In this document: positions 1 to 64,000 of the stretch, one piece after another
How the letters are laid out: each line of letters starts with the position of its first letter
How positions within the stretch are numbered: the stretch's first letter is position 1
Assembly (NCBI GenBank): GCA_025558075.1
Contig: JAHLKF010000006.1
Coordinates: forward strand, 62,001 to 126,000
Origin: Gaertneriomyces semiglobifer
Lineage: Eukaryota; Chytridiomycota; Chytridiomycetes; Spizellomycetales; Spizellomycetaceae
Direction of reading: 5' to 3'
Length of the DNA stretch: 64,000 bases
Made by a program: the position numbers and the translations under genes
Notes under the pieces: model-generated
Told to the model about the DNA's origin: nothing
Databases searched by the model: none
The model's input: only the letters and a program-made list of their open reading frames with translations

Positions 1-1147
1 ACCCCCCGTCCGTGACTACGCCCCCGGTTACCGTCACTGCGCCTCCGACGGCACAGCAACTTCACGCGCCCGACACGGTGGCACAGCACTTTCCGACAAA
101 TCGACCAGAATCGATCAATTCGACCGAGTTGACACCGTCGACACCGCCGACACCTCCGACACCTGCGATTGCGGCTGCTGACACTGTTTATTCACAAGAT
201 ATACCGCCTACTTCACATGTTATCGCTGATCCTGCCCCTAGTTCCGCTGACTCTGTTACTCTTAAGCTCTGGCACCTACGTTTCGGTCATCCGAGCGCTG
301 CTAATCTTGAACTAGCGGTTCGCGCATACGGTATTTCCGTGCCCGGCACCCTTGCGACCTGCGTTGGGTGTCGTGTCGCTAAGTCCCGACGCTCTCCATT
401 CAATCATGACAACCCCCAACCTGCAACCCGCGTCCTCGGTCGCATCCACAGCGACGTGCAGTCAGTCGAGCATGACACACTCGATCACTGCCCGTACCTT
501 GTCACGTTCATCGACGAACTTACTCGATACGCACATGTTGCCATCATCAAAAATAAACACGATGTCCCCGCTGAATTCCACGCTTCCCGTCAACATGCTG
601 AAAACCTCCATGGGTGCAACATCCTTGAACTACAATGCGACAACGGCGGCGAATACCTGAGTCATGCCCTTGTCGGCGATCTTCGGCAGCACGGCACCCG
701 GGTTCGTCCCACCCACACATACTCTCCGGCACAAAACGCCATCGCCGAGCGTTATAAACAGACGTTAATGACACAAACCCGGGCGGTCATGCTGTCGAGT
801 CACATACCTCAGCACCTGTGGGGGGAAATCGTCGTTGCTGTCAACTACCTCCGTCAGCGCACGCGGTCCCGCGCCATCGGCAATGCAACTCCATACGAAA
901 AATGGCACGGTTCTCCCGCGGACGTGGCGAACCTGAGGGTCTTGTGGTCCGACGCTTATGTTCATATCCCCGTCGAACGCCGTCCCCATAAAAAGCTCGA
1001 ACCCCGGGCCCGTCGCATGAAACTGATCGGGTACACTGACTCCACGGGTTACCGTTTCTACGATCCCTGACACAGCGCATTCATCGGTCCCACGACGTCA
1101 CGTTCGATGAAACCAACTATGTCGATCCCGCTCCCGACGCTCTCGAT
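1..1147 (+). pseudogene. Copia A, 5' fragment of pol (integrase region), interrupted
   Basis: This is the middle of a Ty1/copia polyprotein. It contains a GAG-pre-integrase zinc region (WHLRFGHP, then CVGC) and the integrase core with Asp in HSDVQS, Asp in QCDNGGEY and Glu in AIAERY. It is collinear with copia B from about 37606. It runs off the left window edge. The frame breaks at 1068-1070, where the run GATCCCCTG of copia B is GATCCCTG, a one-base deletion giving a premature stop. The sequence is then cut at 1147 by the gypsy LTR; the element resumes at 33672. The G of the usual NGIAER motif is A here. It is a dead copy, both frameshifted and split. Confidence 0.9.
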
Positions 1148-1605
1148 TGTAGAAGGATTATGATCGGACGGTAGGGTTTCCAAGAGGATTACTCCACTCC
1201 TAATGATCTCCTTTGTTAAGAGCCGGACGTCCAAGTGTCCGCCGGCGGTATAATAGATGTGTTATTGCCTGCAGGGCTAGGGATGAGAGGCGTCGGAGAA
1301 CTTATAAGACTGCTGAATCTAAGGGAGCAGGATGATCAGTCTCTGGTCTTAGAACTGCCGGATGTCTTACTCGTTCAGATGCGACGGGACTTATAGATCT
1401 GAGTAGAACCTCTTGTATTGCTCCTAGATCTATGTCTGCCTGATCTTCGTCGCTTAAGGCCGCGCGGCCCTCTTATAGGCCCCGCTAACCTAAGCGTCAA
1501 CAGAAATTACATCACATGACTTAGCTGACTAAGATGACTCTAACCCTGGTACTAGCGCGTCTATATACTTCTACTTATTACTAGCGGAAGTCTAAACCCG
1601 CTACA
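1148..1605 (-). repeat. Gypsy chromovirus LTR (3' LTR of the minus-strand element)
   Basis: This 458-bp sequence begins TGTAGAAGGATTATGATCGG and ends ACCCGCTACA. It is repeated in the same orientation at 33214-33671 with about four differences seen by eye (for example GGGTTTCC against GGGATTCC). TG...CA ends are typical of LTRs. The flanks read ...CTCTCGAT before this copy and CGATGATGAAG after the other copy, giving a 4-bp CGAT target duplication inside copia A. Confidence 0.95.
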
Positions 1606-1616
1606 TCCCCCCTTCT
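1606..1616 (-). other. Gypsy polypurine tract
   Basis: On the minus strand this reads AGAAGGGGGGA and lies directly against the 3' LTR, the position expected for the plus-strand primer of an LTR retroelement. Confidence 0.75.
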
Positions 1617-1648
1617 AAAGAAGCCGAAGGCAGGGGCTGCTAGAGCTC

Positions 1649-2392
1649 CTAGAGCAAGTGTAAGCCTTGCTGGTTAGTGGGCGGGATAACGGTATCCCAG
1701 TTGACGATGAAGAGGACGACCCATCGTTCGCCGATAGAACCGACGAAGTAAATAGCGTCGTTGACGGCGAGTCCAGTGCTATGGGGGTCCAAGACTGCGA
1801 CGGCCGTCAGGGTCCTGTGGATCTTGATGTTAAAGTTTGAGCGGATGTTGTGATGGTCGTGGCGCGGGTGCCCCAAGGGGTAGTTGGCGGCCATAGCGCT
1901 GTGAAAAGCGTTGGAGGCGGCAATACACTTGCGGGCGGCTACCAGCACGTGGTTGGCGAACCGGATCATGTCGGTTGGCCAAGGAGTGTAGACAAACTGG
2001 TTCGGCTGAGCTCCCGTGGCAAGCTGCTGAACCGCGCCTTGTCGGATGGATCCGGCGGAGGGAGCAGGTCGTTGGTGTTGGCCCGCCTTGCTGACGTCCT
2101 TTACCAATCCCATACGGGCATTGAGGATGGAAGGGGCTTCGTTGTTGGGATTAAGCAACAACAAATGCGGAGCGGTCCCAATTTCCGCGGGGGCTGGACC
2201 GTTGTAGTAAAACTGGAGTCCCGTGGGCGCGTAGTTTAACGGCTGGGCAGCTTGGGGGCCGGCGGTGTTGTGGACGGCCTCAAGGGCCCAGGCGGCGATT
2301 TGAGCACCCAGATGCTCTTTACCAGCGTCGTCAATAAAGGAGGGACTGAAGGAATCCCAGACCATCTGAACGGGAGCTGGTTGGGCAGCCAT
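1649..2392 (-). CDS. Extra ORF downstream of gypsy pol, function unknown
   Basis: A 247-aa ORF with an ATG start lies between pol and the 3' LTR of the gypsy element, in the position where some Ty3/gypsy elements carry env or an additional gene. I see no signal peptide and no clear membrane span, so it is not an obvious envelope. The product is Ala/Asn/Pro-rich with a His-rich stretch (HPRHDHHN) around residue 180. I do not recognise a family. Its intact length in an otherwise intact element suggests it is real; it could also be a captured gene. Confidence 0.6.
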   Translation of the reverse strand: MAAQPAPVQMVWDSFSPSFIDDAGKEHLGAQIAAWALEAVHNTAGPQAAQPLNYAPTGLQFYYNGPAPAEIGTAPHLLLLNPNNEAPSILNARMGLVKDVSKAGQHQRPAPSAGSIRQGAVQQLATGAQPNQFVYTPWPTDMIRFANHVLVAARKCIAASNAFHSAMAANYPLGHPRHDHHNIRSNFNIKIHRTLTAVAVLDPHSTGLAVNDAIYFVGSIGERWVVLFIVNWDTVIPPTNQQGLHLL

Positions 2393-3097
2393 GGTGGGTG
2401 CCTTTGACTGGGGTGTTGAAGGGTACTAGAAGGTTTGACGGAGCGACAGAGAGGTCAAGGAGGTCAAGACGGTCTTGGACTGCTTGGCGGTTCGCTAGTG
2501 CCGGCGAAGTTGTACGATGATACCAACCTTCCCCAGACGGCGTCGGTGAACCCTCTTTTATAAGCCGGAAGCCTGAAGGGCCAGCATCCGTGTGCTTCTT
2601 TCTTCTTCTTCGTTTTGGGAAAGTACTTCCCCTATTGATACTCTGTCTTCAACCTCCTTCCCTCCGACCATCGTGTGTTTGCCGTTTATTGGGAAGTCGT
2701 TCAGATCTTGACAGGTGAAGCGCGTAGGGCCGGTTCACGTCTATAAATAGCTTGTACGTAAGCAAATCTCCGCAGCATACGCGAACGGGTAATTTTGACA
2801 GCTGTTGAACGAGCACCGCGCTTTTTCCTAGCTGACAAGCCGTTCCTCGTTGGTGGCGGCTGCCGCTTGCTGATTCCGGGCACGAGCCTCGGAAAAGACC
2901 GATCTGGATGGGTCCTGGTCGGCCTGGATGAGTCCTTTTCTCGGAGACGACTCCTGGGATCGTCGTGTCAGTGTGATTGCGACGAAGGACTCCCATGTTT
3001 TCGTTTCATTTGTAGGGTGGCTTGATTACTCCTAGAACACTCCTGATGCCAATTGAGGCTATCGCGGAGCGGCACAATCGATGATGATCGACCGTGT
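2393..3097 (-). other. Gypsy 3' noncoding region between pol and the extra ORF
   Basis: About 700 bp of the gypsy internal region with only short overlapping ORFs. I see no gene. It contains a polypyrimidine run on the plus strand (TTCTTTCTTCTTCTTCG near 2597), purine-rich on the coding strand. Confidence 0.5.
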
Positions 3098-6015
3098 CTA
3101 TAAGTGGAATAGAAAGGCGGTGTCTGGAACTTGGGGTAACCCCTTCCAGTACTCCTCGATGGCCTCCTTGGAGTTGGTGAGTTGCGACTCGGGCTCCCAT
3201 GTGTCCTCCGAGTCGGCCCATCCTTTCCAGCGGACTTTGTATTGCCGCTGTTTCCGCCGTCCAAAGTCTCTGTGTCCGACAACCGCTTCTACTTCCCATT
3301 CTTCCTCGTCTTCGACGATCTCGGGGCCCGGGTTATCGTACCGTTTCTGGCCCGGCTGAGGCTCGATGTACTCTTTTAGTTTCGAGACATGGAAGTAGGG
3401 GTAAAATCGACTCATGGTGTCTGGCAATTTGAGCTTGTAGACGTCGTATTTTTCCACTGCAGTTACATCAAAGGGCCCGGCCCATCGTGAGGTCAGTTTC
3501 CCTTCGTAACCTTTGAGGTGTTTGGTGCTAAGGTACACCTTTTCCCCTTTCTTGTACGTGACTTCTCTGTGCGATTTGTCGTAGTACTTTTTCTGTAACG
3601 CTTGCGCTTCGAACATGAGTTCTCTTGTGAGGACGTCAATGTCCTGCAGGCATTGGAGCAGCTCGGCTGCTGTAGCGTTGCGCACGCTTTCTAGATCCTT
3701 GGACAGCGCACCCAAAGGAGTCGAGGGGGAATATCCGAGATCGGCTTCAAACCGAGTCATCTGCATTCCCTCGTGTAATGTGTCATTGATGGCAAACTCT
3801 ACCATCGGTAGACACAGATCCCAGTCATCCAGTCGCGCATTGACGACCGTTCGGAGCACTTGGAGAACCAAGCGGTTCTCACGCTCTGATTGGCCGTTGC
3901 CTTGCGGGTGGTAAGACGTGGTTAGGTGATGATCTATGTTCAGTTGCCGTTTGACTTCTTTCCATAGCAGGCTGGTGAAACGTGTGTCTCTGTCCGAAAT
4001 AATCTTGCGAGGTAGACCGTGCAGCGGGTAGTAGCGCTCCACGAGCACACGCGCTGTGCGATCAGCTTTCCACGTATTGTTATGCGCGTAGATGTGCACG
4101 CGGTGCGTTTTCTTACAGCATATGATGTGGAAGCCGTCGTGGCCTCGTGCAGTTAACGGTAATTTGGTGAGAAAGTCCGTCGTGATACATTCCCACCGTC
4201 CCAGAGGTGTTTCAATTGGGTTTAGGAGCCCAGGTGTGTGACGGGGTCCGGGCTTTGTTTGCTGGCATTTTTCGCACGCCCGACAGAAGTTGCGTACTTC
4301 CCGAGACATGTGCGGCCACCAAAATTGGCCTGCCACTTTAGCAAACGTCCTTGTGAAGCCAAAGTGCCCTCCCCCCTCGTGAATAAGGCCAAGCACCTCG
4401 GTGCGCAGGTCGGCGGGCACGTAAGTGCGCCAAGGGGAGTTGTCGGCGTGAGCGTAATGGTGTTCCAATATCTCGTTGTTAAGACGCCAATCGCGAATAA
4501 GAGCGAGCTCGGCGCGTGACAAGTCGGCAAGTGGTTTGGAGCCCCTTAATATGGTGAGAGTGGCAGTCGCAGGACTGTCCGTCTCGGCCCTTTGAGCGTC
4601 GCGAATGCGCGCCACCAGCGTGGGCTCTAAGTCTATGTGCTGGTAATACGTTTCGAACGTGTAAAAGGTGTAGATGTCCTCGGCTTCCTCGACCTCCTCG
4701 ACCTTCTGAGTGGGAGTGGAGGTGTCTGGCGGGACTGTGGGGGCTGCTACTAGCCTTGACAACGTATCCGCGACTATGTGGAAGCGGCCGGGTTTGTGAA
4801 CGATCGTCATCCACTGATCCCAATAGGCAAGTTCGACTGCCCAACGTTGTAGTTTGCGGTTGGTTCCCTTGTAGTTCTTGAGCCACAAGAGGGCACCGTG
4901 ATCTATGACTACCGTGAACTGGGCGCCTTCGAGGTAGCAGCGCGCTTTGTCGAGGCCCCAAATCAAGCAACCGGCTTCTAGTTCGACCGGGGGCGCATTG
5001 GCCTCAGTCTTTGTAGTTCGCCTAGAGTAGTAGGCTAGCGGTCGACGTGTGGTATCTGGTTGTAGTTGGTCAACCGTAATGTTGAAGGCTTCCACACATG
5101 CATCCGTGTGTATGGTAATCGGGAAGCCCGAACGTGGTGCTGCGAGCACCGGTGCAGAGGTGAGCGCCACCTTGCAGGCTGCGAAGGCCTTTTTTCGGTC
5201 GTCGTTCCAGACGACCGGGTGAGTGGCCAAGAAGCGTTTCATGGCCCGGTCAGGCGCCTTGTGTTTGAGGCGGCCTGGGCAAAGAGGGTCAATGACACCC
5301 GCGGGCATGTTGACCGCCTTGGATGGCACTGACGGAAGTTGCAGAGTGACTTTGGCCAGGTTGTCGGCGGTAGAGTTTAGCGCGGACACCGGGGCTTCGT
5401 CAAAGGTTTCTTGCCGGGGTTTACCGGCGGATTTTTGGGGGCGTGACCCCTTGCGCTCGTCTCTAGCAGCCTTGTGTACGCGATAAGCTTGGACACCTTC
5501 CAGGATTGCCTCATGCAAGGGTTTGGTGAGTTCGGCGTGTTTGTCAATGAAGCGACAGAAGAACCCCAACAAACCCACAAAGCCCCAGAGATCGCCGACG
5601 TAGAGCGGCAGATCCCATTGGGTAATGGCTGCGACCTTGGCTGGATCGGGCCTAAGCCCGTCCTGGGACGCGATGAAGCCCAAGGCTGCGAGCTCTCGGA
5701 ACAACCAGTTGCATTTGTCCAGACGCAGGGTGAGGCCGGCGGCAACGAACCGACTAAGCCATTGCGCTATGGCATCTAGAGCATCCTTGGCTGTGGTAGA
5801 TCGGGCGTGGACATCGTCGACAAAGTTATTAACATCTTGCCACTTGATGCCGCGCAGTACGTGGTCCATCACCCGACAGAAATGCGCGGGGGCATTCTGT
5901 GGGCCAAACGGCATGTAGCGCAAGCGGTAGATACCGTCTGGGAGACGAAGCGAAAGCCAATTGCGCACGTGCGGATCGGCGATGAAAATTTGGTAGAAGC
6001 CTTTATTGGCGTCTG
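3098..6015 (-). CDS. Gypsy pol, 3' part: RT, RNase H, integrase, chromodomain
   Basis: The reading frame runs from the middle of the RT (TVTDANKGFYQI) through the RT active site (NNFVDDVHA) and a connection region containing a charged insert of about 90 residues. RNase H follows (ITIHTDACVEAF), then the integrase HHCC zinc finger (HFGFTRTFAKVAG, later CRACEKC). The DDE core has ITTDF, ISDRDTRF and NGQSEREN, and the protein ends in a C-terminal chromodomain (EVEAVVGHRD, then YKVRWKGWADSEDTWEP). This defines a chromovirus. No stop interrupts the 3' part. The N-terminal part of the same protein lies at 29485-31376; the PLV insertion separates the two. The few residues upstream of TVTDA come from a palindrome at the junction, not from gypsy. 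Confidence 0.93.
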
Positions 6016-6069
6016 TCACAGTCCATAACCCCGGAGTATCCGGATACTCCGGGGTTATGGACTGTGACA
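6014..6069. repeat. 56-bp perfect palindrome at the left PLV/gypsy junction
   Basis: Two 28-bp arms are perfectly complementary with no spacer, centred between 6041 and 6042 (TATCCGGATA). The outer 12 bases of the arm, TGGACTGTGACA, also occur once at the right junction as the complement at 29473-29484. The palindrome lies between gypsy RT sequence and the first TIR bases. It may be a hairpin-derived junction product of integration, or a sequencing/assembly fold-back. Confidence 0.9.
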
Positions 6070-6070
6070 A

Positions 6071-6262
6071 TGGACGAATTAGTGGTATCTAGTTCGTCCA
6101 TGTTTTCTTAGTAAAAGTGGACGGATTAGGAGCATTGGTTTCCATGGACGGATTAGCCGCGTGGACAAATTTGTGAGCGTTGGTTTCCGTGGACGGATTA
6201 GACGCGTGGACGGATTAAGCGCGTTGGTTTCCATGGACGCATTAGGAAACGGACGAACTAAA
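6071..6262. repeat. Subterminal repeat cluster in the TIR
   Basis: Variants of TGGACGGATTAG recur about seven times over 190 bp, separated by GCGTTGGTTTCC and GACGCGTGGAC-type spacers. The same cluster is present inverted at about 29270-29470. Clustered short repeats just inside element ends are typical binding sites for an integrase/transposase or a replication-initiation protein. The role is inferred from position. Confidence 0.75.
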
Positions 6263-6390
6263 GACGCGCTGTTATGGATAACGCCCTAAGATGGCTCAAA
6301 CGGGTGAAACGGGTGCAGTGTTCCAGAGAAGGTCATTTTTCCGATGAACACATAACTGTGACACCATTCGATCTGAAGATGATGTAATGG

Positions 6391-7356
6391 ATGCGGATGT
6401 TCAAAACGTATATAAAGGCTGCTCAAATGGCTCAAACGGGTGAAACGGGTGCAGTGTTCCTGAAAAGGTCTTTCCTGACACAGAAATCCATGCCTTCGTA
6501 CGCAATTAGTGAAGGACTTGATGCTTGCTGGAAGGAGTTACTTCAGCTTGTTGATCTATTCGTTGAGGAGCTTGCAGAAGAAGGTAGCATATGGAATGAT
6601 GAAGCCCAAGTTATCAAAAAGTTGCATCACATTCGTACGGAGCGTGTGGAAAACCAACTCAACATGCTAAGCGTATTCAAAGAGGAGTTCGATCAGCTGT
6701 ATTGCCACAATGAACAATGGTGTAGTCTTGATCATGTCATTTCATGTTTGAGTGATCTCAGGTACTCTTTGGAACAGGCACAAAGATACTTTGATAACGA
6801 TATCGATTTGGATGATGTAGAGCAAGGCGTGGTTACGCCTGAGGTGGATGTTTGCACAACATCTAAGCGGGATTTAGGCCAGTCTACAAGACAACGAAGG
6901 GGATGGCGACGCTCTGCAGACGTGATTGAGCATGTCGTTGCTCAGGAGGTAATGCGTTTGATGTTGGACTGCGGATTCAAAAAACACTTCTACAAGCCAG
7001 GCTTCTTCGAGATGCAACACAATGTTATTACCTACGTTAAGCGTTTCATGAAACAAGACCTCGGTAGTGATATCACCGATTCCAAGTTCGAGAAGATCTT
7101 TGTACAACTCCTATCAAACTATGGCTTTCAACAGAAACGACAGAACATGTGCAAACACTGTCACAAGCCTAGAGCCATCGGGTGTTGTGACAAGTACAGC
7201 ACCAATGAGAGGAGCGAACGCTATATTATTCTCAACTGGTGCTTCACAAAATCAGTGCGAGACACACCTGCATACCAAGCTCTTGAATTCAAAGGGGGAG
7301 TGGTGCCTCATCAGCTTAAGATTACTACAAACTTTCAATGTTCTGGGATAATATGA
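6391..7356 (+). CDS. TIR-encoded protein, left copy, unknown function
   Basis: A 321-aa protein encoded wholly within the TIR, so the element carries two copies. ATG occurs at 6391, but a second in-frame ATG at 6427 begins MAQTGETGAVF. That segment is duplicated upstream at 6291 with its own ATG, so 6427 may be the real start. The N-terminal half looks helical and acidic. The C-terminal part has a Cys cluster (CKHCHKPRAIGCCDKY, residues about 261-276), likely metal-binding. The cell role is unknown. Its position suggests replication, end recognition or regulation. It differs from the right copy at two residues I could see. Confidence 0.85.
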   Translation: MRMFKTYIKAAQMAQTGETGAVFLKRSFLTQKSMPSYAISEGLDACWKELLQLVDLFVEELAEEGSIWNDEAQVIKKLHHIRTERVENQLNMLSVFKEEFDQLYCHNEQWCSLDHVISCLSDLRYSLEQAQRYFDNDIDLDDVEQGVVTPEVDVCTTSKRDLGQSTRQRRGWRRSADVIEHVVAQEVMRLMLDCGFKKHFYKPGFFEMQHNVITYVKRFMKQDLGSDITDSKFEKIFVQLLSNYGFQQKRQNMCKHCHKPRAIGCCDKYSTNERSERYIILNWCFTKSVRDTPAYQALEFKGGVVPHQLKITTNFQCSGII

Positions 7357-8097
7357 ATGGACTTTGTATTTTTGTCTCAATATGATCTTCTTCGAAATCT
7401 TGCACCCGTTTCACCCGTTCCGCCAGTTCATGGTATATCAATAAGCCGGACCCGGATCACCCGTACTTCCGCGGCGATACTACCTAAAAAGGTTCAAATC
7501 CGTTTCCTTCTTGCTACATCAAGGCTCTTGATGAACCTCTTATTCAAACCTAAGCCGATTTTATGTAGGAGGGAAGCACTCCTTCCCTAAAGACTCCCTA
7601 GCTTCCCTCCTACATAAGCGCCCTCCATAAACTCTTCTCTTCTCTTTTTTAAGTCTTTAGATAGATGGAGGAGGGAAGGTAGGGAAGGTAAAATGAGATT
7701 CTTTTTTACAAATAAAAAACTGTTCGTCAAGATTTTTTTTTTTTATATATTTATAAATTTTTCAATTTTCCTTCCCTACGTTCCCTCCTCCATGCATGGT
7801 GACCCTGTTTTTTGGGAAAATCAGTTTTCCCTTCATCTGGCCTCTCCATACTTTTCGTCTTTTTTCAGGGAAGGAGTGCTTCCCTCCTCCATGCTCTCTA
7901 CATAACCATATATTCTTCATTCTTCCTCTCGACCATCTTCCTGTTGATATGTTTTCGTTTCTATGTTCTGCCACCGCTTAACACCGTTCACTTTCGCGTC
8001 AATCCCGCCCGCGCTAAAACGGTCGGGCTAGCATCGAATACTCATGTTCAAACGCACTTGCATCAGGAATTTCTAAGCTCCGCTACATGTTAATCAA
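7357..8097. other. Inner TIR segment without a recognised gene
   Basis: An AT-rich, polypyrimidine-rich stretch. It contains repeated GGAGGGAAG/CTTCCCTCC blocks near 7565-7610, 7660-7690 and 7770-7890, several able to pair with one another, and a T-run at 7731-7743. A 77-codon ORF begins at 7357 directly after the stop of the TIR gene, but its composition does not look convincing. The TIR ends at 8009. Confidence 0.5.
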
Positions 8098-8364
8098 ATG
8101 ATGAAATGGAAAGGCGAAACCTTGTGGTCTGACAGAGATGAAATGCTACTCGAGCGATGTATGTTATTTGCATCCGAGTTGCCAAAAGAGAAGACAGAGT
8201 CCTACATAAAGGATGTTGAATCTAAACATGTATTGTCTCATGCAGATCTTCAAATTCTGAAGGGTATGGTGGAGTTAGATAATATTGAGAGCAAGTACAA
8301 AGAGTATGTTTCGAAACCGACGCCGCCGATGAAGAGAACAAGAGCCACGAAGAAAACTGGTTGA
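8098..8364 (+). CDS. Small hypothetical protein next to the left TIR
   Basis: 88 aa with an ATG start, the first gene inside the left TIR and convergent with the fibre gene. It is charged and predicted to be mostly helical (ELPKEKTESYIKDVESKHVL) with a basic C-terminus (MKRTRATKKTG). No family recognised. The PLV packs genes tightly and this ORF fills an otherwise empty gap, which is the main support. Confidence 0.5.
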   Translation: MMKWKGETLWSDRDEMLLERCMLFASELPKEKTESYIKDVESKHVLSHADLQILKGMVELDNIESKYKEYVSKPTPPMKRTRATKKTG

Positions 8365-8610
8365 ACGCAGAGTTCGTTTCCACAAAAATTTAAATTGCAA
8401 GCTCATGTTGGGGAAGTAGGTGAGAGGACGCCTACTTCTCTCCTCCGATGACGACGTGCAAGACATGGTTAGTGTTTTGGATTGCGGAAGATGGTTTCCT
8501 TTAGTTTGTAGGATGTACCGATCAAAAACATGTGAAACAAACGGGTATAAGCACCACCTCCAAAGAACGGGCTTCTAGCTTTAAAAAATAACCGATCACT
8601 ACACAATCGT

Positions 8611-11600
8611 TTACAATGGCGCAATGCGATAGACGATCAGTCGAGATGCTTGCGAACCCGTTATGGCGCCTGAAGCACTTGCAGATATGAAACGAAGTAT
8701 CATTTTGGTATCTGCTTCTAAGACACGGCAAATTGATGAACCTGTTACTCTCTGACCGGCAACCATACTGTGTTTTCTTACATGATAACCATCTTCGTAA
8801 TACATGGTGCTACCTGGAGCCATAAAACCAAAGTAACTGTTGATGCTTCCTGAACCTGATTGATGGCAATCTAGATCGAATTCTACTTTGTAGATTCCCG
8901 GTAACTTGAAGATTATGTCCTGGGAATTTGTTAAACAAGTGATTGTATCGCTCTCCATACCAAAAGAGGGTGTCCATTTACATATCAACTGGTAGGCTGT
9001 GCCGTTTACAGAAAACGCTTGACTGGAATGTAATTGAAACATTCCATACGCTGGACTGGCCAAAGCAACATTGTTGATTTTCACAGCCGGTGCTTCTATG
9101 ATTTTACGTGTTGTATTGGATCCGTAGAACCTCAGTTTCCCAATATGGGCATATGTTGAAGAAATAAGGTTACAGACAATGAATCTAAATACTTTGAATT
9201 TTTTCGTAGTGTAGTTCTTGATGGGTACATACCGATCTACTGAAGTTGAGTTCTGATAGATTGTATATGTCATTGTTCCAGAAGAGATCTCTGTCCAGTT
9301 GCTGCGGTCATCCGATCCACAGATAGTGTAGTTTCGGGGAAACATAGGCATTTCTGGTGTCCTGGCGGCAAACGAAAATGCCGTAAGAGCGATTGGAACT
9401 TCCATCTCTAGTTCCACATACTCTCCCTTGATATTAGAACCATCTACGACAGTGATAACTGTACCTTGATACATATTCTGTTCGCCTCCTGAATAAGTTG
9501 ATGCGGACCAATAAGAGTCGTTGATCTCCAATGAATTTGTGAAAGCCTTCCAGGATGCGGACGTTCCATTCAAGTTACTAGAGGCATTTGCAATATACCC
9601 TCCAGTAGTTGCACTTGTCAACTGTATCTGCGGATATTTGATGACATTGTCAACAATGTCATCCTTGAATTCGACACTGTTGTCAATTGAAAGATCGCCA
9701 CTGATCTTGTTACATACAAGTTCATCTGCAATCACATGACTTGCAGAGACAGCACCCCGATTTTCCATCGACACCGGTGTACCATTGAAAAACAAACGAC
9801 CAACATAGCAATACGATGAATTAAGTCCGCTAACAGATCGTATAATCAACCTGTATATCTTGAATGGCTTTGTTGTCGTTGGTGTCTGTACATTGACTGT
9901 TTGCGATTGACCATTAATCCAAGATGAAATAGTCGATGAAAGAATGTGGATGAAGGTGGATCCATCGTTCGAACTGACTAGAGTGAAATCCTTCACATTT
10001 CTTATATAGGCAGTCCTCCCAGTTATATCAAAGGATGACAAGGCAATGCCAACTGGCAAAAGAATCTGAACCCATTCACCAGCAATGGTTGTCGAATTCA
10101 CAATGGTTGTTTGTGAGCCGGCATACAGACCTGTGGTGACATCGTAACCTGATGTCACCTCTGAATACCATCCTCCACCGGCAGCAAAAACGGCATATGG
10201 TTGATACGTGGATGAGAAGATAGAACTTGCACTCGCAACATAATTTCCATTCCCATATGCTTGGTTTGAGATGACAGTGGAATTTGACGTCATGCTTAGC
10301 GGAGGGAAAGCAGCAACAATATCAGACGTTGTTCCAACTGAAAGCCGTTCAGAGACATCAACAGCACCATGTTCATCCACAACGATACCCTTTTCCCTTT
10401 GACCGAGAAGCCTGAGACCACCGGAGGAGTAGTTCATAATGGTCGCTGTATTTCCCCCTCCAAAAGCAGCACGTGCCTGCGCATTGATGTTTATGTAAAG
10501 ACCCGTCCCTGTACCTGCCCTCATCTGCAATGAAGTACAAGAATTGGAACCGGTGGACGAATTATAAATGTACTGAATATATCCCATATTACTATTCCGT
10601 GTGAGATTCAAGGTACCTCCTAAATTGAGATTTCCTGTTGCAGACAAGGAATCAATACCGGTCAAGACTGGATTCAGTGAAACCGTATTGTTGCTAAATA
10701 GCAAATTGCTTCCATAGGTCACAGATGCTGGAACATTGATTAGATCAGTCGTATAATCGACTTTGTCCTTGTAAGCCAATCCTTTAAGTGCTGTTTTTGT
10801 TTCGTATACGGTTAAATCCGGTTTTCCTGAGACTTCAGTGATCCAAGATACGCTCGATTTTGAAGCGAGGGTGCCCAATGTTGGTTTTGATAGAATGTCA
10901 TTCCAACTCAAAGTGTCCTTGTAAGCAAGAGCCCTGAGGTTGGTTTTGACTTCAAAGGCACCGAGATCTGATCCCAGAGATATTGTGCTCCCTGTTTTGA
11001 CCAACCCTGTTCCAACCGTGATGTAGGAAAGGCTGTCTACGTATGTCTTGGTTGTAAGGTCTGTAAGCTTGTTAATGATATCTGTTCCATTCCAATCCAG
11101 TGTATTCTTGCTCGATAAGGTTCCAAGAGTCGGTCTAGAGGTGATTTCTGTCCAGGCAATGCTGTTTTTCGCTGCCAATGAGCCAAGTGAGGGAAGTCCC
11201 GTTAACTCCGAATAGGGCAAGGTATCTTTGTATCCTAGTGCTTTGATGCTGCTTATTTTGGCAAACGTCGAGAGATCATCGCTCAGGGACAGTGTACTGC
11301 CCGTTTTTACAAGCCCTTGTCCGACAGTGATGTAGTTACATGACTCTACGTAGGCTCTCATGAATGAATCCCAAAGTTCGTATATAATAGCAAGGTTAGG
11401 TACTTGCAACATCGACTCAAGACGGACTCCCTGGTAGCCGCTCTGCAGGTGCCGGTCGTGTGTCAAGAGAACACTAGAATAGTCATCCACCTCTGTTTTG
11501 CGATGCACGATATCTATGTGTCCGTGTGGAACAATTGGCAAATTGTTCTCATCGTACTCGAGAACTGTTCTTTGGACACCATCAACGTCAAGTGTCGGAA

Positions 11601-13737
11601 ATTGGTATCTCTTGCCCCAAGAGTCTCTGAACCAGGTCTGCTCATTCGTACGAACATCGTTACCACCAAAAATAGGTGGAATTGGGTCAAGACAGGGAAA
11701 ATTGTTACCGTCTGTTCGTCCTGTAGTCCTCAAGGTGTCACCCCCAGGAGGTGGTGGAGGCGGATTTGGAGGCAATATTGGAGGATCGACAGGAGGCGCC
11801 GTTTCGCCTGTCTCGGATCCTCCTCCTCCATTGTCTTTTAATATAGAATCATCGGACTTTAGAATTGGATCTACAGGAGCAGTGCCTTTGGATTGTGCCA
11901 TCAGAGGGTTGCTTGCAGTGATCACTGTTGTACCGGTAATTGGATCGCTTGTGACTAGCATGCCCACGCCAATAATATTTCTTACAACAGGTAAAGAAGT
12001 GTAGGCTGTGACCACGCTGTCGAGTCCAGTTATCTGAGCACCCAATGATAGAGCAGTAGCCTTAAGAGTTGCAACATCGCCTTGCATCAGCGCCTGTCCA
12101 ACCTGGATTGCAGATTGAGCAGTTTGGATTGTCCCAAGTAACTCAGTGGTTCCTGACAAATCGGCTGCAAGGTTGATAAGGTCACCCTGCATTTGCTGTT
12201 TTGCTGAGTCCAGATTGTTAATGTTCGACTTGTTAAGATCGATATCATTTGAGAGAAGGTCGCTCTTGGTTTCTTGCTGAGATACACGAGATTCCACAGC
12301 ATCGATTTTGTTATCCAAACGAATGTCTTCATTCTTCAAACTGTTGATCTCATTATCAGTTTCCAGTTTGTTCTGGTCAGTCTTTTCGTTAAGATCCGTC
12401 ACTTTGTCGTCGAGATTGTCAATTTGACTCTGAGGATTCAGCACGGACACTTCATAACTGAAAGGATTCGTTTGGACAACAGTGACGTTGCTACTTGCAG
12501 AAAGAACAGTCTTGCCAATGACTTGGTCGCCTTCTCGTCTAAGAGAGCCTCCATATGTTAACTTGGACGAAATGACATTGTCAGTGATACTGATGGCATC
12601 TCCTGCCACATAAGGATCTACTGTCAACTTGTTATTCATCGCCTTCACCGAAGTGCCGTCCGCGATGGTGGTAACATTGACTTCGAGTTGGTTCGACTCA
12701 TTAATGGAGAGCGTCTCATCGTGATTCACCTTGATCAGTTTCCTCCCACTCGTGACTTCGGAAATATCTATCGCTGAACCGGCTTGGGATTGATATAACT
12801 GGTGTACATACCCAGCAGTGGGTAACTGCCGCGGCTCGGTGATATTGTAGTCGACCGCTTCGGCCTCGAACCTTGGTGCTGTCAGAGTCGATAAGGTTTC
12901 ATTGTAGGTAAAACGATTTGAGGAGTTAAATCCGCTCAAACCCGAATAGTATGGTATCTCATTAAGACCTTTACTTCGAATTTGGAGACGCCCGCCCGTT
13001 TGAGAAAAGTCATTAGAGACGTTGAGTTTAACAAACATAGCGTTACCGATATACTCCTCCATATCCCCAGCAAGGTCGGGGATGTCTATCCAATCACCCA
13101 CTCCAGGAAGAATTTCATCCATCGCTGAGTACACTGATATGGCACCAATGCCTTTGCTCATTTCCTTCTGATCAACTCCCAATTTGCCATCTTTGACAAC
13201 AAGAGGAGAGTCGATGTTCAGTCTAACAACATTGTCAGTGTCTTTAGCAAGAGGCTCTTCAAACGAATCATGAATGACTGATAAATTACCTTCTCCGTCT
13301 ATGTGTAAAGCTGATTCATCCAAGAGAAGAGTTAAGCCGTGCTCATTTAGCGCAAGTGGTGGAGAATCAATTTTTAGTTCGACCACATCCTCCCCCTGTT
13401 GACTACCCTCTTGGACGCTCAAGGGGTATTCTGCCAAGAGATGACGCTGTTTGGAGGCAAGCGCGCCATTCTTCAGTTCCATCGTCTCCTTGTCGATCAA
13501 GAGTGAAAGATCTGCTTCGCCGTCTTCGAGACTGTTTTCAAGGGGCGCCTGCGCGCTAATACTATTAACTAATAGTTCACCATGTTCGGAATGTACATGG
13601 TTGAACTTACCAGTATCAAATCCTTCTATATCAGTGTCACCGTTCCCTTTTAAGGACCCAGTTACGAGTGGCGATAGTAACTTTGTATTATCAAGGACGC
13701 GTAGACCGTTGAATGTTCTAGAGTTGAGCCCTGACAT
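8611..13737 (-). CDS. Giant fibre/tail-fibre-like attachment protein (1708 aa)
   Basis: The largest gene of the PLV. The N-terminal third has beta-rich repeats resembling phage fibre shafts. A coiled coil follows at about residues 435-545 (DNLDDKVTDLNEKTDQ and similar heptads), then a Pro/Gly-rich hinge near 660. Next come degenerate shaft repeats of the type GTLASKxSxxWxEI. Two related discoidin/F5-8-C-like beta-sandwich domains occupy about 1170-1320 and 1380-1530, each ending with a KxYRxxI/KVFRFIV strand and a 'RLFFNG'/'KLRFYGS' strand. A compact C-terminal domain follows that could be C1q/TNF-like. Together these indicate a trimeric adhesin displayed at virion vertices. Fibres of this size are uncommon in PLV-sized genomes. 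The domain names are by inspection. Confidence 0.8.
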   Translation of the reverse strand: MSGLNSRTFNGLRVLDNTKLLSPLVTGSLKGNGDTDIEGFDTGKFNHVHSEHGELLVNSISAQAPLENSLEDGEADLSLLIDKETMELKNGALASKQRHLLAEYPLSVQEGSQQGEDVVELKIDSPPLALNEHGLTLLLDESALHIDGEGNLSVIHDSFEEPLAKDTDNVVRLNIDSPLVVKDGKLGVDQKEMSKGIGAISVYSAMDEILPGVGDWIDIPDLAGDMEEYIGNAMFVKLNVSNDFSQTGGRLQIRSKGLNEIPYYSGLSGFNSSNRFTYNETLSTLTAPRFEAEAVDYNITEPRQLPTAGYVHQLYQSQAGSAIDISEVTSGRKLIKVNHDETLSINESNQLEVNVTTIADGTSVKAMNNKLTVDPYVAGDAISITDNVISSKLTYGGSLRREGDQVIGKTVLSASSNVTVVQTNPFSYEVSVLNPQSQIDNLDDKVTDLNEKTDQNKLETDNEINSLKNEDIRLDNKIDAVESRVSQQETKSDLLSNDIDLNKSNINNLDSAKQQMQGDLINLAADLSGTTELLGTIQTAQSAIQVGQALMQGDVATLKATALSLGAQITGLDSVVTAYTSLPVVRNIIGVGMLVTSDPITGTTVITASNPLMAQSKGTAPVDPILKSDDSILKDNGGGGSETGETAPPVDPPILPPNPPPPPPGGDTLRTTGRTDGNNFPCLDPIPPIFGGNDVRTNEQTWFRDSWGKRYQFPTLDVDGVQRTVLEYDENNLPIVPHGHIDIVHRKTEVDDYSSVLLTHDRHLQSGYQGVRLESMLQVPNLAIIYELWDSFMRAYVESCNYITVGQGLVKTGSTLSLSDDLSTFAKISSIKALGYKDTLPYSELTGLPSLGSLAAKNSIAWTEITSRPTLGTLSSKNTLDWNGTDIINKLTDLTTKTYVDSLSYITVGTGLVKTGSTISLGSDLGAFEVKTNLRALAYKDTLSWNDILSKPTLGTLASKSSVSWITEVSGKPDLTVYETKTALKGLAYKDKVDYTTDLINVPASVTYGSNLLFSNNTVSLNPVLTGIDSLSATGNLNLGGTLNLTRNSNMGYIQYIYNSSTGSNSCTSLQMRAGTGTGLYININAQARAAFGGGNTATIMNYSSGGLRLLGQREKGIVVDEHGAVDVSERLSVGTTSDIVAAFPPLSMTSNSTVISNQAYGNGNYVASASSIFSSTYQPYAVFAAGGGWYSEVTSGYDVTTGLYAGSQTTIVNSTTIAGEWVQILLPVGIALSSFDITGRTAYIRNVKDFTLVSSNDGSTFIHILSSTISSWINGQSQTVNVQTPTTTKPFKIYRLIIRSVSGLNSSYCYVGRLFFNGTPVSMENRGAVSASHVIADELVCNKISGDLSIDNSVEFKDDIVDNVIKYPQIQLTSATTGGYIANASSNLNGTSASWKAFTNSLEINDSYWSASTYSGGEQNMYQGTVITVVDGSNIKGEYVELEMEVPIALTAFSFAARTPEMPMFPRNYTICGSDDRSNWTEISSGTMTYTIYQNSTSVDRYVPIKNYTTKKFKVFRFIVCNLISSTYAHIGKLRFYGSNTTRKIIEAPAVKINNVALASPAYGMFQLHSSQAFSVNGTAYQLICKWTPSFGMESDTITCLTNSQDIIFKLPGIYKVEFDLDCHQSGSGSINSYFGFMAPGSTMYYEDGYHVRKHSMVAGQRVTGSSICRVLEADTKMILRFISASASGAITGSQASRLIVYRIAPL

Positions 13738-13785
13738 GACGAGCGTTTACTTAGGTATGGAGAGAATTTTATATAACAGCACTTT

Positions 13786-13870
13786 TGCGCTCGATTGTTC
13801 GGCTCTGCCGAACGGTTCGTGTAGCGAACAAGCTGTGGGTAAGGAAGTTCGTTCGGCTTGTTCGCTACAT
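13786..13870. repeat. GC-rich hairpin repeats between fibre and membrane-protein genes
   Basis: Stem GTTCGGC/GCCGAAC with a TCT loop lies at 13797-13813. TGTAGCGAACAAGC (about 13820) is matched in inverted orientation by GCTTGTTCGCTACA (about 13856). These are related to the hairpins in the 68-bp inverted repeats at 15802 and 18096. The stretch sits after the stop of one minus-strand gene and upstream of the next, so a terminator or mRNA-end role is possible. Confidence 0.7.
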
Positions 13871-14146
13871 CTATTTAGTTTCATTCCATTCATTCTCTGC
13901 GTCATCTGCATCTGTCTCAACATCTCTCTTCTTGTTAAGTTCATACCTCACATCTTCAACTAGATCTTCAAGTGTGTCATTAATCACATGTTCCACATCA
14001 TAGAGCATATCACGAGTAGCACAGTAATGTGCTTTGCGATACAAACTTTGTTCTCTAGCACTTGACCACTCGATGAGTTGGACAGCACCGAATCCAACAG
14101 TAACGATCGCAATCAGCAACACTACAATAATGTCTGTAAAATACAT
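13871..14146 (-). CDS. Small membrane protein
   Basis: 91 aa. Residues about 5-26 form one hydrophobic segment (DIIVVLLIAIVTVGFGAV), followed by a charged, acidic, helical tail (DDAENEWNET). A single-pass membrane protein is predicted with the bulk on one side. It lies in the minus-strand run integrase, Zn protein, membrane protein, fibre. PLVs and virophages often encode small membrane proteins thought to be in the virion or in lysis/entry. No family recognised. Confidence 0.65.
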   Translation of the reverse strand: MYFTDIIVVLLIAIVTVGFGAVQLIEWSSAREQSLYRKAHYCATRDMLYDVEHVINDTLEDLVEDVRYELNKKRDVETDADDAENEWNETK

Positions 14147-14212
14147 GAAGGAGGTTTCTTACTTAAGGTTTGGAAAAATAACCTTGATATTTCAAGAAGT
14201 GCGTTTGCAAAA

Positions 14213-14449
14213 CTAGTCGCTGTCACTGTCAACATCGTCCTTTAGGATGTCAAATTTCTCTTGTTCGATTGGCTGCTGATTTTTCAAGTGGCAATTCAGG
14301 CACCTATGGTATCCTCGACGAACAGTTATGTACGCTTCATCTGGGCAAGGACTACGAATGCCGTCTGGTGTCTTTCTGCCTTTGCACAACTTGATTCTCG
14401 TTGGAGGGACATAGAAATGTCCTGGCGAGGTTTCTACAACTTTAGTCAT
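14213..14449 (-). CDS. Small Cys-containing (zinc-ribbon-like) protein
   Basis: 78 aa with an ATG start. Cysteines occur at LCKGRK, SPCPDE and HRCLNCH, which could ligate one metal ion. The C-terminus is strongly acidic (DDVDSDSD). A possible small transcription or DNA-binding factor. It lies between the integrase and membrane-protein genes with short gaps on both sides. The upstream minus-strand sequence has TTTATATTAA close to the start. Confidence 0.6.
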   Translation of the reverse strand: MTKVVETSPGHFYVPPTRIKLCKGRKTPDGIRSPCPDEAYITVRRGYHRCLNCHLKNQQPIEQEKFDILKDDVDSDSD

Positions 14450-14493
14450 GGCACTGCTTAATATAAACTCTACAAAATCTGTGCTTTTAAATG

Positions 14494-15744
14494 TCAGTGT
14501 GCGTTTTCGTAGTCATAGATTGCCTCCGATGCATTTTCCAAGTTTTGAACAGGCTCCCATGTGCTGTCTGATCTAGGAAAGCCTCGCCATAACACAAGAT
14601 ACTCAGTGACTGGAGACTGGCCGCGGCCTCGTCGTCTCATTCTTCTGTCAACTATTGACTCGACTACATATTCATCTTCGGACATTTCAGAATCCTCGTC
14701 TTCATTGTCATCAGGCACAACTGTTCCTGATTCGGTTCCTAGAGGAACGAGACGTAATTTGTATGCGGGGTACAAGCCTTGTAGGGTTTCGCCCAGATTT
14801 GTTTTGAGTTTGTAGGCATCCATGTAATTAGGATGCTTGCTAGGAACGGTTCCAATGATCTCGTAAACTTCATCCCCTAAGTAGCCTGTCTTTGCTCGTC
14901 GCCGAATGTCTGTATTTTCCGTTATCAACATGCGAACATAATCACCAATCTTGAATGGTTTTATGGTTTTCCCTTTTCCTGACCCTTGCATACGCTGTGC
15001 CTTTTGTGCGGCATAAGATGTCTCTACATTTGCTTCGATCTGGTTAGGAGTCATCAACTTCTTCCCTGCGCCAAATGAGACTGTAGAGTTAATGTTCTCT
15101 ACAATCTTGGGAAGCGCTTGTGGCCAGTTGCGATCACCGAGTTTGATCGAAGCAAATAACATGCGTTTGACAGTACCATTCATACGTTCCACAATACCGT
15201 TGGATTGTGGAGAGCCGGGTTTTGAATAACGTATAGGGATGTTGTGCATTTGACACCATTGAGTGACATCTGCTTGGTTTTCGCTTCCGTTATCTACCTG
15301 AATATTAGTAATTGCGGCGCCAGATTGACGAATCTCTTCGAGGAAATCAGCAACAGCTGCTGCTGTGTTAGAACGTAGGGCTTTGCTGTAGAGACGTTTG
15401 GTAAGAATGTCCACGCCGTTCACAATGTAGCGGTATCTATTGAAATTCACTGAAGAGAGATTAATTGTATCTATCTGCAAAGAGCCTGGTTTTGAACTGA
15501 GAATTGGTCGTATCGAGCCTTTTGATGTAGGAGGACGAGTAATCTTCTGCCAGATCGTCTGTTTCGTAAGCCAATCAAAAATTGCTCGCCTACTAGCCTC
15601 TGAGTCCGGATACTTGCTCTTGTACAGGTGATACAAACGGTCTCTTCCCAAAATCGCCTTCTCTTCATAGAAAAGTTGCTTTAAGTGCCTTTCATCTTCA
15701 TCACTGAGTTCTTTAAAATATTCTGTGGTGTCCGACGTGTCCAT
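14494..15744 (-). CDS. DDE (retroviral/Polinton-type) integrase with C-terminal chromodomain
   Basis: 416 aa. The catalytic triad is visible as Asp at about 92 (LQIDTINLSS), Asp at about 151 (IQVDNGSEN) and Glu at about 186 (SNGIVERMNG), the D,D-35-E spacing of rve integrases. An SH3-like region lies around 260-335. A chromodomain follows at about 358-412 (EYVVESIVDRR, then YLVLWRGFPRSDSTWEP). Such integrases insert Polinton-type DNA and usually generate short target duplications; the chromodomain binds methylated histone H3 tails in chromoviruses. Here it would explain insertion into a retroelement nest. No N-terminal HHCC zinc motif is evident; the N-terminus may be HTH-like. Confidence 0.93.
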   Translation of the reverse strand: MDTSDTTEYFKELSDEDERHLKQLFYEEKAILGRDRLYHLYKSKYPDSEASRRAIFDWLTKQTIWQKITRPPTSKGSIRPILSSKPGSLQIDTINLSSVNFNRYRYIVNGVDILTKRLYSKALRSNTAAAVADFLEEIRQSGAAITNIQVDNGSENQADVTQWCQMHNIPIRYSKPGSPQSNGIVERMNGTVKRMLFASIKLGDRNWPQALPKIVENINSTVSFGAGKKLMTPNQIEANVETSYAAQKAQRMQGSGKGKTIKPFKIGDYVRMLITENTDIRRRAKTGYLGDEVYEIIGTVPSKHPNYMDAYKLKTNLGETLQGLYPAYKLRLVPLGTESGTVVPDDNEDEDSEMSEDEYVVESIVDRRMRRRGRGQSPVTEYLVLWRGFPRSDSTWEPVQNLENASEAIYDYENAH

Positions 15745-15801
15745 TTATATTTAGTGCATCAATTTTATCGATAGTCAAGGTTGAAACCCTTAAAGATAGC
15801 G

Positions 15802-15869
15802 CTAAGTTCGGCTTCGCCGAACCGCTCGCGTAGCGAGCAAAGCGTGCTAGGCGCCGCAAGGCGGCTACC
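15802..15869 (+). repeat. 68-bp perfect inverted repeat, left copy
   Basis: This is an exact reverse complement of 18096-18163. It contains three small hairpins in a row: GTTCGGCTTCGCCGAAC, GCTCGCGTAGCGAGC and GCCGCAAGGCGGC. The two copies bracket a 2.2-kb module with the 102-aa, Pro/Ser/Thr-rich and 58-aa genes. Confidence 0.93.
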
Positions 15870-15890
15870 CGCACACAGTCTGTACGGGTC

Positions 15891-16199
15891 TTAATTGCCG
15901 GCGTCAGCACCGTATCGAGCCATATGTTCAAGGAATTTGTCTCCGCCTTTATGCACATCATCTATCTTCTTCAAGCCTAGACCGGAAAGGTCTGCTCCTT
16001 TCTTCGCTACATCCTTGACCTTTCTACCAAATAGGTCATTCTGCTGGACTCCTTCATTCGTATACTGTATGAAGCGATTCGCCTTTCCAGCAACACCTCG
16101 AGCAGTATTAAACATACTCCTTGCCTTTGTGATGTTCGAGGGCATCTTTTGAAAGAAATTGCTGACACGCGCTTTCGCCTTTCCAAAGAATCCTGCCAT
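15891..16199 (-). CDS. Basic 102-aa protein, possible minor virion protein
   Basis: The N-terminus is amphipathic and Lys/Phe-rich (MAGFFGKAKARVSNFFQK), followed by Gly/Ala/Lys-rich sequence ending in GADAGN. Small basic amphipathic proteins of this kind in adenoviruses and PLVs are internal cement or membrane-lytic virion proteins, but I cannot identify the family. It is transcribed divergently from the Pro/Ser/Thr-rich gene and sits inside the 68-bp inverted-repeat module. Confidence 0.6.
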   Translation of the reverse strand: MAGFFGKAKARVSNFFQKMPSNITKARSMFNTARGVAGKANRFIQYTNEGVQQNDLFGRKVKDVAKKGADLSGLGLKKIDDVHKGGDKFLEHMARYGADAGN

Positions 16200-16213
16200 T
16201 GCAATAATAATAA

Positions 16214-17902
16214 TATCTTGATCTAAAGCAAGAATATTTAATCATCATCATCATCAAGGCAGCAATATATGATGAGAACCTCACTCTGCCAACAGTCTCT
16301 GCCTTCGGAGACCGAAGGGCTGGTGTACCTAACATCCAAGCGCGACAATACGGATTCATTCGAGACCTACCTGAATTTGCCATAAACAGAGTTTTTCGAG
16401 ACAAGTTCTACATTCCACCATATAAGAAACTTCATCCCATTACCTCCGATCTCACCTACAATGCTAATCCAAAGTTTAAAGAGCAGGAACGACAAACCAG
16501 AGTAGCAAAGGAGGCTGTAGAAGGCTTCCTGGCGATTGAAAAGGCAAAGGCAAATCAAGCCTACTTTGATGAACTTGATGCAGACAACCTCTTTCCTAGA
16601 AGAGGTCGTGAGGTCGCCATGCCCAAATCAATCTCTTACCGAGAGAATGATGATGGGTCCTATACCGTTTTTCATCAGCCCGGCTACATCAGACAACAGC
16701 AAAATCAACTGATCGGAGACACTACACAACGGGTTGCCCATCGTGCAGGCGACACCCATCTTCCTACTACATCTCAAGCAAATCCTCGCCGTGGACTTAC
16801 TCTTAGTACCCAGACACCCAGTTTGAACCTAACTAGCGTTGGTACTCAGGTAGGCGAATCCCATGGAGTGGTCGGCGAAATGGAGCGCATCAACTTCTCT
16901 ACACAAACCGAGCCTCCTGTTGAAATGAGACGAGACACAATTGTCCGAGACTTTACCACTCATGCCGGGCGCGGAGCGACCAATCCCGGCAGGGATACGA
17001 ATCCCCGATCCTCAGTGGAACGCTCGACCTCTCCAGTGGAAAATCGCTTTGTCACGGCACCCAGGCCTCATGTCCCGAGTACACCACCTGAACCAATGCA
17101 GGTTTCACCCCCGCCTAGACAACGCTCAGGTATGTACCCGAGCCCAACTGCATATCTCCCACAAGCCCCTACAGAAACGACTTTAGGTTGGAGAAATAAC
17201 AGGCCTGCACCAATCATTACAACAGCATTAGGAAACCCCTCACAGGTTCCTTCAAGCACGTTGCCTGGCTACAGCCATTCGGCAACACCACCGCCGTCAT
17301 ACATAGCGCCAATGACACCTGTTGCTTCATCTCGTTCAAGTGGGACGGTGACAACTACGCAAAGCATGTTCAATGAGCGAACGCCAATTGCGCCGGCTAC
17401 TAATGAAAGAGAGCGTAGAGCCTCGACCGAGTTAGAAAGAACAAGGACACGCCCGTATACAAGCACGCCGATATCTCTAACTCAGCCAATTCAATCGGCG
17501 TCAGTTGAAACATCCGGTGGTACACCAGTTGTCCCTGCAATGGCAGGCAATGGTGTCATCACAACGCCTGTTGTAGCGGAGCGTGAAGTAAGACGTTCTA
17601 CCCGTTCAACCAGACCACCTGAAAGGTACAGCCCGAGTGTTTTACCTACAGCAACTGTTGCAGCACCCATTACACATAGCCCTGCGCCGACCGCTCCAGT
17701 TCCTCTACGGCGGTCAAGTCGGGCTAACAAAGGTACGGCACCTGACAGATACGACCCTTCAACGGCCGTTGCACCGCCAGCATCCCTGTCGGGATTGGTC
17801 GCTCCGCGCCCGGCATCCCCAGTTCAACCTAGACGTTCAACAAGGGCAAAAAAGGCACCGGAAAGGTACTCACCAGGCGATCCTAAAGGTAAGAAAAAAT
17901 AA
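16214..17902 (+). CDS. Pro/Ser/Thr-rich protein with RRSTR..PERYSP repeats; start unresolved
   Basis: The first in-frame ATG is at 16619, which gives 427 aa. However, the same frame is open without any ATG back to 16214, and that 135-codon extension looks protein-coding (GVPNIQARQYGFIRDLPEF, FYIPPYKKLHPITSD). Either initiation is non-AUG, or one indel or an unseen upstream exon hides the start; the ATG at 16269 is in another frame. From 16619 on, the protein is low-complexity. Its C-terminus has three copies of a basic motif, RRSTRSTRPPERYSP (about residue 325 counted from 16619), RRSSRANKGTAPDRYDP (about 363) and RRSTRAKKAPERYSP (about 404), which may bind nucleic acid. A virion or core role is suggested by neighbours. 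Confidence 0.7.
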   Translation, partial: YLDLKQEYLIIIIIKAAIYDENLTLPTVSAFGDRRAGVPNIQARQYGFIRDLPEFAINRVFRDKFYIPPYKKLHPITSDLTYNANPKFKEQERQTRVAKEAVEGFLAIEKAKANQAYFDELDADNLFPRRGREVAMPKSISYRENDDGSYTVFHQPGYIRQQQNQLIGDTTQRVAHRAGDTHLPTTSQANPRRGLTLSTQTPSLNLTSVGTQVGESHGVVGEMERINFSTQTEPPVEMRRDTIVRDFTTHAGRGATNPGRDTNPRSSVERSTSPVENRFVTAPRPHVPSTPPEPMQVSPPPRQRSGMYPSPTAYLPQAPTETTLGWRNNRPAPIITTALGNPSQVPSSTLPGYSHSATPPPSYIAPMTPVASSRSSGTVTTTQSMFNERTPIAPATNERERRASTELERTRTRPYTSTPISLTQPIQSASVETSGGTPVVPAMAGNGVITTPVVAEREVRRSTRSTRPPERYSPSVLPTATVAAPITHSPAPTAPVPLRRSSRANKGTAPDRYDPSTAVAPPASLSGLVAPRPASPVQPRRSTRAKKAPERYSPGDPKGKKK

Positions 17903-17923
17903 TCGCACTTAAAGGATAGGAAG

Positions 17924-18100
17924 ATGGCAAAGAAAAAGAAAGCAAACAAAGTTGGCCTGACGGCTACAGAGATAAGAAACGATCCATGGAGGAGAGTTAT
18001 TGCTCATCCTACCAGAAAAGCACAAAAGGTTAAGCCGTTTGCTCCTCGAATAAATGGATCATTAGAAGAGTTGCTTCGTACATTGCGAATCAGACGGTAG
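17924..18100 (+). CDS. 58-aa highly basic protein
   Basis: A short ORF starting 21 bases after the stop of the preceding gene. The product begins MAKKKKANKVGLTATEIR and ends RTLRIRR, with Lys/Arg making up about a third of residues. Small basic proteins in adeno-like and PLV genomes condense virion DNA; that role is plausible by composition and by its place just upstream of the capsid genes. Its stop codon lies within the right 68-bp inverted repeat. Confidence 0.6.
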   Translation: MAKKKKANKVGLTATEIRNDPWRRVIAHPTRKAQKVKPFAPRINGSLEELLRTLRIRR

Positions 18101-18163
18101 CCGCCTTGCGGCGCCTAGCACGCTTTGCTCGCTACGCGAGCGGTTCGGCGAAGCCGAACTTAG
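18096..18163 (-). repeat. 68-bp perfect inverted repeat, right copy
   Basis: Exact reverse complement of 15802-15869. It is followed by another small inverted sequence (GCGCTATAGCGAGCAAAGCG). It overlaps the last codons of the 58-aa gene. Confidence 0.93.
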
Positions 18164-18212
18164 GAGCGCTATAGCGAGCAAAGCGATTTTTTTATTTTCA
18201 ATAAGCTAAAAG

Positions 18213-18749
18213 ATGACTGAAGTGATTGAAAACAAGTCAGTAGATGATACAGTAACTGCTCCAGTACAAGAGGTTGCTACAGAAGCGTCCGTTAGTGTGC
18301 CAGACGCATCGAGTTCAATCGGTGCCCCTAAAGAGGAAAAGAAGAAACGTCCTATGACAGAAAAACAGAAGGCTGCTCTACAGAAAGCGCAGGCTGCTCG
18401 TGGTCAGCGCTTAAGAGATCTTGCTAAGACACAAAAAGAACAAGATGAGCAAAAACGGATTCAAGAAGCCAAGGAATTACTTCAAAAACACAAGGACCGC
18501 ATAAAAATGGAGCGTGAAGCAAAGAAACTTGCAAAGGAATCCAATCCCAGCAAGGATAAAGAGAAGAAGAAGGAGCCTAAGAAGCCGAAGAAATCTGTGT
18601 CCCCAGCCGTTCAAGTTGAAGTACCTTTGCCTAGCAAACTCATAGGACGGATTGAAGAGGAGGAGCCACGACCCAGCCATGTCTTTGCTGTATTCGACGA
18701 TGATAACCCGTATAATGTCATTTTCGGAAGACGACATTCCCGGCACTGA
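18213..18749 (+). CDS. Lysine-rich coiled-coil protein
   Basis: 178 aa. An acidic/Ser-Thr-Val N-terminus (1-45) is followed by a long charged helix (about 46-130) containing PMTEKQKAALQKAQAARGQR, a motif recurring in uncharacterised proteins of large and polinton-like DNA viruses. The C-terminus carries FAVFDDDNPYNVIFGRRHS. The basic helix suggests DNA or capsid-interior binding. It ends 68 bp before the major capsid gene on the same strand. Confidence 0.7.
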   Translation: MTEVIENKSVDDTVTAPVQEVATEASVSVPDASSSIGAPKEEKKKRPMTEKQKAALQKAQAARGQRLRDLAKTQKEQDEQKRIQEAKELLQKHKDRIKMEREAKKLAKESNPSKDKEKKKEPKKPKKSVSPAVQVEVPLPSKLIGRIEEEEPRPSHVFAVFDDDNPYNVIFGRRHSRH

Positions 18750-18810
18750 GCCCAATCCCGGCAGGGACAATGAAATCTTTTTTCTATGTAGAAGCTTAAG
18801 AACTTGAAAG

Positions 18811-18820
18811 TATAAATATG
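18811..18820 (+). promoter_or_regulatory. TATAAAT-ATG element at the capsid gene start
   Basis: TATAAAT abuts the MCP ATG directly. The integrase start is similar on the minus strand (ACTAAATATAAATGG). A TATA-like block touching the ATG resembles the TAAATG late promoters of nucleocytoplasmic DNA viruses rather than a cellular TATA box. Confidence 0.35.
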
Positions 18821-20059
18821 AGTATTGCCCATCAAGTAAGTGGAAGTGTGCATCCTACTATTCCAAGCAATTGGATCTATGCATCGAAGCAGTTTAGCAC
18901 TCATTCCGATGCGATGAATGAGAATATCGTCATTTACCGACCCATGAAGGAAACCTTTTCCTCCAAGACTACGGGCGATGTTATCAAGATAGTTGTCGAC
19001 TCGCCCTCGTCATTTCTCAGACCTCAGAGATCCTACCTGTCTGGAAAAATAACTTGGTATAATGCAGACAATACCGTCAACTCAACAGTAAATAATGCTG
19101 ATGCCGGCGCCATGATGCACTTTCTAGATGCTACCGTGAGAGTCTCAGGGAAGATCGCCGAATCAATAGACAACTATGGAGAACATGTTTCCCAACAATA
19201 TGCTTTTGAATCCGCTGCTAGACGCAAGTACCTTTCTCATCTTGAAGGAGTAGGTAGGGATGACATCTTCCATACCAATGGATCGTTTACTTTCCGGCAT
19301 CACGTCGAATTTGGTGTCATGCAGCCAACAAACGGCAATCCGATGCCTCTGTGTCTACTTCCCGGTCAAGCGATCGAGTTGTCCTTCACTCTGAACAGTC
19401 CTCATATGGCAGCAACCAATGCTGCAACCGGTGCGTACTTTACTGTGAGTGACATTAGATATGTAGCCCAACTCGTTACACCCCATGCTGATTTCCTCGC
19501 ATCTGCATGGGAAGGTATCCGTAAAGGTCATTATCTTGAGTACGACTACGTCGCCACAACACAGACTTTCAACAATGGAAATGGCGCAACGATCAACCAG
19601 TTTATCATTCCTCTGGCCAATTCTCGCGTGGTGGGCTTAACTCATCGCTTTAGAGACGACAGTAAGTATCAGGCAAACACTGGAGATAAATCTCTCATAT
19701 ATGACACTGCAAACCTGAAATCTTGGAGATATCAGTTAGGTGGATGGAGGTTGCTTTTAACCGAGGATTTTAAGATCGAGGATGCTATGATTTCCGGTGC
19801 ATTGAGTGTCAACGACAATGCCTCTTATGCAGCCGAAGATGTAGACCTAGACAATTACATGACAAAGAAGTTTACCTTGAGATGCTCATTCCAATCGAGT
19901 GACAAAGATGTGGCGTCTGCATTGAACCTCATCGGTACTGACGGAAACCTTCGATTCGTCTGTGAGTTTTCTGCTCCACTGCCAACTACTACCGCATTGA
20001 TTACCAGTGTCTTCACACACAGGACACTCCTAATCGGCGCGACCGTGGATATCATTTAA
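18818..20059 (+). CDS. Major capsid protein, double-jelly-roll type
   Basis: 413 aa. The sequence has PLV/virophage MCP features: beta-rich throughout, an early strand-turn SYLSGKITWYNAD, a central MPLCLLPGQAIELSFTL, then in the second jelly roll WRYQLGGWRLLL followed by an Asn/Asp-rich loop, and a hydrophobic C-terminus (HRTLLIGATVDII). The length matches PLV-type MCPs, shorter than many virophage and mimivirus ones. It lies in the capsid/packaging block with the penton-like and ATPase genes. The fold is inferred from sequence pattern; structure prediction would settle it. Confidence 0.85.
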   Translation: MSIAHQVSGSVHPTIPSNWIYASKQFSTHSDAMNENIVIYRPMKETFSSKTTGDVIKIVVDSPSSFLRPQRSYLSGKITWYNADNTVNSTVNNADAGAMMHFLDATVRVSGKIAESIDNYGEHVSQQYAFESAARRKYLSHLEGVGRDDIFHTNGSFTFRHHVEFGVMQPTNGNPMPLCLLPGQAIELSFTLNSPHMAATNAATGAYFTVSDIRYVAQLVTPHADFLASAWEGIRKGHYLEYDYVATTQTFNNGNGATINQFIIPLANSRVVGLTHRFRDDSKYQANTGDKSLIYDTANLKSWRYQLGGWRLLLTEDFKIEDAMISGALSVNDNASYAAEDVDLDNYMTKKFTLRCSFQSSDKDVASALNLIGTDGNLRFVCEFSAPLPTTTALITSVFTHRTLLIGATVDII

Positions 20060-20282
20060 ATTTCTCTACATTGATATCAAGTGAAAATGTTTAAAGCTGA
20101 AAAATTGTCTTTCCATGAAATCACAAATTAAGTAGATCCGCCGGATCATCCAAGACGTCGAGGATCACTACGATAGGTGCGTTTGTGACGATTCGATTCA
20201 GCGTTGCGCTGTCGAGCAATTGTAGATCAATGGATGACAAACTTTGCTCGCCGGTCTCGAAGAACCGGTCACTTGGGTTTGT

Positions 20283-20870
20283 CTATGTCACGACATCAGA
20301 AAAATTGTCAGGTGTTATACAGGCAAGAACGTTGATCCCCGAGTTGATGCCAGCAATGTACTGCAGCCTTCCTCCTGCGTAGAGTGTTCTGCTCGTCAAC
20401 AACAACGGTTGACTAGCACTGAGATTGATCGGGAGTGGCATGGTGAATGACTTGCCGTAACCAGTCTCTGACTCTTTACTAGATCCAATCTGAAGGTATA
20501 ACGTTGTTCCCCTGGTCGATTCGAGTATTTTAAAGTCTTTGGTGCCGGTTGTGTAGATCCTCAACCGTTTGGACACATCATCATACGAGGCGGCATACGA
20601 TTGCGTTCCTACCTTCTCCATCGCGGTCTTGATCGCATCCGTTATGGAGACAACAGTGTAGGAGCCTGGAACGATCTTTGCGATCCTCGGCGCTACATCA
20701 CCTTGTTCCGCAAATGCAATTTGGTTGTTAGTCTCATTTGTACTGTCCCAATTTTGAAAGAACGATACACTTACGATACGAAATGCATACATGGTTTGTG
20801 GAGGCCAGATCTGGAAAACGGCATTATCTGTGCCTAGAACCGCCGTATTAAGAATGTACTCTCTCAACAT
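20283..20870 (-). CDS. Penton-like minor capsid protein
   Basis: 195 aa, beta-rich. It contains the pattern KIVPGSYTVVSITDAIKTAM, of the 'PG-Y-hydrophobic-DAI' type seen in minor capsid and penton proteins of polinton-like viruses and adintoviruses. It sits between the MCP and the packaging ATPase but on the opposite strand, and diverges from the ATPase gene with a 37-bp gap. A single jelly roll is expected for a penton. Identification is by position and motif only. Confidence 0.6.
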   Translation of the reverse strand: MLREYILNTAVLGTDNAVFQIWPPQTMYAFRIVSVSFFQNWDSTNETNNQIAFAEQGDVAPRIAKIVPGSYTVVSITDAIKTAMEKVGTQSYAASYDDVSKRLRIYTTGTKDFKILESTRGTTLYLQIGSSKESETGYGKSFTMPLPINLSASQPLLLTSRTLYAGGRLQYIAGINSGINVLACITPDNFSDVVT

Positions 20871-20907
20871 TTTTCCTATGCTTTACATGTTATAGCAAAA
20901 ATAAATC

Positions 20908-21621
20908 ATGGAGATTAAGAAGGTCAAAATACCCAAGGAGCATGACATCAAGATCAAGGATACGACTCCAGATGGATATCCAAAGAAATTCTTTGTCATG
21001 TCGATTATCGGTTCGTCTAGAAGCGGCAAGACAACATGTCAAGTGAATCTCATTGAAAAGTTAGCCTCTTCATATTCTGCAGTGGCCATTTTCACCCCAA
21101 GCATATCTGATCCTATCTGGACATCCCTCAAACGCAAGGACAACATCTACATCAGTCCAACCATTTCGAACAAAGTCCTCTACGATCTATTCGAGAGACA
21201 AAAAGGTCTTTATATCGCGGACAAGAAAACCAATCATCTCTTGATCGTGATAGACGATTACGGCCTCCTAGCAAAGCAAAGTGGTAAGGACGTGAAAAAG
21301 AGTTCAATTGAGGAGATCTCGAGTGGTATCAAGGAAATGCTGGATCTCTTGTATTCACGAGGGCGCCATTTCGGAATCTCGCTCATGTGTAGTTTCCATG
21401 ATACCTTGCAGTGTACACCTCTACAACGAGTAAATGCAACACACTACATATTGTATAGACTGAACAGCAAACAATACGAAAAGATTGCACCAGAGTTACG
21501 ATGTCATCTCACAGAGAAAGAGTTTGTCTCCATGGCTGAAGAGGCGACATCGCAACCTTACAAATTTCTCTATGTGGATCTACGTGCCCATAATAATGAG
21601 GATGTGTTCAAGATTGCCTGA
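20908..21621 (+). CDS. A32/FtsK-HerA-type DNA-packaging ATPase
   Basis: 237 aa. Walker A is GSSRSGKTT at residues 35-43. Walker B is LLIVIDDYG, with acidic residues at 116-117. A conserved SRGRHFGISLMCSF segment follows at about 150, as in vaccinia A32-type ATPases (a sensor/arginine region). The enzyme pumps genome DNA into preformed capsids. It is one of the core genes shared by PLVs, virophages and Polintons and is complete here. The next gene begins 33 bp downstream. Confidence 0.92.
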   Translation: MEIKKVKIPKEHDIKIKDTTPDGYPKKFFVMSIIGSSRSGKTTCQVNLIEKLASSYSAVAIFTPSISDPIWTSLKRKDNIYISPTISNKVLYDLFERQKGLYIADKKTNHLLIVIDDYGLLAKQSGKDVKKSSIEEISSGIKEMLDLLYSRGRHFGISLMCSFHDTLQCTPLQRVNATHYILYRLNSKQYEKIAPELRCHLTEKEFVSMAEEATSQPYKFLYVDLRAHNNEDVFKIA

Positions 21622-21653
21622 AGAGAAAAAATGCGTAGTACAAAGAAAAGGTA

Positions 21654-22118
21654 ATGGCTTCACAATTACCACGAGAAGTACAGGAACAGATCTTGGGTCA
21701 TATTGATGGTGCCTATCTTTTGACGCCATTCTTAAGAAGGAAGCACTTTAAAGAAATGCGCGACAATGTTGAATGGCAACTTAGGTTCCCCACATTGTTA
21801 ACAGAGGCTTCTCATGACGGAGTGCATGTGTCTCTTCTACGCGCGACAAACAATCAACATGTCCATCAGTGGATAACTATCGAGGGCGACGGTGAAGCAT
21901 ATGCGAATACGATTGAACGATACTACCGGCTCGGTCATAATGAGGATTTCGAAATATTCCTTTTTAATACACCACAACGTGGTACAGAGATAACTTCTCC
22001 ACATATATGTGATGTTATAATGGATTGTTGTCATAGAGGAATTTCGCTTTACACAAAAGTGTACACCCGATGGACATTTGAAGATTGCAGAGTTCAGTCA
22101 ACTATCATTGTTATCTGA
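21654..22118 (+). CDS. 154-aa protein with F-box-like N-terminus
   Basis: The N-terminus reads LPREVQEQILGHIDGAYLL, which resembles an F-box or the F-box-like motif found with ankyrin repeats in large DNA viruses. The remainder (VHQWITIEGDGEAYANTIE and CDVIMDCCHRGISLYTK) could be one or two degenerate ankyrin-like repeats. It follows the packaging ATPase on the same strand. If the F-box is real it would link to host SCF ubiquitin ligase; this is a weak call. Confidence 0.5.
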   Translation: MASQLPREVQEQILGHIDGAYLLTPFLRRKHFKEMRDNVEWQLRFPTLLTEASHDGVHVSLLRATNNQHVHQWITIEGDGEAYANTIERYYRLGHNEDFEIFLFNTPQRGTEITSPHICDVIMDCCHRGISLYTKVYTRWTFEDCRVQSTIIVI

Positions 22119-22140
22119 TTTTGTGATTTTCATTCAGCAA

Positions 22141-22182
22141 GTCACGTGACCAAACTGACAGTAACTGAACAGGTCACATGAC
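22141..22182. promoter_or_regulatory. Pair of GTCACGTGAC-like palindromes
   Basis: GTCACGTGAC at 22141-22150 is a perfect palindrome containing an E-box CACGTG. GGTCACATGACC at about 22172-22183 is a near-copy. They lie in the intergenic region upstream of the recombinase gene. A protein-binding site is plausible. Confidence 0.45.
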
Positions 22183-22286
22183 CCATTGAAGACAGAAGGA
22201 AACAAGGATTTAAATGACCTCCTTCAACTCCCGAGATAGCCGCCTAATGCGCAGGACGCGGATTATCGAGAAAAAGGTTTACCTTT

Positions 22287-22367
22287 GTACTCTCGGAAAA
22301 GGCCATTCTATTGCCGGAAAAGACCATTCAATTGCCGGAAAAGTCCTTTCTATTGCCGGAAAAGTTC
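22287..22367 (+). repeat. Four 21-bp iterons upstream of the tyrosine recombinase
   Basis: The unit TCTATTGCCGGAAAAG recurs with a 21-bp period: a degenerate first copy (TCTCGGAAAAG) and three good copies beginning at 22305, 22326 and 22347. Directly repeated iterons in the largest noncoding gap of the right arm could be a replication origin, recombinase binding site or promoter enhancer. Confidence 0.8.
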
Positions 22368-22506
22368 TTTGACCCGAGGGCGAACTCACGCACATTTTGA
22401 GCTATCGATAGCTGTTTTGTTTGTACGGAAAATGCATAAATGGACGCGGTCCGCCCCCTTTTTCTATGCATAGTATCAAACAGCAATCAACAACTAACAA
22501 TCAACA

Positions 22507-24216
22507 ATGAGCGACTTACTGGCGCAGTTGTGGGACAAACTCCTTTCCATCGAAGACAGGCATGAACTACTTGGTGGCTTGGTGAAACGGGACGATCAGG
22601 ATCAGTTCAACCTCCCAACTGCAATCGTTCGTCACGTCTTTAACAAGGAAGTCAGACGGAAAAGACATCCCTCCTTACGTGTTTATATCAATAACAGTGG
22701 CCAAACAGACCCTACACCTTCCCTACAAAACTCTGATCACAATGATTTGCCTCCTACGCCTGGTGCAGAGGATACTCACCCCGACTCTGAAGGGGCTGAC
22801 TCACCTCCTGCGTCGCCTGATACCGATGGCTCTGATGGGGTTGACTCTGTGTTGGACTCTCCCTTGCCGGAATGGCCGGATAGTCCAACTAACCAGGCCA
22901 TCACACTTGATGAGGTCAAACATATTTTGTATTCGCTTTACACACACAAACACGTCAGAAGCAAACCGGTAGAGGGCAGCAGGTCTTCTAAGGTTCCTGG
23001 GGTGGCTGACTATGCCATTCACTGTTACAACACATGGAGGGTTCTATGCGAACTACTGAATAAAACCGAAATAAGCCTCTCAGATATTTTTCCAATGATT
23101 GAGACGACTCTCACCACGACAGCACTCGGAAAGACACCGGAATCTTCCACCGCACAAAAGAAGTTAGCCCATATCTTGACACTGTTTGGCCTCTTCACCA
23201 TTCCCGAAAAAATCCGTTTTTTTGGAAGTATCGGATGTTATGAGGAGCAGCACGCCCTGGTACAAGAATGGTTTTACATCTGTAAGGAGAAGGTGAAAGC
23301 CCGTGATGCTTTTCAGGAACTCACTGATGCCGAAAAAGCACAATGGATTGAGTGGTCAGATCTTTTGAGCCAGTCTGAGAAATTCATCCAGGAGATTCCT
23401 ATCTCTGAGATCACCGATGATGATGACTCTTATACGCTTGCTAGGACGCTTTTCCTACTCTATGTCTATGTCATTGATCATCCCCCCAGACGCCTGGAGG
23501 TGTTCGATCTGATGACAGATGACAGTTTAAAGATCGAGATTGAGTACGACAACAATGCGAACCCGCCAAAACCAGTCAAGATGATCTACAAAGTATACAA
23601 GACATCGGATGTCTATGGTGATTATCATTTCGACCTCTCTGATGATGCCTCGAGGCTTCTAGCCATGCTTGTCAAATGGCAAAGGCAACATGGCAAGAAA
23701 TTTATTCTAGGAAACACCGATGGCGACATAGATAAAACACGTGTCCTTCAGGACAGTTTCAATGCGGTTTGTGGGAAAAGTCTTTCCTGCAACTTGCTCC
23801 GCAAAATCAAAATCAATCATGAAGAACAAGATGGTGGTTTCAAGTTAGCGAAACAGGGTCTGGCACTTGCCACGTTAATGGGACATTCGGTTAATGCCCA
23901 ACAAAACAACTATCTTCGAAACACTGAAAACTTGCAGAGTTCTTCTTCATCCGGCAAACGCAAACGTTCGGATGATGAGGAACAAAAAAAGAGGCAGAAG
24001 ATCATCAAGACCATTCTTCATAAGGAAATTGATCAGTGGGTTGAAAGTCAAGACTATCAAGATCAAGTGAGAGATGGGAAGACACCTCTTTTTCCATGGA
24101 CAAGCGTGCAAAGTCGCCACCCAGAACTTGCTGGCGAACACCGCGATAGCCTTCGCAATGTTGGAAAAAGACATCGCACGGAAGTCATCGAGCAACGGAA
24201 ACCTTCTTCTTCTTGA
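22507..24216 (+). CDS. Tyrosine recombinase/integrase
   Basis: 569 aa. After an N-terminal domain and a Ser/Pro/Asp-rich linker (about 60-125), the C-terminal half has tyrosine-recombinase signatures: Arg 328 in HPPRRLEVFDLM (box I R-x-x-E), NLLRK with Arg 432 (box II, with the usual His replaced by Asn), then LMGHSVNAQQNNYLR with His 460 and the nucleophile Tyr 469 at the standard spacing. A basic tail follows (GKRKRSDDEEQKKRQK). It would cut and rejoin DNA at specific sites. The element also encodes a DDE integrase, so this enzyme may resolve, invert or circularise DNA. Confidence 0.82.
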   Translation: MSDLLAQLWDKLLSIEDRHELLGGLVKRDDQDQFNLPTAIVRHVFNKEVRRKRHPSLRVYINNSGQTDPTPSLQNSDHNDLPPTPGAEDTHPDSEGADSPPASPDTDGSDGVDSVLDSPLPEWPDSPTNQAITLDEVKHILYSLYTHKHVRSKPVEGSRSSKVPGVADYAIHCYNTWRVLCELLNKTEISLSDIFPMIETTLTTTALGKTPESSTAQKKLAHILTLFGLFTIPEKIRFFGSIGCYEEQHALVQEWFYICKEKVKARDAFQELTDAEKAQWIEWSDLLSQSEKFIQEIPISEITDDDDSYTLARTLFLLYVYVIDHPPRRLEVFDLMTDDSLKIEIEYDNNANPPKPVKMIYKVYKTSDVYGDYHFDLSDDASRLLAMLVKWQRQHGKKFILGNTDGDIDKTRVLQDSFNAVCGKSLSCNLLRKIKINHEEQDGGFKLAKQGLALATLMGHSVNAQQNNYLRNTENLQSSSSSGKRKRSDDEEQKKRQKIIKTILHKEIDQWVESQDYQDQVRDGKTPLFPWTSVQSRHPELAGEHRDSLRNVGKRHRTEVIEQRKPSSS

Positions 24217-24349
24217 GTCTGATGTGTGTTCTGGCTATTATTAGCAGCTGTATATAGCACGCGTTTGTCAACGCGCCCAATGTAGTATCTTTCATGTTTG
24301 TATTTGTAGTTGTGTAGGAACAATAAAACGAAACTATTTCCACTTGCCA

Positions 24350-24574
24350 TCAACTGGCTGAAAGCCTTGTGTCCACTTTAGGTACATGACGAAGTGTGAT
24401 TGGCAAGACGGCATTCTCATTGTGATCTAAACCTGACTTGACAATGCGATGTAGAGTTAAATAAGAAACACCCATCAGTTTTGCTAACTGTCGCAGGGAA
24501 GGTACATCATTATACTCTCTCTTCACACCGAAACGCTCAAACGTTGCGTAATACGTATGCTGTGAATGTGGCAT
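24350..24574 (-). CDS. Small HTH DNA-binding protein
   Basis: 74 aa. Residues about 27-46 form a helix-turn-helix (SLRQLAKLMGVSYLTLHRIV). It is divergent from the primase-helicase gene with a shared 124-bp promoter region, and convergent with the recombinase gene. It is a likely regulator of the right-arm genes or a DNA-end binding factor. Confidence 0.65.
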   Translation of the reverse strand: MPHSQHTYYATFERFGVKREYNDVPSLRQLAKLMGVSYLTLHRIVKSGLDHNENAVLPITLRHVPKVDTRLSAS

Positions 24575-24698
24575 TGTTGTATACTTATATATAATAGATG
24601 AAACTTCATTCTTTATATAACCGCACTAGCTTGTATGCGTTTCGTTCCTATTTAAAGATTTGTTGATCACTGGTAAACAACCCCTTGTTTAAAACCTA
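24575..24698. promoter_or_regulatory. Divergent promoter region (HTH gene / primase-helicase)
   Basis: AT-rich. It contains TATATATAATAG near 24591, TTTATATAACC near 24612 and CTATTTAAAG near 24650, which can serve as TATA-type elements in either direction. Confidence 0.5.
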
Positions 24699-27626
24699 AT
24701 GACAACGCAGAAACAGCCAACCTTTTGCCAAACGTACCTGTCTAAACTCGGTTCGGACAACATAGGTAGAAAGAATTACCAGAAAGATGGAGTGGACGTT
24801 ACCCTCACCTTGGACAAGCAAACGAAGAAGGTTCTCCGACGATATGAGTATCGCTTCTCTGACGGGAGTGTCAAATGTTGGGAAATTGATGAGAGCATGA
24901 ATCTGATTCCTGTTGTGAAGGTAAAGAAGAACGCTCCTGATGTGACAACTCCCATATCGTCGTTATCATCTTCGGACAACAAAGATCAAGTGAAGCACGA
25001 GATGGTTGAAGTGAAGCCAAGCCAACAAACAGCGTGCCCGAAATATACATTTCGCAACGGTTTCTTCGGAAATGACAACATTCTAGAATGGACACTTGAA
25101 GACTTCAAGAAACTTCGTGGCAAGTATCCATACCTATGTGAATATCTTGGTACATGTCAGTCGCGTGTCGTCCCGTTTGTTGATTTTGACATGACGTGGG
25201 ACTCAAAAGATCAACTGCCTGACGAACACACTCAGAAAGCAATCTTTGACTTCACTACTACTACATTCAAATCTCTCTGTTTAAATGAAGATATTGAGGT
25301 TATTTCTGCATACCGTAAAGCAGGCTTTGCTTCAAAGGTTCAGAAAACTATTGAAGTCGGCAAGTGGAAGGTATCACTTAGACTGTGGATGCGTGGTGTG
25401 CACACCACCATGGAGAAACTCAAATCTCTTTTACATGGCTACATCCCCGATATGACTTCTGCTCCTGATATAATGAAAGAATATAATTTCGGGAAATCGT
25501 TTTTTGATGTGTCGGTGTATGAGAAGAACCGCAAGATGTCCTTTGTCGGCGCAAGAAAATCTCCTAAGGACCCTCGCGTACTAGAAAGGTGGGAATGTGA
25601 TGCACCTCTCGAAGACTTTATCATTCAACGTGTCTTAGATACGGATCAAGAAGTCAAGTGGAGGAGTATCGAGAAATTTACGGCTAAGTCGGTCAGCAGC
25701 CCCAAAAAGCAAACGAAAGTTGTTTGCTCGGGCAACAGTGACATAGTGCTCGATGGTATCTTGTCTTTGTTCCCTGATGAATACTTCCGACGGGATCTCG
25801 CAGAGCCAAAAGAAGGTGATCATGCAATGACTGTCTTTGTAAAAAGCAATCATTGCCTCATTGCACAAGGTGTTCACACTGAATCGGTTAACAAGATGTA
25901 TTTTGTTGTTACACGGCGAAACATCATATACAAATGCTCTAACTGCGGCGATGAAATTGTCAAGCACCATGACAATAGCAAGTTGAAAGCGTTTTTTACA
26001 AAGAAGGAAAAGACCCGTTCTGGAAATATCAAAGACGATCTTGAGTTGCTCAGTAAGAAGATTGACTTAGTTAAGCGCGGTACACAACTCAGCATTGCCG
26101 AGTATTATCAGTTAGTTGGTCAAAAGATGATGTGGAGTCAGGAACTGGATCTAGTAGCGATCTTAAACTCGAACAACGTTTGGGAATTGGCAGATAGACC
26201 GGGCAAAACGGCCTTTGCCCTTGTCCTGCACAAAACGGTGAAAGGTGATATTGAAGAGTCCGATCTTCTTAACGAAATGATCCGGCGCGATACAGGGGAG
26301 ATATTGCTAAAAGCGGATGAAATGTACAAAGAACCGCACAATGAAGACGATAAGGCCGCCTTCATCGAGTCGGAAGTGAAGGAATCCCAAAGACTCAATC
26401 ATAAAGCCATAAAAAATGTCATTCAACAACTAGAAACCGAGCACCCTTCTGAATGTATTGCCAACTTCATCAAGAAGAAGAATCGTCAGCATAGCATGCT
26501 TGATCTCTTCATATCGCGTCCTGAGTTACTAGCATTTGAAGACGGAGTGTATAACTTACACACCAACACATTTCAAGTAGGAATCAAACCTACTGATTAT
26601 GTCTTTATGACCACTGGCTACAACTTTCCACAAGGTGAAGTAGATTATCAAACCGAGATGGAGATTGATGCTTTTCTCAACTCAATCTTCGAAAACCGTG
26701 AGATGAAAGAGTTTGACTTGGATCTTACTGCCCAGGCAATGTATGGGCGTCGTGTTCAAGAGATTATGACTGTGGAATATGGTTCAGGCCGAGGTGGGAA
26801 GGGAACTAAAGCCTGCCTTACAAACTCTGTATTCGGTGATTACTTCTATGAGATGGAACCCGAAACATTGTGTGAGCCTATCTCATGTACAAAACCGAAG
26901 CCAGATCTCTGGAACTTACGCGGTAAGCGTTACATCACCTCCAGTGAACCACAAGAGAATTCAACCTTCTGTTCCGCTACTTTGAAAAAATTGACAGGAG
27001 GAGATCGTATCGATGTTCGAACCTTACATGGGAAGCCCGCATCATTTAGGATAACTGGATTGTTGAACATGCAGACAAATTCCTGTTTGAAAACCGATGT
27101 TTTCAAAGTGGCTGAGAATGAACGAATATACTACAAGTCATGTCCGTTTACTTATACGGACACACCGCAGTCAGAAAATGAACGCAAGATTGACAGAACA
27201 TTAAAAGGCAAATTCCAGACGCCGTTATATCGGGACACCTTTCTGTTGATGCTACTGAAGCGATGGAAAGATCAACTATCAAGCAATATGAACATTGCCA
27301 TTCCGCCAAGTGTTCTGGAATTCACCCGAGCCATTCAAGCGGAAACAAATATTAAGTGTGGAACATGGTTTTATAAGCATTTTGTTATATTGAGGAATGC
27401 CACGGTGCCAGTTGATGATAGACTCTCCAGTGAGTCTATATACCTTATGTGGAAAGGGGATGAGCATGTGACATCAGAAGAAAAACGAAGTTACCCGAGC
27501 ATCAAGAAGTTCATAACTGATTTGCGTCTACTAGGCGGGATTGACGCGAAAGTGAACGGTGTTAAGCGGTGGCAGAACATAGAAACGAAAACATATCAAC
27601 AGGAAGATGGTCGAGAGGAAGAATGA
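24699..27626 (+). CDS. Primase-SF3 helicase replication protein
   Basis: 975 aa. The N-terminal region has an archaeo-eukaryotic-primase-like motif PFVDFDMTW (Asp 162 and Asp 164) and a downstream SFVGARKSP. A Cys pair CSNCG lies around residue 410. The C-terminal superfamily 3 helicase has Walker A GSGRGGKGT (Lys about 701), the B/B' region RGKRYITSSEPQE (about 741-753) and the sensor-like LLNMQTNS. Such fusions start and unwind viral DNA in virophages, PLVs and nucleocytoplasmic viruses. The last about 31 codons and the stop lie inside the right TIR, so the coding sequence crosses the TIR boundary at 27534. Confidence 0.9.
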   Translation: MTTQKQPTFCQTYLSKLGSDNIGRKNYQKDGVDVTLTLDKQTKKVLRRYEYRFSDGSVKCWEIDESMNLIPVVKVKKNAPDVTTPISSLSSSDNKDQVKHEMVEVKPSQQTACPKYTFRNGFFGNDNILEWTLEDFKKLRGKYPYLCEYLGTCQSRVVPFVDFDMTWDSKDQLPDEHTQKAIFDFTTTTFKSLCLNEDIEVISAYRKAGFASKVQKTIEVGKWKVSLRLWMRGVHTTMEKLKSLLHGYIPDMTSAPDIMKEYNFGKSFFDVSVYEKNRKMSFVGARKSPKDPRVLERWECDAPLEDFIIQRVLDTDQEVKWRSIEKFTAKSVSSPKKQTKVVCSGNSDIVLDGILSLFPDEYFRRDLAEPKEGDHAMTVFVKSNHCLIAQGVHTESVNKMYFVVTRRNIIYKCSNCGDEIVKHHDNSKLKAFFTKKEKTRSGNIKDDLELLSKKIDLVKRGTQLSIAEYYQLVGQKMMWSQELDLVAILNSNNVWELADRPGKTAFALVLHKTVKGDIEESDLLNEMIRRDTGEILLKADEMYKEPHNEDDKAAFIESEVKESQRLNHKAIKNVIQQLETEHPSECIANFIKKKNRQHSMLDLFISRPELLAFEDGVYNLHTNTFQVGIKPTDYVFMTTGYNFPQGEVDYQTEMEIDAFLNSIFENREMKEFDLDLTAQAMYGRRVQEIMTVEYGSGRGGKGTKACLTNSVFGDYFYEMEPETLCEPISCTKPKPDLWNLRGKRYITSSEPQENSTFCSATLKKLTGGDRIDVRTLHGKPASFRITGLLNMQTNSCLKTDVFKVAENERIYYKSCPFTYTDTPQSENERKIDRTLKGKFQTPLYRDTFLLMLLKRWKDQLSSNMNIAIPPSVLEFTRAIQAETNIKCGTWFYKHFVILRNATVPVDDRLSSESIYLMWKGDEHVTSEEKRSYPSIKKFITDLRLLGGIDAKVNGVKRWQNIETKTYQQEDGREEE

Positions 27627-29484
27627 AGAATATATGGTTATGTAGAGAGCATGGAGGAGGGAAGCACTCCTTCCCTGAAAAAAGACGAAAAGTATGGAGA
27701 GGCCAGATGAAGGGAAAACTGATTTTCCCAAAAAACAGGGTCACCATGCATGGAGGAGGGAACGTAGGGAAGGAAAATTGAAAAATTTATAAATATATAA
27801 AAAAAAAAATCTTGACGAACAGTTTTTTATTTGTAAAACAGAATCTCATTTTACCTTCCCTACCTTCCCTCCTCCATCTATCTAAAGACTTAAAAAAGAG
27901 AAGAGAAGAGTTTATGGAGGGCGCTTATGTAGGAGGGAAGCTAGGGAGTCTTTAGGGAAGGAGTGCTTCCCTCCTACATAAAATCGGCTTAGGTTTGAAT
28001 AAGAGGTTCATCAAGAGCCTTGATGTAGCAAGAAGGAAACGGATTTGAACCTTTTTAGGTAGTATCGCCGCGGAAGTACAGGTGATCCGGGTCCGGCTTA
28101 TTGATATACCATGAACTGGCGGAACGGGTGAAACGGGTGCAAGATTTCGAAGAAGATCATATTGAGACAAAAATACAAAGTCCATTCATATTATCCCAGA
28201 ACATTGAAAGTTTGTAGTAATCTTAAGCTGATGAGGCACCACTCCCCCTTTGAATTCAAGAGCTTGGTATGCAGGTGTGTCTCGCACTGATTTTGTGAAG
28301 CACCAGTTGAGAATAATATAGCGTTCGCTCCTCTCATTGATGCTGTACTTGTCACAACAGCCGATGGCTCTAGGCTTGTGACAGTGTTTGCACATGTTCT
28401 GTCGTTTCTGTTGAAAGCCATAGTTTGATAGGAGTTGTACAAAGATCTTCTCGAACTTGGAATCGGTGATATCACTACCGAGGTCTTGTTTCATGAAACG
28501 CTTAACGTAGGTAATAACATTGTGTTGCATCTCGAAGAAGCCTGGCTTGTAGAAGTGTTTTTTGAATCCGCAGTCCAACATCAAACGCATTACCTCCTGA
28601 GCAACGACATGCTCAATCACGTCTGCAGAGCGTCGCCATCCCCTTTGTTGTCTTGTAGACTGGCCTAAATCCCGCTTAGATGTTGTGCAAACATCCACCT
28701 CAGGCGTAACCACGCCTTGCTCTACATCATCCAAATCGATATCGTTATCAAAGTATCTTTGTGCCTGTTCCAAAGAGTACCTGAGATCACTCAAACATGA
28801 AATGACATGATCAAGACTACACCATTGTTCATTGTGGCAATACAGCTGATCGAACTCCTCTTTGAATACGCTTAGCATGTTGAGTTGGTTTTCCACACGC
28901 TCCGTACGAATGTGATGCAACTTTTTGATAACTTGGGCTTCATCATTCCATATGCTACCTTCTTCTGCAAGCTCCTCAACGAATAGATCAACAAGCTGAA
29001 GTAACTCCTTCCAGCAAGCATCAAGTCCTTCACTAATTGCGTACGAAGGCATGGATTTCTGTGTCAGGAAAGACCTTTTCAGGAACACTGCACCCGTTTC
29101 ACCCGTTTGAGCCATTTGAGCAGCCTTTATATACGTTTTGAACATCCGCATCCATTACATCATCTTCAGATCGAATGGTGTCACAGTTATGTGTTCATCG
29201 GAAAAATGACCTTCTCTGGAACACTGCACCCGTTTCACCCGTTTGAGCCATCTTAGGGCGTTATCCATAACAGCGCGTCTTTAGTTCGTCCGTTTCCTAA
29301 TCCGTCCATGGAAACCAACGCGCTTAATCCGTCCACGCGTCTAATCCGTCCACGGAAACCAACGCTCACAAATTTGTCCACGCGTCTAATCCGTCCATGG
29401 AAACCAATGCTCCTAATCCGTCCACTTTTACTAAGAAAACATGGACGAACTAGATACCACTAATTCGTCCATTGTCACAGTCCA
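27534..29484 (-). repeat. Right terminal inverted repeat of the PLV
   Basis: Inverted copy of 6058-8009. It includes the C-terminus of the primase-helicase, the polypyrimidine/AT-rich segment at 27627-28185 (no gene seen), the second copy of the TIR gene, and the subterminal TGGACGGATTAG cluster. Confidence 0.95.
28186..29151 (-). CDS. TIR-encoded protein, right copy
   Basis: 321 aa, the inverted duplicate of the left-TIR gene, with the same start ambiguity (the alternative ATG is 12 codons in) and the same Cys cluster. Two residue differences are visible: Gln for Arg in TRQQRGW and Ile for Thr in KYSINERS. Both copies are intact, so neither is decaying. Confidence 0.85.
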   Translation of the reverse strand: MRMFKTYIKAAQMAQTGETGAVFLKRSFLTQKSMPSYAISEGLDACWKELLQLVDLFVEELAEEGSIWNDEAQVIKKLHHIRTERVENQLNMLSVFKEEFDQLYCHNEQWCSLDHVISCLSDLRYSLEQAQRYFDNDIDLDDVEQGVVTPEVDVCTTSKRDLGQSTRQQRGWRRSADVIEHVVAQEVMRLMLDCGFKKHFYKPGFFEMQHNVITYVKRFMKQDLGSDITDSKFEKIFVQLLSNYGFQQKRQNMCKHCHKPRAIGCCDKYSINERSERYIILNWCFTKSVRDTPAYQALEFKGGVVPHQLKITTNFQCSGII

Positions 29485-31376
29485 CCTGAAATAAAACGGA
29501 ACGGAATGGCTACGAGCCACTGTAGAATGTCCGCCATGTTTGGGAACGGGTATGGATCCCATTCCATGCGCTTGTTGACCTCGCGGAAGTCAAATGCAAT
29601 GCGCGGGGGTTTGTCCACATAATGAACTATAACGGGGTCGCTGACGGCTATGGCGTCGTCGGTGCGCTCCCAGCGGTTGATACCAACCATGGTTTGCGTT
29701 TCCTTGTCCAACACTTCCTTGTCCTTCGGTGAGAAGTGTCGTGGTTTCGTGCGTGGCGGAGGTGGTCCGATAAACTTGGGCGCGAAAGGAATTTCGTCGT
29801 GATGCCCAATTAAATTGCCTTCGTAAGAGAACGCTTTATGGAACTTGCGCAGAAGCTGGATGAGGAACCAGATGACGATCCGGTCTCGGCTCAACTCCAC
29901 CTTGAACTTCTCTGAGCGTAGTTGTTGCTCGAAGTCATCGGGCGCTACTGCTAAGTCATCCGGTATGTCCCACTTGGCCTTAAGCTCTAAGGCTTCGTCT
30001 CGAGTAAGCGTCTCCTCTGGGTCAATCAACTGAGTCAAGGTGTCCGAGGATGCCTCGACTACTTCGACCTTGAAGACCTCGGATACCGATGCGGCTTTCT
30101 TCTTCTGCTTGAATGAAGAGTCCTTTGTGAACATTCCCCACGCTGTTTGTACCCGAACGCCGGACATGTGAGTCGTTGGCAGTTCGGCCGTGACCGAGCA
30201 AGGAACGATGATGTCGGGGTTGGTCATGGTGACCGCAAACGTTTTGAGTGGCGGGTCCTGGACTAGGGTCTGTACTTGCAGAGGTCCTAGGATATCGTTC
30301 GCCAAGATGATAAGTGGCTTGGGGTAGTCAATCACCCGAAAGTAGCCACGAAAGGTAAGGTACTCGCTTGATTCGCCTCTAAGTGACATCTGAAGCGATA
30401 CCACTGAGGACGAGTTAAGCTGGCCTCCAATGCCGGAAAAATCCATGGCCGGGGCCGCCTGCAAGTCCTTGTCTGAGTAAGCGGGCCCTTTAAGGTTGGC
30501 GGAGATGAGCGATACGCTTGCTCCAGTGTCCAACACGGTTGGGAACCACAAACTGTTGATAATTGTGAGCGTCCAGCGCGGCTGTTTCTTGACGCGACTA
30601 GCTGGGTTAACCAAAACCTCGTTAAGCGTTACACGCTTCCCCACCGTCGAGGTGATGGTAAACGCAGTGCCGTGCCGCATTAAGGAGGTTGCCGGGCTCG
30701 ACCCTTTTTTAAGCACCTCTCTCCAAGTGCCTGCACAGGCTTCGTCCCTGTCAAGGAAGGGACGGACTGGGATTCTTGGGCGTGACAAGGGCTCCGAGTC
30801 CTGGGCCAACAGGTGTGTGACCTGAGGGCGGTCTTGCATGGCGAGCACTCGTGGGTGTTCTTCCAGCTTGACGTAACGCGGGAATTGGCGTCTGACATAG
30901 TAATCGGCCACTGCTGGGTGGCCAGTTAGCAGAAATGCAACCAGTCCGGGCCCGTGCTGATCGTCGCGGACGATCAGCGGGTGGTCCTGGCTCCACTGCA
31001 GGAAAGCCTCTCGATCCCTCTCAGGCACGTGTGAGATGAGGATCAAGGACCGAGTAGCGTCCTTCTTGACTCGTTCAAGAACGGGCGCAGCGTATGCCTG
31101 CGGGACATACGCGTAATAGATTCGACCGGAACTCCATGCGATGGGTTCAGTCAATATTTGGTGAAGGTGTGATTCCTCCAGATTTGGTCCGAACAAGTCG
31201 ATGCCCGGGGTGCCCCAGACGGTGGCGACCTTGCGGAGCTCTTCAACTGTCGGTGGAGAGTCGCTCTCTTTTTGTTCAAGTTCTCTTAGCTCGGCTAGGA
31301 GTACGTGGTTGTCCAGCCACGTAGTTTGCGGGGTTGAAGCTGTTCGCCGTGTCCCGCTAAACCCCTCTAGTGGGAC
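29485..31376 (-). CDS. Gypsy pol, 5' part: protease and start of RT
   Basis: The frame is open upstream past the gag stop (31367-31369) and overlaps it in the -1 frame, so Gag-Pol is probably made by -1 frameshifting. The retroviral-type aspartic protease is WFPTVLDTGASVSLI. RT begins with PRIAFDFREVNKRMEWDPYP and stops after ADILQWLVAIP, where PLV-junction sequence adds some codons and a stop at 29475. The missing rest of RT is at 3098-6015. Confidence 0.9.
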
Positions 31377-33214
31377 ACGCTCTGAAAATACCCAGTCGGG
31401 CAGAAACCTTCGGCATCTGCCAGGGAGAATACCTCGGGAGCGTTTGCTAGCACTAGATATGTGTGCTCGCTCGACGAGTCATCGTCGTCCACTAAGTAGG
31501 TCTTTTCCTTGCGGCTGGACGATTTCTCTTTGTCCTTGGGTTTCGGTCTACCGTATGGGCCACCGACGCCGTCAGCGGGATCGACCCGCTTCGCGTTCTT
31601 GAAGCAGTAGTTGAACCAGTGCCTGTGGCCACATTCTCGGCAGTTGTTCGGCGGTTTCCTCCACGGGTTTGGCAGACCTTTCCAATCCTGGTTTGCCGGT
31701 CCTCTACCATGAGGGTAGTTGGCGGAGTCATCCGCCTGGGATTGGGCTTTGCCCTTGTCCTTGTTCGACTTATGCTTGTCTCGGCTCTTGGACCCTTCTT
31801 GGGTCCGTCGAGACTTGTAACAGGGGTCCTCGTTTTTGGCCTCCGGCGAGGAGAAATACCTTTTGAGGAAGGATTTAAGTTGCGGTATAGCACGTACCCC
31901 GGCACTTTGGGCGGCTAGCTGAACTCGCCCCGGGAGGTAGTCTAGCATGTCTTGAAGGAGTCGATCCTTCGGGGCTCTTACATCGGCTTCGTTGCCGAAT
32001 GCTTGTGCCCTGAGCAGCAACTTCTGGTCGATATACGCTAAGAAACTGTGCGCCTGTGGATCCGGGGTGCAGCGCTCGTAAGTTGTCTTAGCGTGATTCC
32101 TACGCGTCTCGTCCCCAAATTCCGCTTGTAACTCGGCTTGCCATTGCTGCCAAGTCCATTCGGCTTTTGCCCGCATTGGTAGTTGTTGGAACCACACTCT
32201 GGCTGGGCTCTTTGGTGGGAAGATAGCGGGAATAAGCATGACCATCTCCTGGTCTGTTGCTAGGAAGCGACCTTGTGCGCCAAGCGCTTTCTCGAGCCAG
32301 TCATCTATGTAAGGACTGTCGTCTCCTTTAAACGGCCCGGTGTCCGCTTCGGTAATCGCCTTGTACCGACGTGGGACCGCGGAGGTTCCATACTGCTCCA
32401 CGGGAACCGTGGACGGTGGATATGCAGGGTTGCTGGGCGTATAGGTGCTCCTGTAACTCTGTGGTACGGAGGGCTCCCTGGACTGGTGTCTCTGTTGTCG
32501 GAGCTCCGTTATTTCTCGCCTAATGTTGGCGATGACCTCCCCTTGCTCTTGTATTTGTGCTAGTAGAGCCTCGAGAACTCTGCCTTTGTGGGTGGTCGGT
32601 AAGTTGGCCGATGGCTGCGCCGTATAAGTTGGTTGCACGACCTCAGGCGTGGCCCGGGTCGGTTCATGAAAACCTTGAAAGTGCACTGATGCTTGCTGAT
32701 GATGCAAGCCACGAGGAGGGCCTCGTTGTCCGAGGGGGTCGAGAGCGCCTCGACCTCTCTGACCTGTGCGGTCGAAAGAAGAATCCCTTGAGCTTTCATC
32801 TGATTCGCTATAGAATTGATGGCTCGTGCGGACGTTGAAGGGATTGCGGACCGAATCGACCGGTCCCATCCTGTTCCAATTAGGACGCCATGCTCCGGGA
32901 ATGCGGGCGTTGGAAGGTAACGAATTGCTTCTAGGCCTGGAATTCGAATGAAGCGCCGCGGGTCCGAATCGATCGGCCGGTGTATGCGCGGCATGCGGGT
33001 GATCGAGAGGGTCTCTTTCAACAGCTATGGGAGAGGGATACCGTACGCCGGAATCACCGACTCCTAAGCTTCCCACTTCTTGTACAAGTCGGCTATTGTT
33101 GCCGTGCTCGGAATCGATCCGAGGGTTTATAGGGTTCTGCATTGGTGCAGAGGCGCCGTTGTATATTAGTTGTAAGAGTTCCTGACGTGCAGTGCAAACT
33201 CGATTCTCCACCAT
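31367..33214 (-). CDS. Gypsy gag
   Basis: 615 aa. The retrotransposon Gag capsid region lies at about 300-450 (ARVWFQQLPMRAKAEWTWQQW). A zinc knuckle near residue 535 reads CRECGHRHWFNYC, which is CX2CX3HX4C, one residue shorter than the usual CCHC. The N-terminus is Ser/Arg/Pro-rich and low-complexity. The first ATG of the frame is formed by the last base of the LTR plus the primer-binding site (TGGTGGAG), so translation may start further in. It is uninterrupted. Confidence 0.88.
   Translation of the reverse strand: MVENRVCTARQELLQLIYNGASAPMQNPINPRIDSEHGNNSRLVQEVGSLGVGDSGVRYPSPIAVERDPLDHPHAAHTPADRFGPAALHSNSRPRSNSLPSNARIPGAWRPNWNRMGPVDSVRNPFNVRTSHQFYSESDESSRDSSFDRTGQRGRGALDPLGQRGPPRGLHHQQASVHFQGFHEPTRATPEVVQPTYTAQPSANLPTTHKGRVLEALLAQIQEQGEVIANIRREITELRQQRHQSREPSVPQSYRSTYTPSNPAYPPSTVPVEQYGTSAVPRRYKAITEADTGPFKGDDSPYIDDWLEKALGAQGRFLATDQEMVMLIPAIFPPKSPARVWFQQLPMRAKAEWTWQQWQAELQAEFGDETRRNHAKTTYERCTPDPQAHSFLAYIDQKLLLRAQAFGNEADVRAPKDRLLQDMLDYLPGRVQLAAQSAGVRAIPQLKSFLKRYFSSPEAKNEDPCYKSRRTQEGSKSRDKHKSNKDKGKAQSQADDSANYPHGRGPANQDWKGLPNPWRKPPNNCRECGHRHWFNYCFKNAKRVDPADGVGGPYGRPKPKDKEKSSSRKEKTYLVDDDDSSSEHTYLVLANAPEVFSLADAEGFCPTGYFQSVSH
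33196..33213 (-). other. Gypsy primer-binding site
   Basis: On the minus strand TGGTGGAGAATCGAGTTT follows the 5' LTR directly. It is complementary to a tRNA 3' end finishing in ...TCTCCACCA. Confidence 0.75.
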
Positions 33215-33671
33215 GTAGAAGGATTATGATCGGACGGTAGGGATTCCAAGAGGATTACTCCACTCCTAATGATCTCCTTTGTTAAGAGCCGGACGTCCAA
33301 GTGTCCGCCGGCGGTATAATAGATGTGTTATTGCCTGCAGGGCTAGGGATGAGAGGCGTCGGAGAACTTATAAGACTGCTGAATCTAAGGGAGCAGGATG
33401 ATCAGTCTCTGGTCTTAGAACTGCGGGATGTCTTACTCGTTCAGATGCGACGGGACTTATAGATCTGAGTAGAACCTCTTGTATTGCTCCTAGATCTATG
33501 TCTGCCTGATCTTCGTCGCTTAAGGCCGCGCGGCCCTCTTATAGGCCCCGCTAACCTAAGCGTCAACAGAAATTACATCACATGACTTAGCTGACTACGA
33601 TGACTCTAACCCTGGTACTAGCGCGTCTATATCCTTCTACTTATTACTAGCGGAAGTCTAAACCCGCTACA
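33214..33671 (-). repeat. Gypsy chromovirus LTR (5' LTR)
   Basis: 458 bp, about 99% identical by eye to 1148-1605. It is followed by CGATGATGAAG, where copia A resumes after a 4-bp CGAT duplication. Confidence 0.95.
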
Positions 33672-35691
33672 CGATGATGAAGTTTTTGAAGTCGAGTACA
33701 TTGTCGATGACCGGATCGCACCGACGGGGGAGCATCAATATTTTGTTAAGTACGTCGGGTATTCTGAACCTGAATGGAACGATGCGTTCAACTTACACGG
33801 CTTGCCCGTTGTCGATGAATATTTTGCTCGTAAGCACCAATCCCCGGCGATTGCACCTACAGTCGAGGCATTAGTAGCATCCGCTCTTGACGGCCCCCGT
33901 GCCCGGGAACCCGTCACTTATAAGCAAGCGCTGCGCTCACCTGATCGTCATGCCTGGCAGCAGGCCATCGATAAAGAGCTCCAGTCCTTACTTGACAATC
34001 AGACGTGGATGCCCGTCGATGCCTTGCCGTCTGATGCTTATGCCATCGATTCTAAATGGGTTTTCAAGATTAAACATCACCCGGACGGGTCCATCAAGAA
34101 GTATAAGGCCCGCCTTGTTGCTCGTGGGTTTACCCAGTGCCCGGGTCTCGATTTCAATGAAACCTATGCCCCGGTTGTCAAGTTCAGCACGCTCCGCCTG
34201 CTATTGGCTCTCTCTCAGCTCTTCGGCCTTGTCGTCCACCAAATGGATGTCCTCACGGCATTCCTGAATGCTGTAATCGACACCGACATTCATATGCAAC
34301 TCCCCGACAGGTCGTACGTTAAACTCCTACGTTCGATCTATGGTTTGAAACAGTCTCCCCGCTTATGGAATCAAACGCTTGACACTTATCTGAAGTCCGT
34401 TGGTTTCCAACCCACGGTTCTCGACACCGCGCTGTACATTTGCCCTGCTGCCGGCGGCACACCTGACATCATCGCCCTGTACGTTGATGACCTCACCGTC
34501 TGCTCCACGACGGCCCGCATGCCGTCCATCAAGGATGGTCTTGCCCGGCGATTCGCAATGGAGGACATGGGGGAGCTTTCGTACATCCTGGGCATTGAAG
34601 TCACGCGCACTGTCGATACATTGACACTGAACCAAGGCAAATACATTGATGACATGCTCCTTCGCTATGGCCTTGTCGATGCCGCATCTGTCACTGTTCC
34701 ATTGTCGCCAAGTTTATCGCTTGTCGCTGCGTCCGACACCGATGTCCTGGCCGATCAAAAGCTTTATCAGTCAATAATTGGAAGCTTAATGTACCTTACC
34801 ATCACTATGCGGCCCGATCTTGCCTTCGCAATCTCCAAAGTGTCCCGGTTCTTGTCGAAACCCACTGAACAGCATCTGAACGCTGCACGTCGAGTTCTCC
34901 GCTATGTAAAAGGCACTCGAAACCTTAAGCTCCACTATGGCTCTCGAGACGGGGGAGCAAACTGTTCATTGCACGGTTATTCTGATGCCGATTTCGCTGC
35001 AAATGCCGAGAACCGACGTTCGACGTCGGCGTACCTTTTCCTCTTGAACGGAGGCGCTATTTCATGGGCATCCAAGCTCCAGAACTGCACGGCGCAATCT
35101 ACAGCAGAAGCAGAATACATTGCGTTAGCAGAGGCCGCTAAGGAGGCCGTCTGGCTCCGTCGACTGATGATCGCGCTCCTTGAGCACTTTCCGCGAAATA
35201 ACTCCCACAAGTCCATTCTCCCGGGCACTGAACATGGCCCCGACACGTATGGCGCTCTAACAGTGTACGAGGACAACCAGGCAGCCATCAAACTTGTCAA
35301 CAACCCAGTTAATCACAATCGCACCAAGTACATTGATCTCCGCCATCATTTCATCCGCGAAAAGGTCCATCAGACCCAGGAAATCGCTCTCCGCTATGTA
35401 TCCACCAATGATCAGCTTCCTGACGGACTTACCAAGGCCCTAGCAGCACCTGCTCTGAACAGCATGCTTCCCCGCATGGGTTTCCGCACGTTCGACGCTT
35501 CTGACAAGTTGTTGACAGCGTCCGACACTGCTGACAAGCTGATGACAGTGTCTGACAAGGTGCTGAAGGTGTCTGACACTGCTGACAGGTTGCTGACAAT
35601 GCCTGACACTGCTGACAAGCTGCTGAAGGTGTCGCTCAGTCCCACTCGGCCGCACTGTTGTAAGGGGGTCCCGGTGACATACACGTCATAG
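33672..35691 (+). pseudogene. Copia A, 3' fragment: chromodomain, RT, RNase H
   Basis: This continues the copia A polyprotein in the same frame as copia B/C. The chromodomain-like segment (EVFEVEYIVDDR, then YFVKYVGYSEPEWND) was split by the gypsy insertion. Then come a 40-residue linker absent from B and C, the RT (KWVFKIKHHPDGSIKKYKA, active site LYVDDLTVC) and RNase H (YSDADFA, TAEAEYIALAEAA). The tail of DTADKLL repeats reads into the LTR to a stop at 35691, because about 70 bp holding the usual stop and polypurine tract are missing. Its RT half closely matches copia C. Confidence 0.88.
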
Positions 35692-35932
35692 GGATACCCT
35701 AACCAGGGCGCGCGCTATGACATGGGTTCTTATCCATATCAGTATGTACACGTGCGTCATGTGCCCATGAGCACGTGACCCATGTGACTGGGTGCCCTGA
35801 CACCCGACACGTGACCTTTTCCGTCGGGTGGTTCTCTTATGCCGGGCATTCAACTGTACTCTTAGAACCTTAGACTTGAATACACATAAGCTTATTAGAA
35901 GGACCAGAGCCTCAGCAGGATCCTCTGCAACA
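35656..35932 (+). repeat. Copia LTR shared by copies A and B
   Basis: 277 bp, TGTTGTAAGGGGGTCC...TCCTCTGCAACA. It is the same length as the copies at 40676 and 44584. It ends at GGTTATGAGCCCC, a likely primer-binding site for B. No polypurine tract precedes it (CTCGGCCGCAC instead of GAGGGGGGAG). Confidence 0.92.
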
Positions 35933-36059
35933 GGTTATGAGCCCCTGGCATCGATAGCTGTCACCTGCTTATCCTCTGCCCTTCAGTCTCCGGGTGGAAC
36001 GGCCCGTTACCGACGATTCCTCACTTGCCCGAGCGATCACGCTGTTTTTCCGACATACG

Positions 36060-36245
36060 ACGCTCCCGACACCGTTAATCCCCCTGCCAGCGATTAACGA
36101 CGCCTGACGCTTATTGATCCCCCTGCCTGCGATCAACGACGCCCGACACTTATTGATCCCTCTGCCTGCAATCAACGACAACTGCTTATTGAACATCCTG
36201 CCTGTGTTCAACGACAGCTGACCCTTATTGCACCTTGCCTGTGTA
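36060..36245 (+). repeat. Tandem repeats in the copia B leader
   Basis: Four to five degenerate units of about 43 bp built on CTTATTGATCCCCCTGCCTG and GATCAACGACG precede the ORF. They lie in the 5' untranslated leader between primer site and gag. Confidence 0.75.
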
Positions 36246-36263
36246 TAACACCTTTTTTTTTAG

Positions 36264-39200
36264 ATGGCCCGCTCGACCCGCAGTGCCAAGGAGGAATTCT
36301 CGGCCCCCGACAACCCTCCGTCACTGTTCGCTGAACGACTGTTAACCGACACACTTAAGAAAATCACCCCGTTCGACGGCAATCCCCAGGATGCCGCCCC
36401 CCGACTGTTGTCATTCATCCGCTCTATCACCATGATTCACACCTTACGCCCCGATCTCACTGAGGAGGACCTTTTCTTAGTCGCCACCTGCAACCTTCGT
36501 GATTATGCTCTTACATGGCTCAAAAACTGGAACCTCTCCGCTGGAAAAGGTGATTCTACTACTCAGTGGACTCCTCTCCGTCGTGCGCTCCATCAACGCT
36601 TCATTCCTGCTGCATATCTGGACTCCCAACGGCTTGCCCTGCGAAACCTCTCTCAAACCGGTACCGTCGGCGAATACAACTCTGCTTTCGAGAAAATTCG
36701 CTTAACCCTGCCGAACATGGACTCTGACGACGCTTGCCTTACTTACATTTGCGGTCTCAAACCTTCGGTTCGTGACCGCATTCGCAATCGAGTTGCCGCT
36801 GACACCCAGACCCTTGACGCCTTACAAATTGCCGCCCTGGACTTGGATGCTTCTGTGTACACGAAACCTCGCACTCCTGGCACTCCTGAAGCCTTTGCCG
36901 CTGCCGCCGCCGCCACGCACCGTCGCCGTCGCTCCACGCCGGCGGCCCGTCCCTGTGACGTCTGCAACCAAGGTACCCACTACATTCGTGACTGTCCCCT
37001 TGTCATTGACGCCAAGAAACGCGCTCAGTCCCGCCCGGCCGCACATGCCGCTGAACTTGCACACGACGACGAGGACTCCGCCCCGCCCGACTCCGACACT
37101 GACACTGACTCCGATCCCGAGGCCTTCCTTGTCTTATCGACTGACCGTGACGCGCCGCACTCCATTGCTCTCGACTCGGGCGCCACGCATAGCATCATTC
37201 GCGACCGCTTTCTCCTGACGGAATTTCAAGCTTTTCCCTCGGCCCGGCAAATCTCCGGCATCGGCACGTGCGCTGCTTACGGCAAGGGAACCTTAATCAT
37301 CAACACACGTCACGGTTTACTTAAGCTTACTGACGTGCTCTATGCTCCCGAATGTCCGCGGAACCTGCTCTCCTTCGCATCATTGGCCCAGTCTCGTTAT
37401 GCCTTAGACTTCTCGGCTGATCTTAGTGCCGGGTGGATTACTCATCGCAAGTCGGGTGCTCGTGTAGCTGATGTCATACGTCACAATAAACTTTATTTTA
37501 TTGCTGGGTATACCACTGCCTCTCCGGCTGAATATGAGGCGTTTACCACCCATGTCCGCAAGTCCGCGCGCATTGCGCATCGTACGTCGCGTGCCGCCCC
37601 CCGTGACCCCCCGTCCGTGACTACGCCCCCGGTTACCGTCACTGCGCCTCTGACGGCACAGCAACTTCACGCGCCCGACACGGTGGCACAGCACTTTCCG
37701 ACAAATCGACCAGAATCGATCAATTCGACCGAGTTGACACCGTCGACACCGCCGACACCTCCGACACCTGCGATTGCGGCTGCTGACACTGTTTATTCAC
37801 AAGATATACCGCCTACTTCACATGTTATCGCTGATCCTGCCCCTAGTTCCGCTGACTCTGTTACTCTTAAGCTCTGGCACCTACGTTTCGGTCATCCGAG
37901 CGCTGCTAATCTCCAACTAGCGCTTCGCGCATACGGTATTTCCGCGCCCGGCACCCTTGCGACCTGCATTGGGTGTCGTGTCGCTAAGTCCCGACGCTCT
38001 CCATTCAATCATGACAACCCCCAACCTGCAACCCGCGTCCTCGGTCGCATCCACAGCGACGTGCAGTCAGTCGAGCATGACACACTCGATCACTGCCCGT
38101 ACCTTGTCACGTTCATCGACGAACTTACTCGATACGCACATGTCGCCATCATCAAAAATAAACACGATGTCCCTGCTGAATTCCACGCTTTCCGTCAACA
38201 TGCTGAAAACCTCCATGGATGCAAAATCCTTGAACTACAATGCGACAACGGCGGCGAATACCTGAGTCATGCCCTTGTCGGCGATCTTCGGCAGCACGGC
38301 ACCCGGGTTCGTCCCACCCACGCATACTCTCCGGCACAAAACGGCATCGCCGAGCGTTATAATCAGACGTTAATGACACAAACCCGGGCGGTCATGCTGT
38401 CGAGTCACATACCTCAGCACCTGTGGGGGGAAATCGTCGTTGCTGTCAACTACCTCCGTCAGCGCACGCCGTCCTGCGCCATCGGCAATGCAACTCCATA
38501 CGAAAAATGGCACGGTTCTCCCGCGGACGTGGCGAACCTGCAGGTCTTGTGGTCCGACGCTTATGTTCATATCCCCGTCGAACGCCGTCCCCATAAAAAG
38601 CTCGAACCCCGGGCCCGTCGCATGAAACTGATCGGGTACACTGACTCCACCGGTTACCATTTCTACGATCCCCTGACACAGCGCATTCATCGGTCCCGCG
38701 ACGTCACGTTCGATGAAACCAACTATGTCGATCCCGCTCCCGACGCTCTCGATGATGAAGTTTTTGAAGTCGAGTACATTGTCGATGACCGGATCGCACC
38801 GACGGGGGAGCATCAATATTTTGTTAAGTACGTCGGGTATTCTGAACCTGAATGGAACGATGCGTTCAACTTACACGGCTTGCAAGCGCTGCGCTCACCT
38901 GATCGTCATGCCTGGCAGCAGGCCATCGATAAAGAGCTCCAGTCCTTACTTGACAATCAGACGTGGATGCCCGTCGATGCCTTGCCGTCTGATGCTTATG
39001 CCATCGATTCTAAATGGGTTTTCAAGATTAAACATCACCCGGACGGGTCCATCAAGAAGTATAAGGCCCGCCTTGTTGCTCGTGGGTTTACCCAGCGCCC
39101 GGGTCTCGATTTCAATGAAACCTATGCCCCGGTTGTCAAGTTCAGCACGCTCCGCCTGCTATTGGCTCTCTCTCAGCTCTTCGGCCTTGTCGTCCACCAA

Positions 39201-40589
39201 ATGGATGTGCTCACGGCATTCCTGAACGCTGTAATCGACACCGACATTCATATGCAACTCCCCGACGGGTCGTACGTTAAACTCCTACGTTCGATCTATG
39301 GGTTAAAGCAGTCACCGCGCTTATGGAACCAAACACTTGACACTTATCTGAAGTCCGTCGGTTTCCAACCCACGGTTCTCGACACCGCGCTGTACATTCG
39401 TCCCGTTGCCGGCGGCACACCTGACATCATTGCCCTGTACGTCGATGACCTCACCATCTGCTCCACGACGGCCCGCATGCGGTCCATCAAGGACGGTCTT
39501 GCCCGGCGTTTCGCGATGGAGGACATGGGGGAGATTTCGTACATTCTCGGCATTGAAGTCACACGCACTGCTGACACACTGACACTGAACCAAGGCAAAT
39601 ACATTGATGACATGCTCCTTCGCTATGGCCTTGCCGATGCCACATCTGTCACTGTTCCACTGTCGCCCAGCTTATCGCTTGTCGCTGCCACCGACGACGA
39701 CGTCCTGGCTGATCAAAAAATTTATCAGTCAATAATCGGCAGTTTGATGTATCTTACCATCGCTACACGGCCCGATCTCGCATTCGCAATCTCCAAACTG
39801 TCCCGCTTCTTGTCGAAACCAACTGAACAGCATCTGAGTGCTGCTCGCCATGTCCTCCGCTATGTAAAAGGCACTCGCAACCTCAAGCTCTTGTATGGCC
39901 CTAGAGACGGGGGAGTATCCTCCCTACATGGTTATTCCGACGCTGATTTCGCGGCAAATGCTGAAAATCGACGTTCGACGTCGGCGTACCTCTTCTTGCT
40001 GAACGGAGGCGCTATTTCGTGGGCATCTAAGCTCCAGAACTGCACAGCACAATCTACAGCAGAAGCGGCATACATTGCATTAGCTGAGGCCGCCAAAGAG
40101 GCAGTATGGCTCCGTCGACTGATGATCGCGCTCCTTGAGCACTTTCCACGAAATAACACCCACAAGTCCATTCTCCCGGGCACTGAACATGGCCCCGACA
40201 CGCACGGCGCTCTAACAGTGTACGAGGACAACCAGGCAGCCATCAAACTTGTCAACAACCCAGTTAATCACAATCGCACCAAGCACATTGATCTCCGCCA
40301 TCATTTCATCCGCGAAAAAGTTCATCAGACCCAGGAAATCGCTCTCCGCTATGTATCCACCAATAATCAGCTTGCTGATGGACTTACCAAGGTTCTAGCT
40401 GCTCCTGCTCTGAATAGCATGCATCCTCGCATGGGTCTCCATATGTCCGACGCTTCTGACAAGTTGCTGACAGCGCCCGACACTGCTGACAAGCTGCTGA
40501 CAGTGCCTGACAAGGTGTCTGACACTGCTGACAGGTTGCTGACAATGCCTGACACTGCTGACAAGCTGCTGAAAGGTGCCGAACACTGA
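36264..40589 (+). CDS. Copia B Gag-Pol polyprotein with chromodomain
   Basis: 1441 aa in one frame. Gag comes first with zinc knuckle CDVCNQGTHYIRDC (about 233-246), then the protease IALDSGATHSII and the integrase zinc region (WHLRFGHP/CIGC). The DDE core has HSDVQS, QCDNGGEY and NGIAERYNQ. A chromodomain-like segment follows (EVFEVEYIVDDR/YFVKYVGYSEPEWND, about 850-890). RT has KWVFKIKHH and LYVDDLTIC. RNase H has YSDADFA and STAEAAYIAL, where A and C have TAEAEY. The C-terminus is a run of DTADKLLT-type repeats. A chromodomain between IN and RT is unusual for Ty1/copia. B and C lack 40 residues just after the chromodomain that A retains. Confidence 0.92.
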   Translation: MARSTRSAKEEFSAPDNPPSLFAERLLTDTLKKITPFDGNPQDAAPRLLSFIRSITMIHTLRPDLTEEDLFLVATCNLRDYALTWLKNWNLSAGKGDSTTQWTPLRRALHQRFIPAAYLDSQRLALRNLSQTGTVGEYNSAFEKIRLTLPNMDSDDACLTYICGLKPSVRDRIRNRVAADTQTLDALQIAALDLDASVYTKPRTPGTPEAFAAAAAATHRRRRSTPAARPCDVCNQGTHYIRDCPLVIDAKKRAQSRPAAHAAELAHDDEDSAPPDSDTDTDSDPEAFLVLSTDRDAPHSIALDSGATHSIIRDRFLLTEFQAFPSARQISGIGTCAAYGKGTLIINTRHGLLKLTDVLYAPECPRNLLSFASLAQSRYALDFSADLSAGWITHRKSGARVADVIRHNKLYFIAGYTTASPAEYEAFTTHVRKSARIAHRTSRAAPRDPPSVTTPPVTVTAPLTAQQLHAPDTVAQHFPTNRPESINSTELTPSTPPTPPTPAIAAADTVYSQDIPPTSHVIADPAPSSADSVTLKLWHLRFGHPSAANLQLALRAYGISAPGTLATCIGCRVAKSRRSPFNHDNPQPATRVLGRIHSDVQSVEHDTLDHCPYLVTFIDELTRYAHVAIIKNKHDVPAEFHAFRQHAENLHGCKILELQCDNGGEYLSHALVGDLRQHGTRVRPTHAYSPAQNGIAERYNQTLMTQTRAVMLSSHIPQHLWGEIVVAVNYLRQRTPSCAIGNATPYEKWHGSPADVANLQVLWSDAYVHIPVERRPHKKLEPRARRMKLIGYTDSTGYHFYDPLTQRIHRSRDVTFDETNYVDPAPDALDDEVFEVEYIVDDRIAPTGEHQYFVKYVGYSEPEWNDAFNLHGLQALRSPDRHAWQQAIDKELQSLLDNQTWMPVDALPSDAYAIDSKWVFKIKHHPDGSIKKYKARLVARGFTQRPGLDFNETYAPVVKFSTLRLLLALSQLFGLVVHQMDVLTAFLNAVIDTDIHMQLPDGSYVKLLRSIYGLKQSPRLWNQTLDTYLKSVGFQPTVLDTALYIRPVAGGTPDIIALYVDDLTICSTTARMRSIKDGLARRFAMEDMGEISYILGIEVTRTADTLTLNQGKYIDDMLLRYGLADATSVTVPLSPSLSLVAATDDDVLADQKIYQSIIGSLMYLTIATRPDLAFAISKLSRFLSKPTEQHLSAARHVLRYVKGTRNLKLLYGPRDGGVSSLHGYSDADFAANAENRRSTSAYLFLLNGGAISWASKLQNCTAQSTAEAAYIALAEAAKEAVWLRRLMIALLEHFPRNNTHKSILPGTEHGPDTHGALTVYEDNQAAIKLVNNPVNHNRTKHIDLRHHFIREKVHQTQEIALRYVSTNNQLADGLTKVLAAPALNSMHPRMGLHMSDASDKLLTAPDTADKLLTVPDKVSDTADRLLTMPDTADKLLKGAEH

Positions 40590-40675
40590 AAATAAGCACT
40601 GAACAGCTGCACTGAACAGCTGCTGAAGGTGTCGGGCAGTTTGCAGGAAATGTCGTGCATGCACCGAGGGGGGAG

Positions 40676-40952
40676 TGTTGTAAGGGGGTCCCGGTGACAT
40701 ACACGTCATAGGGATACCCTAACCAGGGCGCGCGCTATGACATGGGTTCTTATCCATATCAGCACACACACGTGCGTCAGGTGCCCATGAGCACGTGACC
40801 CATGTGACTGGGTGCCCTAACACCTGACACGTGACCTTTTCCGTCGGGTGGTTCTCTTATGCCGGGCATTCAACTGTACTCTTAGAACCTTAGACTTGAA
40901 TACACATAAGCTTATTAGAAGGACCAGAGCCTCAGCAGGATCCTCTACAACA
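40676..40952 (+). repeat. Copia LTR shared by copies B and C
   Basis: 277 bp, preceded by a GAGGGGGGAG polypurine tract. It is followed directly by CGCACATGCCGCTG, which is internal gag sequence (equivalent to B position 37041), so C has no primer site or gag start. Confidence 0.93.
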
Positions 40953-40953
40953 C

Positions 40954-43900
40954 GCACATGCCGCTGAACTTGCACACGACGACGAGGACTCCGCCCCGCC
41001 CGACTCCGACGCTGACACCGACTCTGATCCCGAGGCCTTCCTTGTCTTATCGACTGACCGTGATGCGCCGCACTCCATCGCTCTCGATTCGGGCGCCACA
41101 CATAGCATCATTCGCGATCGCTTCCTTCTGACGGAATTTCAAGCTTTTCCCTCGGCTCAACAAATCTCCGGCATCGGCACGTGCGCCGCTTACGGCAAGG
41201 GAACCTTAATCATCAACACACGTCACGGTTTACTTAAGCTTACTGACGTGCTCTATGCTCCCGAATGTCCGCGGAACCTGCTCTCCTTCGCATCATTGGC
41301 CCAGTCTCGTTATGCCTTAGACTTCTCGGCTGATCTTAGTGCCGGGTGGATTACTCATCGCAAGTCGGGTGCTCGTGTAGCTGATGTCATACGTCATAAT
41401 AAACTTTATTTTATTGCCGGGTACACAACCGCCTCTCCGGCTGAATATGAAGCCTACACCAGTCATCCCCGCCGCAGGTCCGCACGTACCGCGCGTCGCC
41501 CATCCCGGTACACCCACGATTCGTCCGTGACTGCGCCCCCCGCTGCCGTCACTGCGCCTCCGATGGCACAGCAACCTCACGCGTCCGACACGGTGGCACA
41601 GCACTTTCCGACAAATCGACCAGAATCGATCAATTCGACCGAGTTGACACCGTCGACACCGCCGACACCTCCGACACCTGCGATTGCGGCTGCTGACACT
41701 GTTTATTCACAAGATATACCGCCGACTTCACATGTTATCGCTGATCCTGCCCCTAGTTCCGCTGACTCTGTTACTCTTAAGCTCTGGCACCTACGTTTCG
41801 GTCATCCGAGCGCTGCTAATCTCCAACTAGCGCTTCGCGCATACGGTATTTCTGCGCCTGGCACCCTTGCCACCTGCGTCGGGTGTCGTGTCGCTAAGTC
41901 TCGACGCTCTCCATTCAATCATGACAACCCCCAACCTGCAACCCGCGTCCTCGGTCGCATCCACAGCGACGTGCAGTCAGTCGAGCATGACACACTCGAT
42001 CACTGCCCGTACCTTGTCACGTTCATCGACGAACTTACTCGATACGCACATGTCGCCATCATCAAAAATAAACACGATGTCCCTGCTGAATTCCACGCTT
42101 TCCGTCAACATGCTGAAAACCTCCATGGGTGCAAAATCCTTGAACTACAATGCGACAACGGCGGCGAATACCTGAGTCATGCCCTTGTCGGCGATCTTCG
42201 GCAGCACGGCACCCGGGTTCGTCCCACCCACGCATACTCTCCGGCACAAAACGGCATCGCCGAGCGTTATAATCAGACGTTAATGACACAAACCCGGGCG
42301 GTCATGCTGTCGAGTCACATACCTCAGCACCTGTGGGGGGAAATCGTCGTTGCTGTCAACTACCTCCGTCAGCGCACGCGGTCCCGCGCCATCGGCAATG
42401 CAACTCCATACAAAAAATGGCACGGTTCTCCCGCGGACGTGGCGAACCTGCGGGTCTTGTGGTCCGACGCTTATGTTCATATCCCCGTCGAACGCCGTCC
42501 CCACAAAAAGCTCGAACCCCGGGCCCGTCGCATGAAACTGATCGGGTACACGGACTCCACGGGTTACCGTTTCTACGATCCCCTGACACAGCGCATTCAT
42601 CGGTCCCGCGACGTCACGTTCGATGAAACCAACTATGTCGATCCCGCTCCCGACGCTCCCGATGATGAAGTTTTTGAAGTCGAGTACATTGTTGATGAAC
42701 GGATCGCACCGACGGGGGAGCATCAATATTTTGTTAAGTACGTCGGGTATTCTGAACCTGAATGGAACGATGCGTTCAACTTACACGGCTTGCAAGCGCT
42801 GCGCTCACCTGATCGTCATGCCTGGCAGCAGGCCATCGATAAAGAGCTCCAGTCCTTACTTGACAATCAGACGTGGATGCCCGTCGACGCCTTGCCGTCT
42901 GATGCTTATGCCATCGATTCTAAATGGGTTTTCAAGATTAAACATCACCCGGACGGGTCCATCAAGAAGTATAAGGCCCTCTTGGTCGCACGCGGTTTCA
43001 CTCAGCGTCCCGGCATCGATTTTGACGAAACCTATGCTCCTGTCGTCAAGTTCAGTACCCTCCGCCTGCTCCTCGCCCTCTCTCAGCTGTTCGGGCTCGT
43101 TATTCATCAAATGGATGTCCTGACAGCCTTCCTCAACGCGGTCATCGACACCGACATCCATATGCAACTCCCTGATGGGTCGTACGTTAAGCTCCTATGT
43201 TCGATCTATGGTTTGAAACAGTCTCCCCGCTTATGGAATCAAACGCTTGACACTTATCTGAAGTCCGTTGGTTTCCAACCCACGGTTCTCGACACCGCGC
43301 TGTACATTTGCCCTGCTGCCGGCGGCACACCTGACATCATCGCCCTGTACGTTGATGACCTCACCGTCTGCTCCACGACGGCCCGCATGCCGTCCATCAA
43401 GGATGGTCTTGCCCGGCGATTCGCGATGGAGGACATGGGGGAGCTTTCGTACATCCTGGGCATTGAAGTCACGCGCACTGTCGATACATTGACACTGAAC
43501 CAAGGCAACTACATTGATGACATGCTCCTTCGCTATGGCCTTGTCGATGCCGCATCTGTCACTGTTCCATTGTCGCCAAGTTTATCGCTTGTCGCTGCGT
43601 CCGACACCGATGTCCTGGCCGATCAAAAGCTTTATCAGTCAATAATTGGAAGCTTAATGTACCTTACCATCACTACGCGGCCCGATCTTGCCTTCGCAAT
43701 CTCCAAACTGTCCCGGTTCTTGTCGAAACCCACTGAACAGCATCTGAACGCTGCACGTCGGGTTCTCCGCTATGTAAAAGGCACTCGAAACCTTAAGCTC
43801 CACTATGGCTCTCGAGACGGGGGAGCAAACTGTTCATTGCACGGTTATTCTGATGCCGATTTCGCTGCAAATGCCGAGAACCGACGTTCGACGTCGGCGT

Positions 43901-44523
43901 ACCTTTTCCTCTTGAACGGAGGCGCTATTTCATGGGCATCCAAGCTCCAGAACTGCACGGCGCAATCTACAGCAGAAGCAGAATACATTGCGTTAGCAGA
44001 GGCCGCTAAGGTGGCCGTCTGGCTCCGTCGACTGATGATCGCGCTCCTTGAGCACTTTCCGCGAAATAACACCCACAAGTCCATTCTCCCGGGCACTGAA
44101 CATGGCCCCGACACGTATGGCGCTCTAACAGTGTACGAGGACAACCAGGCAGCCATCAAACTTGTCAACAACCCAGTTAATCACAATCGCACCAAGTACA
44201 TTGATCTCCGCCATCATTTCATCCGCGAAAAGGTCCATCAGACCCAGGAAATCGCTCTCCGCTATGTATCCACCAATGATCAGCTTCCTGACGGACTTAC
44301 CAAGGCCCTAGCAGCACCTGCTCTGAACAGCATGCTTCCCCGCATGGGTTTCCGCACGTTCGACGCTTCTGACAAGTTGTTGACAGCGTCCGACACTGCT
44401 GACAAGCTGATGACAGTGTCTGACAAGGTGCTGAAGGTGTCTGACACTGCTGACAGGTTGCTGACAATGCCTGACACTGCTGACAAGCTGCTGAAGGTGT
44501 CGAACACTCACAATAAGCACTGA
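40954..44523 (+). pseudogene. Copia C pol, missing gag and start codon
   Basis: The frame is open from the LTR edge at 40954, with no ATG until inside pol. Protease (IALDSGATHSII), integrase, chromodomain, RT (LYVDDLTVC), RNase H (TAEAEYIAL) and the DTADKLL-type tail are all present without stops. The 5' half resembles B, including the 40-residue deletion. The 3' half resembles A, so C looks recombinant. It cannot be expressed normally without gag's start. Confidence 0.88.
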
Positions 44524-44583
44524 ACAGTTGCTGAAGGTGTCGGGCAGTTTGCAGGAATTGTCGTGCATGCACCGAGGGGGGAG

Positions 44584-44860
44584 TGTTGTAAGGGGGTCCT
44601 GGTGACATACACGTCATAGGGATACCCTAACCAGGGCGCGCGCTATGACATGGGTTCTTATCCATATCAGCACACACACGTGCGTCATGTGCCCATGAGC
44701 ACGTGACCCATGTGACTGGGTGCCCTAACACCTGACACGTGATCTTTTCCGTCGGGTGGTTCTCTTATGCCGGGCATTCAACTGTACTCTTAGAACCTTA
44801 GACTTGAATACATATAAGCTTATTAGAAGGACCAGAGCCTCAGCAGAATCCTCTGCAACA
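44584..44860 (+). repeat. Terminal copia LTR
   Basis: 277 bp, ending CTCTGCAACA. The right flank begins ACCTCTTACCACTG, host sequence that looks like part of a tRNA gene. Confidence 0.93.
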
Positions 44861-44889
44861 ACCTCTTACCACTGAACTATACGTTCTTT
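44861..44889 (-). tRNA. Probable tRNA-gene 5' fragment cut by the copia array
   Basis: On the minus strand this reads AACGTATAGTTCAGTGGTAAGAGG, matching the D-arm/box A pattern of eukaryotic tRNA genes (TAGNTCAGTGGTNAGAG). The expected anticodon and T arms are replaced by copia LTR. The remainder should lie beyond the other end of the array, outside this window. It may also be a chance match. Confidence 0.45.
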
Positions 44890-45212
44890 GACTTTCTCCT
44901 ATGTGGCTCATTGGGCACCGCATTAGACGTCCCCAATGAATGACACCTTGTGCCGACACAATACGAATAGCTTGAAAAGGAAATATGTTCCGAAAGGTAA
45001 GGCCAGCAACGTGGTGCAAGTGTGGGAAGCCCGTCTAACTGGGTTTCGAACGACTTTTCCTATGTGGCCTTTTGGGCACCGCACTTGACGTCCCTAAAGA
45101 ATGATATCTTGTGCCAACACAATACAAATTGCTTGAATACAAAATATGTGTCGAAATGTATGGCCAGGAGCATGCTGCAAGTCTGAGAGGCCCGTCTATC
45201 TGGGACTGCTGA
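44888..45212 (+). repeat. Two-unit imperfect tandem repeat, about 162 bp each
   Basis: Unit 1 contains CCTATGTGGCTCATTGGGCA and unit 2 CCTATGTGGCCTTTTGGGCA. Matching blocks CTTGTGCC(G/A)ACACAATAC and GCCCGTCTA(A/T)CTGGG follow in the same order. No gene seen. Confidence 0.8.
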
Positions 45213-48200
45213 TACCAATTCATGTCATCCTGCATCAAGCACTGCCCATTCCCTGGAAATAAAATGCTGTTCAAATGAGTGTTATTACAAGGCTGTTGTG
45301 CATTCTATGCAGTCGAAACGTACTCGGCGGTCACATTTCATATGATGCCATTTTGCTTGACTTCCACATTATCCAGACACCTTTATTTGTACCCTGTGTT
45401 TGGAGGTTTGGAGCAACCTTTTCTAGAGAGCATTTTCAGCTATGGTATTGTGTGCTGACACGATATCAGGTGCTCAAACAACTGGCACTTGCATGCATCC
45501 CAAACATCGTCCTACTTAACACAGAAGCGCGGAACCAGGCTCTAAAGTGGGCGAACCTGCAAGAAAACCTAGCTCGCAATCAGGCTTGTGAAAAGAGTCG
45601 AGAAACCAGACAGTGAACATGGAGAATGTGCACTTCTTCGAGATGTGGATTCAGTTGTTAAAAACAGAGAAATGCAAAGCTTGTTACATAAATAGCAAAC
45701 TTGACCACGGTTGCTTACCTCACAAGTTTGCTCATGCTATTTCAGGATGGACATTCGCCCGCGGCCAGCCAATGAGCATTGCTTATCACCATTTCAGGGT
45801 GGACACTCGTCGCTGCGAGCCAATCAGCATTGCTTATGACTATTTCGCTTACGCGAATTTAGGGCGGACATTCGTCGACGCGGACATTTGTCTGACGGTA
45901 ACACTCTTCCTGCTTTGCATCCAAAGAATAAAAAATGCGGTCACAACGGGGAATACTGAGATGGCCGGACTCAATGTGCTGTGCAACACTGAATAAAATG
46001 TCCGGAAATCGGAGTCATGTGCGAAGAGGCACATTTTTGTACAGACACTCTCTGACCCCCGGACATTTTTTTGTGTGACATAAGTTACAGACTACTCATC
46101 CAATGTCTGTATCTTGCTCCATCAAATAATCCCAGTCAAGCAACGGGCAATCCGGTATAAACCTCATCATAGAATAGAAGCATCATTTCGAGAAAAGTGG
46201 CTAGATTACTCTAATTTACATCTTTCGGATTCAGTTTGTGAATACCGGCAATGGTATTTTGCCCATCTTTTTGTCCTTCCCTGCCAATCAATCTTAGAGA
46301 TTTACCGGACGTACATGAACAACGACCAAAAATTGAAGCATTTTTCAAGCGGTATCTACCCGAATTGTTGGGACCCGGAGAAATTGCACGGATACTTTGG
46401 TGTGCGCGGCATTTGTGTATAGTATTTGGCCGACGCCGCTACCATAAGTGATCGTGGCACCACCACTCAATAATTTTCCCACGCTACCAGGACCTTTCTG
46501 CAGTCGGCGTTAACATCTTTGATTAGTACAGAAACCTGCACAGTAGGGTTTTGAGTGTGTTTTCATATAGCCGTGTATGGGAGGACATGGAGGCGGAGTG
46601 TCTTCCTGGGAGGCGGAAGCAGGCACGGAATTCCTCTTCATTCCTCTCCGCCACCTCCGTCGACCCCATGCTGAATCAATGCGGAATCAGCCCCTCCTCG
46701 CACCTCATCATTATTATCCTCATCATTGATGAACGCACGATCATCGGAATAATCCTCCCACGCCGCACTCACCCCCCCCCCCCGTCGCTCGTCCCCACCA
46801 AACTCTGAACCCATCAACGCACTCTGAACAGGTGTCGGAAGTACCATCAACGAGAAGACGAGGTCCAAGTAGTCGGAGCATAAGTTCATCATAGGGCTCG
46901 AGGTGGCTCGTATGTCGTTTGAGAGCGGCAGTCCACCTGGCGGCTCCCCAAAGTTCTACAAAAAGGTCACAGTCACCACTGACAAGGCATTGAGGAGCGA
47001 ATGAAGTCTCCCCATCCCATGTACATATACCCCAAGGGACAGGCACTTCATAGCGTACCGTTTAGTATAGATGAAATCCACCTCGGATGGAGACCAATAT
47101 GTGGATATCACAATAACACAATCTGTATTTTAGAGATGCCCCAAAAATGACAGTCCGTGATAGACTAATCGATGTGTGTGCTACCTATGGGTAACTGCCG
47201 TCGAGACGTGCAATGATACGGACGGTGATCATCATTTGTCGTCAAAATCAAGTTTGTCCGCATGTGCATTGCTCTCTGCACTAACACCCTTTCCCGGTTC
47301 CGAAGCAATCGCATCCCTACCAAGACACACACGCATCGATGATTGATCATTCCGAACGAGTAGGGTCAGTTCAAGGTAACTTACCTCATTGTGAAGACAG
47401 GGTCCGACTTTCTGTAACGTGGAAACGCTGCTGCTTCAAGCTCCAGATCCAACATCACTGTGCTTGGATTTGCATTCACAGTCTTTACCGGCGCGGATGC
47501 ACGGGCATGCTTGACTCCGCGTATCTGGAGATGACCCAAAGTATCAGCGTCGTGCGCGTTATCACCAGACAGAAGCAGACTTCCTGACTCACTTTCGGTG
47601 CAGGTACATTTTTCTTTCTGTCCTTCCATCTTTTGGTCGTTTCGACAAAGTGTGCGTGTTATGTTGTTCCCCGTCGCGGCCAGCGCGTTACTTGCCTGGA
47701 AAGTGAGACGCCTCTGCTTTTATATCCCAGGATGACATGCCTCTCCACCATTTCCGTATGTCCTTGACACTGCGAGGCTTCGACGCTTCGAAGAGTGTAA
47801 GCATGGATGCGAGAGGTTCTCAGAAGCACACGACCATCCGGACTAAAGCCACGATTTGTCAAATGATTTTTTTTTTTTCAAAAAAGTTTAAACTTCTTTA
47901 ACCTTATAACAATCGGTCCCTGCGTCTATCACACTACTATCAGACTATCACTATCTGGGAACCTATATATCAGAGCTACATGAATATATTGCCTGAGTGG
48001 AAGCTACCAGATCAGGTGGAATGGGAGCATGACATTTAAGATTTGCAGCCCCTCGGAGATCTTCAGTTGACAAATCCAGAGAAAGTTTTCCTATCCTTTA
48101 CTATGAAATAAGTTCACCAGGGAATGCTTGACCTTTCATTGAACTTGGTCATGGATGGCTTCCTCCTCAGTGCCGCGATTGCCTTTAGTCCCTTAATGCA

Positions 48201-48641
48201 TTTCCAATGCTTGGATTGTCCTCGGCGCGAGCTGCTACGGAGTCGTTAGCTCCAGGCATTCGAACGCAAACGCTTCTGCAATCTCCAGCGCACAGCGAAC
48301 ATGTTCGTGTGAAATACGGAATCACTCCCACTGGACAATCACTCGTTTCCGAACGGGAGGGGGATGTTTCTTTTGATAAAAAAAGATCGCCTTTCAAATT
48401 CAAACCGTTTGTTTTTGAGCGATGCGCAAGGGAGCTTTTCCGAATGCTGCTGTTCTTAGTTTTACTTTTCGCGGGACTTCACATAACATAAATGAGGCAA
48501 GTGATTATTATTGCAATAGCCATCCTCAGAAGTGGAGGTCCACATCGCGACTCGAACCACTCTTGTATGTATAGCCGTGCGCGGCTCATAACACGTTACA
48601 AAAGGGAACGGGCCGCCGAGGGGTTTGCCACTTGCGATTGT
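45213..48641. other. Gene-poor host region
   Basis: No gene I can support. Small ORFs at 45275-45616, 45613-45996 and 46114-46422 look unprotein-like. Degenerate 52-bp tandem repeats lie at about 45739-45886 (ATTTCAGGATGGACATTCG type). There is a C13 run at about 46774. On the minus strand near 47390 an open stretch ends at a good donor, CAATGAG|GTAAGTTACC, and another open stretch at 47659-47862 ends near CTTTCCAG|GCAAG, so a decayed or multi-exon minus-strand gene may exist at 47380-47860. Confidence 0.4.
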
Positions 48642-49223
48642 CTAATGGGCTCTACGTTGGTTTAGTTGTTTTCTTATCCGGCGTTGGTGGAAGTAGTGAG
48701 ACCGATCGTGGACGAATCGCATGACGCAGCATGTTTTTCTTTGTTCTGGTGATGCGGTTCTAGGAATCATGAGGAGATTAATACGGACATCCCACAAGTT
48801 ACATCTTAATCTTAATTTACTTTCACTAACCATCAGAGTGTTCCATTGATTAACTGAACTAGCGATTGCTTTGATTTTTCCGCGAGTGAGGACAGTGGGT
48901 ACGGTTAGATCTCCAATCTCAACCGCAAGGTAGAGTGCTTTGTATAAGAAGACCTCGTACACGCGACCCTCCCTGCCGGCCAGATGGACACCGAGGTTTG
49001 CCGGGATTTCATCTTCGGTGTCGTAGTGCTTCTCATCTTGTTTGTGATAAGATATGCAACTGAGGATAACACGAGCAAGATCTTTTTGGGTTTCTTTGCT
49101 GCTGGCCCACGGTGATTTGATCTCAAAGGATGCCACAGCTCGCTGAAAGTGTCCGCCGCTGAGATGGACATGCACGTCCGGGCGCAATGCGTTATACTCT
49201 GTTGTGGAATCACTAATGAGCAT
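48642..49223 (-). CDS. Hypothetical protein fragment with possible PD-(D/E)XK nuclease motif
   Basis: 193 aa with an ATG start. DVHVHLSGGHFQRAV followed by SFEIKSPWASSKETQ resembles the Asp...Glu-x-Lys core of restriction-endonuclease-like folds, and it continues with a helical segment KDLARVILSCISYHKQ. The C-terminal about 60 residues are less convincing and may be read-through of an intron. It may belong to the same locus as 49698-50633. No named family assigned. Confidence 0.4.
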   Translation of the reverse strand: MLISDSTTEYNALRPDVHVHLSGGHFQRAVASFEIKSPWASSKETQKDLARVILSCISYHKQDEKHYDTEDEIPANLGVHLAGREGRVYEVFLYKALYLAVEIGDLTVPTVLTRGKIKAIASSVNQWNTLMVSESKLRLRCNLWDVRINLLMIPRTASPEQRKTCCVMRFVHDRSHYFHQRRIRKQLNQRRAH

Positions 49224-49697
49224 CCTGCATTAGCCGGACCACGTCGTGCACAGGGTTGACAGTCATCACATACTACAGCACTTCAAGCCCAGTGGAGTCC
49301 AACAAGTCCATCATTGGCTGGATGTATCTTTCCACCCACGTGGCTTCGTTGATTTTGACCGGCTCTTTCAATGTAATCTTGTTGAACCTAAACATAACTT
49401 GTTAGTGGATCTATCTCAAACAGAGAGCTTAAAGCGCTCCAGTCTTCTGCATAGATAAATCCTCTTTGATCACCCGCATTACTTTCACGCTACATCCATT
49501 CTTAGGCATGGACCGCATCCTTCGCAGCATGCGTTCTACTGCATTGATGGCATTTTACGCTTGAACGCACTTCATCGTACCCCATGCATACTTCTGCATT
49601 GATGGCACCTCACATGATAAAGTTAAGTGACTAGGGCATTTCAGCTTACATTCGTAAGAGGGATGAGGCATGGCGGCATTCTTGTTCGTTGTCTTGG

Positions 49698-50633
49698 TCA
49701 ACTGTTGGGAACCACGACTTTACTGCTTTTTTCCTCTGGAAAGTAGAGCTCAGTAAGATGATCCGATCCCAAACCGATAAGACGCGTACGTACAGTGTAC
49801 ATTTCACCTAACATCCTTTCGACGTAGCCATCCTGTTTCGTACTTTCCAGATATCGTTCCTCAAAATATTCCCGAATTGCACACCAGTCCTCATGTGAGA
49901 AGAGTTCGCAGTACTCATCAGGCCGAGCTTCCGAAATTAACAGACAACTATGGGCACCAAGGAAGTGCTCGGTGTCGTACTGGGTAATTTCGGTTCTTGA
50001 TCGAAGGATCGATCTTTGAAATACTCGTAGCTTGTCCGCCAGGTCCAGCCCAGCTATGATGACAGGGGTTGGGGCCTCGTCCTGACACGCGCGCAGTCGT
50101 GCCAGATGTGCACCTGAGATAGTCTCATCATCGCTGATCGACGTCGACAGCTTTTCGGTGGGTTGCGGGGTATACAATGCCGGCAGATGCATCTTATATG
50201 ACATGTCCATGGGTAAGGTCTGTCGGCGCTTTGGAGGTGGAGTGCAAGTGGATGAGTCAGTGTTGAGTTGTTGCTGTCTTTTTGCTTTAGGGACAGGCTC
50301 CAACTCCTCTGTTAACTGCCTACTAATAATTGTGTGTTGCTCAGAGACGTCCGCCTTGATCTGCGCTATGTCCTTTCTGCGATTCCAATATGTTTGCATT
50401 TCCACGTTGTCCCAATCGTATGCGATGAACGCTGCTGCCGTCCGACGGATGAAGGAGGTCTTTGGGGATTCCATTGTGATGGACCCAACGACTGCGTTCA
50501 CAATACGTGTCATGGCGGCTTGACATTCCTCGCGGTTAGTGCAGTTGAACCTTCTGGCAAAAGCCAGTGGGTCTACCCATCCTTGCTCCAAGCCAGCTTG
50601 GACGAATTTCCGTTTTTCGAGCGGCCCTGCGCA
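49698..50633 (-). CDS. Hypothetical protein, last exon
   Basis: An open frame of about 312 codons begins after a plausible acceptor (TTTGCGCAG|GGCCGCTCG at about 50633), so upstream exons are expected on the minus strand. The sequence is non-repetitive and charged with a Lys/Arg/Pro-rich middle (CTPPPKRRQTLPMD) and a helical C-terminus (CAIREYFEERYLESTKQDGY). I do not recognise it. The codon pattern looks coding, since the frame is long and uninterrupted. Confidence 0.5.
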   Translation of the reverse strand, partial: CAGPLEKRKFVQAGLEQGWVDPLAFARRFNCTNREECQAAMTRIVNAVVGSITMESPKTSFIRRTAAAFIAYDWDNVEMQTYWNRRKDIAQIKADVSEQHTIISRQLTEELEPVPKAKRQQQLNTDSSTCTPPPKRRQTLPMDMSYKMHLPALYTPQPTEKLSTSISDDETISGAHLARLRACQDEAPTPVIIAGLDLADKLRVFQRSILRSRTEITQYDTEHFLGAHSCLLISEARPDEYCELFSHEDWCAIREYFEERYLESTKQDGYVERMLGEMYTVRTRLIGLGSDHLTELYFPEEKSSKVVVPNS

Positions 50634-50725
50634 AATGAGTAGACAAAATGCAGGAAGATACATCAGTGCTCTAATTAAACCCCGAAGGAAAATGCAATAC
50701 AGGAAAACAAAAGGTCGACTTAAGG

Positions 50726-51122
50726 ATGGTGACCCTCCCCGCCGACACCAACGCCTATACCGATGCTTTCAAGCAAGCATACAGTGGAGACGAAGGCGGT
50801 GATGGGGCGGTCATTTTTTCGCATGTTTCCATACGCCATACCCCCAGGCACTTCCCAAGCACCCGTGGAATTACAATGGGCATAACCCGCCGGAGCGCTG
50901 CTCCGATATCGACCTTGCTAGCATCCCACCCCCAGTAGTATGGTGACCCTCCCCGCCGACACCAACGCCTATACCGATGCTTTCAAGCAAGCATACAGTG
51001 GAGACGAAAGCGGTGATGGGGCGGTCATTTTTTCGCATGTTTCCAAGCGCCATACCCTCAGGCACTTCCCAAACACCAATGGAATTACAATGGGCATAAC
51101 CCGCCGGAGCGCTGCTCCGATA
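50726..51122 (+). repeat. Tandem duplication, 214-bp period
   Basis: Two near-identical units start at 50726 and 50940 (both ATGGTGACCCTCCCCGCCGA). Each carries a short ORF with the same beginning (MVTLPADTNAYTDAFKQAYS). The differences are scattered substitutions plus loss of the last about 25 bp of unit 2. The encoded peptides could be remnants of a gene; no family recognised. Confidence 0.85.
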
Positions 51123-51622
51123 GTGATGGGACGCTAAATCTTGAAGTTGCTCTGAATCCGTAGTGCGACCACTCACCTTGCAATTGGTTGTTTTCGGGCA
51201 TGGTCCGTTGCACCTGGGAAATTGAGAGCAGGCGAAGCTGGAATTGGGATTTCGTTCGCGTTCCATCCAGGTCCAGTCAGCGTTAGGTTTGGATTATGTA
51301 ATTTCCACGCGTTGTATGAGGAGACATTTGGACACTACTCGGCGTCATATAAATTATTCCATGTCCCTCTTGTGCGAGCTGAGAGTCCCGTGCGATCTAG
51401 CAATATATCCTCTTTAACCTGTACCATCATCAAGCATGAGTTAGTATTAGTTGAAGACCGAGGAGGAGGGCGACTTCAGTGGAGCTTGGGACGCAGTGGA
51501 TATTATTGATGACTACGTTCGCGACGACATGCCGCTACATTATATCAATGACCGATACGTTTTTGCAACGCCGCTAGCTCACCATAGAGACGGTAATAGC
51601 GGATCATCAGGAAAGCGAGCAT

Positions 51623-51672
51623 CTTTGTAGGAGCATAGCATTAGTGCGCACTAATGCTATGCTCCTACAAAG
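51623..51672. repeat. 50-bp perfect palindrome
   Basis: Arms of 25 bp with no spacer, centred between 51647 and 51648 (TTAGTGCGCACTAA). It lies just downstream of the stop of the F-box-like gene and could form a cruciform or an RNA hairpin. Confidence 0.92.
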
Positions 51673-51690
51673 GGCTAACACCTAACTCCT

Positions 51691-52443
51691 CTAATTTCGC
51701 CATAAACTCGCTAGGTCGGGCGGATTTGTCGCCGCAAAATGTAGTAGTAAATCGCGGCACACGGCGTCTACACCCGAGAAGGATCTCTCCGATTTGCCAA
51801 GGTATTTCAGTGCCAGTGCGCACACTGGTTTCATGAGTTGTGTTCGTCGCTCCAGACGTTGATAGGCCAACTCTAATTCTTTTATCTTTCGATCCCGAAC
51901 TTCCACCGTGTAGGTGAGTTCTTTTATTTTTTGTTCCTTAACTTCCAGCGCTTGGGTGAGGGTAAGCAAACGAACACGCCATCTGAACGTTTCTCTGTTC
52001 TTGATTGTTCGACTTCGAAACCAGTTCAACAGTTCTGTTTCTGCTTCTACTTTCGCGTCAGTCCAAGCTTCTTCCACAGCCTTCCTAAGCGCCTCTGGCG
52101 CTACTAAGCAGTGGGTGTTTTGTATGGTGGCAGGATCCCTCCCGAAGAAGATGTACAGGCGTCGTAGAGCCTTCGTGTTCACGGCTCTGATTATGTGTTC
52201 CCAGTCATCCAGGCCGGCGCCCCATATTGGATTCTGTAATTGCTGCTTGTCGCCCGAGTCGGTGTATACGCGTGGGCACTTTGAATGTTCCACTCGTTTG
52301 CGAACGTACTCCACAGCCAAATCCTCGAAGCGACCACAAATGCAGAACAAGGTGGTGAGTGCGATCTGTTCGATGGATTCGGTATAGTCAAATACTTCAA
52401 AAATAATCTCAGTCGGCAAGCGGGCACATTTGCACAAAGACAT
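51691..52443 (-). CDS. F-box-like protein with coiled coil
   Basis: About 250 aa. I start it at the ATG at 52443 (MSLCKCARLPTEII) because the upstream extension has only TTG codons. ARLPTEIIFEVFDYTESI resembles an F-box. The central part is unrecognised. Residues about 170-215 are a coiled coil with repeated KIKEL units (EQKIKELTYTVEVRDRKIKE). F-box proteins link substrates to SCF ubiquitin ligases. No introns are needed. Confidence 0.6.
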   Translation of the reverse strand: MSLCKCARLPTEIIFEVFDYTESIEQIALTTLFCICGRFEDLAVEYVRKRVEHSKCPRVYTDSGDKQQLQNPIWGAGLDDWEHIIRAVNTKALRRLYIFFGRDPATIQNTHCLVAPEALRKAVEEAWTDAKVEAETELLNWFRSRTIKNRETFRWRVRLLTLTQALEVKEQKIKELTYTVEVRDRKIKELELAYQRLERRTQLMKPVCALALKYLGKSERSFSGVDAVCRDLLLHFAATNPPDLASLWRN

Positions 52444-52463
52444 TGTTTTGTAGGTCGACAACA

Positions 52464-52754
52464 ATGAGTGGGAAAAAGTTGTTTGAACCTTCGATCGACA
52501 ATTGGAATTGGAGGTCGTTAAACAAGTCGAAGCACTTTCTATACACTTTACTTAACTGTCGTTTTATGGCATGGAAAGACGAGGCGCACCTCATTAGTGG
52601 ATCAACATATGTTGTCAAGATACGGAAGTTTACCAAGGTGGAGTATATATATATAGATCCTCACCAACTGGCTCGCGTTTTTAAAAACGACCATTCTAAA
52701 TATAATGGGATAGCTTTTGAGTACTCGCAGGTAGTATTAAACGAAACGAAATGA
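52464..52754 (+). CDS. Small hypothetical ORF, divergent from the F-box-like gene
   Basis: 96 aa from the ATG at 52464. It is only 20 bp from the start of the divergent F-box-like gene, so one of the two starts may be wrong. Rich in Lys/Tyr/Ile, unrecognised. Confidence 0.25.
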   Translation: MSGKKLFEPSIDNWNWRSLNKSKHFLYTLLNCRFMAWKDEAHLISGSTYVVKIRKFTKVEYIYIDPHQLARVFKNDHSKYNGIAFEYSQVVLNETK

Positions 52755-53782
52755 AACGAAAGGACAGGAAGAGAGGCCCTGATGATACCAGAAGGCTGGA
52801 CGGTCGTGAGGGTGAGAAAGGTGCAAAAATGCATAGCGCACGGCTTTCCTCACTCGGTGCGGAGCAACTCAGGAACATGTTGGAAGACTTAGTCGCGCAA
52901 GGAATGACAGCCAGAAGGACCAGCACAGCTCTCCCGAGGAAACATCACCAGGGATTACAATCAAATGACAGGCGGGATGTATCGAAGGGGATGAAAAGAG
53001 CATTGTTGGAAAGGGAATGAGTGGAATTGCGCGGACATGGTCAGACATACGGGCGTACCATGTATATATGCACGTAGGCCTGAATTCATGAGAAAAGGCC
53101 AACGGCTGCTCAGGCAACTGTTGAAGAGTTGGTCAGTCAGTCAACGGCGAGACAAGCGGGACATAGGGACGAGTTGCAGAGATGCGCCATGGGATTGCTC
53201 ATGGCCAATGCGTTTATTTCACATCGGCAGTGAATTCGGCGGATTGCACCTTTGATGAGCCAGAGCTACTTGGCGCTGCCGCTGTAAACTCATCTCTATC
53301 TTCAGAATAGAGAGGCTTTGATTGTCTACAAGGAACTGGACAACGCGAGATCTTGGATAATAAGATAGATGATTATGTATAATAGATAGAGTTCGAGAGA
53401 GGGCTTTGTTCTGAAGGATGAGCTCCACACCGGGATATTTATTAGTCGTATGCAGTTGTGATTATTGATCTGTGAGGTAACCTTACAACTTTTAGTATGA
53501 TGAGTATTCGTCCTTTTTGTATTGTTAAGGATGACAGCCATGGTCTCTTAAATAAGCACACACACATCTACAGCAGGCTTCTCACATATCATGCTGACCT
53601 AGTCCATCTGGCTTCCACTATATAACGGTGTTCTCATCTACCAAGTAGCCAATGGCCGGCTGTATAAGTAGGTGCGCGATCTTGCGTGCAAGGAACGCTG
53701 TCCACGCTGGCCTTCCAATTCCCTTTCTCTTGGTTTCTTCCCTTAACGTGGAACTTCCCATTACAGCTACGAACTCAAAGTA
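52755..53782. other. Intergenic region, no supported gene
   Basis: Contains short charged ORFs (for example 52751-53020) without recognisable domains. AT-rich toward 53340-53560. Confidence 0.4.
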
Positions 53783-54068
53783 ATGTCAACCCCACCTTCG
53801 TACATCGGTGTTTTCAGCACCTATCGCACGCCAGACAAGAAGCGAACGATTGACTGCCTTGGGGACGATGAGGGTACCCGGCGATGGGCGCTGAGTTTCG
53901 GAGTAGATCCGGCGAATGATGCGTTCCTAGCTCGTTCTCGTAAGTCCTGAGACAATGGAGCAGTATATATGACGATGGCCGGCTAACATCTCTGCTTGGT
54001 TCTAGCACGAACGCCCAAATATCCGTGCCGAGGCTTTGACCTGCAGATCCATGCAGAGCCGGATTCGC
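53783..54068 (+). CDS. Short hypothetical two-exon gene
   Basis: Exon 1 (53783-53939) encodes MSTPPSYIGVFSTYRTPDKK and ends at TTCTC|GTAAGTCC. An acceptor TTGGTTCTAG at 54005 allows exon 2 (from 54006), which reads to a stop near 54066-54068, giving about 75 aa. The intron is 66 nt, like others in the window. A later donor could join it to the open frame at 54208-54834. Function unknown. Confidence 0.4.
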
Positions 54069-54207
54069 TGTGACAAGCGAGTGCACCGCCGCACGGACAC
54101 TGCCGGCAACGCTGTGCGCGTCAGGCACTTTTCACAGGCATCCATTTATGCCATCCACTTGCATGTAAGCATGCAGGCTGCTGGCCTCCTGGCCTTGTAC
54201 CAGGAGG

Positions 54208-54834
54208 GTGGTGTGGGAACGCATCCAGCAATCCTGGAAAACTGTGGCCAACTCTCGCCGTTCCCACTCCCCCTTTCTAGAAAAGCGTGCGCCGCTGCAC
54301 ATTACCCACGAAATGCGCAACACCGCGCGGGACAAGGACGGAGGCTTCTTTTACTGTTTCCAAAGAACAGACACTGGGAGTGCTGTCGGTGAGAATGCGG
54401 CTTTCAAATTTGGGCTGGACAAGGCTGCTAGCGATGACTGCGTGGTGGACGCACGCCTGGTCATGCACGAGACAGGGTCGTGCCGGGCGGTCATCGGGAA
54501 GCACCTGATGTCCAAGTACATCCCGGACATCACCAGGTATGACCATGTCGCCAACCAGATGTTGGCGCCGAGCCGGACGGCGGTCACCTGTCCGTGCAAT
54601 GTGAACCACCAGGAATACTACCGGGAGGATGCCTGGACGGTGCGGCTAATTAGACCGACCATGACATCCATTCAAAAACGATTACAAGCCCTGAAGGAGC
54701 AAGCACAAACTTCGGTTGCCTCGGACTGCGCCGCATGCGAGGAGAAGGACGTAAGATACCATCCTGCTACAACTCCCAGATGGTCCGCTTCTGACAACTT
54801 CCGTTTAGGCCAATATTTCGACTCTGAAGCGTAA
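54208..54834 (+). CDS. Hypothetical protein
   Basis: 208 codons with an ATG start. The middle looks like genuine protein (DKDGGFFYCFQRTDTGSAV, MSKYIPDITRYDHVANQM) and there is a CX2C pair (CAACEEKD) near the C-terminus. The first about 30 codons may be intron. It may be the 3' exon of the gene beginning at 53783. I do not recognise it. Confidence 0.4.
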   Translation: MVWERIQQSWKTVANSRRSHSPFLEKRAPLHITHEMRNTARDKDGGFFYCFQRTDTGSAVGENAAFKFGLDKAASDDCVVDARLVMHETGSCRAVIGKHLMSKYIPDITRYDHVANQMLAPSRTAVTCPCNVNHQEYYREDAWTVRLIRPTMTSIQKRLQALKEQAQTSVASDCAACEEKDVRYHPATTPRWSASDNFRLGQYFDSEA

Positions 54835-54898
54835 GCTCCAGGAAGCGGAGGATAATTTGGTCGATTGTTTATCGTATGCAGAGGCAATTGCACAGGTA

Positions 54899-54937
54899 TA
54901 ACTAACCAGTCGTTTCACCGAAATGACTGGTTAGTTA
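54899..54937. repeat. Hairpin, 17-bp stem
   Basis: AACTAACCAGTCGTTTC, a three-base loop, then GAAATGACTGGTTAGTT; one G-T type mismatch in the stem. It is located after the hypothetical gene; a transcript-end structure is possible. Confidence 0.7.
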
Positions 54938-55065
54938 CTCCATGACCGGAAAAGGATGAAAGGTGACAGCACAAATGCAATCGAAATTACAACGAGGTAA
55001 TGTCGAAGGTTTGGTCAAGAACTGTTGACAGCTGTCACTGACCTTCCCGTTTGTGGCGCTACTAG

Positions 55066-55200
55066 ATGTCCAACTGTTACTCGAAGGCCACTTTTGAGCA
55101 ACTCATCGACAACCGGGCCCTCGTCAAGGCTCTTAACAATTTCGGGTTCAAGAAGCCCACACTGGCGGAAGCCCACTTATTGAGCAATATGGTTACCTAG
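55066..55200 (+). pseudogene. DEAD-box RNA helicase Q-motif fragment
   Basis: 44 codons. The sequence ATFEQLIDNRALVKALNNFG followed by FKKPT matches the Q-motif region of DEAD-box helicases (F...L.....L..AL...GF..PT), but the conserved Gln after PT is Ala-Glu and a stop follows soon after. No Walker A follows. It is a decayed fragment or a first exon of a lost gene. Confidence 0.45.
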
Positions 55201-55254
55201 GAAGCAAAAGCAGTTGCAGACGCGACATTCTTTTTGGGGGACCCTCAGGCCCAG

Positions 55255-55752
55255 TCAGGCCAGGTTGGTCGGCACCAAGCTACCACCTGCTGACGTCTTC
55301 CATGATGTTGACGCAGTCGGAAAATCCCTTTCGCATTGTTCGGTCTGATCACGGAAAAAATCAAGCCATGAATTTGGCGTTGATAGACATATCCGTGTCT
55401 CTCGGGGCAGAGAACGAAGACTTTCTTGAGGCTCGAGAAGCTCTGTTCTGTCGTATTCTCCACAAACATTGAATTTGAAGTTTGAATAAAGCCGGCCTCC
55501 CCGAAAACTTTGAGCCAAAGTGCATTCTTCGGTGAAGCCCTCGGGGTACAAGAGAATCACAGAGATATCCATGACTGATGCGATGCTTGCTTCAAACCGT
55601 ATCGTGCTTGATGCGGCCTGTTGCTTTTCCCATGAGATTACCTTGAGTTCCCCACATATAGTCGCCCTCTTCAGTTGACAGATCAAGCAGATCTTACGCA
55701 TGCAAGGAGCACACACACTGCCGCAACATGAAAACACTGATCGCGGTTTCAA
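55255..55752 (-). CDS. Cys-rich hypothetical ORF
   Basis: 165 codons without recognisable domain. The N-terminus is Cys-rich (SCCGSVCAPCMRKICLICQL). The first residue may be a non-ATG start. It could be an exon of a longer gene; weak. Confidence 0.25.
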   Translation of the reverse strand: MKPRSVFSCCGSVCAPCMRKICLICQLKRATICGELKVISWEKQQAASSTIRFEASIASVMDISVILLYPEGFTEECTLAQSFRGGRLYSNFKFNVCGEYDRTELLEPQESLRSLPRETRICLSTPNSWLDFFRDQTEQCERDFPTASTSWKTSAGGSLVPTNLA

Positions 55753-55886
55753 GGCTAGCGGGGATGCGGAATGCTCATGTAGTACACACGCAATAACTGA
55801 TTCTAATTAAGCCAAATCTATAATATAAGGTACATTGGTACAGCGGACTTCAAACACAGCGAGGCAAAGGACTGTTTTCAGTGTCC

Positions 55887-57349
55887 CTATTGCGCCCGGC
55901 ATTTGGGAGGTTCTGCCGACTCGGCATGCTTGACAATAAAGAGACCACGCTCTATACTGTTCACTAGAATGTTACCGCTCTTAAAGTATGGGTAGTTGGA
56001 CCACGTTCCTTCAAACTCGACGATATCACGTTCGGGAGTTACATCGAAGAAAGCGACTTCTGTGAGTGCTGCATTGGCAATGTGGGTGATATCGTTGACG
56101 CGCAGACCGGAGCCATAGTTGGATTGGTAGGAGAGATTGCCCTTGATGTACAGATTGTGATCGATGGACAAGGTTGGACTGTGGTAGGATCCGATGTACT
56201 TGGGTGAGGTGAGGTCACGGGCGTCCCAAATGTATGTCTGAGTGTGACCGTCGTTGACTTTCTCGAGTTCATCGAGTTCGTCATCAAGGAGGAGGTAAGC
56301 CTGGTCCTCGGTTAACCAACCCTGGTGAGTGTAAGCGGATCCTTGGTAAGGCGTGCGAGACAACTGCTTGATGGCCTTTTTGTCAGTCACGTCCCAGATG
56401 GTCAAGGTGTCTTCGTTGTAACCAAACGCAATTTCTTTGCCCTTAAAGCGGGTGTCCGGACCTTTGTATATGACGATTTGAGCATCGTGCACGTAGCCGT
56501 CATCATCGGCGCAACCGGCGAACTTGGGAGAAGCTGGCTCTCTGATATCGATAATGTGCAGACCACTGTTACAGGTCTGGCTACCCACGCAGTAGGCAAA
56601 GCCGGTGTCCTCGTTGATGGCAATGTTGTGGCAGCTTCCGAATTCCTTGTAGACAGTAGTGGGCTGGAACACGACCGGGGTGGAGACATTACGGAGCTGA
56701 GTGAGGTCGAAGACTTGAAGAGCATGTTTGTTGGAGCGACGATCATCGGCAACAATGTAGGCGTGGTCCTTGTAGACCTTGACATCGCGCCATGAGAGCT
56801 CTGGTTGCTCTGGGACGTTCGTGTGGACACGGCCGAGGTATTTGGGTGCGCTGGGCTGCGTAACGTCTACAAAGGCAGTACCGTCGGTCTGGGCAACCAC
56901 TGCAATTTCTGCACCGGAAACAGGGTCGGTCCATCCCCAGATGTCGTTACCAAATCCGGCGCCACTGCCCAAGGCAGTGTGAGGCGTGAACGACAGGAGA
57001 TCAAGACCTTTGCAGGGGTATTCGCCAGCGAAACCGTTGACACACTTTGTGAATCCCAAAGGTTCAAGAGCAGCGAGACGACTCCGGGCGGCGCAAACGA
57101 GGGAGGTAGAGGTCTCACATTGTTCCCAAGCGGCAATCTTGTGTTTCATCACCGTGCTTGGCATGAGGGCATTTGCATCTGCGGTATATAGTGAGTTACA
57201 GTGGTCCAGCAGAAACACCTTGTTCTGCCGCTCGACGTACCAGCCGTTTGGCATTCGCCAATGCAATGCTCGAGTCCATCGCGAGGCACAGCGGGAGCTG
57301 CGCTAACAGACGCTGCCGCCAAAACAAGGATGGCGAGAGAAGCTTTCAT
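55887..57349 (-). CDS. Secreted LVIVD-repeat (choice-of-anchor B family) protein
   Basis: A two-exon gene. Exon 1 (57241-57349) begins with a signal peptide, MKASLAILVLAAASVSAAPA. A 62-nt intron (57179-57240, GTACGT...CCGCAG) joins in frame to exon 2 (55887-57178), giving about 466 aa. Exon 2 carries the beta-propeller-like repeats of this family: SGAEIAVVAQTDGTAFVDVT, HALQVFDLTQLRNV, SGLHIIDIREPASPKF, YNEDTLTIWDVTDK, QTYIWDARDLTSPKYIG and RGLFIVKH. The family is found in bacteria and in various fungi and protists and is extracellular or surface-associated; its biochemical role is unknown. Starting at 57266 without splicing would lose the signal peptide. Confidence 0.88.
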
Positions 57350-58116
57350 AATTGAATTATATGAGGTTGAGATACTAGTGGTAGAATAGGCGCCTGCCTC
57401 TAAGCAACAAAGCCGGGGCTTCTGGCTCGGTCATCTCTTATATATGTCATTCTGTGAATCCCCACATCTGCAAATTCTGCTGCCACTGGAGCAATTCCTC
57501 CACCACCATCATCATCATCCGTAGCCGATGGTCCGTAATCCTGCGGCTTGTTAAATCTGCCCGTCCGTCACCTTGCGTGGACGCTGATTCCACGCAGGCG
57601 ATTCACATACGCATAGCGGGGAACTCATGGTTCCTGCTGGCATCCGTTGCTGGTGCGACTCGGTGCGAAGGTGGGATCGCTTAAATCTCGAGAAAATTTC
57701 CCACAACGCGTAGACCGGTTTCGTGAGCTCTGAGCAGTGACTGCACGTATTATATTATCGCATGTTTCACTGTCCAATCTCACAATGTGGTCTATGATTT
57801 ATATCAGTGATCGGGAAGGCTACGGAAGAGCAGGATGCGACCGAGATGTAGAATCGCTCATTCTACATGCGTTTCATCGCAATCATTGAGGACGTCCTGG
57901 CTGGAAGGGTGCGAGTATTACTCTGTTCGTACTGATCACATATTAGGCAATACTCCTTATAACAGCTTGTTGAATAAAGCTTGTGCTCTGATCTGGTGAC
58001 GAGCGACTACCACCACGAACAATGGCCAACTCTTGACTTCTTCACACATATAGTAGGTCGACCAGTGCTTACCACAACCGTACGACTCGTCCAGTCCCAC
58101 GATTCCATTATTCCAA
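57350..58116. other. Intergenic region upstream of the LVIVD gene
   Basis: No gene seen. The segment holds the promoter side of the LVIVD gene and the 3' side of the hemerythrin-like gene. Confidence 0.5.
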
Positions 58117-58805
58117 TTATTGCGAGAACGCAGCAAACTTCCAGGCAGACCTATGCTTCCTTGAAAAGACATAGGGGATCAACACCGACCGCAAAAGCCA
58201 AGGGATATTCTCAAGCATCCATTCGTTCTTCGACGGTTCCATATTGTGATAAAGCATGGGCAAATGCGTAAATGGATCGCCTTTTTTGTTGTGTGCTGCT
58301 ATTTCTGCATCGACCTTCTCGATCGTCTAACGGATACTGGACATGAGCAGAATGCGCACACGCTTGTATCCGCATGACATACCTTTTCGTCAATTTTACA
58401 GAGGTTCTCCACTGTCGCCAGGGCTTCCTCATCACGGAAGTGACTATCTACCGAATCCCACAACTGTTGCAACACCACTTTGGTTGCCTCTCCATCGTAT
58501 CCTTCACCGTCCGCGATTTGTTTCAATTCGGCGAGCCTATTGAGCAGATCTTCATGTTCCCCATGAAACTTTTGGATGTCGGCCGAGAACAGCGATTCTA
58601 ACATTGGGAACTGAATTTGCTCTTCGGTATCGTGATGAAATTCAAGGGTTTCGGCGTAAAGGGACAGGTAGACTTTGAACGCGGGGATTTGAGCTGGGGT
58701 GACAGTTGTCGAGTGGCGGATTGCGGATTGTAAGCCGTTTCGAAGGACCGTATGGATCATGGTGAGACCAGCTATATGCTTTTGGTACGCTGTTTTCTTT
58801 GCCAT
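58117..58805 (-). CDS. Hemerythrin HHE-domain protein
   Basis: Exon 1 (58383-58805, 141 codons) and exon 2 (58117-58326) are joined across a 56-nt intron (GTATGT...CGTTAG), giving about 210 aa. Candidate iron ligands are His 18, His 57/58, Glu 61/62, His 81/84, His 122 and Glu 126 (EFHHDTEEQIQFP, FHGEHEDL, SHFRDEE). Exon 2 supplies the typical fungal C-terminus (THLPMLYHNMEPSKNEWMLE and WKFAAFSQ), which unspliced reading misses. HHE proteins form four-helix bundles that bind a di-iron centre and are linked to oxygen, NO or metal handling. Cytosolic; no signal peptide. Confidence 0.9.
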
Positions 58806-59879
58806 GTTGACCGGATATGTAACGTAAACTCGGTGACTCCACCTGAACGGTATGCACTGAACACACTGCGACTGATCAGTAAGCCGAATTTAAGTACTAG
58901 GAGCCCACGAAGAGGGCCTTCTGCATGCCCTCCTCCTTTTATCGGCCGGCTCCCCAGGCCCATGCATGTGCTCCGCCAGGCATTGTAGATGCGAAAGAAT
59001 GATTTTTCCGCCAAGTTGACGGAATCGTGCCTGCGTGGTCCCACTAAATTCTACGCTTCTGCTGGGGCGACGCCCGCCGTTACTTCGCCTCCACAGCAAA
59101 ATACCGTTCGATTCGGCTTTCGGATGTTTTCGAACTAACCCTTGCAACCTACCCACTTGGGTCTCATGGGTTGTAGCATCCGTGTTTGCCTGCGTGGGTC
59201 TACTATTCCTCCACTAGATCATGCCCATTCAAATGACGCAGTGGGATTATAATAAGCGAGACATAATTTGAAGCATGAATCCAGTAGGAGTGGTAGATCA
59301 CAGCTAGTGGCAAGTCGGCCATGGTGTGTTTGTCGGTGGAGGCCGTTAAGACCGCGCATTCGTCGCCAGGAATATGCCACTGTCACAGCGATCCATTCTC
59401 ATCTTGGCTGTCCTTCAGGACGGTGGCTGATTGTAGGTTTCCTCAAGATCAGCTTCAGCCGGAATGCCTTCGACATCCAGGATAACCTTTTGCCAAATTC
59501 TTCTCATCACTCTGAAAGTTGCGTTGGCGGTAGGTGAATGGTCCTTACAGCATTTGTCTCTCTCGACCGACACTCATATTAGCAGGTCCTTGATAGTGAC
59601 AACCATCCGAAGGACGACTCTTTCCACCGACACGAGTTTTACCATCGCGATAGGAACCTTTTCTGCGGGGGATAGCCTCGCTCGAGACCCTTTAGCTCCG
59701 GCCGGAGCCTTCTCGACTGACACACTTTCGACACAGCTAAGTGTCCTGCGCAATTTCGCGGGACCGAAGACGACCTTAAGCGCCGTACGTGGATGCGCAG
59801 GATGCGATCAGTGCTCGCACGAGGGGTGAGTTGGCGGTCATCTTGTTAAGCAGATGCACTTAAGTGCGCGTACTAACAC
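58806..59879. other. Intergenic region, no supported gene
   Basis: An ORF at 59464-59829 has repeated LSTDT segments but no domain. Nothing else is convincing. Confidence 0.4.
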
Positions 59880-60960
59880 CCGCATGGACCGAGGACAAAC
59901 GACTCGTATTTTTTAGAACAGGAGGACGTTTTACTGGGAGATGCTTTCTCCAACATCGCCGGGAAGCAGTACTTCCGAAAGCGATGCGGAGTCTCGGACA
60001 CGCCCTCTATTGGCGTCGAGTCATTAGAGGAACCTGCAATGGAACGTAGCCTTGTTGATAATAGACCGTATGTGGGCACTGGGACCGGAACCCGCAGAAA
60101 TTGACCCTCCTCTCTGCAGGATCAGATTGGGGCACCCAATATGTGGGATTGCTTGTGACATCCCATTGGCAAGTGTCGCGTCTGCCGAAGGCCGCCATGA
60201 ACGACTGGATTCTTCCGATACGGTTGATTACATCCGTTGCACAATACGTACAGGGTACCGTGCAATGCATCTAATCAACCGTATCGAGTGTCTGGGGAAG
60301 AGCAGAAAGTTCAGGAAGCTTTCGCACTGGCGACAAGGAAGAGGCGCTTTGCAGAGGCTGTTGGACTGCCCTTTTCGCAGAAAACCCACTAAGGAGCCCA
60401 CGGACAACGAGGACTTCCACTTTTGTGGTTGCCGAACCGGGTAGACTTTTGGGAGAAAAATCCGATTCTACAGGAGGCGCTGCGCCGTTTTGGTGCGCGT
60501 CCACAACCTGGAAGTATGGGGAGATACGCAATGATTTCTTCATTTCCAGGCAGAAGGCGGACGGGGTCGGATTGGTTCGTGGGGGAGACCGGTTACAGAT
60601 TGTCTACTTTGAAGGTGCCCGGCCCAAATCACGGGCTAGCAAAGGTTCGGCCGACGCTGCGAAAATGAAGATGAATCTGGTAAGCATGGCATATCATACC
60701 ATCGAGCGATATGTTAAGACAGGTCGTCGATTGTCGCCTGACCACCAATGGTACGGGGGGCAGGTTCACGACGGCATGCTCTACTTCACCGTAATAAAAT
60801 ATCACGGCCAGTCACCAGATGGTTACTGGATAACCGCAACATCCCACTCACCAATTGCGAATCCAATTCAGGTGATTTGTTCCTCTTTGATTACGACTTC
60901 GCTGCAATTCCATGCACCAAGGAGGACCTGCATCTTCTCCCCAAACTCTACTCCGTAGTA
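59880..60960 (+). pseudogene. Unrecognised multi-exon or decayed gene
   Basis: Protein-like stretches lie in different frames: after TTAGAACAG at about 59920 (LLGDAFSNIAGKQYFRKRCG), near 60285-60400 (SGEEQKVQEAFALATRKRRF) and at about 60500-60830 (WKYGEIRNDFFISRQKADGV, MAYHTIERYVKTGRRLSPDH, DGMLYFTVIKYHG). They could be exons with 50-70 nt introns or pieces of a frameshifted gene. The last part (IVYFEGARPKSRASKGSADA followed by a helix) resembles in layout the Glu-x-Lys region at 48642-49223. No family named. Confidence 0.4.
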
Positions 60961-61634
60961 ATTTCCTTTGCGGTAAGTCGAGAAGTGCAAGGACGACACC
61001 AGCCTGTCTCGTCGCAGTATGATTTGGAGTATGGGAGCGCTTTCCAGCAAGGGCAGTGGGCAGTGACAGCGAAGCTCACGAAATCGGTAACCAGAACACT
61101 GCTCATGCTGATGATGATGAGGGTACTACAGTTGAAACGAGAATGAACACCTCGAATTTAGTAAATAGTGCTGTTGCTTGCGGAGATGCCCACAGAGGCG
61201 CATGCACATTGGCCGCGACCACCCATCTCGGCCTTTTGCCAGCTTGAACTAATGGCGGCTTCTGTAGCGTTACTTCATTTTGGTGGTTGCCAGTACCGAG
61301 GGGGACCCTGCGTAAAGCTTCAGAGAAGCAGTTGACATCCAGCACCGTATAAAGCGCATATACAGCCGACCGGCAAAGTGTTGCAGTGTGAAATCAAAGT
61401 TGGTACCGTCTCAATCTTCAAATGAAGTACCAGTCCGCCGATAGCATACTACTGAGAGGCAATAAACATGCCGCAAGTGCTTTTTTTGTTCTTGGAGGGT
61501 TCACTAGCGATCGTGCACTACTTTCGTGTGGCAAGAACACCAGTCTCTGATCCTATGTTTTGTCTCACATATGCTGCAGCGCTTGATACTCTTCCGATCC
61601 AACATTACCGGTTACCACTTTCACCCCATCGTCC
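60961..61634. other. Intergenic/promoter region of the AFG1-type gene
   Basis: No gene supported. Ends at the proposed ATG of the ATPase gene. Confidence 0.4.
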
Positions 61635-64000
61635 ATGTTGCATACCAAACTCTGCGCGCACAAAGTGTGGATGCGCTGCTATTCCACCCAGCTCGCTCGC
61701 ATAGGTGTGCCCCTCGGCTTCCGCCTTTGTGAACTCCGCCCTGACAGTCTGCAAAGGTCCTCTTTCAGAGTATAATCGTCTTGTAACTAGCAAGCAGTTG
61801 AAGCCGGATGAGGACCAATTACGGGCAGTAGTCAAGGTAAAACATTACATGTGCATACTTTTAAGTCCCTCCTGATTGATGTCTGTATCGCTTAGCTGCA
61901 AAGGTTGTCGGAAACCTTATTAGATTACTCGCCGAGAGACCTGCCGCGCATTGGACAAGTAAGGCGTACAATTGATTGTGATCCTCGGATGGTTTCTAAA
62001 TCATCGCCATCTGGTCAGAATAGAAACGATGAGACGAGAAGTCCCAATGATGCCATGCGGTCTTATGCCAAAGGAAACAAGTTGGTACATGTCGGCGGCC
62101 CTAATGAATATGATGCACCTAAAGGATTGTGGATCCACGGCGAAGTCGGGTCCGTATAAAAGCTTTGGCTTGTTACGGTCCCTTTTTGGCAGCTGATTTG
62201 TTTTATGGCTTAGCACTGGGAAGACGATGATAATGAATCTCTTCTTCGAGTTCATGCCTCTAGCGCGAAAGAAGCGAGTGCATTTTGATGCTTTCATGAT
62301 AGCCTTGTTTGGAAAAATTCATGCTTGGAAGTAAGCTCTGCTCAATCGAACCATTGTTTCCTCGCAATTTCCGACTGTGTGGTGGGTCTTAGCAATCGAC
62401 CACGTCCCTATGATCTCCACGTCACCCACCTTGTTGCACGAGAGATTGTGGAGGAGTCTTGGTTGCTGTGTTTTGATGAGTTTCAAATTACGGATGTTGC
62501 CACGGCTTTGATCATGCGGCAGGTGCTCCAAGAAATCTTTCTGATGGGCGGGGTCGTCGTCGCTACTTCCAATCGAGCACCACAAGGTTTGCGTTGCACC
62601 GCTGCTGTGAGGCCATGTTTCGCAAGTTTGTTAAACATTTTGTTTTCAGATTTGTATAAGGGAGGCTTTCATCGGGAGCATCACAGTCCTTTCATTGAAC
62701 TGCTAGCTGAAAGATGCGAGACGATGCATCTGCGCGGAACAAAAGACTATCGGGAGGTTATTTTGAATGGTACCGACTACAGGCATAGTTGCTATCGGTC
62801 ACTTATTTCATATTAACGTAATCTGTAGAACAATTGGTAGAATCAAGCAAAGAGACGTATTTCAGGTACCCTCAGCATCACGCTACTTGTTTGAGGAACG
62901 ACTTGTTTAATCCAATGGTACTTTGGAAGATGTGACATTAACCAAGAAGCTTCAGCTTTCAATGCTCTCGTGACCTCTTTGGTCAACGGTCGCCAAAGTA
63001 TGTGGACTAAATGCGATTATACTGATGCGCTGTGCTAAGCTTGTCTTCTCCTTCAATGTAGTGACCCCAAGGCGTTTGGCCGTGTATGACCGCGAGTTGC
63101 TCGTCCCTATGGCTGGTGAAGGTATTGCCATTTACACATTTGTTGAACTTTGTGAAAAGGCAAGTATTATAATCAAAATGGAATCATTACTGCCATGACA
63201 TAGGCTGACCTGATGAACTTCAGCCTTTAGGGCCAGCAGACTATCTCGTACTTTGCCAGCATTACCACAGCATCGTGGTGAAGGATATACCGGTGATGGA
63301 TTTATCGAAGAAGAATGAGGCCAGACGGTTCATTGCCTTTGTTGATGCGGCGTATGAAAATCAGGTTCGGTTCCGGATCTGCTGCGAGTTAAACACTCAG
63401 GCTCGGGCGATTCTAAGGTTACTTTCTATCGTTCTAGGTTCACCTGATTATAAGTGCCGCATCTGATCCAGACGGTCTATTCGTGGCGAACTCGGCAAAG
63501 GTAGACATCGACATCATGCACCTTGACATGATAGGCACCATGCTTTCCGCCACGCGAAATTCTTCTTCAGACGTCACGAACTTGTCCCTTTTTACCGGCG
63601 AGGAGGAGAAGTTCGCCTTTCGCCGCGCGGTATCTCGATTGAAAGAAATGCGAGCGGCAGTTTGGAGTGAACGCCATCATCGACCACAGCCTGTTAATTT
63701 CGTCAAAGCAGGCGATAAAGGGCGCATGCTAGATGATAATATGGGTGGGCAGGATGAGCGTCGACTTCGGACGTCCACAGATGAGTTTCCAGTTCCTGGA
63801 GATGACTTTGGAGATGAAGCATCGTATCACGGATATCTAAGTATGTATCAACGGTTTAATCCTGACGAAAAACCCCGGGATGTCCTTGCCGAACGGGAAG
63901 CTGATAAGCCGAGATTTGCGGACCGACACTTTTGGTCATTAGGAGAGTGGGGCGTTAAGGCCGGGGAATGGGGAAAAGGGGCAAGAGCTTTTTGGAAAGG
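61635..64000 (+). CDS. AFG1: AFG1-type mitochondrial AAA+ ATPase (3' end beyond window)
   Basis: A multi-exon gene. My exons: 61635-61704, 61757-61836, 61896-61958, 62019-62149, 62214-62330, 62393-62586, 62650 onward, with further exons to the window end. All joins are GT-AG and in frame for the first seven. Exon 1 encodes MLHTKLCAHKVWMRCYSTQL, a basic presequence suited to mitochondrial import. Then follow GPLSEYNRLV, the Walker A split by an intron (IHGEVG|TGKTM), Walker B LLCFDEFQITDVA, GVVVATSNRAP, DPKAFGR..., DYLVLCQHYHSIVVKDIPVM, ARRFIAFVDAAYEN and LFTGEEEKFAFRRAVSRL. The yeast and human relatives (Afg1/LACE1) help remove mitochondrially encoded or misfolded respiratory subunits. Confidence 0.88.

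Follow-up and report, generated by a model that had tools for sequence, protein, structure and literature searches.

A probably defective polinton-like provirus with palindromic hairpin ends in the genome of a chytrid fungus

We describe a polinton-like virus (PLV) integrated in the nuclear genome of Gaertneriomyces semiglobifer, a soil fungus of the order Spizellomycetales, and give this reading, taken jointly with the full mechanism proposed below, a probability of roughly three in four. The element is real and is probably a defective provirus. It combines the gene set and predicted protein folds of a PLV with a link to its host and with an insertion site that occurs empty elsewhere in the genome. 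Its palindromic hairpin ends, and similar hairpins standing alone in the genome, are the main new features with respect to known PLVs. To our knowledge, capsid-building DNA viruses are scarcely known from fungi.

Results

Position of the element in the genome

The window, the whole stretch of 64,000 nucleotides that was analysed, covers bases 62001-126000 of contig 6, in a genome of 20.86 Mb (about 20.9 Mb) in 66 contigs. The element lies between two terminal inverted repeats (TIRs) of 1,952 and 1,951 bases and interrupts the pol gene of a Ty3/gypsy retrotransposon, on a contig of 1.08 Mb.

6058..8009, plus strand: left TIR, from repeat comparison
27534..29484, minus strand: right TIR, from repeat comparison
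29475..30839, minus strand: gypsy pol, upstream part, the last codons being element DNA
3098..5914, minus strand: gypsy pol, downstream part (end of RT, RNase H, integrase, chromodomain), from family matches

The G+C content per kilobase was 0.41 to 0.47 within the element, except for one kilobase at 0.52, and 0.52 to 0.58 in the 6 kb to its left. The TIRs differ at 8 of about 1,952 positions, in line with the claim of the first-pass annotation that the provirus is young, but because TIRs may be homogenised during replication, their similarity dates the insertion only loosely. Repeated Ty1/copia pol genes were also seen in the window (768-1070 and 34009-44523), with a stretch in their translation that by eye resembles a chromodomain.

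Gene content

Twelve distinct open reading frames (ORFs) of at least 100 amino acids were taken as element genes and scanned against Pfam, the 321-aa ORF, present in each repeat, being one of the twelve. The scan omitted three smaller ORFs that overlap the fibre and primase genes.

6391..7356, plus strand: ORF of 321 aa without significant family match, in the left TIR; it recurs at 28186-29151, minus strand
8611..13737, minus strand: fibre-like protein, 1,708 aa, with F5/8-type C (galactose-binding-like) domains (PF00754, E = 4.7e-10)
14494..15744, minus strand: rve-type DDE integrase (D92, D151, E186) carrying a chromodomain at its C terminus (PF00665 and PF00385, both above cut-off)
15802..15869, minus strand: repeat of 68 bp, in which three small hairpins were recognised by eye, with an inverted copy at 18096-18163
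15891..16199, minus strand: capsid-block protein of 102 aa, matching no family
16268..17902, plus strand: 427-aa ORF, ATG at 16619, homology starting at about 16268
18213..18749, plus strand: 178-aa lysine-rich protein of the capsid block, from family scan and relatives
18818..20059, plus strand: major capsid protein (MCP), 413 aa, predicted double jelly roll, from a structure match of the model and homologues
20124..20870, minus strand: penton-like capsid protein, 249 aa in relatives; here an in-frame stop at codon 196 leaves 20283-20870 open
20908..21621, plus strand: A32-type packaging ATPase (PF04665, E = 8.8e-9, 35.6 bits against a cut-off of 22.8)
21654..22118, plus strand: protein of 154 aa that matches no family and is 98% identical in the relative on contig C42
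22507..24216, plus strand: putative tyrosine recombinase (R329, K365, R432, H460 and Y469 invariant)
24699..27626, plus strand: primase/D5-type helicase, 975 aa (PF08706, E = 4.1e-8, above cut-off)

The proposal, made from the window alone, of a PLV in a fungal genome is supported: MCP, penton, A32-type ATPase, D5-type primase-helicase, rve integrase and TIRs occur together in a fungal host. The 413-aa protein, for which a structure prediction had been called for, is modelled as a double jelly roll; PDB sequence searches with the MCP alignment gave no match. The jelly-roll penton (minor capsid) protein expected of a PLV was likewise predicted. Eleven MCP homologues were found, counting the window's own protein, from G. 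semiglobifer, Gaertneriomyces sp. JEL0708, Geranomyces variabilis and Phlyctochytrium arcticum, four of the 11 coming from possibly environmental sources; none bore a Spizellomyces name. No relative could be confirmed in IMG/VR from scans with the MCP, the penton, the ATPase and the primase, such single-protein queries reaching close relatives only.

TIRs and an integration gene, by which PLVs are also recognised, are both present. PDB matches of the integrase were to integrases and HP1-type chromodomains. The similarity of this protein is to retroviral integrases and also to bacterial transposases of the IS481 type (NF033577, E = 3.2e-23, below cut-off). The five residues of the putative recombinase, candidates for the catalytic R-K-[HxxR]-H-Y set, are invariant in three distinct sequences (a fourth row duplicates one), and by eye its box II lacks the H. 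It had no significant profile match in any library scanned, no match in PDB searches with its alignment and no homologue outside the host genome among the best 7,989 candidates. The primase-helicase also matched TIGR01613 (E = 1.4e-20, below cut-off) and the PDB primase C962R (E = 6e-4), and PHROGs returned a primase and, weakly, a terminase, but nothing else. Among the 12 ORFs scanned, Pfam gave no match to a DNA polymerase B family, the primase-helicase being present instead, nor to a protease family such as the cysteine protease of virophages (Lavidaviridae-like), although viral proteases may diverge beyond Pfam.

Open frames, as had been claimed for all genes save one with an unclear start, were seen for the MCP, the ATPase, the integrase and the 102-aa and 178-aa proteins, but the penton frame is not open. 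Compared with relatives on contigs C21, C42 and C49, the penton stops at codon 196 of 249, is 94 to 96% identical over its full length, and its homology resumes past the stop. A stop codon in an element of this kind can stem from faulty assembly (Bellas 2023, PMC10120064, in the text available), and this one may have done so. The 427-aa ORF has homology to relatives of 530 to 539 aa that reaches upstream to about 16268 in an open frame lacking an ATG (the alignment of this extension is full to C49, first line to C42 and partial to C21). Both genes have intact-looking relatives. The truncated penton frame, the absent start codon and an incomplete hairpin at the right end weaken the case for an element that is apparently complete and possibly mobilisable, with the same reservation about assembly errors for the stop.

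Hairpin ends

6014..6069, no strand: left terminal hairpin, TGTCACAGTCCA...TGGACTGTGACA, with identical letters on both strands
29474..29484, plus strand: remaining arm of the right hairpin, GTCACAGTCCA, whose last four bases, TCCA, are also in the empty site

The inner 54 bases of the left hairpin (6015-6068) form a perfect palindrome outside the TIR proper. The right end keeps only the first hairpin arm, and both ends of the element carry GTCACAGTCCA in one orientation. The relative on C21 has a 64-bp hairpin at both ends, with AACGG outside each TGTCAC/GTGACA end, that is, a 5-bp duplication. In a relic on C28, one alignment at 87% covers the window hairpin together with about 90 bases of the TIR, indicating that the hairpin belongs to the element. 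This relic of a close relative (locus L047, C28:251329-251459) has a hairpin nearly identical to that of the window, and similarity decays past the TIR part. Hairpins of provirus ends and the relic are near-perfect (54/54 paired bases in the window; 54/54, 28/28, 62/64, 64/64 and 52/54 in the others), which is what copying of one arm from its partner would produce. The nine lone hairpins that were measured are mostly less perfect (40/63 to 44/44).

Lone hairpins elsewhere in the genome

The sequence GTCACAGTCCA occurs 48 times in the genome, against 8 times for its reversed control, and the pattern CAGTCCA-N5-35-TGGACTG gave 17 palindromes against 2 control sites. We read 32 loci, 29 covering GTCACAGTCCA sites outside the window and 3 more from the palindrome pattern. 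Under the limits set, 23 of them contained a hairpin and nine did not; five of the 23 were provirus ends or the relic, leaving 18 lone hairpins. Duplications of 5 bp flanked the lone hairpins exactly in 9/18 and at four of five bases in one, 9/18 having no exact duplication, while mismatched flank pairs at the same offset, an offset picked after the first 14 sites had been viewed, matched fully in 1 of 306 cases.

These hairpins look as if they had been inserted by the same machinery as the provirus. Tentatively, and at somewhat below even odds, we propose that the viral telomere is a palindromic hairpin doubling as the integrase recognition end, so that each hairpin is a minimal transposable unit and a lone hairpin flanked by a 5-bp duplication is the footprint of a virus that integrated or was lost. 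If so, they would be the equivalent of solo LTRs for a DNA virus, past infections could be counted, and old insertions in other chytrid genomes could be tallied simply. Of the competing explanations, the strongest, though still improbable, is that the lone palindromes are a separate miniature-transposon family, or recombination scars, resembling viral ends only incidentally. By eye they fall into families by inner sequence (GATAGTATC, GAAAGTAT and CGAACATT) that are absent from the provirus ends inspected. Against a separate origin, the plan of a 12-bp end plus hairpin is common to the proviruses, and the duplications have the same length as at C21.

Proposed mechanism

In our preferred reading, the MCP, penton and fibre would build an icosahedral virion, filled by the A32 ATPase, and the primase-helicase with a host polymerase would copy a linear genome with palindromic hairpin ends. 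The rve integrase would recognise TGTCACAGTCCA, which each hairpin bears at its outer edge, and insert the DNA with 5-bp target duplications, its chromodomain steering insertion to retrotransposon-rich chromatin. Because each hairpin has two recognition edges, a lone hairpin might be inserted by itself or left behind after provirus loss, giving rise to the lone palindromes. Our confidence is reduced because the duplication offset was chosen post hoc and because single-armed ends occur at two places. Nine of ten gypsy matches, one of which holds this element, lay within 30 kb of a viral cluster, where at most 10% of the genome is so placed; these ten matches are not independent. Ty3/gypsy elements near viral insertions have been noted before (Bellas 2023, PMC10120064, in the text available). 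Hairpin ends would offer a testable model of end maintenance and integration in PLVs that lack a protein-primed polymerase.

Comparison with known systems

A PLV in the chytrid Spizellomyces punctatus was described by Bellas and Sommaruga in 2021 (PMC7805220), who also suggested that there are fungal dsDNA viruses; the view that intact PLVs are much less described in fungi is fair, with this earlier chytrid PLV set against it. Like our element, that one is integrated in a chytrid of the Spizellomycetales and has a double jelly-roll MCP. In the text available, one fungal element is reported there, whereas here 25 of 30 viral clusters in one genome carry an MCP; terminal and lone hairpins distinguish our case further, as does the lack of a chitinase match among the 12 ORFs scanned. 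The same source gives target duplications of 5 to 7 bp at three integrated elements. The protist survey (Bellas 2023, PMC10120064), from which its available text says fungi were excluded, describes PLV insertions of generally 15 to 30 kb, often with TIRs, a GC difference and Ty3/gypsy elements nearby, as found here. Polintons/Mavericks share the rve integrase, TIRs, double jelly-roll MCP and A32 ATPase, and our 5-bp duplications fall in the 5 to 6 bp range given for mavirus and Mavericks (PMC8547959, in the text available); unlike Polintons/Mavericks in the strict sense, our element gave no match to a DNA polymerase B family among the 12 ORFs scanned. Among the matches listed from open-licence PMC papers, judged by title and the opening lines of the abstract, which are no proof of absence, none reported hairpin-ended PLVs, lone hairpins or PLVs in Gaertneriomyces.

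Mid-GC EMALEs and Mavirus-type virophages have a like mix of rve integrase, tyrosine recombinase (putative here) and long primase-helicase, as well as short target duplications and the penton fold (PMC8547959, in the text available). Together with the best Foldseek matches of our penton model, which were the mavirus and Sputnik pentons, this gives some weight to the idea that the element, instead of being self-sufficient, parasitises a giant virus as virophages do, an idea we judge improbable, slightly more so than a separate palindrome family. The NCLDV capsid family PF04451 had no match in the genome, but the control gave none either.

Relatives in the genome and mosaic history

Searches of the genome with the element's own proteins returned 37 MCP, 36 ATPase, 45 integrase, 8 recombinase and 8 primase matches. 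With a linking distance of 9 kb, 37 MCP, 34 ATPase, 27 integrase, 8 recombinase and 7 primase matches (leaving out two weak ATPase rows, one primase row overlapping a TIR, and 18 integrase rows, two being small pieces and the others weak or retroelement-like) formed 30 viral clusters belonging to several lineages. Of these, one on C6 and one on C21 contain two elements each. Seven of the 25 clusters with an MCP (C2, C19, C30, C34, C39, C47 and C59) are near-identical copies near contig ends, and the true number of loci may therefore be below 25. Even if these copies are one locus counted repeatedly, MCP genes in 25 of 30 clusters suggest a standing relationship between virus and chytrid, not one stray insertion.

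MCP identity to the window was 92 to 96% on C49, C21 and C42, and 48 to 61% or 25 to 30% in other copies. The three close relatives share the window's gene order, and their capsid block is 88 to 94% identical in DNA and 83 to 98% in amino acids. This conservation, and the absence of internal stops from 27/37 MCP and 35/36 ATPase matches, speak against a virion-less transposon that merely retains capsid genes. Such a transposon, which we consider unlikely, would fit the stop codons in the MCP or integrase of several genomic copies and the fact that no virion, transcript or free genome was seen in this sequence-only analysis.

DNA matches to C21, C42 and C49 span, with gaps, 8036-14612 (74 to 93%) and 15891 to 21615-22240 (88 to 94%). 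The integrase core (14613-15890, except for the 68-bp repeat in C42), recombinase, primase and TIR are unmatched. Integrase identity to these relatives is only 62 to 65%; apart from self-matches, recombinase identity within the genome is at most 32%, and primase identity, its own TIR also set aside, at most 64% over 107 residues. Because the capsid DNA is shared with relatives and the integrase, recombinase, primase and TIR are not, the replication-integration and capsid parts have different histories, as reported for virophages (PMC8547959, in the text available).

The MCP lies 6,066 bases from the contig end in six contigs (C2, C19, C30, C34, C39 and C47), allowing for match start; C59 has a similar copy at a different distance, and its end sequence differs. 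C19, C34 and C47 (last 1,000 bases compared) and C2 (last 80) end at an identical base inside a viral ORF. These shared ends are assembly breaks in repeats. A telomeric location was rejected, the ends of C2, C19, C34 and C47 lying inside an open frame (by eye) and having no telomere repeat.

The insertion site

At the empty site, GGCGTCTCCACCTG, the flanks of the element abut in six gypsy copies, the sequence having been inspected in two: uninserted copies L065 and L071 read ...GGCGTCTCCACCTGAAAT..., and the flanks of L066-L069 abut likewise by alignment coordinates. The filled site reads ...GGCGTC-TGTCACAG... and ...TTGTCACAG-TCCACCTGAAAT.... All target bases are kept, duplication amounting to one shared T at most; the window copy thus lacks a target duplication. 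The empty sites contradict the reading that the element integrated site-specifically at 11 bp belonging to gypsy itself, which was dropped.

Two accounts of this junction were weighed. A two-hairpin element with a GCGTC duplication would yield the window sequence by a single later deletion between two TCCA repeats, removing the right hairpin and one duplication; this requires that TCCA directly follow the supposed duplication GCGTC, a coincidence that counts against it. Since the right end on C20 also has a single arm, single arms could be a regular product. The other account, which we judge quite improbable, credits the window insertion to the tyrosine recombinase instead of the rve integrase: a circular form with a TIR-hairpin-TIR junction would have recombined at GTCACAGTCCA to leave a full hairpin and one arm. 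The like orientation of GTCACAGTCCA at both ends, the recombinase-like gene and the single arm on C20 would suit it, but the flanks in the six gypsy copies abut without GTCACAGTCCA and no target base was lost, and the 5-bp duplications, seen at C21 and beside nine lone palindromes, suggest a DDE enzyme. Contamination or misassembly is very improbable: viral repeats are imperfectly assembled, as the four contigs ending at one base inside copies of another lineage attest, but the window copy interrupts, within a 1.08-Mb contig, a gypsy element that occurs without interruption at other places in the same genome.

Additional observations

A PLV lineage 61% identical in its MCP (C19, C30, C34, C35, C39, C47, C59 and C2) has a second MCP-like gene across the ATPase, 26 to 27% identical to the window MCP, with a stop in five copies and broken in C2, giving two capsid paralogues per element. 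A sequence about 94% similar to the 68-bp repeat lies between viral genes at a different intergenic position in the C42 relative (43633-43702), and the repeat therefore looks mobile within these viruses.
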